64,000 nucleotides of DNA from Aureococcus anophagefferens (taxonomy: Eukaryota > Sar > Pelagophyceae > Pelagomonadales > Pelagomonadaceae), in the NCBI RefSeq assembly GCF_000186865.1, contig NW_008705570.1, positions 777,044 to 841,043 of the forward strand, read 5' to 3'. Made by a program: the position numbers and the translations under genes. Below are positions 1-64,000 of this stretch, one piece after another. Position 1 is the stretch's first letter; each line of letters starts with the position of its first letter. The notes beneath the pieces were generated by a model. It ran no database searches and was not told the DNA's origin. It saw nothing but the letters and a program-made list of their open reading frames with translations.

Positions 1-106
1 AATCGAACTGGTCCGTGTCTTTGGTGTAGCGGTCGCTCCAGTAGGTGGCTTTCCCGTAGGGCGTCGAGGCGGTGCCCACGAGGTTCTCGACGCCGGAGCG
101 GTCCAT
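1..106 (-). CDS. N-terminus of a methyltransferase-like protein (partial)
   Basis: The coding region runs off the left edge, so only the first 35 codons are visible. The ATG lies at 106-104 on the minus strand. The translated start contains PYGKATYWSDRYTKDTDQFD, which resembles the opening of eukaryotic METTL13/EFM-type lysine methyltransferases, where a YGxxxYWxxRY-like segment precedes the SAM-binding fold. No SAM motif is inside the window, so the function is inferred only from this short stretch. It is head-to-head with the next gene (ATG at 392), leaving about 285 bp that must hold both promoters. The alternative is an unrelated protein sharing a short aromatic motif. Confidence 0.5.
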   Translation of the reverse strand, partial: MDRSGVENLVGTASTPYGKATYWSDRYTKDTDQFD

Positions 107-391
107 CTTGTCGTCTCTTGCCGGGTGCTTTTCTCAGCGGGTTTGGCGCCCGCCCCAGTCGAGAATCGACGAGATCGTTTGTGGAGATTTAAGCGGCGAC
201 AACCTCGCCATCTGCGCGGCCGTTTGTGACTCGATCTGGGCGTGCGACCCGTAACTGCGGCTCTGCTTCCGCGCACGACCCCCTCCCATCGCCTTCAAAC
301 CAGACTCCCCCAAAAAAACACAAATCGCATCGCCCCCCTGCTTTGGAAATCCACAAACAAGAGCCGAACGCAAAAACACGATCGGAAAGCG

Positions 392-1096
392 ATGAACTGG
401 AGCTCGAGCCTTCAGACCATGCCTTCGGCGTCGCCGACGAACCGGCCGTTGCACAACTACCCGCCGGCGCACGGGTTCCACCCCCACGACACGGAGATCG
501 TCCTCTCGTCCGTCGGTGCGCCGCACCGGCTGGCCGCGGCCGCGGCCGAGCACCGGCACCTGCACAACACGACGCCCTGCAACACGCAGGAGTCCGACGA
601 GATGATGGACCACGACCTCGCCCTGCGCCGGCACCCGGGCCTCGCGCTCCGGGAGCAGCTCGGCGGACCCGCGGGCGCGGGCCTCCCGCGGCTGACCATG
701 GGCGAGCAGCTCGGCTGGCCCACGTCCTCCGCCATGGTCCCCTTCGACCGCTGGGCCGCCGCGCAGCCGCCGCTCCCGAACGTCACGAACGCCGCGTCGC
801 GGCGGCGGCGCCGCGACGAGGGCGACCTCCTGCCGGAGAAGCGGCGGCGCTACGACGACGGCGACTCCATGGACGCGGAGCTGTCCAACGACGGCCTGGA
901 GAACGAGGCGCCCGTCCACGAGCTCATCGAGAACCGCCACTTCCCGGGCGCGCCCAACGGCGGCATCCGGGAAGTGCCGGCCGGCGGCGCGGTTCCGGCG
1001 TTCGTGCCGAACGCGCAGCCGGCCTTCGTGCCCTGGAACCCGTGGCAGCCCGACGCCGTGCAGAACCCCTGGTCCAAGAACTGCCGGCCCTACTAG
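392..1096 (+). CDS. Unknown basic, probably nuclear protein
   Basis: An open frame of 234 codons from ATG 392 to TAG 1094-1096. The same frame is open upstream to 242, giving a possible longer form of 284 residues, but the 392 start precedes the region that looks coding. I do not recognise the family. The protein is rich in His, Pro, Ala and Arg and contains two clustered basic stretches (RRRRR and EKRRR, roughly residues 130-155) that could act as a bipartite nuclear signal. The C-terminus is rich in Pro, Trp and Asn. No membrane segment or signal peptide is visible. It shares a ~285-bp head-to-head interval with the methyltransferase-like gene. Coding status rests on the open frame and the GC-rich codon bias shared with neighbours. 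Confidence 0.5.
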   Translation: MNWSSSLQTMPSASPTNRPLHNYPPAHGFHPHDTEIVLSSVGAPHRLAAAAAEHRHLHNTTPCNTQESDEMMDHDLALRRHPGLALREQLGGPAGAGLPRLTMGEQLGWPTSSAMVPFDRWAAAQPPLPNVTNAASRRRRRDEGDLLPEKRRRYDDGDSMDAELSNDGLENEAPVHELIENRHFPGAPNGGIREVPAGGAVPAFVPNAQPAFVPWNPWQPDAVQNPWSKNCRPY

Positions 1097-1155
1097 GACG
1101 TCCTAAGACGCAAGACTCCTTTAAGTCCGAACCATCGGTCGCCAGCTCAGTCGTC

Positions 1156-1210
1156 CCGCCACGAGCGCCACAGTCGCCACTGGCACAGCGACGTCGGCGC
1201 TCGTGGCGGG
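1156..1210. repeat. Perfect 15-bp inverted repeat (hairpin)
   Basis: The arm CCCGCCACGAGCGCC near 1156-1170 is repeated as its reverse complement GGCGCTCGTGGCGGG near 1196-1210, with about 25 bp of loop. It lies between two converging genes and overlaps the repeat shared with 2569-2625. It may be a transcript 3'-end structure or a relic of the duplicated fragment. Confidence 0.6.
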
Positions 1211-1241
1211 GCTCGCGGTGGCGGAACTTATGAGGTCCTGA
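1188..1241 (+). repeat. Copy 1 of a ~50-bp repeat next to a gene 3' end
   Basis: Positions 1188-1228 match 2569-2609 at 40 of 41 bases, and a shorter AGGTCCT block follows in both copies. Read on the plus strand, each copy ends an open frame with the residues TSALVAGLAVAEL and a stop a few codons later (here at 1239-1241). Each copy abuts the stop codon of a minus-strand gene. It is either the C-terminal end of a duplicated gene fragment or a shared 3'-flanking element. Confidence 0.7.
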
Positions 1242-1252
1242 TTTGGGACGCT

Positions 1253-2263
1253 CTAGTAGGGGAACGGGGCGTTGAAGAGCGCCTCGCAGCCCTCCGGGAT
1301 GTCCTCGGCGCCGCGGCAGATCTGGAGCGCGCGCGTGACGCGAGAGCCCAGGAACGGCGCGAGCGCGCGGACGCCCTTGTCATCAGCATAGGTGAAGTTT
1401 TTCACGGCATCCATGGTGATCACGGGGCTTTCCTCGTCGTCTTCATCGCAGAGCGTGAACCAGAACATGTCGCGGCGGCTGCTCGAGAACCAGTCCGAGT
1501 GCTCCCAACCGCCCCCGAAGACCTCATTCGCTTGAGAGTATGACTCGCAGCGCGATGCTTCGCAGCACTTGATGTAACACAGGCGCAGCACTAGAAGCAT
1601 GGCGGGCGAGCAGCGGTGCGTGTCATTCATCGCTCCCCAATACCACATGTGTTCATTCTCTGGAAAGCCCTCGAAATCATAATACCCGCTGAATCTCACG
1701 TCGCGGTTCCTCAAAGTGTACCCTTTGCCGAACGACTGCGGGCACGCGCGAACTTCGCGGCAGACGTCAGATTGCCAGGTGACCATCTCGGAGACGCGCT
1801 GGATTGGAGCAACTTCGCGCCAGGCGGCGACGCCGGCCTCCCACATCGCCTCGCTCACCCAGATGTTTTTCAGGCAGCCCTCGCGAGTTTGCCAAGGACA
1901 CTTGCGCAGCTTCTCGGCGATCATTTCCTCCGTCATGGGGATGTACGTCGCGTGGTAGTTCTCGATCATGTAGTCGTAGCGCGGGTCGTAGCCGGTCCCC
2001 TTGTAGTACTGTTCCGCGTCCTTCTCGGGATCGTACTCCAAGTTGCCCACCGAAAGGAGCGGAAATGCGACGTCGAGCGCGTCCGCCGCAGCCAGCCAAC
2101 GTGCGCGCAGCGGCCCCTCTACATTCATGGCATACGTCCGCTCCGATGCCAAGGCGAAGCGAGCCAGGGTCTCGCAGTCGAAATGCTCGCAAAGAACCTC
2201 GGCGTGCGCCTCGACGAAGTCCAAGAACGCCGAAGCCTTCGCACCACGGGTGCGGGGCGCCAT
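1253..2263 (-). CDS. Unknown protein with F-box-like N-terminus
   Basis: An intronless 336-residue frame from ATG 2263 to TAG at 1253-1255. I do not recognise the family with certainty. The first 70 residues read like the short helical F-box-type module found at the start of many algal proteins (a Leu/Phe-rich segment around LARFALASERTY followed by a Trp-containing helix). The rest is rich in aromatic residues, Cys and acidic residues, and has no signal peptide, membrane segment or clear repeat. It could be a SCF-type adaptor, but this is inference. The 3' end lies 12 bp from repeat copy 1. Base composition is lower in GC than neighbouring genes over about 1380-1800. Confidence 0.6.
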   Translation of the reverse strand: MAPRTRGAKASAFLDFVEAHAEVLCEHFDCETLARFALASERTYAMNVEGPLRARWLAAADALDVAFPLLSVGNLEYDPEKDAEQYYKGTGYDPRYDYMIENYHATYIPMTEEMIAEKLRKCPWQTREGCLKNIWVSEAMWEAGVAAWREVAPIQRVSEMVTWQSDVCREVRACPQSFGKGYTLRNRDVRFSGYYDFEGFPENEHMWYWGAMNDTHRCSPAMLLVLRLCYIKCCEASRCESYSQANEVFGGGWEHSDWFSSSRRDMFWFTLCDEDDEESPVITMDAVKNFTYADDKGVRALAPFLGSRVTRALQICRGAEDIPEGCEALFNAPFPY

Positions 2264-2621
2264 ACGGGGCGGCGGCGGATGTCAACGCGCTCGGTGCACG
2301 CCTCGAGATTTTGAAATTACCCGAGCAACAAGAATCGCCAAGGCCGGCCCAATCCGTTCATCCCGAGTGGTCGGCAGCGATACAGCTGTAGGAGCTGTAC
2401 TAGGAGTGTAGACGCGGTTGTTACATTGTCCGGCTACCTACTGGAATCTCAACCGCGGCGCTCGGCCTCTGCCGCGTGGCGCTCGCGGGCCAGCGCGACG
2501 GCGCCGTCGCGCTCGCGTGCGCGGCGCACGCGACCCAGGGCGAGCCCGCGCGGGCGGCGTGGGGCGCGGCGACGTCGGCGCTCGTGGCGGGGCTCGCGGT
2601 CGCGGAACTACTTAGGAGGTC
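2264..2621. other. Intergenic interval holding a gene-fragment-like frame and repeat copy 2
   Basis: A 358-bp gap between the start of one minus-strand gene and the stop of the next. It contains a plus-strand frame open from 2404 to the stop at 2623-2625, and the repeat described separately. No other gene is seen. The promoter of the gene starting at 2263 must lie here. Confidence 0.6.
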
Positions 2622-2625
2622 CTAA
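2433..2625 (+). pseudogene. Orphan C-terminal coding fragment with repeat copy 2
   Basis: The plus-strand frame ending at 2623-2625 encodes about 60 residues of Ala/Leu-rich, membrane-like sequence that finishes TSALVAGLAVAELLRRS. Its last 41 bp (2569-2609) match 1188-1228 with one mismatch. No upstream exon or start codon with coding character is visible, so it looks like a duplicated and truncated gene end. It overlaps the stop of the minus-strand MYND gene by 4 bp. The alternative is a non-coding 3' element shared by two genes. Confidence 0.35.
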
Positions 2626-3813
2626 CTAGGACTAGGCAGGTGGTCGCGCTGACCACGGTCTATCTCTTGCCATTCTCGAAGGACATCAATGGCATCCTCC
2701 TGGCCCTTGGCGGCCGCACGCACGAACCAGCGTTTGGCTTCGTTAACGTCCTCGGGGACTCCATCGCCCTTCGCATAGCAGAGTCCCACATTGAGCTCGG
2801 CTTCCGTGAGACCCTGTTCGGCGGCGAGTTTGTAGTAGCGGAAAGCTTCCGCAGCTTTCTGGAGAGCCTCGGCATGGTTCGGTGACTCCTCAATCTCCAC
2901 GCGCAGCATATTCGCGTAGTTCTGCTGCCCCCAATGAGAGCCCTGATCGGCGGCCATGAGATACAGCTGCAGCGCTTTTGACCAGTCCATCTTCTTGACA
3001 CCTTCTCCTTGCTGGTACCGGAGCCCAAGAGCGACCATCGCCTCCACGCAACCGAGCTCGACGGATCGTTTGAAAAATTTCACAGCCTTCCTTGCAGATC
3101 TCTCACAGCCCAACGCGCCATCCATATACATCTTTCCCATATGATAGATAGCTTCCGGCACTTCATTCTGTACGTGGCGGCGGATGTGCACTAAGTATGC
3201 CGCATTGGTCCTGTAAGGTGGCGCCCGACAGAGAGGACAGGGCTCAACGCCCATCTTTTCCATGCACGGCTTGCAGACTCTCCGACAGCAACAAATACGA
3301 AGCACGAAAGGATCATTCACGTCCCACTCCTCGAGGCAGATCGGGCACCGCGACCCGAAACGCGCCGACGTCGGCTCCGGCTCCGGGTTCGCCTCGCGCC
3401 GCGCGCGAGCCGCCTCGTGCTCCGCGGCGATGCGCGCGCGAACCTCGTCGGCGTGCGACCGCGGCGCGGGGCCGTAGACCGGGGGCGACGGCGGGGACGG
3501 CGGCGCTTCCGCCCGCGCCGCCTCCGCCGCGCGCTCGGCTCGAATCTTCTTGCACGCCTTGCGGTGCCCGCGATCGCGCCAGTCGATTCTTTGACAGTCC
3601 GTCGAGCAGTACCTGTGACGGGACGCGTCGGGCCACCCCCGGCCCCATCGCGCGCGTCGGCGCCGGGCGCTACTGCGTCGTGCCGCACGGGCAATTCAGC
3701 AAGGTCTTCGGCTTCACTCCGCAGATCGTGCAGGTCAGTCGAAGCTGCAGTGCTTTCGCCCGGGCCTTCTTGGCCTCGTACTCCTTCTGTTTCTCGACGT
3801 ACTCTTGCTTCAT
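2622..3813 (-). CDS. MYND / RING-like / Sel1-repeat protein, one 61-bp intron
   Basis: Exon 1 is 3813-3674 and exon 2 is 3612-2622, giving 376 residues. The intron (3613-3673) starts GTAGCG and ends CACAG. Splicing joins the two halves of a MYND zinc finger: TCTICG...NCPCGTTQ, then YCSTDCQ...GHRKACKK, about residues 28-66. A cysteine-rich RING-like finger follows at about 135-176 (CPICLEEWD...CPLCRAP), then Sel1-type helical repeats at about 195-365 (motifs such as AIYHMGKMYMDG and LNVGLCYAKGDG). MYND and Sel1 modules are protein-interaction platforms, and the RING-like finger could give ubiquitin-ligase activity, though this is not shown. Unspliced, the frame stops just after the first half-finger, which supports the intron. 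The alternative is two separate ORFs, which would break the zinc finger. Confidence 0.85.
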
Positions 3814-3995
3814 CTCGAACGATCGTCGACGGGGCGGTGGCGAATTGCGGCGGCGAATTGTGGGCGGGCCGGGTCGATCGGTCTCCTTGTGGATGCTCGC
3901 CAAGCCGAGCGTAAGCCGCCTGGGAGAGGTTGGGAGGCCAACTCCCGGACCCGCTACCACCGCCTCTAAAAAAAACACGGAACTCATCGTTGACC

Positions 3996-6900
3996 TTACA
4001 CGGGGATGGGATCCGGGTAGAGCTTGAAGGTCGCCGCCATGGTCGCCCGGAGGCCGTCGTCGAAGGGGTCGTCGTCCGGGAAGGGCTCGTCGCCGAGCGT
4101 CGCGTCGTCGTCCGAGTCCGGCGCCGCGGCGGCCGCGCACTCGGGCTTGCGCGCGTGGCGCGGGTAGGCCGACGACGCCGGCCGCGCCGCGGCCGCGGCG
4201 ACGCGCCCCCCCGACAGCGCCGCGTCGAGCGCGCGCTGCCAGCGCTTGGCGGTTTTGGCGTTCGTGGCCTCGTGGCGCGCGTCCAACTTGAGCTTCTGCT
4301 TCGCGAGCGCGCGCTTCGCGTTCTTGGACCACTCGGCCTTGACCTTGCGGAGCCAGGCGGCGCAGCGCTCGCGCAGCTTGAGGAGCGTCGCCGCGTGCGT
4401 CGCGTCGCGGTCCGCCAGTTCCTTGGCCGCGTCGCGCTTCGCCTGCTCGACGTCGCGCATCACGGAGCGGATCCGCGCGTCGTGGTCCCGCAGCTTCGCC
4501 GCGCAGTCGCGCTCGCCGTCGGCGCGCGCGCGGCGGTGCTGCTCGCAGCGCCGGCGCTCGTCCTCGAACGCGTCGCGGAGCTCGAGCGACTGAGTGCGCC
4601 AGTAGTCGAGCTCGCGCGCCGGGGCCGCCGGCGGCGGCGTCGACGGCGGCGCGCCCGGCGCCGCGCCGTAGGACGGCGCCGGCGACGCGCCGCGCGCGTA
4701 GGGCGACGCGGCGTAGGACGCGTAGGACGCGCCCGCGGACGGCGGGTAGGCCGGGTACGCGCCGGGCGGCCCCGCGGCCGCGAGGCCCTCGGGCGTCGAC
4801 CCGAGCGTCGGCCCGCCGACGTAGGGCGGCGGCGGCGTCCGCGGGCTGACGACGCGCGCCGGCGCCTGGGCGAGGAGCTCGTCGCGCGTCACGCGGAGGC
4901 CGACGGCGGACTTGGCGAGGACGTCGCGGTCGTCGGCGCTGTGGAGCGCCACGGTGGACGCGACGGCGTCGACGGCGTCCGCGGCGCCCGCGACGGCGTC
5001 GGCCGCCGCGCGCCGCGCGTCGTCGGCGGACCGCGCCGCGTCCGCGAAGACGCGCCGCGTCGCCGCGTCGCGGCGGCGCGCGACGTCGAGCGCCAAGGGG
5101 TCGCCGCCGAGGTCGTCGCCGCCGTCGAGCGCCGCGAGGACGCACCGCGCGCGCGAGTCCGCGGCGGCGAGGGCCGCCGCGCTCTCGACGGCGCGCGCGG
5201 CCTCGGCCCGGCGCCGCCTCTCGCGCTCGGCCTCGAGGTCCGCGCGCGCGGCCTTGGCGCTCTGCGCCGCTTCGCGGACCATGGCCCCGAGCTGGCCCAC
5301 GTAGGCCTCGGGCGGCGCCGCGCCCGTCGCCAGCGCGACGCGCGACGACGGGTCCCGGGGCGCGTCGACGTCGAGGGCCGCGGCCTCCCACACCGCGAAG
5401 ACGCGGCTCTTGAAGTCGGTCTGCGCGTGGCTGACGCAGGACTCGGCCTCGGCGGTCTTGAGCGTCGCCGCGGCGGCCTTGGAGCTCGCGTCCTCGCAGG
5501 CCGCGGCCGCGGACGCGCAGCAGGCCGCGGCGTTGGCCTCGGCGCGGCGCGTGCGCTGCTCGAGCGCCGTCACGGTCGCGGACCAGCGCTCCTCGACGAC
5601 GCTCAGCTGCGCCTCGTAGTCGCGCGACACGTGCTCCAGCTCCTCGGCCTTGGCGTCGCGGACGCGCTCGAGCTCCCGTTCCAAAGACCGCGTGCCGGCC
5701 TCGCGCTGCTCGCGCTTCGCGGCGTCGCGCTCCCGCCGGAGCGTCGCCTCCAGCTCGCCCTTGGCCTTCGACCGCGCGGCGTCTAACGCCGCAGCGTGCT
5801 GGACGCCGAGCGCGGCGACGGCGACGGCGTGCGACTTCTCGAGCGACGCGACCGCGGCGCCGTGGGCCTTGTCGGACCGGGCCAGGGCGCGCTTCACGGC
5901 CTTGTCGATGGCGTCGCCGAGCGACGTCGCCGACAGCGACAACTTGGTCGCGAGCTCCGCGTCCTTCTCCGCGAGGCACGCGGCCAGCGACGTGTCGTGG
6001 TTCGCCTGCAAGCGCAGCGCGACGGCCCTTTCCGCGTCCCGCACGGCCGCCGCCTTCTCCTTGTCGCACTCCGCGCGCGTCAATTCGACGGCGCGCGCGA
6101 CCTCGGTCAACGCCTCCGACTTCTCGCCCTCGCACTCGCGGCGCGTCCACTCGACGGCCTCCGCGACGGCCTGGGCCTGGATGTCCTCGTAGGCCTGGCG
6201 GTGGAGCTCCAGCGTCGCCGCGCACTCCTGCTCCTTGGTCCGTACGTCCTCCGCGAGCGCCTCGCAGCGGAGCCGCCAAGAAGCGGCCTCGCGGTCGACG
6301 CGCGCCGCGTAGGTCTTCTCCAACTCGCCGCAGGTCCGCTCGAGGACCTCCGGCAGCGTCGGCGACCCCGCGCCGGCCCGCGCGGCCTCGAGGCGCGCCT
6401 CGGCGACGCCCTCGGCGCGCGCGACGTCGACGCGGGCCGCGACCTCCGACTCCGCGGCCTTCAACTTCGCCTCGAAGCGCTGCGTCACGAGGCCCACCTC
6501 GCGGCGCGCGGCCTGCAGCGCGTCGCCGTGGTCGACCTTGAGCGCCTCGACCTCCGTCTCGTAGTTGCCCTTGAGCGAGTCGAGCGACGACGCGTGGGCC
6601 TCGAGCTTCTCGTCCATGAGCGACACGGCCGCGGCGTGCTCCCGCTTGAGCGTCTCGACGTGCGCCGCGTGCGACGCCTCGAGCTCGCCGACGCGCGCCT
6701 CGTGCGACGCGTGGAGCGACGACTTGGCGCGCTCCGCGTCGTCGGCCTTGGCCTTCGCGCGATGCAGGACGCGGTCGTGGTCCTCGCGGAGGTGCGCGAG
6801 CGCGACGGCCTTGTCCTCGCGCGCCTCCGCGAGCGCGGCGGCGACGCGGCCGCGCTCCGCGGCGACGCGCACGGCCGCGGCGGCGACGGCGCCGGCGACG

Positions 6901-9900
6901 CGCGCGTCGAGGCCCCGCTCGAACTCCAAACCCGCGGACTCGATGGCGGCGCGGCAGGTCTCGAGCTCCTCCTTGCAGCGCGCGGCCTTGGCCCGCTCGT
7001 CGTCGCGCGCGGCCTCGACGGCGGCGGCGATGGCCTCGTTGGCGACCGTGAGCTCGCGGAGGACCTCGTGCTTGTCGTCCTTGGACGCCTCGAGCTCCTC
7101 GGCGTGCGCTTTGCGGACCTTGGCGACGGCCTGCTCGACCTCGGCCCACTTGATCAAATCGAGCTCGGATCGTAAATCGGTGACGACGCGCGCCGTGTCC
7201 GCGGCGGCCGCCGCGCGGCACCGCGAGAGCTCGCGGTCGAGCTCCAAAGCCGCGAGGTCCGCGCGCTCGGCCTCGCGCGCCTCGAAGCGCGCCGTCGTCG
7301 CCTCGTTGGCCTTGGAAACGGCGTCGACGACGGCCTGGGCCGTCGCCGCCGCGAGCCTGCCGTCCTGCGCGTCGAGCGCGACCCTGGCGTCGACCTCGGC
7401 GTCGGACGTCGCGCGCGCGACGGCCGCGTCGACGGCGGCGGCCTTCTCCGCCTCGAGCTGCGACACGAGGCCCTCGACGGCCTCGACGGATCGCATGGAC
7501 TCGCACTTGCGTCGGGCGTCGTCGCGCGCGCGCGCCGCCTCCGCGAGTTGCGACCGGAGGTCGACCTGGGCGGCGCGGCTCTGGGCCAGCGCCGTCTCCC
7601 GCGCGCCTAAAGCCGCCTCGAGCGCGGCCTGCTTGGACGACGCGGCCTCGAGGGCCGCCTGCTGGAACGCGAGGGCCTCGTCCTTGACGGCGACGTCCGC
7701 GGAGCGGCTCAGGGACGCCGACTTGGCCTCCTCCGTGGCGACGCGCAGCGCGCGCTCGAGCCGCGCGCCGTCGACCTTGCAGGCCTCGAGCGACGCCTCG
7801 AGCTCGCCGATGGTGTCGTCCTTGGCCCGCGCGAGCTCGGAACTGAACGCCGCGTCCTCGCCCTGGCGCGCCCCGAGCGCGGCGAACGCCGCGGCGCCCG
7901 CGGCCGCCGCGGCGTCGCCGGAGCGGACGGCCGCCGCGAGGTCCGCGGCGGCGGCGGCGGCGCCCGCGGCCGCGCGGGCCTCGGCGCGGTACTGCTTGGC
8001 GACGACGAGCGCCTCGAGCTCCTCGACGCGCGCCGCGGCGCCCGCGAGCGTCGTCCGGGCCTCGGCGGCGTCGCCGTCGGCCGCGGCGAGCGCGTCGGCG
8101 ACGGCCGCGGCCGTGGCCGCCTCGAGCGCGTCGACCGCCGCCGCGCGGTCCGACGCCGCGGCCTCGCGCGCGGCCTCCAAAGCCTCGGCGTGGGCGGCCT
8201 CGGCGTCCTCGAGGGCCCGCTGGGCCGCCGCCAAAGCCTCGGCGTGCGCGGCCTCGGCCTCCTCGTGGGCCTTCTGGGCCGCCTCGAAGGCCTCGGCGAA
8301 CGCGGCCTCGGAGTGGGCCTTCTGGGCCGCCTCCAGCGCCTCGGCGTGGGCGGCCTCGGCGTCGTCGCGGGCCTTCCGGGCGGCCTCCAACGCCTCGGCG
8401 TGCGCGGCCTCGGCGGCCTCGCGGCTCTCGCGCGCGTGTTCCAAGGCCGCGACGTGCGCTTCCGCGGCCTCGCGGTGGCTCCGCCGCGCCTCTTCCAGCG
8501 CCTCGCCGTGGGCCGCCTCGGCCTCCTCGCGGCAGCGCTTCGCGTCCTCGAGGGCGCGGCGGTCGCGCGCCGCGTCGGCCCGCGAGGCCTCGCGGTCGGC
8601 CTCGGCGTCGCCCAGCTCCCGCGTCAGCCGCGCGGCCATCTCCTCGAGCTTCGACCGCTCCATGTCGGCCTCCGCCGCGTGGGACGCGGCCGTGGACTCG
8701 AGCTGGGCCGCGAGGTGCGTCCGCGCCTCGACCTCGAGGGCGAGGGCCGCGGACGCGCGCGCGGCGACGGCGTCCGCGGCGTCGGAGAAGCGCAACGCCT
8801 CCGCGCGGTCCGCGGCGGCCGTCGCGGCCTCGGCCATGGTCGCGTCGATCTCGGCGCGCAGCGTCGCGTTGGCCGCCTCGACGTCGTGGTTCCTCGACCG
8901 CAGGGACCGCGTCTCCTCCGCGCGCGCGTCGCGCTCGGACGTGAGCGCGGCGGCGAGCGAATTCGCCTCGAAGGACGCCTCCGCGTGGAGCTGGCGCAGC
9001 CCCGCCAGCTCCTCGCGCTCGACCTTGGCCACGGCGGCGCCGAGCTGCGACTTCTCCGCGGCGTAGGACCGGCCGAGCTTGTCGAGCTCGTCGCGGAGCC
9101 TCGCGTTTTCGGACGCGGCCAGCGACGCCTCGCGCTTCCGCTCCTCGGACAGGCGCCGCAGCGCCTCCTCGGCGGCCTTGAGGCGCTCGCGCTGCTCGCG
9201 GCGGCGGCTCGACGTGGCCTTGTGGGCGTCGATGGCGTCCTTGGCCTCGTCGAGCCGCGCGGGCCGCGCGTCGCGCGCCTTCTCCGGCGTCGGCACCAAA
9301 TAGTCGTCGAAGACGGACGCGTCGTCGTCGTCGGCCGCCGCGGGCCGCGGGCTCGCCGTCGACGACGACGACCGCGGCGACCCCTCGGGCGACGGCGCGA
9401 CGGCGAAGGGCAGGATGGCCGCGGCGATGTCGTCGTCGACGGGCGCGTCCAAATCGACGCCGACGGGTCCGCGGACGCCGCCGCGGTCGCTCCGGACGCG
9501 CTGCGCGAGCTTCGCCTCGAGCTTCTCCGCGCGGCGCTCTGAGGTTTGGAGCTCGTCGCGCACGGTTTCGAGGGCGGCGTCGCGCCGGGCGACCTCGCCC
9601 AGCAAAGTTTCTTTTTCTTCCGCGGCGTCGGTCAACCGCGCTTCTAGAGCGGCGACGGTCTCTTCTAAAGACCCGACGGCCGCGTCGCGGTCCCGCGCCG
9701 CCTCCAACGTCGCCGCCGCGGCCTGGGCGAGCACGGCCTCGAGCTTCTCGGCGTGGTCCGTCTCGCGGGCCTTGGCGACGGCCTCGAGCGTCGCCTTCTC
9801 GAGGAGCCACGCGGCCTCCTTCTCGCGGAGCGCGGACGCGACGGTCGCGTCCTCGCGCTCGAGGTCGTCGACGAGCGACGCGGCGTTGTTGTCGAGGGAG

Positions 9901-10340
9901 TTCTTGAGCGCCAGGATCTGGAGCTCGTCCTGGCGGCCCTTGAACTCGTAGTCCTTCAACTTGGCGGCCGCGCGCGCGGCCCAGCGCCGGAGCTCGCCGA
10001 GCTCCGCGGGCGGCGGCGGCGCCTCGTCGCCGCTGTCGTCGTCGCTCATGACGAAGCCGCCGGCGTCGCCGGCGAAGAGCGCGCGCGCCGGCCCGTCCTC
10101 GGGCGACACGCGCGTCGGCGCGCGGCCGCCGCGGCCGGGCGAATCGGCCGCCGGCGCGCCGCCCTCCGTCGACGGGCTCACGCGGAGGAAGGACGCCCGC
10201 TGGCTCGACGCCGCCGTGAGCACCGACGCCTCCTCCCAGCCCGCGGGGTGCGCCTCCTCGACGCTCAGCGACGCGTCCGCGAGGAGCGCGTCGAGGGCGC
10301 TGCCGAGGCCCAGGTCCTGCGCGCCGGCGTCGTAGTCCAT
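3996..10340 (-). CDS. Giant coiled-coil protein (2,114 residues)
   Basis: A single uninterrupted frame from ATG 10340 to the stop at 3996. The first ~100 residues are acidic and low-complexity. After that, almost the whole length (about residues 110-1650) is Ala/Glu/Arg/Leu-rich with long heptad-like stretches typical of coiled coils. A Pro/Tyr/Gly-rich linker sits near residues 1840-1900 (plus-strand 4620-4850). A final coiled segment and an acidic tail follow. There is no motor head, EF-hand or membrane segment. The architecture suits a structural tether such as a golgin, centrosomal or basal-body protein, but the family cannot be named from sequence alone. It contains an 18-residue tandem repeat. 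The antisense strand is also open over long stretches because of composition; those frames are shadows. Confidence 0.8.
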   Translation of the reverse strand: MDYDAGAQDLGLGSALDALLADASLSVEEAHPAGWEEASVLTAASSQRASFLRVSPSTEGGAPAADSPGRGGRAPTRVSPEDGPARALFAGDAGGFVMSDDDSGDEAPPPPAELGELRRWAARAAAKLKDYEFKGRQDELQILALKNSLDNNAASLVDDLEREDATVASALREKEAAWLLEKATLEAVAKARETDHAEKLEAVLAQAAAATLEAARDRDAAVGSLEETVAALEARLTDAAEEKETLLGEVARRDAALETVRDELQTSERRAEKLEAKLAQRVRSDRGGVRGPVGVDLDAPVDDDIAAAILPFAVAPSPEGSPRSSSSTASPRPAAADDDDASVFDDYLVPTPEKARDARPARLDEAKDAIDAHKATSSRRREQRERLKAAEEALRRLSEERKREASLAASENARLRDELDKLGRSYAAEKSQLGAAVAKVEREELAGLRQLHAEASFEANSLAAALTSERDARAEETRSLRSRNHDVEAANATLRAEIDATMAEAATAAADRAEALRFSDAADAVAARASAALALEVEARTHLAAQLESTAASHAAEADMERSKLEEMAARLTRELGDAEADREASRADAARDRRALEDAKRCREEAEAAHGEALEEARRSHREAAEAHVAALEHARESREAAEAAHAEALEAARKARDDAEAAHAEALEAAQKAHSEAAFAEAFEAAQKAHEEAEAAHAEALAAAQRALEDAEAAHAEALEAAREAAASDRAAAVDALEAATAAAVADALAAADGDAAEARTTLAGAAARVEELEALVVAKQYRAEARAAAGAAAAAADLAAAVRSGDAAAAAGAAAFAALGARQGEDAAFSSELARAKDDTIGELEASLEACKVDGARLERALRVATEEAKSASLSRSADVAVKDEALAFQQAALEAASSKQAALEAALGARETALAQSRAAQVDLRSQLAEAARARDDARRKCESMRSVEAVEGLVSQLEAEKAAAVDAAVARATSDAEVDARVALDAQDGRLAAATAQAVVDAVSKANEATTARFEAREAERADLAALELDRELSRCRAAAAADTARVVTDLRSELDLIKWAEVEQAVAKVRKAHAEELEASKDDKHEVLRELTVANEAIAAAVEAARDDERAKAARCKEELETCRAAIESAGLEFERGLDARVAGAVAAAAVRVAAERGRVAAALAEAREDKAVALAHLREDHDRVLHRAKAKADDAERAKSSLHASHEARVGELEASHAAHVETLKREHAAAVSLMDEKLEAHASSLDSLKGNYETEVEALKVDHGDALQAARREVGLVTQRFEAKLKAAESEVAARVDVARAEGVAEARLEAARAGAGSPTLPEVLERTCGELEKTYAARVDREAASWRLRCEALAEDVRTKEQECAATLELHRQAYEDIQAQAVAEAVEWTRRECEGEKSEALTEVARAVELTRAECDKEKAAAVRDAERAVALRLQANHDTSLAACLAEKDAELATKLSLSATSLGDAIDKAVKRALARSDKAHGAAVASLEKSHAVAVAALGVQHAAALDAARSKAKGELEATLRRERDAAKREQREAGTRSLERELERVRDAKAEELEHVSRDYEAQLSVVEERWSATVTALEQRTRRAEANAAACCASAAAACEDASSKAAAATLKTAEAESCVSHAQTDFKSRVFAVWEAAALDVDAPRDPSSRVALATGAAPPEAYVGQLGAMVREAAQSAKAARADLEAERERRRRAEAARAVESAAALAAADSRARCVLAALDGGDDLGGDPLALDVARRRDAATRRVFADAARSADDARRAAADAVAGAADAVDAVASTVALHSADDRDVLAKSAVGLRVTRDELLAQAPARVVSPRTPPPPYVGGPTLGSTPEGLAAAGPPGAYPAYPPSAGASYASYAASPYARGASPAPSYGAAPGAPPSTPPPAAPARELDYWRTQSLELRDAFEDERRRCEQHRRARADGERDCAAKLRDHDARIRSVMRDVEQAKRDAAKELADRDATHAATLLKLRERCAAWLRKVKAEWSKNAKRALAKQKLKLDARHEATNAKTAKRWQRALDAALSGGRVAAAAARPASSAYPRHARKPECAAAAAPDSDDDATLGDEPFPDDDPFDDGLRATMAATFKLYPDPIPV
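8160..8520 (-). repeat. Tandem 54-bp repeats encoding an 18-residue coiled-coil unit
   Basis: Within the coiled-coil gene, the unit AEAAHAEALEAARKARDD recurs about five times with small changes (for example AEAAHAEALEAAQKAHSE), and one unit is two residues shorter. Eighteen residues is not a multiple of seven, so the register must shift at each unit. The units are probably prone to slippage, so copy number may vary between strains. Confidence 0.75.
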
Positions 10341-10586
10341 CGCTGCCGCCGCCTCCGCGCGCGGCGCTTCACGTGTTGCGGGCTTGGGTGCGGTCTAGGC
10401 CCTCTTTGGCCTCGCGACCACGAGCAACAGTCGTCGTCGACTCAAATGCGCCGACGACGAGCTCGGAGGTTTTGGCGCCGACTTGGGAGAGGATTTTGAA
10501 GTGGCGGTGAAGCCCATGATGCACTGCTCTCAGAGGTCGCCGCCGCCGCCGGCGCGCGCGCCGCCGCCGTCGTCGACCACGTGCCG

Positions 10587-11318
10587 ATGCGCCTCGCGAC
10601 GCGGCGCACGCTGCCGCAAGGCATCACAGCGCTCCTCGCGCTGACGTCGCCCTTCGCGCCGCCCGGCAACGCCGCGAGCTTCCAGAAGGACGTCGTCGTA
10701 AGGGTGCTCGACGACGACAAGGTGAAGCTCGAGGCGCTGGGCACGGTGCAGCTCGCGGGCATCCGCACGCCGACGCGCGGCGTGCCCGACTGCTACGCGC
10801 GCGTGCCCTTCGTGCGCGCGCGCGCGCTGCTGCCGCGCGGCGCGCGGGTCGGCGTGAGCTTCGTCGAGGGCGGCGGCGCGGAGATCCAATTGGCGGACGG
10901 CACGTCGGTCAACGCGGCGCTCGTCCGCGAGGGCTACGCGAAGCGGCGGCTGCGGAAGAACGACGACGACGCGCTCGCGTCGGCGCTCGCGCGCGCCGAG
11001 GCCGCGGCGAAGCGCGAAGGCGCGGGCATCTGGACGACGTGCGAGGCCGACAGAGAGGTCGCGCGGCCGACCTTCGTCGCGACCTTCGACGACGTCGACT
11101 TCAAGCCGGCGCCCGCGAAGGACTTTGGCGACGCGCCGACGGTCGTGCGGAGCTGCGCGGATTTTTCCGCCTACGAGGACGCGCTCGCCATCTTCGAGCG
11201 CGGCACGCCCGACGTGCGGCGGCGCCTCGACCGCGACGGCGACGGCGTGCCCTGCCCGGACCTGCCGCACACGACGAACCGGGAGCTCTACCGCTTCAAG
11301 AAGCGGCCGCCGTCGTAA
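10587..11318 (+). CDS. Staphylococcal-nuclease-like protein with Excalibur domain and targeting peptide
   Basis: About 243 residues from ATG 10587 to the stop at 11316-11318. The N-terminus has an RR pair followed by a hydrophobic stretch and a small-residue cleavage-like site (ALTSPFAPPGNAAS), as in secreted or Tat-type thylakoid-lumen proteins. Residues about 30-150 resemble an SNase fold: a beta-barrel opening with VVVRVLDDDKVKLEALG, then AGIRTP, then a helical part ending GIW. The C-terminus ends in a Ca-binding Excalibur motif (DRDGDGVPC). Such proteins are usually exported Ca-dependent nucleases. I did not confirm the full set of catalytic Arg/Glu residues. No plastid pre-sequence precedes the signal in this frame, so an upstream exon is possible. 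Its stop is 2 bp from that of the convergent propeller gene. Confidence 0.75.
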   Translation: MRLATRRTLPQGITALLALTSPFAPPGNAASFQKDVVVRVLDDDKVKLEALGTVQLAGIRTPTRGVPDCYARVPFVRARALLPRGARVGVSFVEGGGAEIQLADGTSVNAALVREGYAKRRLRKNDDDALASALARAEAAAKREGAGIWTTCEADREVARPTFVATFDDVDFKPAPAKDFGDAPTVVRSCADFSAYEDALAIFERGTPDVRRRLDRDGDGVPCPDLPHTTNRELYRFKKRPPS

Positions 11319-11320
11319 CT

Positions 11321-12432
11321 TTAGAAACTCACGTTCGACACGGCGTAGCAGAGGACGCGGTGGACGAGGCAGCGCGGGAGGCGCACGAGGCGGCGGTAGA
11401 CCGCCTCGGTGCGGTACAGCGGCGGCAGCGGCGCGGCGAGGCGCGCGTGGCCGAGGCTCGCGAGCGCGAAGAGGCGGAAGACGGGCCAGATGAGCCGCTC
11501 GCGCCGCTCCGCGTAGGTGGGGACGGCGATCGTGTGGACCCCTTGATGGTTGAGGACGTAGAGCAAACCGCGGTGCTCGTCGAGCGCTAGGCATTCGCAG
11601 CGCTCGAGATTGACATCCATCCGCATGATCGCGTACTCATGGTCGGTCTTGACGACTTGATGGACGCAAAGATCGTCGAGATCTTCAGCGAATTGCTTCG
11701 GGCCGACCAACCAGCTGCAAATGACATAGATGATGCCGTCAGATGCCACGGCGAGGTCACAGAATTCTCGGCATTGCACGATGAGCGACACCTCCTGTGT
11801 ACTCATCGACACACGAAGTATTTGACTTTTATTGTACGTAGCAACAATTAGCGAACTTTCGTTTGCGTCGAAGCACATCCAGCGGCAAGAGCCGAAAACG
11901 ACGTCTTTGCAGAAGGGGCGCGTACGATCAAGCGGGTTTGCCGTCAGAGACCATGGCATCAATGTCCATTTGGAAAATGCACGTGGATTGCAGGAAGTAC
12001 AAGCTATCCGACGTCGCGGCGAGGGCATTTACACGTCCTTTCACCCGTCGCAGTACCTCGCCGTCGTGGCCGACGAGGATTATCTCGCCCTCGTGGGCGA
12101 CAAAATAACCGCGCCCTTTCGGGTCGACGACCGCATCCTCAACCTCTGTTTGTCTCAGACTCGTCAAAGAGAACTGCCAAGCTTCCATCGGGATCGAGTC
12201 GATACAGCTTCGGACTTTCTATTTGTTCGCTGAAGAAGAGAACGCCACCGCTTGGTAAGGTATTCAAGATTCGAGAATAGTAACTATAATTCCAAACAAA
12301 TCCGACATCCAACGTCGTCACAGTTCCGAGTGGCGGGTCTCGTCGTCGCGTGCGCGGGCGCAGCGCCGGTGGGCGGCAACCTGGCGCTAATTCATCGCTC
12401 GCGTCGCGCGCGCGCGTCTTGGGCGCGCGCAT
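11321..12432 (-). CDS. Beta-propeller-like (NHL/SMP-30 type) protein broken into three frames
   Basis: Three overlapping minus-strand frames read as one propeller-like protein: 12432-12139 (contains GGVLFFSEQIESPKLYRLDP), 12188-11928 (contains GYFVAHEGEIILVGHDGEV) and 12028-11321 (contains CRWMCFDANESSLIVATYNK). Each blade-like segment has the D-x-x-G and hydrophobic-strand rhythm of NHL/SMP-30 repeats. Moving from one frame to the next needs a +1 shift each time, within overlaps of about 50 and 100 bp. A GC-AG intron of only 37 bp (beginning GCAAACCC) would repair the second break, but no intron of reasonable size repairs the first. It is therefore either a pseudogene, a gene with unusually short introns, or an assembly with two extra bases. 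The start ATG at 12432 is the first in-frame one. No enzyme residues can be assigned. Confidence 0.55.
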
Positions 12433-12552
12433 CGACACCGCTAAGTCTTGCGGGCTAAACTGCGGGCGAAGCGGGCCCGCATCGGGCTGCGCCTGTGGCC
12501 AAAGTTTGCACCTCCCCTCTCGTTGAACGCAGCCCACGATGATGAGCCTGAG

Positions 12553-14346
12553 ATGCATCGATCGATGACACTCCGAGGCCTCGCGGCGCTGGCCGCCTGC
12601 GCCGTCGCAATCGACAACGCATGCAGCATCGACGACGCCTGCGACGACGACGCCGTGCTTATCGACGACGTGCGCGCCTGCGAGCTCGGCGGCCAGTGCG
12701 TCGTCCGGTGGCGCGGCGGCGCGTCCTGCGCTGCCATCCGCCTCGAGGTCGCGCGCGGCGACGGCGAGCTGCTCGCCGCCGCGGACTCGCCCAACGACGG
12801 CCTCGAGCTCTTCTCCTTCGCCGAGGACTCCGCGCCGGGGCCGCACGTCGTCCGCGTCGCGTGTCGCGACGCCGCCGCGACGGCGCCGTTCGACGTCGTC
12901 GCCGCGGCGCCGCGCGTCGCGACGACGTGCCGCACGGACGCGGGCGTCCTCGCGCCCTGCGGCCCCGGCGCCGAGGGCTGCCGCGACGTCGACGGCCCGC
13001 GGTTCCACGTCGTCGATCGATCGGGCTGCGCGATCAACGATCCCGCGGCGCCCGCGCGCGACCCGCGGCACGGCGGGTTCCACGTCTTCTACCAGAAGCG
13101 CGTCGCGGCGCCGGGCGGCGCCGGCCCCGTCTGGGGCCACGCCGTGAGCGCGGACCTCGTGACCTGGGCGGCGCTGCCCGCGGCGCTGTGGAACGACGGC
13201 GGCGACGGCGACGCGGTCCTGACGGGCTCGGCGCTTCCGGGCGACGACCTGAGGCTGCTCTACGCGGCCCGCGCGGCGGCCGGCGCGCCGGTGCACTGGC
13301 GCGTCGCGGCGCCCGCGGACGACGCCGACGAGCTCCTCGTCGACTGGCGCAAAGGCGCCGTCGTCGCCGCCGACGCGTCGCGCGACCCGGCGGCGCCGTG
13401 GCGCGTCGCCGACGAGTGGCGCACGGTCGCCTACGACGGCATCACCTACGGCTCGACGGACGGCTTCCTCGAAACGTCCTACGCCGTCGGCCGCGAGTTC
13501 GGGCCGCGCGCGTGCGAGTGCCCGAGTCTGTTCCCGCTCCCGCGGACCCGGGACGGAGCCGCGGACGCCTCGTGGCCGACGCACGTCTTCAAGCGGAGCT
13601 GCCAGGAAAACGACGGCGCCTACGACCAGTGGCGTTTAGGATTTTACGACGCGACGCGTCCGGGCGAGGCCGGCGCGTTCGCGGCGGTTTCCGGGTGGCG
13701 CCGCGTCGACGCGGGGTTTTACTACGCGTCCAAGGACGCGGCCGACGGCGACCGGCGCTTCCTCTTCGGCTGGTTGCAGGTGTCGCCGGCGTCGGCCTTG
13801 AGCGTCCGCGAGCTCTTCTGGGACCCGGCGACGGGCTACGTGGACCAGTACCCGCTCGCGGAGCTCGACGGCCGGCGCGGCGCGGCGCTCGTCGACGCGA
13901 CGGCGACGGACGGTCGCAATGTCACGGCGACGCTGCGCCAGTCGGACGTCGTCGCGACCCTCGACGTCGGCGGCGGCCCCTTCTTCGCCGCCGTCGTCCT
14001 CGGCCCGACCACATGCACCCTGACGCGGCTCGCGGACCTCTCCGGCGTCGCGTCCGCGCGGTGCTCGAACCCCGTCGCCGGCGACCTCGTCCAGGAGATC
14101 CCGCTCCGCGAGAGCACCACCGAGATTCGAGTCCTCACGGACTGGACCTTCCACGAGGTCTTCTTCGCGCGCGGCCGCGCGGCGATGACCGTCGCCGCGG
14201 TGCCCGACGACGGCGGCGTCCTCCCGGCGGCGCTTCCGCTGGCCGTCCGCGCGGACGGCTGCGCGGCGCGCGTCCTCGCGTACCCCGTCGCCGACGCCGC
14301 GACGACGCCCGAGGACGTCCGATCGAGGCTAAGGCATCACCCTTAG
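12553..14346 (+). CDS. Secreted GH32-like glycosidase (invertase/fructosidase type)
   Basis: A 597-residue frame from ATG 12553. The frame is open further upstream, but this start gives a signal peptide (LRGLAALAACAVAIDNACS). An insert-like N-terminal domain is followed by the GH32 five-blade propeller: INDP near residue 160 (the Asp is the expected nucleophile), then HVFYQ, WGHAVSADLVTW, and ECPSLFPL near 321, whose Glu is the expected acid/base. A C-terminal beta-sandwich ends with TDWTFHEVFFARGRAAMT. The usual Asn-Gly after NDP is replaced by Ala-Ala, so substrate preference may differ. The family hydrolyses sucrose, inulin or levan. Export suggests scavenging of dissolved sugars. Its stop overlaps the stop of the opposing receptor gene by 4 bp. 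Confidence 0.8.
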   Translation: MHRSMTLRGLAALAACAVAIDNACSIDDACDDDAVLIDDVRACELGGQCVVRWRGGASCAAIRLEVARGDGELLAAADSPNDGLELFSFAEDSAPGPHVVRVACRDAAATAPFDVVAAAPRVATTCRTDAGVLAPCGPGAEGCRDVDGPRFHVVDRSGCAINDPAAPARDPRHGGFHVFYQKRVAAPGGAGPVWGHAVSADLVTWAALPAALWNDGGDGDAVLTGSALPGDDLRLLYAARAAAGAPVHWRVAAPADDADELLVDWRKGAVVAADASRDPAAPWRVADEWRTVAYDGITYGSTDGFLETSYAVGREFGPRACECPSLFPLPRTRDGAADASWPTHVFKRSCQENDGAYDQWRLGFYDATRPGEAGAFAAVSGWRRVDAGFYYASKDAADGDRRFLFGWLQVSPASALSVRELFWDPATGYVDQYPLAELDGRRGAALVDATATDGRNVTATLRQSDVVATLDVGGGPFFAAVVLGPTTCTLTRLADLSGVASARCSNPVAGDLVQEIPLRESTTEIRVLTDWTFHEVFFARGRAAMTVAAVPDDGGVLPAALPLAVRADGCAARVLAYPVADAATTPEDVRSRLRHHP

Positions 14347-17300
14347 ACCGCCGCGCGCTTCAGTTCGACGCCGCCCTCGCGCTCGAAGAAGGACGCCCGG
14401 GCCTGTTGCGAGAGCATGGGGTTGTCCGTGATCGTGTGGCCGTCGCTCGGCTGGTCCTCGGGCTCCGCGACGTGCGCGAGGCGCGCGCTGTAGAGCACGG
14501 TCACCAGGCCAATCACAACCGGTAAAACCGTCACGACGACCAACGTCGCGCCCATGGCGTCGCGCATGGCGTCGGAGTCGCCCTCGATGTCCACGCGGAT
14601 CAGCAGCGCGCCGAAGAAGACGAGCATGATGGACCACATGGCCGCCTCCGTGAGCGCGTCGTCCGCGTCGTCGACGAAGGGGCGCGTCGACGCGATGATC
14701 TTGATCGACAGCGTCGCGATGGCCCAGCCGACGACGCACTGGAAGGCCGTCCCCGGCTGGACGACGACCATGAGCCCCGTGAGCGACAGGCGCCGCACGG
14801 CCTCGAAGCACTCGAAGAACATGTACTCGGGCTCGTAGACCTCGAAGAGGAAGCCGTAAATTTTGATGCGCTCGTCCGCGTCCCTCGCTTCCACGGCCGC
14901 CTCCATGGTCTCGAACCCCGGCGGATTGATCGCGGCGCGATGCCGGTAGAGCACGGAGAAGTAGACCGCGGGCACCCCGAAGGGCCAGACGAAGACCATG
15001 AGCACGGCGAAGGCGCGCATGAACTCGTACCTGGACGAGTCGCAGGGCAGCGAGAAGTCGTCGCGGAACCAGGTCCTCGAGCCGCCGTATTTTTCGTCGA
15101 GCTCGAGGCACGGCCGGAGCGCGCGGAACACCTTCGAGGACACGGCCGGGTAGACGAGGTAGCTCCCGACGAGCGCGATCTGCGTCACGAGCGCGCGGAT
15201 GCGGAGCCGCTTCTCCAGGGGCAGGGCCTTGTTGCCCCGCACGAAGGCGAAGTAGCCGAGCCACAGCGCGCATATGACGCCGAGCGGGAAGTTTCCCGTG
15301 AGCAGCAGCTCGCGGACGAAGCTCACGTCCGCGACGCACGCCAGAGGCACGAGGCGCACGAGGTCCAGGTTCGCCCAGTCCGTGGCGTCGAGCAGCGCGT
15401 TGAAGCTCGCGGGGAAGTCGAGCTCGAGCGTCCAGGGCAGCGCCGTGAGCACCGCGAAGAGCGTCGAGAGCTGCTTCAGCGTCGTCGTCAGCCGCGCGCG
15501 CCAGTAGCGGTCGCGCGCCTTCGCGTCGTCGACCTTGTCCTTGGTCGTGGCGGAGAGGCGGCGCTTGGACCGGCGGGACTGCGCCGCGTCGGCGGGCTTC
15601 GGCGCCCGCTTGTCCCGGACGTCCTCGATGGCCTTGCCGACGTTGTCCGCGGAGACCTGCGAGGCGCGGTCCCGGCCGAAATCTCTCGAACATACGGGAC
15701 GCCGCCAAATGACGAAGACGCCGATGGCCGTCGAGATCGTGCCGAGCCTACGGCGCGCGACTAAATCCCTCGAAACTCGTCGGGACGCGGCGCGCCGCGC
15801 GTGTCGACCTTGGCCGCCTTCAACGAAAACACGATCGCGACGAAGAAGAGCACGCAGATCGTCGGCAGCACGTAGAGGACGATCTCGCCGCCGCCGCAGC
15901 GCTCGCAGGCGCGCGCGGCACCGGACTCGTAGTAGCCCGCCCTACAGACAGCGCAGAGCGGGCCCTCCGTCGTCGGGTCGCAGAGGTCGTCGCCGGACGT
16001 CGTCGCGTTCGGGTCCTCGGGCGGGCGGCACGCGCCCCGGAGCGGGCACCGCTCGACGACCGTGGAGCGGCGCGACGTGCGCCAGCGGCCGCGGTGCAGG
16101 GGCAGCGTCGCCTGCGAAAACGGTTTCATCAAAGTCTCTCGAAGGTCGTCGCTGGACGCCGACCGTCGCCAGCTCCACGCCGAAGCCGTCGCACTGCGCG
16201 CCGTTGGGGCACGCGACGCAGCGCGCGCCGTCGAAGGCGTAGCCCGCGTGGCAGACGTCGCAGAGCGCGGCGCCGGACCGCGACGTCGCGTGGTCGTTCG
16301 GGTCGCACGCCGCGCACCAGCCGCTGCCGTTGCTGGACGCGAAGGTGTCGGCCTCGCAGGGCATGCAGGCGCCCGCGCCCGCGGTCGAGAAGGCGCCCGC
16401 GGGGCACAGGCCGCAGGCCGCCGAGCCGGCGGCCGCGGCCCGACCGGCGGCGCACTGGTCGCAGGTGGACGAGGCGGCTAGAGAAAAGGTCCCCGCCGGG
16501 CACGCGCCGCAGGCCTCGTCGCCCTGGACGCCGAAGGTGCCCGCGGGGCAGGCCGCGCACGCGTCCGCGGCGCTCGGCGCGGAGCCGCTCGCGCAGAGGC
16601 GGCAGGACGCGGCGCCGGCGTCGGACACCTCGCCGGCGCCGCAGGCCTCGCAGCGCTCCGCGTTCGGCCCCGAGGCGGAGCCCGCGTCGCACGTGCCGCA
16701 GGCCGTCGCGCCCGCGGCCGCGTAGGACCCCGCGGCGCAGAAGCTGCAGGCGCCGAGGCCCGGCGACGCGCCGAAGCGGCCCGCGGCGCAGGGCGCGCAG
16801 ACCGCGTCGCCGAGCTGGGCGTAGGCGCCCGGCGGGCACGCGACGCACGTGCCGTTGCCCGCGGTCGGGACCTCGCCGACGTCGCAGGACGCGCACGTCG
16901 CGGAGCCCGGCGCCGAGGCGGAGTTCTCGGGGCACGCGACGCAGAAGGACGACGACGCGGGTGAGTAGGTCCCCGCGGGGCAGTATTCGCACGCCGCCGC
17001 CGACGCGTTCGACCGCGTGCCCGCGGCGCAGTCGGAGCAGAATTCCGCGCCGCGGCCCGCGTACTTGCCCCCGTCGCAGGCGAGGCACCGCGTCGCGCCG
17101 CTCGGGGAGAAGGTCCCCGCGGCGCACGCTTCGCAGACCGTGCCGTTCGTCGTCGCCCGGCCGGCCGGGCACTGCGCGCACGCGGCCGCGGCCGGCCCGG
17201 AGACGAAGCCCGCGGGACACGCGTCGCAGGCCGCGGAAGCCTCGGAGGCGTAGGTGCCGGCGCCGCAGGCCGCGCAGGCCGCGGCGCCGGCGGCCCCGGC

Positions 17301-20300
17301 GAAGGAGCCCGCCGGGCAGGCGTCGCAGCTCTCCGCGGCCGCGGCCGACACGCGGCCGGCCGCGCAGGGCGCGCACGCCGCCGCGCCGCCCTGGGAGAAC
17401 GACCCCGCGGCGCAGTCGGCGCAGGCGGACGCGTCGGCGGTCGCGTAGCGGCCCGCTTCGCACTGCGTGCACACGGGCGCCGCGGCGGAAGACACGGAGC
17501 CGGCGCCGCAGGCGACGCAGCTCGCCGCGCCCGTGAGCGAGTAGGTCCCCGACGGGCAGTCGAGGCAGCTCTGCGTCGCCGCGTCGGCGTAGGTCCCGGC
17601 GTCGCACTGCGTACAAGCGCCGGACGCGGCGGCCGAAACGGACCCCTCGGGGCAGTCGACGCACTCCGTCGCGCCGTTCAGGGAGAACGATCCCGCGGGG
17701 CAGTCGGCGCAGGAGCCCGCGTCGAAGACGTAGCGACCCGACCCGCACTGCGTGCACACGGGCGCCCCGGCGAAAGACACGAGGCCGGCGCCGCAGGCGA
17801 CGCAGCTCGCCGCGCCCGTGAGCGAGTAGGTCCCCGCCGGGCAGTCGAGGCAGCTCTGCGTCGCCGCGTCGGCGTAGGTCCCGACGTCGCACTGAGAACA
17901 CGCGCCGGATCCCTCCGCCGAGATGGAGCCGTCGGGGCAGTCGACGCACGCCGTCGCGCCGCCCTGGGAGAACGACCCCGCCGGGCAGGCGTCGCACGAC
18001 GCGCCGCCGTTCGCGTAGCGGCCCGCGTCGCACTGGGCGCAGCTTTCGGCGCCCGCGTCGGAGATGTAGCCCGCGGCGCACGCGACGCACTCCGTCGCGC
18101 TCGTCAGCGAGAAGGAGCCCGCGTCGCACTCGCCGCAGGCGGCGGCCGCGTCCTCGGAGTAGCGCCCGGCGGCGCAGGCCCCGCACTCGACGTCGCCCGC
18201 GGCCGCGGCCCGGCCCGCGGCGCAGCCCGAGCACAGCGCGTTGTTGAAGCTGCCCGCGACCAGGCCGACCTCGACGGAGCCGTCCGGGCACGTGCCCTCC
18301 GCGCAGCTCTCGCCGGAGAAGCTCTCGAAGCACGCGCACGCGCCCGTCCCTTCGACGCCGTCGTCGCACGACCCGCGGCTCCGGCCGCTGTTCTTGACGC
18401 CGCAGGTGTCCGTGATGCGCGGCTTCGAGCGGTCCTCGTCGCCGCCCTCCGGGCAGAGCTCGCAGGTCGTGGAGAAGTAGCCCTCCTGGCACTCGAAGCA
18501 CTGGGGCCCCGCGAAGCCGATGAGGCAGTCGCACTGGGGGCTCGGCGCGTCCTCGTCGCACAAGCCCTGGGACCCACAGGGCCCGCTGGGGACGCAGTAG
18601 CCCGCCTCGTAGTACGCGACGGAGCCGTCGGTCGTCGCGAGGAGCAGGTCCAGGTCCGCGTCGCCGTCGAGGTCCGCGAGGAGCGGCCGCGGCCGCGACG
18701 CCGTCGACACGCTCACGAGGTCCAAGGCGCCGGACGTCGCGGCCGCGAGGCTCATCGTCGTCGCGTCGCCGACGTTCTCGTAGTGGTAGAGGACCGAGTT
18801 GCAGCCGACGACGAGGTCCAGGTCGCCGTCGCCGTCGACGTCGCCGAGTTGCGGCGAGCACGCGTAGGTCACGCAGGGCGAGCCGCCCGTGTCGAGCACG
18901 AGGTCCGTGTCGACGGCGAAGCTCGCCTCGGTGTTCGCGACGCGGAACAGCGCCTGGGAGTACCAGTCCCCGAAGACGACGTCGTCGTCGCCGTCGCCGT
19001 CCACGTCGCCGAAGGAGACGCCGTAGACCGGGCCGTGCCCCGCGGCGTCGAGCGCGGCGGCCCAGGAAGCGCCGACTTCGTCGTCGGCCGCGTAGACGCC
19101 GCGCGGCTCGGCGCCGGAGGCGCGCGAGAACCAGTGCCAGCCGTCGCAGTAGGCCAGCGCGTGGTCGAAGCCGTCGACGAGGTTCGACGTGAAGGCGACG
19201 ACGGCGACGTCGCTCGCGGAGCTCGCGAAGGCCTGGAGCGCCGCGTCCACGACTTCGAGCGGCGACCCGAGCGTCTCCGCCGCTTCGAAGACGCCGGGGC
19301 CCCGGGAGTCGTAGAGCGCGAGGCCGCAGCGGCCGGACGGGCTCGCGACGACGAGGTCCGCGTCGCCGTCGCCGTCGACGTCGACGGCGGCCGCCGCGGC
19401 GGTCCGCGACGTCTCGTAGGCCGCCAGGACGCTCGCGGCGCCCGACCGGTAGGCGTAGGCGGGGTCGCCGCCCGTCGGCAGCGACTCGAGGGCCACGAAC
19501 TCCCGCAGATCGGTATCGAAGACGATGAGATCGTCGAAGCCGTCGTCCGCGAAGACGTCGACGAAGAGCGCCTGGAGGGCGCCGAAGCCCGACCCGTCGA
19601 AGCCGCCGAGGAGCGCGTCGTCGAGCGCGAAGCGCGCCGCGTAGACCGAGCCGACGTTCGTATAGACCGACGGCACGTTGTCCGAGGAGGACGCCTGGCC
19701 GACGAGGTCGAGCGTGGCATCGCCGTCGAGGTCCACGAGCCTCGGCTGCGCGAGCGTAATATCCGCGAAGGGGTTGTCGCCCTCGAAAAAGTCCGGCGCC
19801 GACGCGTCGCCGACGTTCTCGAGGTACACCAGCTCGCCGCCGGAGGTGCCGACGAGCAGGTCGAGGTCTCCGTCGTGGTCGAGGTCGCCCGTCGTGGGCT
19901 GCAGGTAGCAGCAGCTCTTGGACGCCTCGACGGTGAGCGTCGGGCCGCCCGAGAAGTCCGGCCTCGATGCGGTGCCGCCGTTTCGGTAGAGGCGGACGGT
20001 GCCCGAGAGCCGCTCCCCCACGACGAGGTCGAGGAGCCCGTCGTCGTCGAAGATGTCCGCGAGCCAGGGCGACGCGCTGCTCGACGCGTTGACGGCGCCG
20101 TAGTCCCACGGCGTCTCCACAAACACCGGCGCGTCGCCCGACCCGGCGTTGACGAAGAGGACGACGCCGCCGTCGTAGCCGCCGACCAAGACGTCCGCGA
20201 GGCCGTCGCCGCCGACGAGGTCGCCGGCGGTGATGGCGGCGTTGGGCGCGTCCGAGGCGCCGCCGGTCCAGGCGGCGGGCCAGAAGGTCACGGCCGACGC

Positions 20301-20416
20301 CGTGGGTCGAAGTAGCGCTGCGACCCGGAGCAGCCGCTCTCCGACCGCAGGCGGCACTGGGGGCCGTAGAAGGCCTCCGCGGCCGGAATCGCGAGGGCGA
20401 CGAGGAGCGTAGCCAT
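14343..20416 (-). CDS. Giant FG-GAP / cysteine-rich multi-pass receptor-like protein
   Basis: About 2,000 residues. It starts with a signal peptide at ATG 20416 (MATLLVALAIPAAEAF). FG-GAP/VCBS propeller repeats follow with Ca-loop motifs such as DVDGDGDDDVVFGDW. Then come an EGF-like module (CDCLIGFAGPQC), about 25 GCC2/GCC3 (ephrin-receptor-like) cysteine repeats, and a multi-helix membrane domain at about 15900-14500 with a short cytosolic tail. One intron lies at 16163-16112 (GT-AG) or 16169-16112 (GC-AG). The choice is ambiguous because GCGACG is repeated at both edges, and both keep the frame. Two frame breaks remain that no sensible intron explains: near 20305, between the signal peptide and the propeller, and near 15768, between the first helix and the next. 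Each is repaired by one extra base. Ligand and signalling partner are unknown. Two related genes lie at 30019-34912 and 51255-54829. Confidence 0.75.
16112..16169 (-). other. Short intron with 6-bp direct repeat at its edges
   Basis: GCGACG occurs at the exon end and again right after the acceptor (minus-strand CTG|GCGACGGTCGGC ... TTCGCAG|GCGACGCTG). Splicing by GC-AG (58 bp) or GT-AG (52 bp) yields GVEL(AT)ATLPLHRGRWR, a segment typical of these receptors. The edge repeat may be a decayed target duplication from an older insertion. Confidence 0.6.
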
Positions 20417-20589
20417 GGTGGACCACCAAGAAAGTCCATCGTCTCGGCCATCGGCCAAATGCCGAGAATCCTCGTCGGTTGTTGATGTTGTCATTGCAGG
20501 CCTAGGCCGGCGACCGCGCCGGCGACCGCGTCGCGATCGGCCGCCCCTCTCGAGAGAGTCCCTTCGCCCCCGAGGACCGGTCGGCGAAT

Positions 20590-21762
20590 TTACTGGAGGA
20601 GCGCGTTGCTCGCGAGGATGGCGATGGCGGCGACGTAGAGGAGGAGGATCGTGGCGACGAGGGACTTCTCCCGCGCGGACTTGCCGTCGAGCTCCCGGAA
20701 GAGGCCGACGCCGATGGAGATGGACACGAGGGGCGTCGAGAGGAAGATGGCGAAGGCGACGGCGGCCGAGAGCTGGACCGTGGCCATGAAGTAGGTGACG
20801 ATGCCCCAGATGTTCAGCGCGCCGCACGCGAGGCTCACGAGGAGCTGGTTCGGCGTGAAACGCCGCAGCTTCCGCGCGTGGCCCCGCGCGTCCCGGAGGA
20901 GGATCCCGGCCTCCACGAGCAGCAGGGGCACGAGCAGCCCGACGCAGAAGAAGGTCGCGGTGACGTAGTTGTCGATGCCGCGGAGCTTCGCCGCGCAGGT
21001 CAGGCTCGACCAGCAGCCGTCGATCGCGCCCGCCGCCGCGCACAAGGCGAGGCCCCGCGCGACCGTCTCCGCGGGCGGCGGCTCGTCGACGAGCAGGATG
21101 GGCTCGTCCTCGCGGGCCTCGCCGCGCTTCACGGCGAGCTCGAGCAGCGAGTCCAACGAGTCGCGCGACGGCGCCTTGGAGTGGACGAGGTCTTGCAGGT
21201 TCGACGCGCTGAGGAGCCCCCGCGCCGTCTTCGCGGGCATCCGCGCGGCGTCGTGGCGGCTCTGGAACGTCAACAAAATGGCGACGAGGATCAGTCCGAC
21301 GCCGGCCACGAGCGTCGCCGGCCGCTTGTTGCCCTCGAGCGCGTAGTTCATGCCCACGCCGACGACGATCGCGCACCCGTTGAAGACGGGAAGCGCGCGC
21401 GTCAGCCCCGCGAGCGGCATGGCCGCGACGAGGAGCACGTTCGACGTCGACACGCAGGCGCCGGCGCAGGTCGCGAGCCAGAGGCTAGCGCCCGAGTCCG
21501 CCGCCTCCCAGGCCAGCGCCTCCCAGAGCCCGTCCCAGTCGCCCGGCCCGAACGGCGGCGGCGGCGGGTCCCGCGTCGGCGGCAGGCTGAGCAGCGACAG
21601 CAGCGCGATGCCCGTGCCGGACATGGACACGATGAAGCCGAGGTTAAAGACCTCGAAGTCCACGGACTTGATGGCCTGGCGCAGCGCCGGCCAGGTGCCG
21701 CCGCCGCAGAGGCCCAGGAGGAGCCAGACCAGGCCCTGCGGCACCGTCTTCGGGTAGTACAT
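20590..21762 (-). CDS. Ten-helix drug/metabolite-type transporter (ureide-permease-like)
   Basis: An intronless 390-residue frame from ATG 21762. About ten hydrophobic helices are visible, arranged as two five-helix halves separated by a polar central loop (residues about 190-235), the layout of the drug/metabolite transporter superfamily. The N-terminal helix has GLCGGGTWPALRQAI, resembling the LGTWP segment of plant ureide permeases, and the second half repeats a Gly/Ala-rich helix. The likely role is export or uptake of a small polar metabolite across the plasma or an endomembrane. The substrate cannot be read from sequence. No targeting peptide is clear. It is 173 bp downstream of the receptor's start codon, on the same strand. 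Confidence 0.7.
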   Translation of the reverse strand: MYYPKTVPQGLVWLLLGLCGGGTWPALRQAIKSVDFEVFNLGFIVSMSGTGIALLSLLSLPPTRDPPPPPFGPGDWDGLWEALAWEAADSGASLWLATCAGACVSTSNVLLVAAMPLAGLTRALPVFNGCAIVVGVGMNYALEGNKRPATLVAGVGLILVAILLTFQSRHDAARMPAKTARGLLSASNLQDLVHSKAPSRDSLDSLLELAVKRGEAREDEPILLVDEPPPAETVARGLALCAAAGAIDGCWSSLTCAAKLRGIDNYVTATFFCVGLLVPLLLVEAGILLRDARGHARKLRRFTPNQLLVSLACGALNIWGIVTYFMATVQLSAAVAFAIFLSTPLVSISIGVGLFRELDGKSAREKSLVATILLLYVAAIAILASNALLQ

Positions 21763-21914
21763 GGGCCGCGCGCTGCCGGCGCAGCTCGAGCGCGTCGCGC
21801 GCTGCTGTGTTTGTGCAGCGATGCGCTTAGCACGCGTCTGCCTGCGGAAACCAGTCCTCCATCATTTTGCACAAAATCCTTGCTGACACAGGTGAGGACG
21901 GTGAGGCTATGGGG

Positions 21915-22003
21915 GCCGGATTACCGGGTAATGCCCGGGAGGCCTCGGTAATTACCGGTAATTACCGGGTAATTACCGCAGAAGGGTAATTACCCGGTAA
22001 TCA
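21915..22003. repeat. Palindromic GGTAATTACC cluster, copy 1
   Basis: GGTAATTACC and one-base variants (GGGTAATTACC, TTACCGGGTAAT) occur several times in direct succession. The unit is its own reverse complement, so the block can form hairpins on either strand. Its AT-rich base content stands out from the surrounding GC-rich DNA. Confidence 0.85.
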
Positions 22004-22283
22004 GGGCGTCCGCGGACGGCTAGAGGCGGTATGGCGGCTCGAAAGGACCACCGCGAACCCGCGTGTCGACCGAATTCTCTTTTAGGTGGCTTCCACGCGA
22101 CAACGCCGGCGGCGCGCTACGGCGTGGGGGGCGTCGCCCGGCGCGCCCGTCGCGACGTCGCGACGAGCAGCCGCTCGGTCGCGGTTTCGCGCCGCGCGTC
22201 GACCGCGATGCGAAACACGACCGCGACGGGCCGCGACGCTCGGATCGTCAGCCACGTGTACTAGCGGACCGCGGCCTGTACGC

Positions 22284-22360
22284 GGATTACCCGGTATCGA
22301 ATTATGGCACCGGGTAATTACCGGTAATTACCGGTAATTACCATTACCGGTAATATACCG
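22284..22360. repeat. Palindromic GGTAATTACC cluster, copy 2
   Basis: The same palindromic unit recurs at least four times, starting with GATTACCCGGTAT and ending CCGGTAATATACC. It lies about 280 bp from copy 1 and immediately upstream of the transposase-like remnant. The pair could be the ends of a small mobile element. Confidence 0.85.
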
Positions 22361-22377
22361 CCAAATTACTCCGGCGG

Positions 22378-23061
22378 CTATAGGTGAGGCCTCAATATCG
22401 GCCGAGTGCAGCGGCGCCGCGCGCGTTCCGCAGCCCTCTCCTCGGGCGCGGTGGCGCTTACGAGGGGCTGCGGTCGACTGGCGGCGGCCACGGCGACGGG
22501 CCGCGCCGGCCGACGGGCGGCCGGGCCGCCGTTAGCTGCGCGGCGCAACACGCAGCACGGCGTCTGGGCCGCCATACGGATACGCATTACCTTGAGAGAG
22601 TCCTCGACAGTGTAGAGGATGGATCTGATGGCGAAGTCGGCAGTCTGCCACTGTTTCACGCGCGAGAAGACCACGCACTGGCCGCGCTTGTCGCAGAAGC
22701 AGCACCACGGCCAGGGTGCGCCGGCGGCACTGGCATGCTCTGGTTCGGCGAGTTCCCATACCTGCAGCACACCATCGCGAACTCCGAGAAGTGGATGAGC
22801 GTGGTGCTTGTGGAGAAGAACATCGCGCCGTCGATGATCCTCACCATCACGCCGGACGGCGCGGCGGACGTCGTGCCGGTGGGATCGAAATAGTCGTCGA
22901 TGTCCGCGCCGAAGTGGGCGCTGAGGTTGTCCATGATGATGCAGCGGCTCTGGCCCGCAGCGCTGGAAACAAGAACATGAGCAGGAAGAGGTAGAACGTC
23001 GGCTTGTCCGTGTTGCCCTGGAAGGCCCAAATCGACACGACGCCCAGCGGCACTCGACCCC
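22378..23061 (-). pseudogene. DDE-transposase-like remnant in several frames
   Basis: Three minus-strand frames look like pieces of one protein: about 23061-22965 (IWAFQGNTDKPTFYLFLLMF), about 22955-22715 (QSRCIIMDNLSAHFG...MVRIIDGAMFF) and about 22745-22530 (CVVFSRVKQWQTADFAIRSI). The IIMDNLSAH segment resembles the middle catalytic-Asp region of Tc1/IS630-type DDE transposases, where DNxxxH is common. There is no single start-to-stop frame, and the breaks are not resolved by clear splice sites, though AAG|GTAATG near 22592 looks like a donor. It sits between palindrome cluster 2 and the Derlin gene. It could instead be a multi-exon gene of unknown function. Confidence 0.4.
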
Positions 23062-23111
23062 CGCAGGCACCCGCGCGCAATCCGCGCTTGACGCTCGGAC
23101 CTTGCAGTCTT

Positions 23112-23948
23112 ATGGCGCCTCGCCTGGCGAGCCTCGCCGCGCTGCTCGGCGCGTGCCTGTTGCTCGCCGCGGGCGCGCGGCCGTCGGCGCCGCGCGGCGT
23201 CGCGCCGCGGCCGCGACGACCCGCGCGCGGCGGCGCGAGCGCACGGGCGCTCGCGGTCCGCGGCGGCGACACGGAGGACATCGAGTACGACGAGGACGAC
23301 GAGCCCGGCGCCGTCGCGTCGCTGCTGGCGTCGCTGCCGCCGACGCTGCGCGTGCACGTCGTCTCCGTCGTCGCCGTGACGGCCGTCGCCTTGACGGGCG
23401 TGCTCGATCCGAACGCGGCGTTCAGCCTCGACACGTACGGCACCGTCGCGCGGCTCCAATTGTGGCGCCCGCTGACGTCGGCCTGCTTCCTCGGCGAGCC
23501 GTCCATGGGCTCGGCGACGAGCCTCTACCTGCTCGTCAAGTACGGCAAGGAGCTCGAGGCCGCCGTGGGAAGCGAACCGTTCGCGAAGTTCCTCGTGTTG
23601 CAGACGGCGCTCCTCGCGTTCGCGGGCGGCGCGACGGGCGTGCCCTTCACGGCCAACGCGCTCATCACGGCGGTGATCTACGCCTGCAGCCGCCTCGAGC
23701 CCTTTGGGAACGTCCAGTTCCAGTTCGGCATCACGCTGAAGTACTGGATGCTGCCCTTCGGCCTGATGGTCGTGGAGATGCTCCAGCAGCAGTCCGTCGC
23801 CGCCGTCTTCCCCCACGTCCTCGGCATCCTCTGCGCCCACTTCCACCACTTCTTCGCCGTCGTCTGGCCGAGGCTCACCGCGGACGCCGAGTCCGCGGCG
23901 CCGAAGGCGAAAACCGCCAAGGTCGGCCGCAAGCTCGGGAGCGGCTAG
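23112..23948 (+). CDS. Derlin family protein with bipartite-type N-terminus
   Basis: A 278-residue frame from ATG 23112 to TAG 23946-23948. The N-terminus is a signal peptide (LAALLGACLLLAAGA) followed by a 35-residue Arg/Pro/Ala-rich, acid-free stretch, the layout of a bipartite plastid pre-sequence in algae with complex plastids. An acidic linker follows (DTEDIEYDEDDE), then a Der1-like membrane domain of several helices with QLWRPLTSACFLGEPSM and a polar Lys-rich tail. Ordinary ER Derlins lack such a leader. Together this suggests a symbiont-type Derlin of the SELMA import machinery in the second-outermost plastid membrane. The usual aromatic residue at the cleavage site is not seen, so ER localisation remains possible. 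Confidence 0.75.
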   Translation: MAPRLASLAALLGACLLLAAGARPSAPRGVAPRPRRPARGGASARALAVRGGDTEDIEYDEDDEPGAVASLLASLPPTLRVHVVSVVAVTAVALTGVLDPNAAFSLDTYGTVARLQLWRPLTSACFLGEPSMGSATSLYLLVKYGKELEAAVGSEPFAKFLVLQTALLAFAGGATGVPFTANALITAVIYACSRLEPFGNVQFQFGITLKYWMLPFGLMVVEMLQQQSVAAVFPHVLGILCAHFHHFFAVVWPRLTADAESAAPKAKTAKVGRKLGSG

Positions 23949-24009
23949 GGTGTTCGAGTTGTAACCACGTGGGAGATATACTTCGGACGGCGCTCTATCT
24001 TTGCGAAGC

Positions 24010-24699
24010 TTAGTAATCCGGAGGGATCGCGGGCGGTTTGTAGACGCAGACGCCGATCCCGCTATCTCCGTACGGTTTCGCGCAGTACGCGCCGTCGCCG
24101 CACTTAGTGTCGTTCTTCGATGGTTCTTTCTGGTTCGGTGCGTTGCGACATACGAGGGCGCAGTGTTGATTGGCACTATAAACGCCGATGGAGTCCATGA
24201 AGACGGGGTACGCGGACGAGTTCGAGCCGAACGGTACGTCTTTCGGGCAGCCGTACGTGGGCGGTCCAGCAACGTTAGCGGGGCCAGGCGGGGCACATAC
24301 ACCACCCTCGATGAGAGGGTTGCTGTAGTTGAATTCGTTCGTGAGGCAGCCTCCGACGTACGGATTCCCGTAGTGCGTCTTCGCTCCGGCCAAGTACCCG
24401 GAAGTGGCGGAGTAAGGCCCCCTCTCCGGTGGTCCGCAACTCGCTTGTGCCGTGTATTCGCGAAGCAAGGTACAGTTTGATGTTCCGCCTGCCGTGATCA
24501 GCGTCCATGCCGCGCAGCCTTGAGTCGCATTGCAGAGCGTGCAGCATGCATCCGGATCACCGATGCGATGGTAGGTCGTGATGTTCGCATAGGATGTGTC
24601 CAGACACGCCTGATCTACCGTCGTGCATTGCGAGGGGTCCGGATCACTAGCACGCGCGCTAGCAATGAGCAAGACAGAGATCGTAAAGCGGGCAGCCAT
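24010..24699 (-). CDS. Secreted cysteine-rich PAN/Apple-like protein
   Basis: A 229-residue frame from ATG 24699 with a clear signal peptide (FTISVLLIASARA). Residues about 25-85 have the cysteine spacing and GDPDACCTLC...CAAWTL core of PAN/Apple-like carbohydrate- or protein-binding modules. The rest is Gly/Pro/Asn-rich with further cysteines and several N-glycosylation sequons (NIT, NCT, NYS, NSS). The protein is likely extracellular and disulphide-bonded. Base composition is noticeably lower in GC than neighbouring genes, which may indicate fewer constraints or a different origin. No enzyme signature is visible. Confidence 0.7.
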   Translation of the reverse strand: MAARFTISVLLIASARASDPDPSQCTTVDQACLDTSYANITTYHRIGDPDACCTLCNATQGCAAWTLITAGGTSNCTLLREYTAQASCGPPERGPYSATSGYLAGAKTHYGNPYVGGCLTNEFNYSNPLIEGGVCAPPGPANVAGPPTYGCPKDVPFGSNSSAYPVFMDSIGVYSANQHCALVCRNAPNQKEPSKNDTKCGDGAYCAKPYGDSGIGVCVYKPPAIPPDY

Positions 24700-24828
24700 G
24701 CCGCGAGTGTGATCAAAAATAAAACAATGGCCGATGAGCTACTATGTACAATAGTAGAGCAAGCTCTTTGCCGAAGACTCGGGAGTGGCGATAGAATCAC
24801 GCCTAATCTGACAAGCTCGGCTCGCAAC

Positions 24829-26469
24829 ATGGCGGGCGACCACAATCAGGTCGAGTGCGAGGCGCGCCAGCAGCTCGAGTACTACTTCAGCTACGCGAAC
24901 TACAGCCGCGACGCCTACCTGCGGGGCCTCGCCGACGGCCGGGGCTTCGTCGCCCTCGCGGACCTCGAGGACTTCCCCAAGCTCGCGGCGCTGCTCGCGC
25001 GCGCACCCGGCGACGACGTGCTCGCGCGCGCCGCGGCGACGTCGCCGCTCCTCGAGTACGACGCGGCGAACGGCGCCGTGCGCGCGGCGAACCTGGGCGG
25101 CAGCGACACGCACGAGGCCAAGCACCTCGTGCTCGACGCGAACGCGTTGATCCGCGGCCGCGCGGCGTCGCTCGCGGGCTACGCCGAGCGCTTCTGGACC
25201 ATCGAGGAGGTGCTGGCCGAGGTCCGCGACGACAAGTCGCGCGAGCAGCTCCTGCGCCTGCCCTTTGAGCTCGAGGTCCGGCGGCCGTCCGCGGAGGCGA
25301 CGGCGCGCGTCCTGGAGTTCGCCAAGCTCACGGGCGACCTCCGGAGCCTCTCGGCCGTCGACGCCAAGGTGCTCGCGCTCGCGCTGACGCTCGAGCTCGA
25401 GGCCGTCGGCGACGACGCGCACCTGCGGCGGGCGCCCGACGGCCGCGAGGCCCGCGCCCCCGCGGCGAAGCCCGCTGCGAAGCCCGCGCCCGCGCCCGTC
25501 GTCGCGCCGCCGCCGCCGCCCGCGCCGGCCCCGGCCGCGCCGGCCGCGCCGCGCGCGAAGCCGACGTCCTGGGCCGCGGCGCTCAAGGCGCCGCCGCCGC
25601 CGCCGGCCGCGCCGGCCGCGCCCGCGGCCGCGCCCGCCGCCGCGCCCGCCGCCGCGGCGCCGCTCCCCGAGGCGGACGAAGAAGAGCAAGAAGAAGACGA
25701 GGCGCCGCAGCAGCCGCTCCCGTCGTCGTCGAAGAGCGCGCCGTCGCGCATCCTCGGCTCCGCGACGGCCTCCGGCCAGAGCTCCGCGATGGACGCGGCG
25801 GACGACGACGGCGTCGGCTGGCTCGACGCGAGCCACGTCGCGACGGCCGTCGCGACGGGCGAGCTGCCCTTCGACGGGTCCGCGCCCGCGGCGAGCGACG
25901 GCGGCTACAAGCCGAGCTGCGGCTGCGCGTGCGCGACGGTCGACTACGCGATGCAAAACGTGCTCCTCCAGATGGGCCTGCGCCTCGTGAGTTTGGACGG
26001 CATGGTCGTGAGCCGCACGACGCGCTGGGCGCTGCGCTGCGGCGCGTGCTTCCACGTCGAGGACGACCAGGCGAAGTTGTTCTGCGGCCGCTGCGGCTCC
26101 ACACCGCTGAACCGCGTCGCCGTCGGCGTCGACGCGGCGACGGGCAAGCGCAAGGTCTTCCTCCGGAAGACGCCGCGCCACGACCTCCGCGGCACGAAGT
26201 TCGCCCTGCCGAAGCCGGGCCAGGCGGGCCGCTACGAGGGCGAGCTCCTCCTCCGCGAGGACCAGCTCCTCAGCGGCATCTGGCGGCAAAAGGCCGCGCG
26301 CGCCAAGTCCGCCAAGACGAAACAATCCGTCTTCGGGCCCGACGTCACGGACTCCCTCGAGGCGCTCAACATCGTCCAGGCCAACGACCTCACCGTCGGC
26401 CTCGGCCGCAAGAACCCGAACGCCATGAAGGGCCGCGAGCGCCGCGGCAAGTCGAAGCGGAAGCACTAG
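24829..26469 (+). CDS. NOB1: NOB1-like endonuclease with N-terminal La motif
   Basis: A 546-residue frame from ATG 24829; the frame is open upstream, but the domain begins right after this start. Residues about 5-60 resemble a La-type winged helix (ARQQLEYYFSYANYSRDAYL). A PIN nuclease domain begins at about residue 98 (VLDANALIRG, first acidic residue present). A long Pro/Ala linker (about 205-290) and a NOB1-like zinc ribbon at about 398-425 (LRCGACF...FCGRCGS) follow, then a basic tail. NOB1 is the endonuclease that makes the 3' end of 18S rRNA in the cytoplasm. The La motif is not part of the usual NOB1 layout and could add RNA binding. It converges with the SPC24-like gene, 32 bp apart. 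Confidence 0.85.
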   Translation: MAGDHNQVECEARQQLEYYFSYANYSRDAYLRGLADGRGFVALADLEDFPKLAALLARAPGDDVLARAAATSPLLEYDAANGAVRAANLGGSDTHEAKHLVLDANALIRGRAASLAGYAERFWTIEEVLAEVRDDKSREQLLRLPFELEVRRPSAEATARVLEFAKLTGDLRSLSAVDAKVLALALTLELEAVGDDAHLRRAPDGREARAPAAKPAAKPAPAPVVAPPPPPAPAPAAPAAPRAKPTSWAAALKAPPPPPAAPAAPAAAPAAAPAAAAPLPEADEEEQEEDEAPQQPLPSSSKSAPSRILGSATASGQSSAMDAADDDGVGWLDASHVATAVATGELPFDGSAPAASDGGYKPSCGCACATVDYAMQNVLLQMGLRLVSLDGMVVSRTTRWALRCGACFHVEDDQAKLFCGRCGSTPLNRVAVGVDAATGKRKVFLRKTPRHDLRGTKFALPKPGQAGRYEGELLLREDQLLSGIWRQKAARAKSAKTKQSVFGPDVTDSLEALNIVQANDLTVGLGRKNPNAMKGRERRGKSKRKH

Positions 26470-26501
26470 TAAGCCCCTTTTCTTGTCGACACTCAAACAC
26501 A

Positions 26502-27065
26502 CTAATACGCGCTCGCCCCGCCTTCCTCGAGGAGCGCCCACAGCTCCGCGGCGACGGCGAAGTCGTCCTTGCCGGCCGCGTCGATGGAGAACCGGCGCGC
26601 GCGGTGGCCGTCGTCGTAGGCGACGACGCCCGCGATGACGCCGTCGCCGCAGTCCGGCGCCCAGGTGATGCGCGTGATGTTCGTGAAGAGGCTCACGGCG
26701 TGCCGCGCGCGCGCGAGCTCCGGGTCGTCGTCGCCCGCGCCGCCGTCGGCCGCGAGCGCCGGCGCCGCGCCCGCGGCCGCGAGCAGCTCGTCGCGCTCGA
26801 CCTCGAGCTCGCTCAGCTCCGCGGCGAGCGCCGCGTACTCGTCCTCGACGTGGCCGCTCCCGCTCGCGCGCCGCTGCTCCGCGACCTGCCGCGACAGCTC
26901 CCGGATGTGGTCCCGCGCGTCGCCCGTCACGGTCGCGCAGGCGTCGTGGACGGCGTCGATCTCGCGCACGACGGCCGCCGTGTCCGCGGCCGACGCCTCG
27001 AGGTCCCGGCTCACGGCCTCGACGCGCGCGCGCAAGGCGTCGTCCTCGGCGTCGAAGGAGCTCAT
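26502..27065 (-). CDS. SPC24: SPC24-like kinetochore protein
   Basis: A 187-residue frame from ATG 27065. Residues about 8-100 form a coiled coil rich in Glu, Ala and Arg. The C-terminal 70 residues form a small globular module, SLFTNITRITWAP...GVVAYDD...FSIDA...AAELWALLE, closely resembling the RWD-like head of plant and animal SPC24, which pairs with SPC25 in the NDC80 complex at kinetochores. Length and domain order fit the family (usually ~190-210 residues). There are no introns. The assignment rests on the C-terminal pattern alone, and SPC24 proteins diverge fast. Confidence 0.65.
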   Translation of the reverse strand: MSSFDAEDDALRARVEAVSRDLEASAADTAAVVREIDAVHDACATVTGDARDHIRELSRQVAEQRRASGSGHVEDEYAALAAELSELEVERDELLAAAGAAPALAADGGAGDDDPELARARHAVSLFTNITRITWAPDCGDGVIAGVVAYDDGHRARRFSIDAAGKDDFAVAAELWALLEEGGASAY

Positions 27066-27190
27066 CGTTTTGAACAGTTCGCAGTCGGGTCGGCAGACGA
27101 GTGCTCGATGCGGTCGATGGCGTCCGACAACGCCTCCGATGCGGCGCGTCGCCGAAGCACGCGCGCTGATGCGCCGTCGTTCAATTTTTT

Positions 27191-28933
27191 TTATGATATA
27201 TCGAGCCCGAGCGTCGGCTTCGGCGCCGACGTCGTCGACGGCGCGTAGGACGACGGCGCGGGCGACGCGGACGGGAACGCCGAGAAGTCGGACGCGCCCA
27301 TCGAGAACCCGGACGGCCGGAACGTCTCCGCCGTCGGCGCCGCCGACGGCGGCGTCGACAGCGACGGGCAGACCGACGGCTTCGGCTGGTCGCCCATGCC
27401 CACGTCCGTCGGCCGCAGCGTGATCCGGGTCGGCGCGGCCGTCGTCGGCGCCGGGATCGGCGCGTCCGTCGGCGCGGGCGTCGGCGCGACCGTCGGGCCG
27501 GCCGTCGTCGGCACGGCGCTCTGCATGACCGACGGCGCGTAGGACGAGGGCGCGGCCGACGACGGCAGCGCCGTCGGCGCGGGCGTCGGCGCGGGCGTCG
27601 GCGGGACCGACGGCGCGGGCGTCGGCCCGTAGGTGGCGGCCGGCACGGACGGCGGCTTCGTGACGACGGCCGACGGCGGCGCCGTCGGCTTCGACACGGG
27701 CATGGACGACGGAGCCGCCGACTGGGAAACCGTCGGCGCGTAGCTCGGCGCGCCCGGGACCGTCGGCGCCGGTATCAGCGGCGTCGGCGCGGCCGTCGGC
27801 GACCCGTCCGTCGGCGCGTAGCTCGGCGAGGGCGACGTCCGCGGGCCCGTGGGCGCGGCGGTCGGCCGCGGCGCGGGCAGGGACGTCGGTCCCGCGGTGG
27901 GGACGACGGACGACGGCAACGACGAGGGCTCGGGCGACGGCATCGGCGTCGGATCCCACGTGTCCGTGGGGCGTATGGAGTAGGACGGTGCGGCGGACGG
28001 CGGCGGCGTCGGCCGCGGCAGCGGCGGCATCGTCGGCGCGCTGCTCGTCGGCGCCGGTTCCGTCGGCCGAGGCGTCGGCGCGGGCGAATAAAAGGTGGGG
28101 CTCGGCGCGGGCCGCGGCGACGGCGCGGGGGACGGCGCGGGCGTCGTCGGCGCGTAGGTCGGCGGCGCCGAGTCGTACGCGAACGTCGTCGGGAAGTAGG
28201 TCGGCGCCTTGGACGGCTTGTACGAGGGTTCGTGCGACGGGTTGGGCGTCGGCCGCTTCGTCGGCCGCGGCGTCGGCGCGGACGACGGCGACGGCGACGG
28301 GTCGCCGGGCGTCGGCCGCGGCGTCGGCCGCGGCTGCGGCGCCTCCGTCGTCGGCACGGACGTGGGCACGGGCGTCGGCTCGGGCAGCGGCGGCTTCGTC
28401 GGCGCGGCCGACGGCCGCGGCGACGGCTCCGCCGTCGTCGGCGCGCGCGAATACGTCGGCGCGGGCGACACCGTGGGCTCGTGGCTCGTCGGCGCGTCGG
28501 GCAACAAGGGCGAGGGGAACATGGTCGCCGACGGCGACGGCGTCAGCGGCGTCGGCCGATGCGTCGTCGGCGCGTCGAAGCGAAGCGTCGACGGCGGCGC
28601 CGTGAAACTGTCGCCGTCCGTGTTCGGCGCGTTCTCGCCGAAGCTGTCGCCGTCGGCGCTCGAGTCCGTGCCCCAGAGAATCACGCTCAGGCGCGCCGTC
28701 GTCGCGCGTCGATCGGACGACGCGGCGAGGCGGCTGCCGACGAGGGCGAGCGTCAGCGCGGCGCAAAAGGCGGCGGCTCGTCGCTTGCCGCGTCGTCTCC
28801 GGTGGCCGGGCGCGGATCGTCCGTCCGGCGCCCGCGCCGCCGCGGCGTCGGCGTCGGCCGCCGGCCCGATCGGCGCGTAGCCGTCGGGCGCCGCCATCGG
28901 GGCAGCCCCGGCGTCTGCCAATAAATTCAACAT
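27191..28933 (-). CDS. Pro/Thr-repeat surface protein with single membrane anchor
   Basis: A 580-residue frame. The ATG at 28933 or the in-frame one at 28897 could be used. A basic cytosolic stretch (RRRRGKRRAAA) precedes one hydrophobic helix at about residues 53-70, giving a type II-like anchor or uncleaved signal. Then about 430 residues of irregular PT/PS/AP repeats follow (many copies of APTxxPT, PTPxPT and SYAPT). Such Pro/Thr/Ser-rich stalks are typical of heavily O-glycosylated or hydroxyproline-type cell-surface proteins in algae. No globular domain is seen. It is head-to-head with the PDZ-like gene, with 192 bp between starts. Simple-repeat composition makes its antisense frames open too; those are shadows. 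Confidence 0.7.
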   Translation of the reverse strand: MLNLLADAGAAPMAAPDGYAPIGPAADADAAAARAPDGRSAPGHRRRRGKRRAAAFCAALTLALVGSRLAASSDRRATTARLSVILWGTDSSADGDSFGENAPNTDGDSFTAPPSTLRFDAPTTHRPTPLTPSPSATMFPSPLLPDAPTSHEPTVSPAPTYSRAPTTAEPSPRPSAAPTKPPLPEPTPVPTSVPTTEAPQPRPTPRPTPGDPSPSPSSAPTPRPTKRPTPNPSHEPSYKPSKAPTYFPTTFAYDSAPPTYAPTTPAPSPAPSPRPAPSPTFYSPAPTPRPTEPAPTSSAPTMPPLPRPTPPPSAAPSYSIRPTDTWDPTPMPSPEPSSLPSSVVPTAGPTSLPAPRPTAAPTGPRTSPSPSYAPTDGSPTAAPTPLIPAPTVPGAPSYAPTVSQSAAPSSMPVSKPTAPPSAVVTKPPSVPAATYGPTPAPSVPPTPAPTPAPTALPSSAAPSSYAPSVMQSAVPTTAGPTVAPTPAPTDAPIPAPTTAAPTRITLRPTDVGMGDQPKPSVCPSLSTPPSAAPTAETFRPSGFSMGASDFSAFPSASPAPSSYAPSTTSAPKPTLGLDIS

Positions 28934-29125
28934 TCAGTGCATCTGGTCAGCAACATCGTCACGCAAAGGTCGAGGGCCGCTCCGCAGCGTCGCGGGGCCG
29001 GCCGTGTGCGCCCCCAGAGGACCCCGCGCCGGTTCTATCCGCGGCGCATGTACCCAACGGAGACGTGTTGCCGTTGAGACCGCTCAAAACGACGCCGTCG
29101 TCGCGCCGCACGCTCGTGAATAACC

Positions 29126-29881
29126 ATGGCTTCGCAACCTCCTCGCGGCAAGCCGCCGAAGCGGTTCCGCGCCGCCGCCGCGGCGCTCCGCGGCGACGCG
29201 CCGCCGCCGCCGCCGACGGCATCGTCGGTCCTCGACCGGGACCTCGGCGACGCGGCGGCGCGGCTCCTGCGGCGCGAGGCCGAGGCCGCGCCGCCGCCGC
29301 CCGCCGGCGGCGACGAGTTCCCGACGGCGATGGCGGAGCGGTCCGGCGGCAAGGTCGCGCTCCACAACGGGCGGTTCCTGCGGCGGACGCTCGCGGACAC
29401 GGCGGCGCACAACGCGCGGCTCAGGAACGCGCCCTTCGGCGCGGACCGCCGCCGCCGGAGCCCGTCGCCGCCGCCGCCGCCGCCGCCGGCGCCGCGGCGC
29501 GACGAGGGCCGGGGCCCGCGGCGCGTCGAGGTCGTGCTCCCCGACGACCGGGCCACGGGCATCCTCTTCGAGCGCGACGCGGCGTCGGGCCGGCCCGTGG
29601 TCCTGGGCTTCGCGGCGTCGTGCCGCGCGGCCGTCGTCGACGCGCTCCGGCCGGGCATGGTGCTGGCCAAGATCGCCGGCGTCCGGTGCAAGGCCATCGA
29701 CTACGCGCGGAGCCTCGAGCTCGTCCGCGCGCTCGAGAAGCCGCTCACGCTCGAGTTCGAGGCGCCCAAACGGCGCCGGTCGCCGTCGCCGTCGTCGTCG
29801 TCGTCGGGCTCCCGGCGCCGGCGGCGCAGGAAGGAGAAGAAGCGGCGCCGGCGCGGCCACGACGAGCGCTCGCCCGGGTAA
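29126..29881 (+). CDS. PDZ-like domain protein with RS-rich tail
   Basis: A 251-residue frame from ATG 29126. The N-terminal half is basic and Pro/Ala-rich. Residues about 130-215 resemble a PDZ-like fold (GILFERDAASGRPVVLGF, then VVDALRPGMVLAKIAGV), with the G-x-x-L turn and the hydrophobic strand spacing expected. The C-terminus is an Arg/Ser repeat (SPSPSSSSSGSRRRRRRKEK) like the tails of splicing-related proteins. A nuclear adaptor is one possible role, but this is inference. No membrane or targeting signal is evident. Confidence 0.6.
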   Translation: MASQPPRGKPPKRFRAAAAALRGDAPPPPPTASSVLDRDLGDAAARLLRREAEAAPPPPAGGDEFPTAMAERSGGKVALHNGRFLRRTLADTAAHNARLRNAPFGADRRRRSPSPPPPPPPAPRRDEGRGPRRVEVVLPDDRATGILFERDAASGRPVVLGFAASCRAAVVDALRPGMVLAKIAGVRCKAIDYARSLELVRALEKPLTLEFEAPKRRRSPSPSSSSSGSRRRRRRKEKKRRRRGHDERSPG

Positions 29882-30018
29882 ATGTATTGAAGTTTGCGCG
29901 TGAACTTCACCGTCACGAGACCGTGTTTGATGCATTCCTCTCCCAAAAACGCGAGAGAGACTCGTGACTGGCAGCCCCACTCCTCGCCCCGCCCTGCTCG
30001 TAGATCCTTCGGGGGACC

Positions 30019-33000
30019 ATGCGGGCGGGCGCCGCGGCGCTCGCCCTGGCCTGGGCGGCGGCCGGCCGGCCCGCGACCGTGGAGGTCTCGCCGCGCGGCG
30101 ACGCGCGGCGGCTGCGGGAGACGTCCGTCGCGGACCCGAGCGTGCCCGGCCGCGTGCGGACGTCCGCCGTGGCCGTCGGCGCCAACCTGAGCGGCTGCGC
30201 CTTCGTCGGCGAGGTCAACCTCGGGGCGACCATGGACATGGACGTCGTCTCCGACGCTTTGAACCACGGCGCGCTCGCGGCGGAAGCCTACCGGCGGCTC
30301 GCGGACGAGGCGAACCGGCCCCCGCGGTGCGGCGTCTACGTCAACGGCAGCGCGGGTCTCGGCCGCTACGCCGTCGCGGCCCACGTCTACGACGCCGTCG
30401 ACGGCAAGGGCGCCTACTACGGCGACGCGCCGCTGCGGCTCGCGCCGCGGGACCTCACGGTCGACGGCGCGGACCGCGCGTTCGCGACGCCGTTCCACGT
30501 GGACCCGGACCTCGACGTTTCGGGGCTCGTCAAGGTCGTCCCGACGAACAACTCCCTCATCATCTCCGCGCTGGGGCAGATCCTGACGGAGCTCGAGCTG
30601 TCGAACGTGACGTTCGTGTTCGACGAGAGCCAGGAGGACTGGGGCGGGGGCTGGGACGACGTCGACGCGTACCTGCTCGACAGCTGGGGCGTCGTCGCGA
30701 CGAAGCTGACGACGGAGGAGCTCGTCGCGGACGTCACCGTCGTGGACGCGTCCCACCTGCTCGTCGTCGCGTCGTACGACCCGGACTCGTGCGAGGCCGA
30801 GATGGACGCGCTCGACGCCGGCAGGCTCGCGCCCCAGGCCCAGCTCTTCGTGAGCTGCCTCGACGGCCTCTTCGCGAAGGAGATCGTCCGCGGCTTCGCG
30901 GGCCAGACGGAGCGGTCCTACGCGGGGCAGGAAAAGAGTGCGAAATTCCCAACTTCAAAGGCTCCTATCTCGGCCGTTTTCCACTCGTTTCGGCTGATTT
31001 TTGGACGAGCGATCATCTCTCGGAACGGTCTCGAAGCGTGGATGCTTTTTTTGGAACTCGCGCGCGCGGAACACTCATGTTGAAGCGAACTTGAATCACT
31101 CTTTTCCTGCCCAGGTCCTACGAGGTCGACGCGTGGCACGACCGCGTCGAGGCCGTCGACGGCCTCACGGGCGAGTCCGCGGGCACGCTCCTGGATCGGC
31201 TGGGCACGTCCTACGACCTCGACTGGGACCCGCTCTCCAGCGAGACGGCGGTCTACGCGCTCGCGGCCTTGTCCGCGACGCTCCAGGCGCTCGAGGGGTC
31301 CCTCGCGAGCGTGGACGCCGACGATCTGAACGCGCGGCTCCTCGCGTGGCTCGCGGACCAGCCGGCCGTCGCGACGGCGCTGGGCAACCTCACCTTCGAC
31401 GCCTCGGGCCAGGCGTCCGTCGCCCGCGCGCCCGTGAGCCAGTACACGGCCGAGGCGGAGAAGAAGCTCGTCTGGTACTACGGCGCGGCCGAAAGCGCGT
31501 ACCTCACGTGGGACCAGGCCGAGTGCGTCTACAGCCACAACTGCAGCAACGCGGGCGACTGCCAGGGCGACGGCACCTGCGCCTGCCGCGACGGCTTCAG
31601 CGGCGACGAGTGCGCCGTCAAGAACTGCGCGCCGGGCTCCTACTACACGGCCCCGTCCGGTAAGACCCCGACGGACCCGCCCGTCTGCGAGACCTGCGAG
31701 CCGGGCACGTTCACGGACGCCTACGGCTCCGACAAGTGCCGGATCTGCGACCTCTACTCGTACGCGCCGGACGCGGGCGCGTCGTCCTGCCTGAGCTGCC
31801 CGGCGAACTCGAAGCGCTACCCGCCGTCGGCCATCGACTTGGCCGCGCTCGCGTCCTTCGACGGCGACGCCATCTTCGAGTTCCTCATCTCGCACGCGAC
31901 GTCCGCGTCCCACTGCATCTGCGAGATGGGCACCTGCGAGGGCAAGCACTGCTTCCAGCCCCTGGGCGAGGATGGCGTCGCCTCCAAGTGCGACTTCACG
32001 GAGTGCGCCGAGCCCATCGCGGGCACGGGCGCGTACTCGCCCGCGGCGGCCGTCTTCGACGGCGCGATGACGTGCTACGAGTGCCCGAAGAACGCCTACT
32101 GCCGCGGGGCCTTCGACCTCCCCATCCCCGTCAAGGGCTTCTCCGGCGTGAGCACGGTCGACGTGTCCCGGAAGAAGTTGTTGACCTGGGAGCACCCGCT
32201 GCGCATGGACCGGTGCGCGTCGTACGAGGGCGACTGCCAGGGCAACTACAACTGCCCCGGCTCCAAGGCCCAGGGATCGCTGCTCTGCCAGGCGACGCGC
32301 GCGGGCTTCACGACCGTGGGCGACATGGTCATCGAGTGCCCCGCGGGCGCGACGGGCGTCGTCTTCCAGCTCCTGCTCTCGGGCGGCCTCGTCGCCGCGT
32401 TCTTCGTCGTGACGCACTTCTCCGACAAGTACGAGGCCGTGGGCATTTTTTTGACGCACGCGCGGTCCATCTCCATCATCGCCCAGGTCGACGTGAACTG
32501 GCCCAAGGACCCGCTCCTCGCGCTCTTCTTCAACTTCATGGCCGCGACGCAGTTCGACGTCGACATCGCGCCGCCGCGCTGCTTCTTCGCCAAGTGGGGC
32601 TTCATGGAGCGCATCTTGGTCCAGCTGTTGCTGCTGTTGTTCATGTTCGGCTTCTACTTTTTTTTCTCCTACCTGCCGACGTGGTACCGGCACCGCGGGT
32701 CCGGCCCGGAGCTCGTGCGCACGGCGTGGAACCACCTCCTCAAGTTCTGCATCGCGTCGCTCGTCATGACCTACCCGAGCTTGTGCGAGGTGTCCATCGC
32801 GTCGATGATCTGCAAGGAGTTCGACGACGGCGGCGCGTACCTCGCGCAGGACCTCGAGATGCGGTGCTGGACGGAGACGGAGCACACGCGGCAGCCAGGG
32901 CAGGACAAGAGAGCGAAATTCCCGACTTCAAAGGCTCCGATCTCGGCCGTTTTCCACTCGTTTCGGCTGATTTTTGGACGAGCGATCATCTCTCGGAAGG

Positions 33001-34912
33001 GTCTCGAAGCCTGGATGCGTTTTCCGGAACGCGCGCGCGCGGAACACTCACGTTGAAGAGAACTTGAATCACCCTTTTCCTGCCCAGGCGGCAGCACCGC
33101 GTCGTCGCGTCGCTCGGCTTCGTCATGACGCCGTTCCTCATCGGCTTCCCGCTGTGGATCTACGCCGTGCTCGTGACGAAGATCAAGCGCAACGAGCTCA
33201 TGTCGACGGACAGCCTCGAGCGCTACGGGCCCATGTACAGCGGCTTCAAGCCCCACATCGCGTGGTGGAGCGCCGTCGAGATCGCGAAGCAGCTCACGCT
33301 CGAGGCGCTGAACCAGATCCTGCGCCCCCTGGGCCCGGGCATCACGCTCTGGGCCTACGTGCTCATCCAGTTCATCCACGTCGTGTCCATGGCCGCCTAC
33401 GACCCCTTCCTCCACGCGGGCGAGAAGGGCCTCGAGAGCGCGCTGCTGTCGACGGCGGTCGTCGTCATCGCGTCGGCGAGCCTCTTCGCGTACTACGGCG
33501 ACGAGCCGAGCCGCCACGAGGAGCAGCACATGCTCACGGTGTCCTACATCGTCGACGGCTGCCTCATCGTGTGCCTCTACATCACCTACTCGGTGGTGAA
33601 GACGAACATCCGCGCGCGGAACTCCAAGGACAAGCTCGTCGCCAAGCTCACGGCCCTCTACGACGAGGTCCTCGCGGACAAGCCCAAGCCGAAGCGCGCG
33701 AGCCTGCTCGACAAGATGAACGACCTGAAGCGCCCGTCCATCAAGACCCTCGCGGACGTGCGGAACTCGCTGGAGGCGGTCGTCAAGGGCGACGACAACA
33801 CGGGCAACTACTTCGCGGACCCCGATTCCGAGTTCTACCAGACCTTCTGCTCCGAATGTTTCCTGAAATGGGTCGACCAGGCGGATCCGAAGGACCCGAA
33901 GACCAAGGAGCTCCTCGAGGACATCCTCTACGTCAACGAGCACCTGCTCGAGGCCTACTGCCGCGACGACGCGGAGTTCGGCACCTACGCCGTGTCCGCG
34001 GAGGCCGAGGTCTGGCAGAAGCTCATCGCCGCGTTTCCCAATTTGTTCGAGTGGCTCGTGACGGACCCCTCCGAGGCGCAGATCGCGGACTTCAACGCGC
34101 TCATCGAGAAGCTCGCGAGACTGCGGCGCCACTACGGCATGGGCTCCACGACGTCCGTCGACCCGGACTGGACCTTCCGGAAGCACTACGGCCGCCAGGC
34201 GCGGTCGCTCGCGACGACGGGCAAGTTCCAATCCGACGCGCCGCAGGACAAGCCCTTCATGCGCCTCATCCACAAGGAGGACCGCGCGACCATCGTCTTC
34301 GCGCTCTGCTCCGTCGACAAGGCCGTGCGCGAGCGCTTCTTCCGGCTCCTGTCGAACGTGCGGCTCGGCCAGTCCATGGACCCGCTCGACGGCGGCGAGA
34401 ACGTCCTGGAGCACTTCGCGCCGGACCCGGACTGCGACGCGGGGCCCCCGATGAGCCTGGAGCTGCCGCTACGGGGCGCGCAGGCGGCCCCGGGCAACAA
34501 GTCCGAAAAGCCGCACGCCTCCAAGCGCCGGCCGTCGTCGCCGGGTTTGGACGAGGAGAAAGACGAGGCCAAAAACCCGCCGCAGTTCCAGAAGCGGCGC
34601 TCGTCGTCCTCCTCCCGCAAGAGCCGCCGGGACCCGCCGCCGGAATCGGATTTATCAGAGCTGTCGGCCTTCTTTTTCTGCCGCGACGGCTCCCTCGGCG
34701 ACGACCTCAGGGGCCGCGCGCGTGTCGCCGCGCGCGCGTCGCCGCCGACGGTCTTCGGCTGCGACACCTACATCTGCGACGACTCCCACGACGCCCCCAA
34801 CGAGCTCAGGCTCGGCGCGCCGCCGTCGGCGCCGCCGAAGCGCCGCGGCAGCTCCCGGAAGAAGAAGCGCGCGTCGTCGGCGAAGGCGGAGGTCGCCTCG
34901 GACGTCCCCTGA
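30019..34912 (+). CDS. Giant receptor-like membrane protein, three exons made by two introners
   Basis: join(30019..30914, 31115..32887, 33088..34912) gives 1,497 residues in one frame; both introns are 200-bp introner insertions. After a signal peptide (ALALAWAAAGRPA), residues about 50-420 form a globular ectodomain with a PTNNSLIISALGQILTEL segment, reminiscent of type-1 binding-protein/ANF-like sensors but not certain. An EGF-like module follows at about 435-465 (CQGDGTCACRDGFSGDEC), then cysteine-rich GCC2/GCC3-like repeats, and a multi-helix domain from about residue 710. A long charged cytosolic tail (from about 1060) ends in Ser/Arg-rich sequence. The order matches the receptors at 14343-20416 and 51255-54829. 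A sensor or mechanoreceptor role is plausible; ligand and output are unknown. Confidence 0.85.
30923..31114 (+). mobile_element. Introner element, family A, copy 1 (192 bp)
   Basis: The ends are inverted repeats: GGGCAGGAAAAGAGTG at the left and CACTCTTTTCCTGCCC at the right. The 8-bp duplication GTCCTACG flanks it at 30915-30922 and 31115-31122. The intron runs from the left duplication's GT to the element's final CAG (30915-31114, GT-AG). Splicing restores Q-T-E-R-S-Y-E-V in frame. Confidence 0.95.
32896..33087 (+). mobile_element. Introner element, family A, copy 2 (192 bp)
   Basis: Ends are CAGGGCAGGA at the left and CCTGCCCAG at the right. The 8-bp duplication GCGGCAGC is at 32888-32895 and 33088-33095. 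The predicted intron 32888-33087 is GC-AG, because the duplication offers GC and no GT. Splicing restores E-H-T-R-Q-H-R-V-V. It lies in the membrane domain of the same gene as copy 1 and has the same orientation. Confidence 0.95.
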
Positions 34913-35257
34913 AATTCAAAATCCACACCCAGCCCCCTGTCCACCGCCGACGCAGTCGCGGCTTGAACCGCCGACCAACTCGCGGCCTGGCTATTTATAG
35001 CGCACGCTGCGCCTTCCCTGTACTCCTATTTTCTCGGGGGATGGCGTCGGCTCCGGGACGGCCCGGAAGTCGGCCCGGGGCCGCTGCCAGGCGGCCCCAC
35101 CCCCGCCAGGACCGACTCCTATTTTCTCGGGGGCTTGCGTCGGCTCCGGGGCGGCCCGGGGCCGCGGCCCGACCCCCGCCGAGACCCGGGGCAACACAAA
35201 CTCGAGCTCGAGCTGAGGTCGCCTGAGTTGTGCTAGCGAGCGCGGACCAGCTCCACG
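34913..35257. other. Intergenic promoter region with a tandem repeat
   Basis: A 345-bp gap between the receptor's stop and the Ataxin-2-like start. A TATTTATAG box-like sequence lies at about 34992. The tandem repeat at 35022-35188 fills most of the rest. No gene is seen. Confidence 0.6.
35022..35188. repeat. Two-copy tandem repeat (~93-bp spacing)
   Basis: ACTCCTATTTTCTCGGGGG starts at about 35022 and again at about 35115, each followed by GCGTCGGCTCCGGG and a GC-rich arm; the second copy is shorter. It sits upstream of the Ataxin-2-like gene and could carry duplicated promoter elements. Confidence 0.85.
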
Positions 35258-36040
35258 ATGGCGCCGCAAGACATCGTCAAGGCGCAGCGAGACCGCTACC
35301 TCTACGTCCTGAGCCTCCTCGTGGGCCAGAAGGCCGAGGCGGAGCTCCTGGAGAAGAAGACGATGACCGGCGTGCTCCACACGGCGACGCCCTTTAGCGA
35401 CATGCCGCACCGCATGGTGCTCAAGGGCGCGGCGGAGAAGGGCACGGTCGCGTCGCCCGCGTCTACCGTCGTCCTCGGCTTCGACAAGATCGCGTGCCTC
35501 ACGTTCTCCGCGCCGCGCATGCTCGGCGACCCGCGGAGCTCCGGGTTCCGGACCGACGGCGACATCGCGCGGCCGGACCGTGGCCTCGAGGGCCGCGCGC
35601 TCGAGCAGCTCGACAGCGCCTGGCTCTCCGCGCCCAAGGTCAAGGGCCCCGCCCAGCCCAAGGGGGGCAAGAAGTGGGACCAGTTCGAGGCCAACGAGCG
35701 CCTCTTCGGCGCGTCGACGGGCTACGACGAGAACGTGTACACGACGAAGCTCGACGATTCCGCGTTCACGCCGGCCCAGAAGGCCGAGGCCGCGCGCATC
35801 GCCGCGGAGATCGAGAACGCGACGACGTCGAACATCCACCTCGCCGAGGAGCGCGGCCAGGAGATCTCGACCGACATGGACGAGGAGGACCGCTTCTCGG
35901 GCGTCGCGCGGCGCCCGCTGCCCCCGGGGCTCACGGGCGCGCCGGCGAAGAAGGCGCCGGCGGCGCCCAAGGCGCCCGCGCCCGCGCCCGTGGAGGCGCC
36001 CGCCCGCGCCCGGCGGCGCGCCGCCGCCGCGGCGCCCTAG
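35258..36040 (+). CDS. Ataxin-2/Pbp1-like LSM-LsmAD protein
   Basis: A 260-residue frame from ATG 35258 to the stop at 36038-36040. The N-terminal ~80 residues read like the Lsm-type fold at the start of Ataxin-2 proteins (FSDMPHRMVLKGA). Residues about 140-215 match an LsmAD domain: WDQFEANERLFG, YDENVYTTKLD, then SNIHLAEERGQE. The tail is Pro/Ala-rich and basic. Ataxin-2/Pbp1 proteins bind poly(A)-binding protein and regulate mRNA stability, translation and stress granules. This copy is far shorter than animal or plant Ataxin-2 and lacks a visible PAM2 motif, so it may be a minimal version. Confidence 0.8.
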   Translation: MAPQDIVKAQRDRYLYVLSLLVGQKAEAELLEKKTMTGVLHTATPFSDMPHRMVLKGAAEKGTVASPASTVVLGFDKIACLTFSAPRMLGDPRSSGFRTDGDIARPDRGLEGRALEQLDSAWLSAPKVKGPAQPKGGKKWDQFEANERLFGASTGYDENVYTTKLDDSAFTPAQKAEAARIAAEIENATTSNIHLAEERGQEISTDMDEEDRFSGVARRPLPPGLTGAPAKKAPAAPKAPAPAPVEAPARARRRAAAAAP

Positions 36041-36143
36041 CCGCGCCCCGCGGCCCCCTAAGCTCCGAGAAAGCAGCCCTGTGCCTCGAGGCGGCCGTTC
36101 TAGGACGCGGTCCAGAGGCGGTGTTTTATGAACAGAGGATCCA

Positions 36144-36615
36144 TCACCGCCGCTTCGGCAGGCCGTCGCCGCCGGCGCACTTGGGCGACGCGGCGACGCC
36201 GTCGGCCTTGGCCCACTCCTCGGGCGTCTTCGCGGCGCCGACGGAGAGCGAGTGGAAGTCGAGCGCGCCTGCGGGAGATCGCGATCGGGGAAGGGCGGCG
36301 CGCGCGGCCTCGGGCGCGCGATCGCGGCGGCGGACGCCGCGGCGGACCGCCCGTGTCCTTGGTGATGGCCGCGGTGACCATGCGATGGCGCTTGATGAGC
36401 GGCTTGACGCCCTCGAACTGGTCGCTGACGACGATGACCTTGAAGTGGCTCTCGTCCTCGTGGCGGCCGTGGCTTTCGTTGAGCACCTCCAACACCGTCG
36501 GCGAAAACGTCGCCGCGAGCGCCTGCTCGATGCGCAGCTGCCGCGGGCCGGCGGCCCTGGCCATCGAGAGCGCCCGGCGGATCAGCAGGCTCATGCACAG
36601 GGCGACGAGGCGCAT
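36144..36615 (-). CDS. BolA-like protein, one 79-bp intron
   Basis: Exon 1 is 36615-36348 and exon 2 is 36268-36144, giving 130 residues. The GT-AG intron (36269-36347) joins KDTGG to ALDFHSLSV. The N-terminus (MRLVALCMSLLIRRALSMARAA) looks like a mitochondrial or organellar pre-sequence. The core RIEQALAATFSPTVLEVLNE, then HFKVIVVSDQFEG, and the C-terminal ALDFHSLSVGAAKTPEEW are characteristic of BolA, including the invariant C-terminal His of the FHSLS segment. BolA proteins pair with monothiol glutaredoxins in Fe-S cluster trafficking. Without splicing, the frame reads into low-complexity Arg-rich sequence. Confidence 0.85.
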
Positions 36616-36926
36616 CACAGGGCGACGGGCCGCATCGATGGAAGAGATGCAACACACAACATGGTGAAGTACCCGGAGCTATCTAGCTGAGCTCGGCCGA
36701 CAGTCTGGTGGGCAGGCTGGGCTGGGCTGGGCTGGGCTGGGTTCAGGCTGGGCTGGTGATTCGAATCAAGGCGACTCAGCGACTCGCGCGCGCAGCGACA
36801 CGCGCGCCGCCCGAGCGACTCTGGGCACCGCCCGAGCGCCTCTGGGCACCGCCTCGCGCCGCCGCATCCGCTCGCGTCGCCGCATCAGCCGCCGCCAGTG
36901 CGCCCCGCGCCAGATCACGACGTACC
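36616..36926. other. Divergent promoter interval with minisatellites
   Basis: A 311-bp head-to-head gap between the BolA and sugar-enzyme genes. It holds a GGGCT array at about 36711-36757 and two 21-bp units, CCGCCCGAGCG(A/C)CTCTGGGCA, at about 36807-36848. Nothing else is recognised. Confidence 0.7.
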
Positions 36927-39900
36927 ATGCGGGCGAGCATCCTCGCCCTTGCGGCGACAAGGGTGGCGACGGACTGCCCCATGAGCGTGACGGTGGACGA
37001 CACGGCGTACACCTACGACCTCGACGACCAGTGGCGGAGCGTGCGGTGGGACCTCTTCGCGGCGCGGACGATGGTAGCGGCGCTGCCGGCCATCGCGGGC
37101 GAGGGCTGTACGGAGCGGGCGTGCACGGTGGACATCGTAGCGGAAGCGATGGTGCGGAGACGGGCGGAGTGCGACCGCGTCAACGCCGAGGTGCCCCGCG
37201 TGGCGCACCGCGTGTTCGCGGACCTGCGCAACGCGTCACAGGAGGCCGCCGGCGCGTTCGCGACGTGCATCCAGCTGAACCCGGCGTGGGAGTTTCGGGC
37301 GTGGGAGGACGCGGACCGGTGGCGGGAGCTGGGCGGCGTCCTGCTGGACGACGGCGCGGAGTGCGTCGCGCCGTTCGGCGGAGGAGACGCGGGCGGCGGT
37401 GCGTACGCGTTTGCGGGCGGCACCGCGGCGCCCCCGCATTTTTCCGGCGACGCACCTCGACGCGAGACGTACGCCGCCGTGCGGCCGGGCCCGCCGTTCC
37501 CGAAGGCGGGCGGCGCGCGGGTCAACGCCAGGGCAGGACAAGAGAGCGAAATTCCCAACTTCAAAGGCTCCTTTCTCGGCCGTTTTCCACTCGTTTCGGC
37601 TGACTTTTGGACGAGCGATCATCTCTCGGAACGGTCTCGAAGCGTGAATGCTTTTTCCGGAACGCGCGCGCGCGGAACACTCACGTTGAAGCGACGTTGA
37701 ATCTCTCTTGTCCTGCCCAGGTCGACGCGCGGCGCGGCCCGCTGACGAAGCTCAAGCAGTTTTTCGGAAGCGCGGACCCGGCGCGCTGCGCGCACCTCGT
37801 ACGACTGGCGGGCGCGCCGTCGACGGACCCGCGCCTCCCGGACGACGCCGCGCCGACGGTGTGCCTGGACGACCTCGAGCCGCCCTGCGTCGTCTACAGC
37901 TTCGGGGTGGCCGACAGCTGGACCTTCGACGACTTCGCCGCCGCGCGGGGCTGCGAGGTTTTTAGCTTCGACCCCGCCATGGCCCGGCAAGGCTCGTTTC
38001 GGAGGGGCGCGTCCATTCGCTTTGAGCCCGTGGGCGTCGGCAACGAGACGCTGGAATTTTACGACGGGTCCGACTCGACGTCGCTGTTCGGCGGCGCCGC
38101 GACGGGGTACCCCGTCGAGACGCTCGCCGACATCATGGCGCGACATGCCCACCCCTTCGTGGACGTGGTGCGGATGGACATCGAGGGCGCGGAGTGGCCC
38201 GTGCTCGCCGAGATGCTCCACGGCTCCGTCCGTAGAATCGGCCAGCTGCTCCTCGAGGCGCATTTTTGGGACGAGATCCGGGACAACGCTTCGGTGTCTT
38301 CGCTGAAGGCGATCGAGGCCCTCCCGCTGCTCGAGGCGCTGCCCCTCGACCTCTTCGCCCACGCGGTAAATTCGTACGACGCGACGCTCCTGGACGAGGA
38401 TTTGACTCGCATCCACGAGCTCGGCTTGCGGCGGCCGCCCCCGACGCCCCGCACCTCGACGTGGGCGGTCCTCGGGGGGGGCATCGGCGGCTTCATCGTG
38501 GCGTCGACGGTCTCGGCTCATGCCTCGGCGGAGCTCGCGCTCGTCGGTACGCGCTCTTCCGCACACTGCGCCGCGAAGTGGGGCGTGCCGACGTCGCACT
38601 GCGTCGGCTACGAGGAAGCCGCGACCGCTCTCGTGGACGTCGTCTCGGTGCACGTGCCCACGGCCTTGAAGATGGCGTGGGCGCTCGAAGCGTGCGTCAA
38701 CGGGAGCGCGAGGGTCGTGCTCGTCGACAAGCCGTTTCCGTCGCTCGCGGCCGTCGCGGAGCTGAGGCGAGCGTGCGCGCGGCGCGGCGCCCACGTCGCG
38801 GACGGCGCGGCCTTCCCGTACTCGGCGGCGCTGTCCGAGGAACTGGGCGGGCGCCCGCGCCGCGCCTCCTACGCGTTCCACCTCGACCTGTGGCCGGAAC
38901 GCGACGCGACGCGCCGCCGGCCGCCGGCCGACGCGGTCGACTACCGGGGCGCGCCGGGCCGCCTCGACCCGGCGCGGGAGCCGTCGGGCATCTTCGGCGA
39001 CCTGGCGTACTACGCGTTCCTCGGGCTCGGGGCGGCGCTCGGGGAGGACATGCCGGACACCGTCGAGTGCCGCGCGCACCGCTTCGACGCCGAGACGGGC
39101 GCCGCCGTCGACGTATCCGGAAGGCTCGGGGCGAACGCCACGTTCTCGGTCTCCTACGCGGCGGCGACGCCGCGCGACGAGCTCGAGGTCCTCTTTGAGG
39201 CCGGCGGCGTGGTCGCGAGCGGCGTCGTCGGCGGGGGCGATCGTCTGAACGTCCTGCGCCACCGCTTCGCCGACGGTACGACGTCGGACGCCGTCTTCGA
39301 GCGTACCCAGCCGCGCCACGGGGCCGCGGCGAAACTCGTGGAAGCGCTGTCCAAGCTGTCGATAGGCGACCGTTCGTCGGCCGCGGCGCGCGGCGCCGCG
39401 AGGAGAGCAGAGCGAGCCCAGGCCCTCGTCGACGCGTGCGCGCGCTCCGCCGCGACTTACGACGGAGGCGCCGACCGCCGCGGTCCGAGCGCGGCCGTCC
39501 CGCGCGCGGCGGAGTACCTGCACGCGGGCGTCGCGGCGCTCGACGCGCCTCACTTGTCGCCCGGACTCCTCGCGGAGCTCCGGCTCGGCCTGGGCGCGGC
39601 GTTGGTATCGCGACCGCGATCCGTCGTCTACGACGACGCGCAACGGCCGCGGCTCAAGACGTCGCTCTGCTCGCGCTGGGAAGGCACGCGGCGGCCCTGT
39701 GCTGCGTTGGGTCGAAGCGCCCTCTCCACCAAGCTCGTCGACGCGATGAGGGAAAGCATCCTGCCGGCGGCGATCGCCGCGGTCGGCGCGCCGTGCGAGC
39801 TGCTATCGGTCAGCGTGGACGTCGCCGGGGGTTTGAGCAGAGCACAGCACCCGCACTGGGACCCCGTTCCCGCGCAGTGGGATGAAAAGAGCGTGCATTA

Positions 39901-40234
39901 TGTGTTTGTGCCCCTCGACGACGTGGATGAGGTGAACGGCCCGCTGGAGGCGTGGCCGGCGACCTCCGATAGACGCGGCGACGCGCTCGCCGAGCTGGCG
40001 GGGATGCCGGTCGCTGCCGCGTGGCGCCGCGGGGGCGGGCCCCTGCAGGCGTGGCCGGTGGACGATGAAGCTGAGGCGTACTTTCGGAGCGTCCCATCTG
40101 CGACGCTCGTAACTAAGGCGGGCCTCGCCTACCTCGCGCGGCCGATCGTCTGGCACCGCGGCTCGGCCAACTCGAAGTTTGCGGCTCGCTTCGTCGCCAC
40201 GGTTATTCTGCGAGAGATACCGCCAGGGGGCTGA
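36927..40234 (+). CDS. Multidomain sugar-modifying fusion: glycosyltransferase-like, methyltransferase, oxidoreductase, dioxygenase
   Basis: join(36927..37520, 37721..40234) gives 1,035 residues; the intron is an introner. Four parts can be seen. (1) Residues 1-195: a short GT32-like segment (LNPAWEFRAWEDADRW). (2) About 250-400: an FkbM/METTL24-type methyltransferase (CVVYSFGVADSWTFDDF, VVRMDIEGAEWPVLAEML). (3) About 446-730: a Gfo/Idh/MocA-like NAD-binding oxidoreductase (WAVLGGGIGGFIVAS, then VVLVDKPF). (4) About 880-1035: a PhyH-like Fe(II)/2-oxoglutarate dioxygenase (HPHWDP with an H-x-D pair, then VWHRGSANSKF). The parts suggest tailoring of a sugar or glycan. The first part lacks a clear DxD and may be non-catalytic. 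The gene abuts a glycosyltransferase-like gene tail-to-tail. Confidence 0.8.
37529..37720 (+). mobile_element. Introner element, family A, copy 3 (192 bp)
   Basis: Ends are CAGGGCAGGA at the left and TCCTGCCCAG at the right. The flanking 8-mers are GTCAACGC (37521-37528) and GTCGACGC (37721-37728), one base apart, as expected for an aged duplication. The intron 37521-37720 is GT-AG and phase 0, giving A-R-V-D-A-R. The internal core has one substitution (TGACTTTTGG). Confidence 0.95.
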
Positions 40235-42076
40235 TTAACTAAACTTGAATGTCTCGCGGGCAAACGCCTCGAGACGGTCGGTGATGCCCTCCGACCGCCT
40301 CTCCGCCCATTCTGGCGAAGCGAACTTCTCGTCGAGGTCCCGCAGCGCGTCGTCGAGGTCGCTCTGGAGGCGGAGGACCGCGTCGTCCGCGTCGCGCACC
40401 GACCGCGCGCCGTCTCTCGCGACCTCGAGGTCGTTGAAGCGTGGCGGCGCGGGCGGGGCCGAGCGCGGCGAGCGCGGGGCCGGCGGCGGTGGCACCAGGT
40501 CCGCGTCGCGATGCTCTATGCGGAACCCGGGCACGCAGTTTCCGTCCGCTCCGGCGGCTGCCTGCATCGCGGCCGCGACGCACGCCAGCGTGGCGCAGGC
40601 CGGGCCGCCGTCGGTTCGTTCGAGCGGGGCCCTGATGCCCGCCGCCTGGAGCTCCCGTGCGAGTTTCATGTCGAAGTCGTCCGCGTCGAGACCAAACACG
40701 ACCCTGGCCCACTGCGTGCCGTCGACGGCTTGGAAGTACACCCTACACGAGAAGCCAGTGACAAGGGGCAATCGCTCCGCGACGGCACGTGAAGCGTCCG
40801 GGCCGAGCGCATCAACGACCGCCGCCTCGAGCTTCGCCGTCGGCGCCGCCGCTGCGCCCGGCGCAGCGGCGCTTCTATTCACCGCCCGCAGCGCCAGCAC
40901 CAATGCTTCGCGGTACTGGCCGAACGCGGCCGGCGTTCCGCCCAGCAACCGACGCGGCTCGACATGACGCTCCCCAAAGCGGTCGCGCAGCAGGTGTGTC
41001 ATTCGCGCAGCGCGATCGTGGGGAGACCCGCCGCCCGCGTGCGCCGCGAAGTCCCCCGGTGCCCAGGCCAATGCCAAAGTCTGCGTGGTCTCGCAGTGCG
41101 TCCACTCGGTACCGCAAAACGTCGACGGCGACCAGAACGCCTGCAGCGAGCCGTACGGCAATAATACCAAGCCGGCCGCATCCGCGTCCACCGCGAGGCC
41201 GAGCACCGTGTTGTCCCAATAGGCACAGTCCCGGAGGAGGCACGAGTATTGCTCGGTCACGAACGGCGCGAGCCACGCGCGGCGTAAAAGGGACGGCGCG
41301 CGGTCGCCGCCGCGCGTCGCGACGACGACGCCGGTGTTGAACGGTTCTTGTGCCACGAAGGTCGGGAGCGCGTCGACGGCGAGCGTATCTTCCGCGAGTG
41401 CCAGCGCCGGGTGCGGCGTTGCCATCGAGGTGGCGACGATGTCGTCATCGACCCAGACGAGAGTTCGGTAGGCGCCGGCGCCGCTCTCGAGCAAATCGTG
41501 GAGCAGCCAGAGCTTGAGGTGGTGCGCGCTCCGGAGAGGCGTCAGCCGTCCGACGAGCTCGGCGCCCTCGGCCACGAGTCCCGTCCCGGACGCGTCGAGC
41601 GGGAGGAACCCGTACTCGTGCGTTCGCGCGTAGGCTTCCCACGACGTCCACGACGCGCGGGCCACCTCCGGCCGGTCCGACGCGGAGACGACGAGGAGTC
41701 GCGTCCCGTGCACCTGGAGCGTTCCGTGCTGAAGCGGCCGCCGGACGTCCGTCAAATTCCCGACCGACGCGACCGCCGGCCACGCCGCGGCGGCCGCCGC
41801 TCCCAGAACTACGGCCGCCGCATCACCTCCGTTTGATTCGCAGGCCGCGGTCGGCCACGCGCATTTGATGCGTGCGTCCGCGGGCAGCGCGTCCAGGAAC
41901 GCCGCCGCCTCCGTCAACACGCGGGCCGGGTCCGCGAGGGCCAGGGCTCGTAGAGCTCCGTCGACGTCGAACTCGAGCCGCGGACCACGTGCACTATGCG
42001 TGCTGCCGCCCGGGTCCACTTCTACGGGCTGCCCGGCTACGGCTGCCGCTAGCAGGCCGCACCAGCGCATCAGCAC
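40235..42076 (-). CDS. Secretory-pathway glycosyltransferase-like protein
   Basis: A 613-residue intronless frame from the start at 42076. It has a short signal-like N-terminus (MRWCGLLAAAVAG). Residues about 130-330 resemble a GT-A fold: LLVVSASDRPEVARASW, LKLWLLHDLLESG, then LVWVDDDIVATS with a DxD-type metal/sugar motif, and a late QAFWSPSTFCGTEW segment. This recalls GT34/GMA12-type or related transferases. The remaining ~280 residues are Ala/Pro-rich, with an acidic coiled end. The likely site is the Golgi or ER lumen. The stop codon abuts that of the multidomain fusion gene (40234/40235). The exact family is uncertain. Confidence 0.65.
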   Translation of the reverse strand: MLMRWCGLLAAAVAGQPVEVDPGGSTHSARGPRLEFDVDGALRALALADPARVLTEAAAFLDALPADARIKCAWPTAACESNGGDAAAVVLGAAAAAAWPAVASVGNLTDVRRPLQHGTLQVHGTRLLVVSASDRPEVARASWTSWEAYARTHEYGFLPLDASGTGLVAEGAELVGRLTPLRSAHHLKLWLLHDLLESGAGAYRTLVWVDDDIVATSMATPHPALALAEDTLAVDALPTFVAQEPFNTGVVVATRGGDRAPSLLRRAWLAPFVTEQYSCLLRDCAYWDNTVLGLAVDADAAGLVLLPYGSLQAFWSPSTFCGTEWTHCETTQTLALAWAPGDFAAHAGGGSPHDRAARMTHLLRDRFGERHVEPRRLLGGTPAAFGQYREALVLALRAVNRSAAAPGAAAAPTAKLEAAVVDALGPDASRAVAERLPLVTGFSCRVYFQAVDGTQWARVVFGLDADDFDMKLARELQAAGIRAPLERTDGGPACATLACVAAAMQAAAGADGNCVPGFRIEHRDADLVPPPPAPRSPRSAPPAPPRFNDLEVARDGARSVRDADDAVLRLQSDLDDALRDLDEKFASPEWAERRSEGITDRLEAFARETFKFS

Positions 42077-42233
42077 GTTTCAAGACGTGAGCGGCTTCCA
42101 GGGTTCATTTCTTCGCCGCGGGGCGGGTGGGCATTATGGCACTGCCTAGAGGTTCCATAATGCTGTCTGTGGGGTCCGTGTTACCTGCAAATCATGGCGA
42201 TGCACTGCAATAACCGACTTCAACAAGTAGAGC

Positions 42234-44323
42234 TTAGTCGTCGCGCGCTTTCTCGGGCGTGGTCTCTTCGGCGGGGTCCGACTCGAGGGGGTCGACGCCG
42301 TCGCGGAGGTCGCCGGTGAGCTCGTCGCGGTCGAGGCAGCGTAGCGTGACGACGGCGTCGACGCGCACGTGCGTGTTGAGGATGCCGCCCCAGACGACGA
42401 GCCGCGACGCGTCGTCGATGGTCTCGGCGTCGACGCCCGTCGTGAAGCGGACGCCGTCCTCGGGCGGCGACGGCTGCATCTGCGCGTGGCCGCGGGCGCC
42501 GCCGGCCTTGAGGCGCTCGGACTCGCCGCGCGCGACGGAGCAGAGGAGCAGGTGCTGGCGCCCGGCCGCGTCCGGCGACGCGTAGGTCGGGTCCAGGGCC
42601 ATGAGCCCCCGGCGCCGGCCCGCGGGCGAGAAGTAGGCGCCGACGCCGTAGACGGACGCGTTGCGGTCGCGGAGCACGAAGCCGTGGCCCGCGATGGGCG
42701 CGCACGCGCCGAGCGTCGTCCCGTGGAAGGCCTTCGTGACGTTGGGCGGCTCGCCCCGCGCGGCGAACTGGTCGACGGCGAGGTCGAAGAACGCGCCGCG
42801 CTCCGCGTTGCGCACCGCGTGGACGGCCAGGATCACGACCGGCGGCTCCGTCGACGCGATCTTGCGCGAGACGCCCCGGGGGGCTCCCGCGATCATGCGC
42901 GCGACGCCGCGGGCGACGCCGCGGACGCCGTCGAGCGCCGGCGCGAGCGACGTGCGCACGAGGGCCGCGGCGTCGAGGAAGGCGTGCGAGTCCGCGGCGA
43001 GGCGCTCGAAGCGCGGCGCGGGCAGGGCCGCCTCGAGCGTCGCGCCGCGGGACGTCAGCGCGTCGCGGTCGACGTCGCGCGTGCCGTCGCCGCGCCGGCA
43101 CTCGAGGCCGCCGCAGCAGAGCACGGGCGGCTCGTACGCGCGGCCGGCCGCGGTCATGAACGACACGGACCGCTCGTAGCCCGACGCCGCGCCGCCGGCC
43201 GCGGACGCGGGCTGCGCCTTGACCTGCTTGAGCTCGCCGCGCGGGCCGAGGTAGAGGTCGTACCGGGCGCCGCCGGACTCGAAGGACACGGCCGACTTGC
43301 CCCGGCCCCGGACGAGGCGCTCCGCGCACGCCGCGGGCGACTCGCGCGGCTCGGCCTTTTGCGCGAGCCTGTGTGGAATTCAAATCTTCAACTCGACTTC
43401 AATGTGCGCGTAACCGAACGATTTGGACCAGACTCTTTCGCTGTGCTTCGAGAACTCGACGAGAGCGATCGATTCGTCCAAAAATCAGCCGAATCGACTT
43501 CGATTTGATTGAGATAGAGAGTTCTGAAGTTTGGTGGGGACCCCCCAAACCAGTGGTTGATTTCCACACAGTGCGCGAGCCACGCGTAGACGCGCTGGGC
43601 CGCCGCGGGCTCGAAGGGCTCCCAGCGCGGGCGGCAGGTGCCGTCCTTCGGGCCCGCGTCGAGCTCGAGGTACGCGAGGCCGAGCGCGGCCGCGAGCGGC
43701 GGGAGCCGCGCGGCGCGCGCCGCCTCGAGCCGCCGCGTCGCCGTCGCGTAGAAGCCGCTCGCGACGCCCGCGGCGGCCGCGGCGGCGACGACGCGGTAGT
43801 GGCCGTCGGCGCCCTGCGCGAAGCCGAGCGCCGCGAGCAGGTCCACGGCCGCCGGCGTCGCGAAGTTCCGCCGGAACGCGTCGCTCCGGCCGTTGAGCCG
43901 CCAGGCCTTGGGCGCGTCGTCGCGCGCGTTCCGGGCGACGCCGCGGGCCGCCACGAGGATCTTCGAAAGCGCGGGCTCCGCGACCTCCGCGACGACCTTG
44001 TCGACGGCGGCGTCGAAGGCCGCCGCGCGCGAGAGCGCCGCGGCGGCTCCGAGCTCGCGCGCGTCGGCCTCGAACGCGTCGCGCTCGGCCCGCGCGCGAC
44101 CGAGCGCCTCGTCGACGGCGTCGCGTTGCCGGCGCGTCTCCTCGAGCTCCGTGCCGCGAGCGGCGTTGGACGCCGTGACCATCGCGTGCTCCCGCTGCAG
44201 CGAGTCGAGCCGCCGCGCGAGCGCGACTTTCGCGTCGCGCTCCTTCTTGTGCTTGTACTGGAGATAGAGCAACATAAAGACCGCCAGGGGCCACCACAGC
44301 GAGATGACGTCGTGCAGAGACAT
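42234..44323 (-). CDS. Membrane-anchored PARP-like protein with PUB- and WWE-like regions
   Basis: Exon 1 is 44323-43581 and exon 2 is 43368-42234, giving 625 residues; the intron is a family-B introner. A single membrane helix near the start (LWWPLAVFMLLYLQY) is followed by a coiled coil (about 25-90). A PUB-like helical module lies at about 110-180 (RLNGRSDAFRRNFATPAAVDLL). A WWE-like segment is at about 220-290, split by the intron. A PARP catalytic domain occupies about 380-590, with FHGTTLGA near 463 and YGVGAYFS near 490, the H and Y of the ADP-ribosyltransferase signature. The third catalytic position is uncertain, so it may be a mono-ADP-ribosyltransferase. It would face the cytosol from an endomembrane. 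Confidence 0.85.
43369..43572 (-). mobile_element. Introner element, family B, copy 1 (204 bp)
   Basis: In the gene's sense, the left end is CTGTGTGGAAATC and the right end GAATTCCACACAG, an inverted pair. The duplication GCTCGCGC is at 43580-43573 and 43368-43361. The predicted intron 43369-43580 is GC-AG and yields Y-A-W-L-A-Q-K-A-E. One extra base lies between the duplication and the element's first C. Confidence 0.95.
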
Positions 44324-44468
44324 GTTAGTCGAGGGTAGACTGAATATCCGCGCCCGACTCTGCCGAGTCTTTTGCCGCTTCACCATCTCTTCAAGCGCAC
44401 TGATAACGAACGCGCGGGCGAGGCAGCATCGAGGTCGAGATGACTCAAAATATCCACGCTCGCCGATT

Positions 44469-45722
44469 TTACCAACCACACAGCCGAGCGCTGGAGCCGA
44501 CGCCCACCGCCGCCCCCAAACACCAGGTAAACTTAAGCCAGCAGTCCCCGTTCCCCGCCGTCTCCCACTTGCCGTCGGGCGCGCGCGGCGGCGTCGCCTG
44601 CTGGGCCGCGAGGTCGCGCAGCGCGCCGCGGAACGCGGCCGCGGGCCCCCGGGCCATGTCGCGCGGCACGCCGACGTTGTAGGACAGCGCGAGGAGCGCG
44701 TCGGCGACGCGCGGCGGCCCCGGCGGCAGGCTGGCGTCGCCGCCGAGGAGCGAGTCCGCCGTGGCCCGCAGCGCGTCGTCGACGGCGGCGACGAGCGTTT
44801 CGTCCGGGCGGTTGTCCGCGGACGCCGCGCGGAGCGCGAACTTCGCCACGGCCGCGTGGTTCTTCGCGAGGCGCGCGGCGGCGTCGCGGCGGTCCTCGGC
44901 GGTGCACGCAACCCCCTCGTGGTCGATCAGGCGCGCCGCGCCGGCGTCCGGGGCGAAGTGCGGGTTCGCGTAGCGCAGGTTCGTCCGCGCCAAGGTCGTC
45001 CGGTCGGACGCGATGGCGCCGAAGAACGTGCGCGCCCGCGCGCCCTCGAGGTAGGCCCGCGCCCGGCCGAAGGGCAAGCGCTCGAACGCGCCGTCCCCGA
45101 AGAAGTAGGGCAGCACGGCCTCGAGCCGCTCGAGCAAGGGCAACAGCTTGCAGTCCGACGGCGACAGCCCCCGCGGGAACGTAAAATCGTAGCCCGCGAG
45201 CGCCGCGTCCAATGTCGCGCAGGCCTCGCCGACGCCCATGTCGAAGCACGCGTCGGGCGCGAGCCGCGTCGGCGCGCCCGCGCAGGCCTCGTAGCCGCGC
45301 CGCGCCATCTCGAAGCGCGGCAGCGCGGCCTCGAGCGCCTCGCACGGCGGCGCGGCCGTCGCCGCGTCGCTCAGGAGCGCGTCGAAGAGCCGCGCGACGC
45401 CGTCGACGGCCGGGCCGTAGGTGCCGTCGGCCTGCTCGAACTGCAGCGCGGGCACGACGCCGGAGGGCACCTGCGACGTGTACTCCGCCGGCTTCTTCTC
45501 GCCCGGTTTGAGGTAGCGGCTCAGCGGGATCGTTTTGGTGGTGTAGGGCACGCGGAGCGCCTCGAGGAGCAGCCAGAGCCGCGCGCAGTAGGGGCACCAC
45601 ATGGAGTTGTCGCGCCAGAAGACGACCTTGGGCTTCGCCGCGCCGAAGAGCCGCTCCTTCTCCTCGGCGAGGCGCGGCGCCGGCGCGCCCGCGGCGGCGG
45701 CGATGGCCGACCACTCGCGCAT
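44469..45722 (-). CDS. Glutathione S-transferase-like protein
   Basis: A 417-residue frame from ATG 45722. After a short leader, a thioredoxin-like domain has a redox-type motif (NSMWCPYCARLWLLLEAL) as in glutathione S-transferase Omega or glutaredoxin-like N-terminal domains, then VPSGVVPALQF with the cis-Pro expected for glutathione binding. A long helical C-terminal domain follows (about residues 110-400), larger than typical GSTs. The two Cys in CPYC suggest a thiol-transfer or dehydroascorbate-reductase-like activity. The last ~20 residues read less well and could include an unspliced 3' intron. It is head-to-head with the Nudix gene, 189 bp between starts. Confidence 0.75.
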   Translation of the reverse strand: MREWSAIAAAAGAPAPRLAEEKERLFGAAKPKVVFWRDNSMWCPYCARLWLLLEALRVPYTTKTIPLSRYLKPGEKKPAEYTSQVPSGVVPALQFEQADGTYGPAVDGVARLFDALLSDAATAAPPCEALEAALPRFEMARRGYEACAGAPTRLAPDACFDMGVGEACATLDAALAGYDFTFPRGLSPSDCKLLPLLERLEAVLPYFFGDGAFERLPFGRARAYLEGARARTFFGAIASDRTTLARTNLRYANPHFAPDAGAARLIDHEGVACTAEDRRDAAARLAKNHAAVAKFALRAASADNRPDETLVAAVDDALRATADSLLGGDASLPPGPPRVADALLALSYNVGVPRDMARGPAAAFRGALRDLAAQQATPPRAPDGKWETAGNGDCWLKFTWCLGAAVGVGSSARLCGW

Positions 45723-45911
45723 CCTTTTTTGGAGGGTTTGCGCTGCTGGAAGCGGTTGCCGCGCTGCGAGTGGTGCGCTGCCTTCCACCAAGCCCCAGCG
45801 ACCAGCGCGTGACGCAGCCGGGCAGCCACGGCACCGTTTCCTCGCGCGGCAGCGCGGCATTTTCCTTTGCCTCGGCGGGCACCTCGTCCGTCCGCTTGAA
45901 GGCGGCAAGCG

Positions 45912-47735
45912 ATGTGGGGCGGCAACAGGCTCGTCCTGCTGTGGGCGACGCTGCTGCTGCGGACCGCGGGCTATGCGCCTCGCCGCGTCCCCGGCATCGC
46001 GCCGGCGCGCGTCGCGCACCGGCTCCCGTCGCTGGACCGCCTGGCGCTCGCGGCGACGAGCGACGACGGCGACGCGCCGCGCGCCCGCGCGCCCAACGAG
46101 AGCGGCGACCAGCCGCCGCGGCGGCGGCCCGAGGGCAACGGCGGGCGCGGCGGCCGCGGCGCGGGCGCGGGCGCGGCGGCGGGCGCGGCGACGGCGGCCG
46201 CGGCCGCGGCGACGGCCGGCCGCGGCCCGCGCGGCGGCGGCAGCCGCAGAAGCCCCGGCCGAAGCAGGCCGAGGAGGCCGAGGTGGAGACGAAGAAGGAG
46301 ACGGTCATCGGCGGCCCCGCCGCCGCCGGCGCCGTCGCGCCCTGGGCCAAGTCGCGGAAGCGGCGGCCCGGCGGCCCCCGCGACGACGGCAAGGCCGCCG
46401 TCGCCGGCGGCGCGCGCGCGGGCCAGGCCGCCGTCGCCGGCGGCGGGCGCGCGGGCCAGGCCGCCGCCGCCGGCGGCGGGCGCGCGCAGCGCATGCCCGG
46501 CGCGCCCCCGCGGGGCGCGAACCCGAACCCGAGGCGGCGGCGGCGCCGCGGCGGGAATCGCACGAAGACGGAGCAGCAGCCGCAGCAGTCGGCGACGCGG
46601 CGCTGCGTCTGCGGCTACTGCGGCGAGATGTTCGTCAGTCGCTCGAAGCTCTTCCGCCACCTGCGCGAGCTCAACGACTGCCGGAAGATCGCTTTGAGCC
46701 ACGGCATGCCCCTGGAGAATCCCATCAAGGCCGTCGAGCGGCGGCTCCGGCGGCGCTACGGCGATTTGCTCTTGGCCGGGTGCATCGTGCTGCGCGTCAA
46801 GCCGGATATGGCGTCGGAGCCGCGCTTGATCGCCTTCCGCAAGAGCCCCCGGGGTCTGCTGCTGGGCAAGGGCGACGTGAGCCCCTACGAGTGCGTCATC
46901 GTCCGCGGCAACGAGGGCAAGCAGAAGCCGGGCTTCCCGAAAGGCAAAATCGAGCCCGTCGACGGGTCCATCTTGGGGGCCGCGCTGCGGGAGACCTGGG
47001 AGGAGGCGGGGTTGAAGGCCGACCAGCTCCGGGTGCTGCCCGCGTCCGCGGAGGCCGCGGCGAACGCGTCGGTGTGTCTGGACGCGGACGACTCGCGCAT
47101 GTTCGCGGACGACGAGGAGGTCATGTTGGACGAGACGTCGGACGTCATCGTCAGCGACGAGTCGCCGGCGCCGGCCGAGGACTTCCCGGACCTCGACGAC
47201 GACGTCGACGCCGCGGATCTGGATCGGGACGCCGCGGACGACCGGCGCTACGCGTCCGTCGACGTCCGCGAGGTCACGGGCCGGTCGGGCAAGCGCGCGC
47301 GCTACTTCGTCTGCGGCTTATCGGAAGCGCCGCGGAGCCCGCCGAAGCTGACGACGCAGAACGACGTCGACGGCGACATCGCCGACGTGTCCTGGGTCGA
47401 CGTCTGTGTGGAAATCAAATCTTCAACCCGACTTCAATGTGCGCGTATTCGAATGTTTTGACACGAGCACTTCCGCCGTGCTTCGAGAACTCGCTGAGAG
47501 CAATCGATTCGTCCAAAAATCAGCCGAATCGACTTCGATTTGACCGAGCTAGAGAATTCTGAAGTTTGGCCCCGACGTCCCAGCTCACTGGTTGATTTGC
47601 ACACAGGTCGACGTCAACGCGGCGCTGCTGCTCCTCGAGCGCAAGCGGCGCGCGGCGCTCCGCCGCGCCGTGCTCATCTTCGCGGCCGACGAGCGCGCGC
47701 TCGCGACGCAGGCGACGCGCGACCAGGCGCCCTAA
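45912..47735 (+). CDS. Nudix hydrolase, probably organelle-targeted, with an introner
   Basis: The start is at ATG 45912, followed by a signal-like helix (LVLLWATLLLRTAG) and a transit-like basic segment. The frame of this N-terminus changes by +2 near 46200-46260, in a Gly/Arg-rich stretch, to the frame of the catalytic part. No clear intron explains this. A small zinc-finger-like segment follows (CGYCGEMF...LFRHLRELNDC). A Nudix domain at about 46700-47400 contains RETWEEAGL preceded by FPKGKIEPVDG, close to the Nudix box. An acidic insert follows, then the final exon 47607-47735. The intron is 47396-47606. Nudix enzymes cleave nucleoside diphosphate derivatives. The acidic insert and zinc-finger-like segment are atypical. 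Confidence 0.75.
47404..47606 (+). mobile_element. Introner element, family B, copy 2 (203 bp), opposite orientation
   Basis: The left end CTGTGTGGAAATC and right end GATTTGCACACAG are an inverted pair. The duplication GTCGACGT is at 47396-47403 and 47607-47614. The intron 47396-47606 is GT-AG, phase 0, restoring S-W-V-D-V-N-A. Relative to the host gene it lies in the opposite orientation to family-B copy 1, as shown by the core TCGTCCAAAAATCAGCCG at 47509-47526. Confidence 0.95.
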
Positions 47736-47744
47736 CATACACGA

Positions 47745-49094
47745 TTAGCCCGGGGTCGTCGCGTTGAAGGCGGCCGGGGCCCACGCGGGGACCGCGTCGT
47801 CGGCGACGTCGAAGTCGAAGGACGGCAGGTCCGGTCGGAAGTAGAGCGCGAACTCGCTCACGGCCGACGCCGACTTGAGCAGGAAGGCGCACTTCGCCAG
47901 GAGGAGCGTGTCCGCGAGCACCGCGAGGCCGCGCGAGAAGCCGTCCGCGTCCGCGCCGCCGGCGAAGGCGGCCCCCTTGACCCGCGCCACGCCGGCCTGC
48001 TCCAGGAGCGCGGCGCCGTAGCGGTCCGCGAAGCGCCGCCGGAACTTGGCGTCGTCCGTCGCGAGGAAGACCTTGGCGCGCGGCCGCGCGAGGTACGCGT
48101 CGACGAGCGGGAAGTAGCGCTCCGGCGGGACGATCGCGCGGTGCTTTGACCGCTTGTCCGTGCCTCTGACGTGGACGCCGAGCACGTCGAGCGCTTCGCC
48201 GCGCGTCAGCCTTCTCCACTCCGCGTCGACGCGCCCCAGGACGTGCGCGTTCGGCCGCACGAAGGCCGCGACCTGCGCGGCCCGGAGCGCCCGGACGCGC
48301 CGGGCGCGGTCGCGCGTCGCCGGGTACGCCGACGCGCGCGTCGGGTAGACCCGCCGGATGAGGTCGCAGTCGAGCTCGAGGCGCGCGTCGTCGGGCGCGT
48401 AGGGCTCGTCGAGCGGCTCGAAGAACGCCTCCCAGCCGCTGCCGTTGCCGGGGCTCACGTAGCTGTCGACCTTCCACGTGAACTGCGCCACGACGGCCTT
48501 GCCCGCGAGCCGCGCCCACGTCGCCTGGGAGATGACGTCGAGCGCGCGGACCCAGAATCCATCGCGGGGAGAGCCGCGCACCCGGAGCACGCGGTGCCGC
48601 AGCTTCAGGAGCTTGAGCGCGTCCTTCGTGGCCGCGGGGAAGCCGCGGTCGCGCGCGGCCTCGAGCGCCGCGAGGAGCGCGCGCGCGCGCGCGTCCCGCG
48701 GCGCGTCCGCCGGCAGCGCCGCCGTCGCCGTCGCGACGGCCGCCATGCTCGCGTCGTCGTCGAGGCCCTTGGCGGGCACCGCGGCCGGTGGCAGCCGCCC
48801 GAGGCGGACGACGCACTCGCCGCCCGCGGCGCCGCAGGGGCTCGACGCGTTGCGCCGCTGGGTCCTCCAGTGCAGCGCGATGAACTTCATGTTGCCCGCG
48901 CGGATGCCGCAGCGGATGGGCGCGCGGCTCGTCGCGTGCTGCCACTTGAGGTCCTTGCATTTCCCGTCGCGCCAGGCGCAGGGCAGCCCGAGCTCGTGGG
49001 CGTCGATGTCGCAGGGGCCCTGCTTCGCGTACTCCACCGCGCACTCATTCGCGGCGGCGACGGCCAGGAAGACGACGCAAGCACGGATCATCAT
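47745..49094 (-). CDS. Fucosyltransferase-like secretory protein
   Basis: A 449-residue intronless frame from ATG 49094. It has a signal peptide or short anchor (IRACVVFLAVAAA) and a cysteine-containing N-terminal segment. Residues about 300-440 match the NodZ/POFUT-type GT-B donor side: VLGVHVRGTDKR (the HxRGTD-type Arg motif), KVFLATDD, LAVLADTLLLAKC and SASAVSEFALYF. Enzymes of this group transfer fucose from GDP-fucose to chitin-oligosaccharide, N-glycan or protein acceptors. The acceptor is not readable here. Stop codons of this gene and the Nudix gene are 9 bp apart, and its start is 190 bp from RRN3, head-to-head. Confidence 0.75.
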   Translation of the reverse strand: MMIRACVVFLAVAAANECAVEYAKQGPCDIDAHELGLPCAWRDGKCKDLKWQHATSRAPIRCGIRAGNMKFIALHWRTQRRNASSPCGAAGGECVVRLGRLPPAAVPAKGLDDDASMAAVATATAALPADAPRDARARALLAALEAARDRGFPAATKDALKLLKLRHRVLRVRGSPRDGFWVRALDVISQATWARLAGKAVVAQFTWKVDSYVSPGNGSGWEAFFEPLDEPYAPDDARLELDCDLIRRVYPTRASAYPATRDRARRVRALRAAQVAAFVRPNAHVLGRVDAEWRRLTRGEALDVLGVHVRGTDKRSKHRAIVPPERYFPLVDAYLARPRAKVFLATDDAKFRRRFADRYGAALLEQAGVARVKGAAFAGGADADGFSRGLAVLADTLLLAKCAFLLKSASAVSEFALYFRPDLPSFDFDVADDAVPAWAPAAFNATTPG

Positions 49095-49284
49095 TCCAGG
49101 CTCATTGCAACCTGCAACAATCGAGTTCAACATTTCATCCGCCGCAAGGTGCCGCCGCTTCGGGCCGGCGACGAGAGAGGCGACGGCCGCCGTCGACGCT
49201 GGCAGACGCGCGCGAGGTCTCTCCGCCCCGAGGTCCTCGTGAGGCGCTCGACCGCCTTCGTCGCAGCCGCCGCGCGCGCCGCCG

Positions 49285-50855
49285 ATGACGGCGAGCATGG
49301 AGCAGGCCTTCGTGGAAAAGGTCATGGCCGCCGCCGCCGGCGACGCCAAGAGCGCGGCGAAGAAGCAGGCGCAGCACGACGCGCTCGTGGCGACGATCAA
49401 GGACTCCGACGAGGGCGCGGCGGCCGACGAGGTCGAGACGAAGCGCAAGGTGCTCGTCGCGCTCGGCGCGCACGCGCCGCGGCTGGCGTCGAGGCCGGAG
49501 CACCGGCCGTTGCTTCGGGCCGTCTTCCAGTCGCGGTGCGCGTCGCGGGCCACGCTCGGCGCGCTGGGCGACCTCTTCTGCGGCGTCGTGAGCAACAACG
49601 CGACGCACGTGGCCGGCGCGCTCGACGCGGTCTTCAAGTCCGCGAGCCGCGGCTTCCTCGGCTTCGACGGCGAGACCGTCGTCGCGCCGGGCTCCGTCGA
49701 CGCGACGAAACTGCCCCAGTACGCGACGCTCCTGCGGCTCCTCGAGCTCTGCCCCCAGGGCGTCGCCGAGGTGCCGGCGGCGATGGCGGCGAACTACCCC
49801 TACTGCCGCGCCGACGGCCTCAAGCACGAGGCCTACGCGAAATTGGTCCTCGCGCTCTGCGAGGTCCACGGTGTCCTCGAGCCCGCGGGGCTGCAGCTCG
49901 TCGCGGAGCGGGCCCTGGAGATCGACTGCCTCGTGGAGCCGGAGACGCTCGCGCCGCCGGAGGGCGAGGTCTTCGAATTGGACGACGTCGACGCGTCCGA
50001 GCGGCACACGCCGCGGAAGGCCCGCGAGGCGGACCCGGACGGCGCGGGCGCGAAGCTCGACGACGTCATGGACGGGCTGTTTACCTATGCCCAGAAGCGG
50101 CTCGCGTCCGACTCGGGCGACGCCTTCTTCGACGTTTTATTGGACGTCTTCGAGAGCGCGATCCTCAAAACGAAGCAGTCCAAGTTCGTCCAGTTCGCCG
50201 TCTTCTCCGCCGCGGCGTCGTCGCCCGCGCGCTGCGCCAAGTTCGCGCGGCGCCTGACGCTCGTCGTCGCCGACGAGGCGACGCCCCTCGTGACGAAGGT
50301 GCCCGCGGTCGCGTACCTGGCCTCGCTCGTCTGCCGCTGCGCCGCCGTCGACGCGCCGCTCGTCGCGCTCTCGGCCGAGGCCCTCTTCTCCGCCGCCGAG
50401 GAGCGCCTCGAGAAGCTGCGGACGCGCGCGGGGCGCTCCCTCGTCGACGAGGCGGACCAGCAGGCGACGGCGACGCTGCTCTTCGCGCTCGTGCAGGCCT
50501 TGGTCTACGTCGTCTGCTTCCGCGGGTCGGACCTCTTCGGGCGGGCGGGCTGGGGCGCGCGCTACGACGCGCTCGCCGACGAAGGCCGCTGGGACCGCCT
50601 GCTCTTCGGCAACGCGCTGAAGCCCCTGGACCGCGCGGATGCCCGGGTGCGCGACGAGTTCCGCGCGACGTTGAAGGCGACGGCGAAGTTCTCGGCGGCG
50701 TTCCGCGCCAAGGTCGCGGAAGCCGCGCGCGCGCCGCGGCGGCCCCGGTCGACGCGGCCCGGCGACGAGTCCTTCTTCTTCCCCTTCGACCCCTACGTGC
50801 TCCCCAAGTCCGCGAGGCACGTCGCGCCCGTCTACCGCGACTGGGCGCGCGACGA

Positions 50856-50886
<31 letters not shown>

Positions 50887-51117
50887 TCCTCGAGCGACGG
50901 CGACTCCGACTCCGAGAGCGACGCGGGCGGCGCCGACTTCCGGAAGCGCGCGCGGTCCTTCGGCGACTCGCCCCACTCGCTCTCGCCGAGCCACATGCCC
51001 ATGAGCCTCGACAAGGGCAGCCTCCAGATGCCCGCGCCCATGAGCCTCAACGGCGACGGCTTCTTCCCGCCGCCCGCGCCGCCCCGGCGGGACTCGGTAG
51101 CCGACGACGCGTGGTGA
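49285..51117 (+). CDS. RRN3: RRN3/TIF-IA-like RNA polymerase I initiation factor
   Basis: A 610-residue intronless frame from ATG 49285 (the second ATG is close by). It is built of HEAT-like helical pairs, with strong RRN3 signatures in the middle: LQLVAERALEIDCLVE, LDDVMDGLFTYAQKRL, KSKFVQFAVF-like and VVADEATPLVTKVPAVAY, then LVQALVYVVCFRGSDLF. The C-terminal ~110 residues are acidic (runs of Asp and Ser) and end in Pro/Met-rich sequence. RRN3 binds RNA polymerase I and recruits it to rDNA promoters. Length and layout fit the family. The acidic tail may be a regulatory phosphorylation region. Confidence 0.9.
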
Positions 51118-51254
51118 GTCGTAAACGCACCCCTCTTAGTCGGCGCCACTACCAGAGGGGTGAGACTCCGACCTCGGCCGAATCCCAGACTAGATGGTTC
51201 AACGCCGGTAACACCGGCAAAGAGCAGCCTTATTGCTTTTTTACAATAGATAGT

Positions 51255-54200
51255 ATGTTGCGTGGAAGGATGCGCTCAATGCTCGCCCTCGCGACGCTCG
51301 GCGCCGCGGCCGCGAGCTCCTACGCCGAGGAGTCGGCGGCCTGCGCGGCGGCGGGCGGCGCGGCGCGCGTCGCCGAGGCCGACCTGCCCGACGACGGGAC
51401 CTGCTTCCAGTGGGACGGCGTCGAGCTCGCGAACCGGAGCTACTGCCAGCCCTGCCTCAACGGGTCCTACTGGGACGAGTTCCGCGACGCGCGCGCGGCG
51501 TCGCGGCGCGCGGCGGCGACCGCGGCCCCCGTGGTGGTCGAGATGCCCTACTGGCTCAGCGGCCAGTTGCAGGCGTCGGCGATGCGGATCCTCCTCGAGG
51601 AGGTCCTGGGCTACGCCGTGCACATCTCCCTCGCGTCCGCGGGCAGCGGCAGCACGGCCCGCGTCGCCGCGGCCTGCGCGACGCTGGTCCCCGAGTTCTG
51701 GTACTCCGAGGGCATCCGCAAGCCCGAGTTCGAAGAAGCAACAAAAAGCGGCGCGGTCGCGAAGAACCAGGGCGCGCTGGGGCAGACGCGCCTCTTCGTC
51801 ACGGCGTCGGCCGCGGACCCGCCCTACGACAAGCTCATCATGGACCACTACCGCTCCATCAAGCTGAACCCGGCCGTCGTCGCCGCGCTCCCGGCGGCCG
51901 GGAGTTGGGGCGCGCCGGACGCCGCCGCGTGCGGCGGCGCGGGCTGGACGAACGCGTCCTGCGTCAACGGCACCTACGCGCCGCCGAACTGCGACCACGG
52001 GACCTGCGCCGAGGCCTACTTCGTCCTGCCGTCCTGGTCCGAGTCGTGGTACGAGGGCTTCCTCACGGCCGAGGGCCTGAACCAGGGCAGCACAAGAGTG
52101 CGACATTCCCAACTTCAAAGGCTCATATCTCGGCCGTTTTCCACTCGTTTCGGCTGATTCTTGGACGAGCGATCATCTCTCGGAACGGCCTCGAAGCGTG
52201 GATGCTTTTTTTGGAACGCGCGCGCGCGGAACACTCACGTTGAAGCGACGTTGAATCACTCTCGTGCTGCCCAGGCCTGAACGTGACCGCGACGTACGTG
52301 GGCGTGTCGGGCATGGCCGACGTCGTCGAGGCGGCCCACAACGCGTCGCGGCCCGTGCTCTTCTACTGGTGGGACCCGGACCCGCTCGTCGCGCGCGTGC
52401 CCGTGCTGCCCTTGGCCGCGACGCCCTTCTCGTCCGCGTGCGAGGACCGCCACGCCGGCGACCCGGCGCTCTCCGGCGCGAACTGCCTCATGAACGTCGA
52501 CATGCTCAAGGCCGTGGCCCACGCGGCGACGCTCCAGGCCGACGCGAGCCTGGCGACCTTCTTCGCGGGCTACGGCGCGGACAACGACCGGCAAAAGGCC
52601 ATGATGGCCCTGGAGACGCGCGGCGGCGGCGACCTGGGGGTCGAGGACGCGGCGTGCGCCTGGGTCCGGGCGAACGAGCCGGCCTGGCGCGCCTGGGTCA
52701 CGGCGACGACCTGCGCGCCGGGGTCCGTCGTCGGCAACGGCACGGGCGACTGCGAGGCCTGCGCCGCGGGCAGTTACGCGGCCTTCGGGGCCGACGCCTG
52801 CGAGCCCTGCGCGCCGGGCTCCTTCGCGGCGGACGCCGGCGCCGCGGCCTGCGACCCCTGCCCCCAGGGCACGGCCGCGCCGACGACCGGGCGCGCGTCC
52901 TGCGACGGCTGCGTCGCGGGCGAGTACGCGACGTCCGCGGGCGAGACCCCGGGCATCGGCCTCACGTCCGGCGCGACGACGTGCGCCTTGTGCCCCGCGG
53001 GGACGCGGAGCGTCGCCGGCGCGAGCTTCTGCGCGCTCTGCGACTTTTCGCTGGGCTTCACAAGCGCCGAGGGCTCGGAGGTCTGCGACTCGTGCTACCC
53101 CGAGTTCTACTGGACGGGCGCGGCCTGCGAGCCCTGCCCCGGGCGCGCGACGTGCGCCGCCGGCACGACGACGGCGACGCTCGACGTCGAGGAGGGCTGG
53201 TGGCGCCTCGACGAGACGTCGACGGACATCTTGGAGTGCGCGCCGGACACGTGCGCCGGCGGCGTCGGCGTCACGGGCGCCGACGACTCGCCGGCGGACG
53301 CGTGCGAGCGGGGCTACCGGGGGCGGCTCTGCTCGCTCTGCGACGACGACTTCTACCTCGCCAGCAAAAAGTGCGAGTCCTGCGAGGGCCGGGGAGGTGA
53401 GAAACTCGCCATCGCCATGGGGCTCCTCGCCTACGGCGCCCTGAGCCTCCTCGTGCTCTACACGTCCCAGAGGCCGTCGGCGGCGGAGGAGCGGGAATTC
53501 GAGGACGCGGAGCACGAGCGCGAGGAGCGCGCGAGCATGGGCGCCGACGCCGCGAGCATGGACGCCGCGGCGACCGCCGAGCTCAGCGAGGCCGTCGACG
53601 ACCCGGCGGCCGACGAGGCGCGCAGGCCCGCGGAGGCGATCCGCGTCCACGTGATCCGCATGTACGCGAAGCTGACGACGAAGTGGAAGCTCGCGTTCGT
53701 CGCGATCCAGCTCATGGTGTCGACGATGGGCACGATGGAGCTGCCCCCGGTCTACAACGGCTTCCTGGGGAGCCTGGGCTTCTTCGAGGTCGACTTCCTG
53801 GAGATCGCGGGGCTCGGCTGCCACCGGCGCGTGTCGTTCTACGGGACCCTGGCGATGTCGACCTTGGGGCCCTGGGCCTTCCTGCTGTCCGTGTTCCTGC
53901 TCTGGGCGCCGCTGTCCTACCTCTGCTGCGGGCGCCGCCACTCGCCGACGGCGGCGACGATCCTCGTGCTCTTCTTCACGTTCCCCATGGTGTCGGTGAC
54001 GATCTGCCGGACGTTCCTCTGCTGCGAGTTCGACGACGGCGACGCGTACCTGCGCGCGGACCTGGACCTGCGCTGCGGCGGGCGGACCTACGACTTCTGG
54101 CGCGCCTACGCGGCGTGCATGCTCTTCGTCTGGCCCCTGGGCGCGCCGCTGTTTTTTTACCTCTCCGTGTGGTCCGTGCGGTCGCGCGTCGACCCGCTGA

Positions 54201-54829
54201 ACTTCAAGAAGGGCGCGGAGATCACCGCGAGCGAGCAGGTCGCCATGGTCGACGCGGCCTGCGAGAAGCGCGACCTGGACCCGGCGTGCTTCGCGACGCG
54301 CATGCTCTGGATGCCCTACGAGCCCCAGTTCTGGTACTTTGAGTGCGTCGACGCGACGAAGCGGCTCCTGCTCACGTGCGCGTCGCTCTTCATCTTCCCG
54401 GGCAGCCCGACGCAGCTGGCGTTCCTGATTTTGGTGGTCATGAGTTGGACGAAGCTCTACGGGTACTTCGGGCCCTTCAAGGAGGACGCGGACGACGTGC
54501 TCGCGGAGTGCCTGAACTCGATGCTCACGATCCTCTACCTGGGCGCGCTCGTCGCGCGGACGTCGCAGGGGCCGGGCGCCGATGGCCTGCTCATGACGAC
54601 GATCCTGGGCGGGCTCGTGATTTTGGTCTACGTGACGGTGACGGACATCCGCCGCGAGCTGTCCGCGCTCGAGCTGCTCCGCGACATCCTCCGCGAGACG
54701 GGCAGGAACGCGCGCGCGGCGTCGTTCAAGGCCATGGAGAGCTTCAGGTCGCTCCCCGGGGCCTCGCCGCGGGCGACGCCGAAGCACAGCGACGTCGCGC
54801 GCGCGGACGCGGCCGCGACTCCGATCTAA
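51255..54829 (+). CDS. Giant receptor-like protein with OpuAC-like ectodomain and an introner
   Basis: join(51255..52074, 52275..54829) gives 1,124 residues. The start is ATG 51255 with a signal peptide (MLALATLGAAAASSYA). Residues about 90-345 resemble a type-2 periplasmic binding protein of the glycine-betaine (OpuAC) class: VVVEMPYWLSGQLQASAM, VPEFWYSEG, then NASRPVLFYWWDPDPL. The N-terminal part is split by the introner. GCC2/GCC3-like cysteine repeats lie at about 420-640, and a multi-helix membrane domain runs from about 650 to the end, with a helix-linking charged loop. The membrane part resembles that of the receptors at 14343 and 30019 (shared CEFDDGDAYL / CKEFDDGGAYL segment). A solute-sensing role is inferred, not shown. 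Confidence 0.85.
52083..52274 (+). mobile_element. Introner element, family A, copy 4 (192 bp)
   Basis: Ends are CAGGGCAGCACAAGAGTG at the left and CACTCTCGTGCTGCCCAG at the right, a long inverted pair. The duplication GCCTGAAC is at 52075-52082 and 52275-52282. The intron 52075-52274 is GC-AG, phase 1, giving A-E-G-L-N-V-T-A. The core carries one change (TGATTCTTGG). Confidence 0.95.
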
Positions 54830-54836
54830 TGGGAAC

Positions 54837-55805
54837 TTAGGGTTCGGGCTCGTTCCAGAACGCGAGGATGTTCTTGAAGACGTCGTCGGGCAGCGTGCGG
54901 CTCGCGCCGCGCCGCGGCCGCCGCTGGGCCTCGACCTGGACCGGCGGCGTCCCGAAGAGGCGCGCGAAGTGCGCCGGCGGCGTCGCGCGGCCCGCGAGCG
55001 AGAGGTAGCGCAGCGCGAGGAGCTTGACGGCGGGCTCGCGGCAGTATCGCTTCCAGGACCCCGCCGCGCGCACGGCCGAGAGCAGCGCGACGATCTTCGG
55101 GTCGGGGATGTATTCGTGGATGATGTCCCCGTTATAATCCTGAAAACGTGAGAATCCCGGGTCCCCGCGTGCCATCATCAATGCATCGCCGCCTCCGACG
55201 TCGACAAGGTCAATATTCGCCCCGACACGTAAAAGGCCGCGAATAGCTCCGTGATTCTTTAGCGTTACCGCCATCATGAGCGGCGTACGCCCACCTGAAT
55301 TCTGAGCGTCCACTTGCGCGCCATGGTAGTGAAGTCCGATGCTCAGGTTTTAAACCCAGGTCTTTTGGTCTGATTCCCAGGTTTGATGCTTTTCCAGGTC
55401 TTTTTGAGTATGAAACCCAGGTCTTTTAGAGGTCCATTTTTTTTATTATCCCCCCTATATAAATTACAGATATGTTTGCCGCTTGACGACAGGATGCCCC
55501 AACCCGTTTGTCCGCAGGAGTGCGCATGCGACGTCTGGGCTGCCCCGACGCCGCCAGAACCGCTATCGGGGCCCATCCCGGGCCAAGGAAGTGCACTGGA
55601 GCACGCCAGTGAGTTGCGCCGGCGCTGCCCCATCCTTTTGGCGGAGTACATTCGGTCGATCACTGCGGCTGCGGGCTGCGCGCGCGCCCACTCGATTTCG
55701 GGATCCCGTCTATTACCGTCACAGTTTCACCCACTGAGCTAAAATGGCCTTCCCTATGCCGTTCTGTGTCTGATTGTAGGTTCGAATGCCCGCGCGCGCG
55801 CGCGC

Positions 55806-55868
<63 letters not shown>

Positions 55869-56434
55869 ACGCTGCTGCTGCTGCTGCTGCTGCTGAAGGT
55901 GATGGAGGTGATTGTGGTCCACCTGTGGCCCACCGCCGGCGACCTGGACCACGCCCTGGGCGACTTCTAGGTTTTTTTCGTAATTCGAGGGCCTGGGTTT
56001 CAATCCCAGGTCTCTCTTAGTCTGAAACCCAGGTCTGATGCTCGATGCCCAGGTCTCTAGTCTCTGGGTCTCTGATGCCTGACCTTCACTACGCCATGGG
56101 CGACGAGAAGCTCCAACAGATGCGTCGCGTTACTCTGACGGACGACCCCGTGTAACACTGTTATCCCACTCTGTTCCTCTGAGATTGCGCAGCTCAAACT
56201 CGGGTCCGCACCGCGCGCTAGAAGCAATTTAATGATGTCCTCATGCCCTTTCGTCCAGCCGTAATCCGGCGGACCCGTACCCGTCAACACAAACAGTAGC
56301 ATCGTCATGCCCGAGGTCATGCCCGGGACGAGAAATCGGTCATTGACGTCGTCGCCGGTCGCGAGGGCGACTTCTACGCCTCGTAAATCCCCGTCCCTCA
56401 AAGCATTCGCGAGCGCCGGCGAGGACAGGACCAT
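54837..56434 (-). CDS. Ankyrin-repeat protein interrupted by a 765-bp element
   Basis: Exon 1 is 56434-56084 and exon 2 is 55301-54837, 271 residues if the intron 55302-56083 is used. This intron has a strong donor (AAG|GTCAGG) and acceptor (CTCAG|AATTC), phase 0. It replaces a short ankyrin stretch with V-V-K. Ankyrin-type repeats are visible on both sides (GHEDIIKLLLARGADP; GRTPLMMAV, GAIRGLLRVGANI). Without the insertion the sequence would read VAHGAQVDAQNSGGRTPLMM, a normal ankyrin junction. The C-terminus ends in a helical F-box-like tail. It is a protein-interaction scaffold of unknown partner. If the element is not spliced, the gene is broken. The stop is 7 bp from that of the receptor. 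Confidence 0.65.
55327..56091 (-). mobile_element. 765-bp inverted-repeat element in the ankyrin gene
   Basis: Terminal sequence TAGTGAAG (plus-strand 55327-55334) pairs with CTTCACTA (56084-56091), and the match continues imperfectly inward. It is flanked by the 8-bp duplication CGCCATGG at 55319-55326 and 56092-56099. It contains many CCCAGGTCT-type short repeats near both ends and a microsatellite block in the centre. No transposase is encoded. It resembles a non-autonomous DNA transposon. Confidence 0.85.
55790..55895. repeat. Compound microsatellite (CG)n(CGG)n(CGA)n(GCT)n
   Basis: A run of CG dinucleotides to about 55807, CGG triplets to 55855, CGA triplets to 55870 and GCT triplets to about 55895. 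It lies inside the 765-bp element. The open frames it creates (poly-Gly, poly-Arg) are artefacts. Confidence 0.95.
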
Positions 56435-56718
56435 CTCCGGACGATTACACGTCGCTCCGCGGCGCGTCCTCCGGGTACGTGAAGAGCCAGGCCCCGCGCC
56501 GGTACCGGGCCGGAGCGAGAGCCCGACGACGGCGCCGAGGAGGACGCCGCGCACGAGGCCGAGCACGACGGGTCGCGCCGGCTCCGTTGTGGCGGATCGG
56601 CGAGCGGTGCATCGAGCAGTGCATCGACTCTCCTGTGCGCCAAGGGCGCGCCAAGGGCGTCGTCGCGCCGCTCATCGTGTGCGCGCGCCGCCGCGAAGCG
56701 CTGCAGCCCCAAGCAGAC

Positions 56719-57630
56719 ATGTTCAGCCGCCAGCTCTTGAACGGCGAGCACGAGGAGGACCTTGGCATCGGGAAGCAGGAGGCGCTGAGCATGTTCGACG
56801 TCATGGACCGCGACGCGCCGCCGCCGCCGAAGGTCGAGGCGCACGAGGCCGCGGAGGTGTCGTCGGCGCAGCGCGACCTGCAAAAGCTGCTGGGAACGCT
56901 CGGAGCGACCGCGCGGGGTCGCCTGGTCGCCGACGACTACGCGCCGGCGCCGGCGGAGAAGCTCGTGTTCTTCATCCGCCACGGCGAGGGCCGCCACAAC
57001 GTCGCGCAGCGCGACTGGCGCGCCGCGAAGAAGGCCGGCGAGCCCTACACGGTGGACAACGACCCGGACTTTGGCTACGTCGACGCGGAGCTCACGGAGG
57101 TGGGTCGGAAGCAGGCGGAAGCGCTCCGGCCGCGCTTCGCGCGGCTCGAGGAGCCCCTGGACTTGATCGTCACGTCGCCCATGCGCCGGGCGACGCAGAC
57201 GGCCTTGTACGCGCTGGACCACATCTGGATCGCGAAGATCCCCGTCGTGGCGCACGAGGACTGCCACGAGACCGGCGGCAGGCACACGTGCGACAAGCGG
57301 CTCTCGAGGACGGCGCTGGAGAAGTACTTCCCGCCCTACGACAACCTCGAGGGCGAGCCCTACAAGAGCCGCGTCGACTACGCGCAGCTCGAGAGCGAGG
57401 AGGACCCGCTCTGGCACCCGGAGAAGCGCGAGGGCAAGCGCGCGATCTGCAAGCGCGCCGCGCGCTTCGTGGCCTGGCTCGGGCAGCGGCCGGAGACGCG
57501 CGTCGCCGTCGCCGCCCACTCGGGCTTCCTCCTCGCCCTCTTCAACGCGGTGCTGGACCTGCCGGACGACGCGCGGGGCTGGTTCGGCACGGGCGAGTGC
57601 CGCGCGGTCGCGCTCACCTTCGCGACGTAA
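56719..57630 (+). CDS. Histidine-phosphatase-superfamily protein (phosphoglycerate-mutase-like)
   Basis: A 303-residue frame from ATG 56719. The catalytic start FFIRHGEGRHN holds the RHG phospho-accepting motif near residue 90. SPMRRATQTALYAL provides the second Arg, and AVAAHSGFLLALF the second catalytic His. Plant and fungal proteins of this branch are broad-specificity phosphatases rather than true mutases. There is no targeting signal. Its stop codon directly abuts that of the P-loop kinase-like gene (57630/57631). Confidence 0.85.
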   Translation: MFSRQLLNGEHEEDLGIGKQEALSMFDVMDRDAPPPPKVEAHEAAEVSSAQRDLQKLLGTLGATARGRLVADDYAPAPAEKLVFFIRHGEGRHNVAQRDWRAAKKAGEPYTVDNDPDFGYVDAELTEVGRKQAEALRPRFARLEEPLDLIVTSPMRRATQTALYALDHIWIAKIPVVAHEDCHETGGRHTCDKRLSRTALEKYFPPYDNLEGEPYKSRVDYAQLESEEDPLWHPEKREGKRAICKRAARFVAWLGQRPETRVAVAAHSGFLLALFNAVLDLPDDARGWFGTGECRAVALTFAT

Positions 57631-59895
57631 TTACTGCTGGGCGCAGCGGCCCGCGGGGGCGTCCTTCATCGCCTCGGCCTCGCGGCGCCGCAGTCCCGCG
57701 ACCTCGGCCTCGAGGTCGGCGATCTTCGCGTCGCGCGCGGCGACGGCCGTCTGGAGCTCGGCCACGCGGCCCTTCAAGCGCTCGGCCTCGGCGACGGACG
57801 CGACGTAGTTCTGGGGCGGCTTCTCCTCGCGGGACCCGTCGAGGACGAGGGCCGTCGACGTGCGGCTGCCGTTGGCGTAGACGTCCATGGCGACGCTGCC
57901 CTTCACTTTCGGCGTGCCGCGGCGCTCCGCGTCCTCCGTCTTCCGCCGGAGGTCCGGCGACGGCGGCGGCTCGGGGCAGGCGACGCGGTGGAGGGGCGAC
58001 CTGTCGGCGCCCGTGGACGACGCGAAGGGGTTGTTGAAGACGGGCCGGGGCCGCGCGGGCCGGCGGTCGCCTGGCGACGTCCGCGGGCTCCCCGGCGAGC
58101 CCGGCGGCGTGCGGCCCGCCGCGCGCGGCGACGGCGGCACGGACGGCGCGGGGATGCCGTAGGTGCCGCCGAACATGTGGGCGACGACCTTCCAGGAGCC
58201 CGTCGTGTCCACGGACTCGAAGGCCTCCAAAATCGGCGCGTCGCCGTCGTTGTCGATGCGCGCGACGAAGTCGACCTTGGGCGGCAAGAGGGTGATTCAA
58301 CGTCGCTTCAACGTGAGTTTTCCGCGCGCGCGCGTTCCGGAAAAAGCATCCACGCTTCGAGGCCGTTCCGAGAGACGATCGCTCGTCCAAAAATCAGCCG
58401 AAACGAGTGGAAACCGGCCGAGATAGGAGCCTTTGAAGTTGGGAATTTCGCACTCTTTTGCTGCCCTGAAGTCGACCTTGGGCGTCAGCGCCCGCAGCAC
58501 GTGGGGCGGCGCGGCGATGGAGTCGGCGAGGGACTGCTCGGGCACGTGCCGCTCGCCGACGCGCGCCGCGCGCGTCTTGACGCGCGCGCGGACCGTCGCC
58601 TCCTTCGCGTGGACGTAGAAGAGCGCGATCTTGTACGTCGGGTGCTTCGCGCGGAGCTCGTCGAACTCGCGCTCGTACCAGCCGTGGTCCCGCAGGGACC
58701 CGTCGACCCAGACGTGGAGGCGGTGGCGCATGGCCAGCTCCTGGGCGAGCTCCGCGAGGAGGCCGCTCTCCTTGTGGCACCGGGTCCCCGCGGACGCGGC
58801 GTCGCGGCGCACGTGGCCGGCCCACTCGGGCATCATCTGCTTGAAGCGGTCCGGGTCGATGTGGACGATGGACCGCAACGGTAAGATGTCGAGCGTCGAC
58901 ATCCAGTTCATGACCCAGCCCTTGCCCGCGCCCATCGCGCCGCACGTGAAGACGAGCCACGGGTGCTGGTTCGGCGCCGCGCACTCGCCGTGCTTCGGCG
59001 AGCTGCTCGCCGACTTGGGCGACGACCGGTCGATCTTCGGCGCGCAGCGCGCATTGAGGTCGAGGCCCGCGGGCAGGCCCACCGCGTGCGCGGCCGCGTC
59101 CTGCCAGAGCTGCCGCGCGTGGCCGTAGTTGCCGTGGTAGTCCGCGTCGAGCCGCGCGCGGATGTCCACGAGCTCGCCGACGAAGCCCGCGTCGAGGGGC
59201 GCGGCGTAGTTCTCCGTCGTCGACCGGTTGTAGTCGTAGCCCCGGGGCACGGCCCACGTCGTCGGCTCCGTGAACGTGTAGTGCGAGACGATGCGCCGGA
59301 GGAAGTGGTGGCGCCGGATGCCCGCCATGAACATGTCGACGTTGACGCGCGCGTCGCCGTCGGCGCCGCGCCGCAGGCCCTTCTGGGCGTCGGCGAAGCT
59401 CCGGCGCCGCCGCGGCGAGTCCGGCCCCGCGGATCCGCCGCTCGGTGGCGTCTTCGGGCTCGTAGGCGGCGACAGCATCCCGAGGGACGACGACGACGCC
59501 GCGCGCGGCAGCGCGCTGTCGTCGACGGAGACGAGGGACCGCGCGCCCGTCGCCAGCGCCAGGTCCTCGCCGAGCTGCGTGAAGAGGTTGTTGACCTCGT
59601 GGTCCGTCATGCCCAGCCCCAGGTCGCCGAGCAGCCCCCGGAACGTCGCCAGGTCCATCTGGCCCCCGGGCGCCGCGGCGAAGGCGTCGAAGACCATCTT
59701 CAGGTCGCTCGGCTCGACGACGCCCTTCGTGAACCGGCCTACGGAACGGACACATGGAACGCTTCGCCAGCGCGGGGCAGACGCCGCGCGCGGACTGTGC
59801 ATGCGCATGGATTTGCGCCGCGTCATGGCCGTCTTCGCCATGGGCTCCAGCGGCCGGGGCCGCGGCCGCACGCGCTCCGCCGCGGGCCGCTCCAT
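57631..59895 (-). CDS. P-loop zeta-toxin-like kinase-domain protein with EF-hand-like N-terminus
   Basis: Exons are 59895-58477 and 58275-57631, 687 residues; the intron is an introner. After a basic leader, residues about 60-110 form an EF-hand-like helical pair without strict Ca ligands. A P-loop (GAMGAGKG) starts an ATP-binding domain of the zeta-toxin type at about 300-470, with a following DPDRF segment. The C-terminal part is a Ser/Pro-rich linker and a coiled coil. Many eukaryotic and algal proteins with this fold are kinases of unknown substrate and are not known to act as toxins. No antitoxin partner is seen. It is head-to-head with the next phosphatase gene (218 bp). Confidence 0.8.
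58276..58468 (-). mobile_element. Introner element, family A, copy 5 (193 bp)
   Basis: In the gene's sense it starts CAGGGCAGCAAAAGAGTG and ends GCCGCCCAAG, so the usual CCCAG end is CCCAAG. The duplication GTCGACTT is at 58476-58469 and 58275-58268. A longer match (GAAGTCGACCTTGGGCG on the plus strand) extends beyond it on both sides. The intron 58276-58476 is GT-AG, phase 0. Confidence 0.9.
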
Positions 59896-60113
59896 CGGTC
59901 CCGTTCCTCGACGAGGTGTCTCTCCGCCGACGATGATGGTGCGGGCAAAGCTCAAAGCTGGACTTCTATATGGGAAACTCCGACCTGAGCTTGTAACCTC
60001 CGCGCCAGCGGCAGCGGCAGCGTCGTCGACAAGACCACCACCGCCGCGGACGCCGGCGCGTGCCGTCGCGACCCGGTCGCGGAGCACCGGGAGCTCTCGA
60101 CGCCGAGCGCACG

Positions 60114-61118
60114 ATGATCCGGGCCATGCGGCAGACGCTCATGGGCCGCCCGTCGCCCCGGGAGCACGCGCCCGGCGGCGCGCACATGGAGCACCAGAAC
60201 GGCGGCCTCGGCAAGGTCCAGCCGGCGGCCCCCATCGCCGAAAGCCCGCCGCCGGCCCCCGCGCGGCGCCAGCCGCGGCGGCCGCGGCGCATCATCCTCG
60301 TGAGACATGGCCAGTCCGCGGGCAACGTCGACGAGACGGTCTACACGCACACGCCCGACTGGAAGGTGTCGCTCACGGACAAGGGCCGCGACCAGGCCCA
60401 GGCCGCCGGCCGGTCCTTCAAAAAAATCTTGGACGGCGACGCCGCGGCGGGGCCCGTCTTCATCTACTCGTCGCCCTACGCGCGGTGCCAGGAGACGGTC
60501 GAGCATCTCATCACCGCCGCGGGCGTCCCCGAGTCGCGCATCGTCGGGCGGCGCCAGGAGCCGCGCATCCGCGAGCAGGACTTTGGCAACTTCCAGGACC
60601 CGCAGAAGATGCGCGAGTGCAAGGTCAGCCGCAACGAGTTCGGCCGCTTCTTCTACCGGTTCCCGAACGGCGAGAGCGGCGCGGACGTCTACGACCGCGT
60701 GTCCACGTGGCTCGAGACACTCTACCGCGAGATGGAGTTCGGCCTGATCACGCCGGACACGACGCTGCTGTTGGTGACCCACGGGTTGACCGCGCGGCTG
60801 ATTCTCATGCGGTGGTACCACTGGTCCGTCGAGGCCTTCGAGGAGACGTACAACCCGGGCAACGCGCAGCTCATGGTCATGGAGCGCCACACGGACGCCG
60901 AGGGGGGGTTGTACTACGTGCTCGCGCCCGAGGCCATCGCCGCGATCCGCCTGCCGGAGGAGGCCCAGGCCCAGGAGGAGATCGAGCGCAAGCGCCAGCT
61001 CCTCATCACGAAGAACATGAGCGCGCGCGACATCAAGAACGACTCCGCGCCGCCGACGCCCGCGGCGACGAAGAAGGCCATGTCCAAGGAGGACTCCGTC
61101 GAGGTCCTCGAGTGCTGA
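60114..61118 (+). CDS. Histidine-phosphatase-superfamily protein (second copy in region)
   Basis: A 334-residue frame from ATG 60114. A Pro/Arg-rich leader of about 55 residues precedes RIILVRHGQSAGNVDE, which holds the RHG motif. FIYSSPYARCQETVEHL provides the second Arg and LLLVTHGLTARLILM the second catalytic His. REQDFGNFQDP is typical of the broad-range phosphatase/2,3-bisphosphoglycerate-type branch. A charged helical tail follows. It is only distantly similar to the phosphatase at 56719-57630. Confidence 0.85.
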   Translation: MIRAMRQTLMGRPSPREHAPGGAHMEHQNGGLGKVQPAAPIAESPPPAPARRQPRRPRRIILVRHGQSAGNVDETVYTHTPDWKVSLTDKGRDQAQAAGRSFKKILDGDAAAGPVFIYSSPYARCQETVEHLITAAGVPESRIVGRRQEPRIREQDFGNFQDPQKMRECKVSRNEFGRFFYRFPNGESGADVYDRVSTWLETLYREMEFGLITPDTTLLLVTHGLTARLILMRWYHWSVEAFEETYNPGNAQLMVMERHTDAEGGLYYVLAPEAIAAIRLPEEAQAQEEIERKRQLLITKNMSARDIKNDSAPPTPAATKKAMSKEDSVEVLEC

Positions 61119-61202
61119 GGGCGCGCCGACGCCGCCGGGGAATTAAACATCGCGATTCTTGAAGTCGTCGCCGCCTTTGGGGCTGCTATCATCGAGAGCG
61201 TT

Positions 61203-62777
61203 ATGGAGGGCGTCCCGCGGCGCAGCGGCCTCGAGCTCTACGTGGATCTCTGCCTCGGCTTCATGCTCCGGCACCCGCGGGAGCTTGCCGCGGCGCTCGC
61301 CGCCGTCGTCGTCGTCGTCGCCTGGACGCGCCGGACGGCGGGCGAGGCGGCGCCCGTCGCTGCAACGCCGGCGGAGGACGCCGCCCCGCGCGTCGCGGCG
61401 CCGGCGGAGGAGCTCCCGCCCGCGCCGGAGGACGCGGCGTCGGGCCAGGCGCCCCGGAAGAAGAGGCGCCGAGCCAAGCGGTCGTCGTCCGCGGACGAGC
61501 TTCCGGCGGAGGCGGCCGCGCCGCCGCCGGCCGCGCCGGCGCCGGCCTCGCCGCCGCCGGCCGAAGCGCCGCCGGCCGCGGCGCCGGCCTTCGCCGCGCC
61601 GCCGTCGCCCGAGGGCGGCTGGATGCACCCCGTGGCCCGGCGCGTCACGCGCAAGCAGGTCCAGTCGCTCATCGAGCAGGCGCGGCGCGAGCAGGCGACG
61701 CTCATCGAGGAGCAGAAGAAGCAGATCGCGACGCTCGCGCGCGCGTCGTCCGCCGACGAGTGCGAGCCCGCGGAGGCGCGCGACGTCGCGGCCCTCGAGA
61801 AGCTGAAGACGCACAACGACCTGCTCAAGAGCCAGCTCAAACGCGCGGGCGTGACGGCGATCGACGAGGTCGTGAGCTTCGAGGAGGCCAAGGTGAAGCT
61901 GCGCGCGGCGGCGGCGCGGCTGCTGGGCGGCGACGGGTCCCTAGAGGACGAGCGCGAGATGGAGCGCTGGGACGCGTTCCTGCGCGTGCACCCGGAGAAG
62001 GCGGCCGAGGAGGCGCGCGCCGCGGCCGCGTGGCGGCGCGACCACGCCCCGGCGAACGCGGCGGCGCTGCGCGTCGTGCGCGGCTTCGTGCCGCCGGCCA
62101 TGACCTCGACGGGCGCGTCGCTCGCGCAGCTCGAGGGCCGGCTGCCCAAGGCCGCGGCGAAGCGCGTCTTCGCCAACCCCGCGCTCTGGCTCACGCGCGC
62201 GTCCAAGGGCGCCATCGCCAAGGTCCACATCGCGGACCTGCGGAGCCGCTACCACGTCCAGAGCCTGTCGCTCCTGGAGCTGCGGGCGGTCTACGCGGCG
62301 CTGCCGGAGGCCTTCGACGACGCAGAAAAGGCGTCCTGGCGCGCGGACCTCGAGCGGAAGCTCGAGCGCATGGCCAAGGAGACCCTGCCGCCGGCGAAGC
62401 GCGCGCCGGCGGTCTACGGCGCCGCGGGCGCCTGGGCCGACGGCTTCGAAATTGGCGGCGCGGGTCCCGCCGAGGACCTCGACGACGCGCTCCTGCCGTT
62501 CGGCGCCGACGACGACGCGCTCCCGGAGCCGCCGGCGAAGGAGGCCGCCGTCGCCGCGCCGCGGCCCGCGCCCCCGCCGCGCGCCGCGCCGCCGCCGCGC
62601 CGCCAGAAGCCGGACGTCTTCGCGGCGATCCGCGCGAAGCGCGGCGACGAGAACAAGGGCAAGGCGTCGCTCCTCGCGGCCATCGAGCGCAAGTCGGCAT
62701 CGGCGGACTTCACGTCGCCGCGCCGCGCCATGGCCAACCTCCTCCAGAACGCGCTCGCGAAGCGGCGCGTGGACTAG
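61203..62777 (+). CDS. Unknown membrane-anchored coiled-coil protein
   Basis: A 524-residue frame from ATG 61203. One hydrophobic helix near residues 28-42 (ELAAALAAVVVVVAW) is followed by a Pro/Ala-rich linker with a basic KKRRRAKR cluster and a coiled coil (about 145-215). A mixed helical domain lies at about 230-410. A Pro-rich stretch leads to a C-terminal segment DVFAAIRAKRGDENKGKASLLAAIERKS that faintly resembles actin-binding WH2 motifs. I do not recognise the family. Adjacent genes give no functional hint. Confidence 0.65.
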   Translation: MEGVPRRSGLELYVDLCLGFMLRHPRELAAALAAVVVVVAWTRRTAGEAAPVAATPAEDAAPRVAAPAEELPPAPEDAASGQAPRKKRRRAKRSSSADELPAEAAAPPPAAPAPASPPPAEAPPAAAPAFAAPPSPEGGWMHPVARRVTRKQVQSLIEQARREQATLIEEQKKQIATLARASSADECEPAEARDVAALEKLKTHNDLLKSQLKRAGVTAIDEVVSFEEAKVKLRAAAARLLGGDGSLEDEREMERWDAFLRVHPEKAAEEARAAAAWRRDHAPANAAALRVVRGFVPPAMTSTGASLAQLEGRLPKAAAKRVFANPALWLTRASKGAIAKVHIADLRSRYHVQSLSLLELRAVYAALPEAFDDAEKASWRADLERKLERMAKETLPPAKRAPAVYGAAGAWADGFEIGGAGPAEDLDDALLPFGADDDALPEPPAKEAAVAAPRPAPPPRAAPPPRRQKPDVFAAIRAKRGDENKGKASLLAAIERKSASADFTSPRRAMANLLQNALAKRRVD

Positions 62778-62868
62778 GCGTGAATTTGCACTGCAACTTT
62801 AGTTCAAACAGACACCTTGAAGCGCGGCAAAACCGTGCTGAGAGCATGTCTCCGATGTTTTAAACATT

Positions 62869-64000
62869 ATGGCCTACAACCACAGCCATCATATCGAGCT
62901 GCAACTTGAAAACGACGGCGATGACTTCGTCCACCTAGAGTTTCAATTTGCCCACGCCTTCCCAGCGACCTATGAACGAGACGATCCGGCGGCATCGTGC
63001 TGCTACTTGGACTCGCGCGTCATAGAAAACCTGGGTCTCTATCCAGGAGATCAAAAGACGATTCGGCTCTATCGGCGCTCGGAGATTCTCGTGCACCATA
63101 GCGTCCTCGGACGCAGCGAAGCCGACGCCGCTCTGCTAGCGCTTGGGTCCGCGCCAAAGACGCGAGGTTATCGGCTGAACAAATTGGTCCTCGGCAAGGA
63201 GAATTGCTTTGGTCATAATGGCCACTGGACAGTGTCCCGGCAAGTAGCAGCTTGGGAGCGCACCGTCGACAAGCAGCGCGTCGGGTGCGACGGCGTGGAG
63301 AACAATAAATTCGTGCTCTGGCCGGCGCGCGACGGCGTCGTCGGCCAGCGCGCCACGGTGCGCGTCGGCCAGGTCGAGCTGGTGCGTGGGGCGCCGCTCT
63401 GCGACGACGCGAAGTGGCGCCTGCCGGAGGGCTGCTGCGGCGGCGATTTGGCCGTCGTCCGGGACCGGCTGCTCGTGGTCCCGCCGCGGGCGCTCTCCGG
63501 CGACCTCGTCGACGCGACGGCCGCCGCGGACGCGTTGGACGCCGCGCTGGGCTGGCGGCCGGCGCCCCACGAGCGCTACCGCGTCGTCGCCTGGCGCGCG
63601 TCGGATTCGTGGCGGTACAACGCGAAACGGCAGATCTGGAGCGGAGGGTACTATCGGGACGACGAGCTCGCGGCGCACAACGCGTCGCCCTGCGTGGCGC
63701 CGCGCGCTGGCGACGGCTTCGCCTTTGCCGCGCTCGTCGACGCGCGCCGGCGCGCCGGAGCCCTCAAGTGGGAACTCGCGAGCGCGGACGAGACGTCCGT
63801 CTTCAAGGTCCTCGTCGTCGACGTCTCGGCCCGCGCGGTCCTCGAGGCCATCGACGTCGTGGCCCTCCGGCGCAAGACGAACGCGAAGCTCGCGGCGCGC
63901 GCCAAGAAGGCGCGCAACGCGGCCGCCGACAAGGCGATCACGCGCGAGACCTGCGAGAACGTCTCCGAGAAGACGGCGCGGCGGGACTTCCGGCAGGCGC
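62869..64000 (+). CDS. Unknown protein, partial at the right edge
   Basis: The frame opens at ATG 62869 and stays open to the end of the window (377 codons seen). The first ~125 codons are markedly lower in GC than the rest. No family is recognised. The N-terminal part looks beta-rich (HIELQLENDGDDFVHLEF). The C-terminal visible part is Arg/Ala/Lys-rich and helical, ending in a basic segment. It has no signal peptide or membrane helix. The composition step could mark an undetected intron or a domain of different age. Confidence 0.6.
   Translation, partial: MAYNHSHHIELQLENDGDDFVHLEFQFAHAFPATYERDDPAASCCYLDSRVIENLGLYPGDQKTIRLYRRSEILVHHSVLGRSEADAALLALGSAPKTRGYRLNKLVLGKENCFGHNGHWTVSRQVAAWERTVDKQRVGCDGVENNKFVLWPARDGVVGQRATVRVGQVELVRGAPLCDDAKWRLPEGCCGGDLAVVRDRLLVVPPRALSGDLVDATAAADALDAALGWRPAPHERYRVVAWRASDSWRYNAKRQIWSGGYYRDDELAAHNASPCVAPRAGDGFAFAALVDARRRAGALKWELASADETSVFKVLVVDVSARAVLEAIDVVALRRKTNAKLAARAKKARNAAADKAITRETCENVSEKTARRDFRQA

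What the first reader, a model, noticed from the sequence alone, without database searches (positions are those of the whole stretch)
30915..58476. Seven splicing-competent introner elements of two families in one 64-kb window
Five family-A copies (192-193 bp) and two family-B copies (203-204 bp) all sit inside coding exons of six genes. Each has terminal inverted repeats and an 8-bp flanking duplication. Removing the predicted intron restores the uninterrupted reading frame every time, with total CDS lengths divisible by three in the five hosts whose frame is otherwise intact (4494, 3108, 1878, 3375 and 2064 nt). This is direct sequence evidence of intron creation by DNA-transposon insertion.
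Basis: partly seen in the sequence, partly recalled or inferred. Interest (0 to 1): 0.95.

Follow-up and report, generated by a model that had tools for sequence, protein, structure and literature searches.

The report
Known introner transposons making algal introns
In what looks like a brown-tide alga, short DNA transposons that land inside genes are built so that the cell's splicing machinery could cut them out again as brand-new introns, a phenomenon already published for this species, although how the two ends of the element fix its direction looks less well charted.

Summary
Seven ~200-bp repeats sit in coding exons of six genes as stated. Each has terminal inverted repeats, an 8-bp target duplication, a co-opted GT/GC donor and its own AG acceptor; removing TSD copy plus element restores the frame. 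Proteins up to 98% identical to the hosts are labelled Aureococcus anophagefferens, in which such introners are described since 2016: the core finding is known.

Genome-wide samples add detail. Of 100 family-A copies 97 have GY at the donor copy of the duplication; all 89 with clear coding flanks lie in host sense. All 71 family-B copies examined have GY on one or both sides; where it is on one side only, the host strand agrees in 23 of 23 loci, one uninformative. Family A is directional: upstream end CA/CG, never CT (0 of 100), although its core lies in either orientation (70:30). B ends are symmetric and B works both ways. A and B share a mutually inverted homologous core. One empty/filled site pair was found (53683-53690), the filled allele inferred from a relative's protein. 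Splicing was not observed; no transposase was found.

The parts
30915..31114 (+). Introner A1 as intron: TSD copy 30915-30922 (GTCCTACG), element 30923-31114 (192 bp); second TSD copy 31115-31122
32888..33087 (+). Introner A2 as intron: TSD 32888-32895 (GCGGCAGC, GC donor), element 32896-33087; second TSD 33088-33095
37521..37720 (+). Introner A3 as intron: TSD 37521-37528 (GTCAACGC / GTCGACGC, 7 of 8), element 37529-37720
43369..43580 (-). Introner B1 as intron in a minus-strand gene: TSD 43573-43580 (GCTCGCGC, GC donor), element 43369-43572 (204 bp); the duplication could be read as 9 bp with a 203-bp element
47396..47606 (+). Introner B2 as intron: TSD 47396-47403 (GTCGACGT), element 47404-47606 (203 bp); second TSD 47607-47614
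52075..52274 (+). Introner A4 as intron: TSD 52075-52082 (GCCTGAAC, GC donor), element 52083-52274; second TSD 52275-52282
58276..58476 (-). Introner A5 as intron in a minus-strand gene: TSD 58469-58476 (GTCGACTT), element 58276-58468 (193 bp, ends AAG)
30019..34912 (+). Host gene of A1 and A2 (1497 aa spliced; Ephrin_rec_like domain)
36927..40234 (+). Host gene of A3 (1035 aa spliced; FkbM methyltransferase domain in the downstream exon)
42234..44386 (-). Host gene of B1 (646 aa spliced; PARP-like match below Pfam's cut-off; relative P0007 aligns without a gap over the junction)
46493..47735 (+). Host gene of B2 (343 aa spliced; NUDIX; weak C2H2 zinc finger)
51255..54829 (+). Host gene of A4 (1124 aa spliced; OpuAC match crosses the junction)
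57631..59895 (-). Host gene of A5 (open frame over both exons by length count; PF06414 domain in the upstream exon)
53683..53690 (+). Empty target site: single GTGGAAGC, at which the relative's protein P0002 reads through a whole family-A introner flanked by two copies of GTGGAAGC (inferred from protein)

Best explanation
The seven repeats are introners: short non-autonomous cut-and-paste DNA transposons (MITEs), in a genome whose proteins point to Aureococcus anophagefferens. On insertion into an exon they duplicate 8 bp. The element end supplies the 3' splice site (..CCCAG in A, ..CACAG in B) and the upstream TSD copy supplies the 5' splice site (GT or GC), so removing TSD copy + element leaves exactly one TSD copy and the original reading frame. 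Shown: anatomy, target duplications, frame restoration, agreement of host strand with the spliceable side, one empty/filled site pair (filled allele from protein). Inferred: actual splicing, strong selection against unspliceable insertions, and mobilisation in trans by an unidentified transposase (hAT-like for A, by its CAGGG end and 8-bp TSD; recalled criteria). B has symmetric ends and can be an intron in either orientation. A carries polarity in base 2 of its terminal repeat: one end reads CCCAG and lies downstream, the other reads CA or CG (rarely CC or other) and lies upstream.
For: Seven of seven with TSD, TIR, GY..AG and restored frame. Pfam OpuAC match extends over the A4 junction after excision (E 9.7e-5 for the downstream exon alone to 3.6e-7; residues 267-405, junction 273); NUDIX score of the B2 host rises from 37.7 to 44.9 bits. 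Relative P0007 matches the spliced B1 host at 604 of 623 aligned residues with no gap at the junction. A: 100 copies, from 99 of the 100 listed ends plus one more (L089): first TSD copy begins GC 49, GT 48, GA 2, CC 1; TSD at least 7/8 in 96; 89 with consistent coding flanks, host strand = splice sense in 89 of 89; 2 of 100 noncoding-like against 244 of 1,000 random window positions by the same measure. B: 71 copies from the 100 listed ends, 71 of 71 with GY on one or both sides (window 8-mers 35.6%); in 30 loci, of the 23 with GY on one side only, all 23 have the host strand predicted, one of them (L020) with an uninformative score. Empty site at 53683 with the filled allele inferred from P0002. 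Species: P0001, P0008, P0009 are labelled A. anophagefferens.
Against: No RNA evidence was available. No transposase was found: PF05699, PF18758, PF12762, PF10551 and PF14291 gave no match in the own genome, though for PF05699, PF18758 and PF14291 no control genome rang either, so absence is not shown. NCBI models P0001 and P0009 include pieces of A4 and A1 as exon; missing GC donors could explain A4 and A2, but A1 has GT, and real alternative splicing is not excluded. In the mixed set, 2 of 62 A and 5 of 47 B coding copies did not read GY..AG: one is the window's own B1 with a misplaced boundary, one reads GA..AG, the others are diverged or misplaced and were not all resolved. B copies of that set are only a little more often in consistent coding flanks (47 of 68) than random positions (59.6%), unlike A (62 of 74). 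The PARP match of the B1 host stays below cut-off and does not gain on joining (23.9 to 22.6 bits). Near-absence of noncoding A copies is not explained by selection alone.
Confidence: 0.94

Rival explanations
1. Introns spread by reverse splicing of intron RNA into other transcripts, then reverse transcription and recombination, not by DNA transposition.
For: A copies lie almost only in coding sequence and in host sense, as an RNA route would give.
Against: Reverse splicing leaves no locus-specific target duplication; here the first 8 intron bases differ between copies and equal the next 8 exon bases (96 of 100 at 7/8 or better), and the ends are inverted repeats. B copies lie in both molecular orientations relative to the host (27:20), which copying of an intron RNA would not give.
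Confidence: 0.02
2. The GY at the duplication start is a target-site preference of the transposase, not a trace of splicing.
For: All 71 B copies and 97 of 100 A copies have GY, and the 2 noncoding-like A copies have GT and GC too; a partial preference cannot be excluded.
Against: A DNA-level preference cannot know which strand is transcribed: 23 of 23 one-sided B sites (one uninformative) and 89 of 89 A copies agree with the host strand.
Confidence: 0.12
3. Ordinary MITEs that happen to sit in old introns (secondary insertion), no intron creation.
For: MITEs inside introns are common in general (recalled).
Against: The TSD lies in the exon and starts exactly at the donor; the element ends exactly at the acceptor; excision leaves one TSD copy. 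The empty site at 53683 is uninterrupted exon.
Confidence: 0.01
4. Family A comprises two independent polarised lineages (F and R core orientation) that each acquired the acceptor base at a different end, rather than one lineage whose core inverts between the ends.
For: F/R is heritable (nearest-neighbour agreement 0.82 against 0.56 shuffled in 68 copies; 13 changes against 26 shuffled in 100 copies); the AU test does not quite reject one R clade (p 0.062).
Against: 0% of 200 bootstrap trees need a single change and starred branches force at least 2 (bootstrap rough, few branches well supported); some F and R cores differ at only 3 of 158 columns.
Confidence: 0.45

Closest known systems
Introners of Aureococcus anophagefferens and Micromonas pusilla (Huff, Zilberman and Roy 2016, Nature; paper not held, abstract recalled; described in PMC9860276, PMC10228655, PMC9481584, PMC7789003)
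   Same: Same species by protein labels; short non-autonomous DNA transposons with TIRs and TSDs, splice sites co-opted, insertion in both orientations (PMC10228655 passage); direct repeats and TIRs of constant length (PMC7789003 passage); intron length around 210 bp named as characteristic (PMC9481584 passage)
   Different: Whether families A and B, the base-2 polarity of A and the A/B core homology were described there could not be checked
Introners at large (Gozashti et al. 2022, PMC9860276; parts 1-3 of 7 and passages read)
   Same: [quoted passage not shown] enrichment in genes; GC donors up to 50.0% and GA up to 40.0% in families
   Different: Their Aureococcus sp. example (Fig. 2F legend) carries both splice sites and adds 12 bp; here the mRNA length is unchanged. 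GC donors in 26 of 42 coding-consistent B copies with GY..AG
hAT-superfamily MITEs (criteria recalled)
   Same: 8-bp TSD; the upstream end of A mostly begins CAGGG
   Different: B begins CTGTG; no hAT domain match in the genome; A's downstream end reads CCCAG, not CCCTG

Membership tests
Introner (intron-generating transposable element) | Group of similar introns whose similarity runs to the splice boundaries, at unrelated loci | tested here: met
Introner (intron-generating transposable element) | Sits in coding sequence and excision restores the reading frame | tested here: met
Introner (intron-generating transposable element) | Locus-specific target-site duplication contributing a splice site | tested here: met
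Introner (intron-generating transposable element) | Empty orthologous site in a relative | tested here: met
   one site, 53683-53690, not one of the seven; here the window is empty and the relative filled; filled allele inferred from protein P0002, its DNA not seen
Introner (intron-generating transposable element) | Spliced out of mRNA | not testable with these tools
   no RNA-seq; only domain and homologue continuity
hAT non-autonomous element | 8-bp target-site duplication | tested here: met
hAT non-autonomous element | Terminal repeats of the YARNG type (recalled) | tested here: inconclusive
   A upstream end CAGGG/CGGGG; A downstream end reads CTGGG on the other strand; B reads CTGTG
hAT non-autonomous element | Autonomous partner with hAT transposase and same ends | tested here: inconclusive
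   PF05699 and PF14291 no match, but no control genome rang; end patterns with a changed interior: the 12 B loci were short copies, the 9 A loci were not inspected one by one

The most novel reading that the evidence does not exclude
In family A, intron polarity is encoded by a single base (position 2) of the terminal repeat: T (=AG acceptor) at the end that lies downstream (60 of 62; the search condition), A, G or C but never T (0 of 100) at the end that lies upstream, while the element core between the ends occurs in both orientations (70:30) among copies whose cores differ by as little as 3 of 158 columns. The core may have inverted repeatedly between the repeats, or the acceptor base arose more than once, turning a symmetric MITE into a directional intron by one substitution. 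The base-2 mismatch also leaves the acceptor A predicted unpaired beside the TIR stem (mean pairing 0.14 in 60 A copies, 0.87 in 42 symmetric B copies). B is the symmetric, bidirectional state with a homologous core.
Probability: 0.35. Interest if true: 0.6.

Novelty: already known. Interest (0 to 1): 0.36.

Why it matters
Introners are the best documented source of large-scale intron gain (PMC9860276), and this genome shows the mechanism in clean form. Two related families in one nucleus, one symmetric and bidirectional, one asymmetric and directional, make a natural comparison of what a transposon end needs in order to become a splice site. The near-even split of GT and GC donors in A (48 and 49 of 100) may help explain why the public gene models seen here handle some of these introns badly.

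Tried and rejected
Autonomous partner: five transposase families and two end patterns with a changed interior gave none. Of the 12 B-like loci, 10 measured 147-208 bp between TSD copies; in L063 and L065 no second TSD copy was found but a far end is visible within about 210 bases. The 9 A-like loci were only used as further copies. Viral vector: a 20-mer core and a B-end pattern in IMG/VR gave 1 and 11 contigs; none aligns to an element beyond a short isolated match, the best being the 20-mer itself (E 1e-4); the tool may leave out records near this genome. First coding model picked antisense frames and was replaced. Hypothesis that upstream base A/G in family A is inherited: rejected, 24 changes against 23 shuffled; its weak links to TSD base 8 and host base +9 (p 0.01 and 0.02 among 65 tests) are probably chance. 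Hypothesis that A has one core orientation only, which I held after (loci picked with an F-type query), was overturned. An 18S identification failed because the server was busy; species rests on protein labels.

In one search the acceptor AG and a C at the element start were search conditions, so the 68-of-68 downstream T is by construction; the acceptor is fixed by the pattern and only the upstream base is free. For the 42 single B ends both sides were read off one TSD copy. In one search GY was counted at the second TSD copy (98 of 100); one search recounts at the first, true donor copy (97 of 100).
Full report
WHAT WAS CHECKED. The window is one stretch of contig C10 of a 49.05-Mb, 86-contig genome. 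Repeat search shows five copies of one family and two of another. Exact boundaries came from the sequence: elements of 192-193 and 203-204 bp, each between two copies of an 8-mer. If the intron is taken as first 8-mer plus element, it begins GT (4) or GC (3) and ends AG (7). All seven introns contain an in-frame stop and six of seven have a length that is not a multiple of three; excision gives open frames of 1497, 1035, 646, 1124 and 343 aa, the A5 host being measured only.

IS THE EXCISION BIOLOGICALLY SENSIBLE. The OpuAC match in the A4 host begins six residues before the junction after excision and its E-value improves from 9.7e-5 to 3.6e-7; the NUDIX score of the B2 host rises from 37.7 to 44.9 bits. 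The PARP match of the B1 host lies wholly downstream, stays below Pfam's cut-off and does not gain (23.9 to 22.6 bits). P0007, a protein of an unnamed ENA source, matches the spliced B1 host at 604 of 623 aligned residues with no gap there; whether its gene has the introner is unknown. By contrast the NCBI models P0001 and P0009 of A. anophagefferens carry pieces of A4 and A1 as exon, and P0009 loses eight residues before A2. A4 and A2 have GC donors, A1 has GT. I read this as gene-finder error, but cannot exclude alternative splicing.

WHICH ORGANISM. P0001, P0008 and P0009 are labelled Aureococcus anophagefferens, with 98%, 98% and 90% identity over the aligned parts, which cover 38%, 41% and 79% of the queries. 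No ribosomal RNA check was possible.

GENOME-WIDE, FAMILY B. The 40 matches to B2 that were scored, itself included, are 98-100% identical, so some copies are very young. The end GATTTSCACACAG occurs 1,012 times, the reversed control 0 times. Among the 100 listed ends there are 29 complete pairs and 42 single ends, 71 copies; 71 of 71 have GY on one or both sides of the TSD, against 35.6% of window 8-mers (for singles both sides were read off one copy). TSD copies agree at 7 or 8 of 8 in 26 of 29 pairs. The ends are a 15-bp inverted repeat, CTGTGTGSAAATCAA, so both ends give ..CAG. In 30 loci (one is the window's B2) the host strand, found with a codon model trained on the window, agrees with the GY side in all 23 loci that have GY on one side only, of which L020 has a negative and so uninformative score; 7 have GY on both.

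GENOME-WIDE, FAMILY A. The first sample beyond the window was all in one core orientation, but it had been drawn with such a query. The end pattern CNGGGCAGSAMAAGAGWGCGA (1,108 hits, control 0) listed 16 of 100 rows with CT and one with CC in place of CA/CG. Sixteen loci were fetched: 15 hold the 16 CT rows, one the CC row. The 16 CT copies have the core reversed, and their formerly upstream end now reads CCCAG and serves as acceptor; for one of them (L089) that script found no TSD. The CC copy (L095) reads as an ordinary F copy on the other strand. To avoid selection I then fetched 80 more of the 100 places listed for the acceptor pattern (603 hits, control 0), so that 99 of the 100 were in hand; with one extra copy (L089) this gives 100 copies: 70 F and 30 R, the extra one being R. 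First TSD copy GC 49, GT 48, GA 2, CC 1, the last with a poor TSD. TSD at least 7/8 in 96; upstream end CA 67, CG 26, CC 3, other 4, CT 0; 89 have consistent coding flanks (64 F, 25 R) and in 89 of 89 the host strand is the splice sense; 2 are noncoding-like. By the same measure 567 of 1,000 random window positions are coding-consistent and 244 noncoding-like.

A BROADER SET. Of 149 copies located by similarity, 142 could be bounded. With coding flanks, 60 of 62 A and 42 of 47 B copies read GY..AG in host sense; of the 5 odd B copies one is the window's B1 with a misplaced boundary, one reads GA..AG. Noncoding-like: 5 of 74 A and 5 of 68 B against 22.5% of random positions; but coding-consistent B copies (47 of 68) are hardly more frequent than random positions (59.6%), so a bias to coding sequence is clear for A and weak for B.

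A AND B ARE RELATED. Reversed A and B align over the core with score 50 against a maximum of 28 in 300 shuffles; the same comparison without reversal gives 22.

EMPTY SITE. In the A4 host the window reads ..AAGTGGAAGCTCGCG.. with one GTGGAAGC at 53683-53690. P0002, 98% identical in the aligned part by the search table, reads there a 64-residue insert that follows, apart from point differences, the translation of an R-type A copy flanked by GTGGAAGC on both sides, then the shifted frame of the downstream exon. The window is thus the empty allele and the relative the filled one. The relative's DNA was not seen, and its model is imperfect (it lacks a long stretch elsewhere).

POLARITY. Upstream base 2 in family A is never T, in both core orientations (0 of 68, 0 of 100; the two sets overlap). 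Core orientation is inherited (nearest neighbours agree at 0.82 against 0.56 in 68 copies), yet needs 13 changes on the tree (bootstrap 11-15), at least 2 by well supported branches (7 of 97 inner branches starred, bootstrap not settled); a single R clade is not quite rejected (AU p 0.062). Either the core inverts now and then between fixed ends, or the acceptor base arose at both ends in separate lineages. The choice of A or G upstream is not inherited (24 changes, 23 expected), so it is probably post-insertion decay; all 10 copies with G at position 7 are CG copies. In predicted RNA folds the TIR stem forms in both families (0.93 and 0.89), but the acceptor A is unpaired in A (0.14, 60 copies) and paired in B (0.87, 42 copies). 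An unpaired acceptor therefore cannot be a strict need.

PHASE AND DONORS. Coding-consistent copies with GY..AG: A phases 0/1/2 = 25/10/25, B 22/9/11; GT share 33 of 60 and 16 of 42, against 26% of GY in three host CDS.

HOW IT WORKS, SHOWN AND INFERRED. Shown by sequence: terminal repeats, 8-bp duplications, frame restoration, strand agreement, one empty/filled pair. Inferred: splicing, purging of unspliceable copies, cut-and-paste mobilisation in trans. Selection explains why copies in genes are spliceable, but not why noncoding A copies are so rare; insertion biased to genes or linker DNA (as reported by others, PMC9860276) is needed too. The source transposon is unknown.

COMPARED WITH WHAT IS KNOWN. 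Introners with TIRs and TSDs are published for this species. What I saw: PMC9860276 parts 1-3 of 7 and passages, PMC10228655 one passage stating insertion in both orientations, PMC9481584 passages, PMC7789003 passages, PMC12768974 passages on introners in viruses. Huff et al. 2016 is not held; its abstract is recalled. I did not meet the base-2 polarity or the A/B homology in these passages or in the listings of the searches, but the key paper could not be read, so no claim of priority is made.

VERDICT. Observation confirmed, interpretation supported, core already known; the end-polarity detail is the part worth a specialist's look.

Noticed in passing
P0001, P0009 against window 52075-52274, 30915-31114 and 32888-33087: Public A. 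anophagefferens gene models include introner pieces as exon or lose exon pieces beside them, so introns of this kind may be partly mis-annotated.
   Followed up: partly
L059 1501-1647; own genome C2:537942-538122 and C2:664136-664319: Shortened B derivatives of about 147-166 bp that keep both ends.
   Followed up: no
window 58268-58490: At A5 the duplication with its neighbours forms a 16-base direct repeat (GCCCAAGGTCGACTTC), because the host flank happens to resemble the element end; A5 also ends AAG instead of CAG.
   Followed up: no
own genome C1:2490550-2490821: Two A introners have acceptor ends 245 bp apart in one region (L086), the kind of spacing that others link to nucleosomes.
   Followed up: no
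window 16334-18234 and 27408-28437: Two long arrays of imperfect repeats (mostly 48-bp and 12-bp spacing).
   Followed up: no
window 58477-59895 (-): The A5 host exon carries PF06414, which Pfam names Zeta toxin, with an overlapping AAA_33 match, in what looks like an ordinary algal gene.
   Followed up: no
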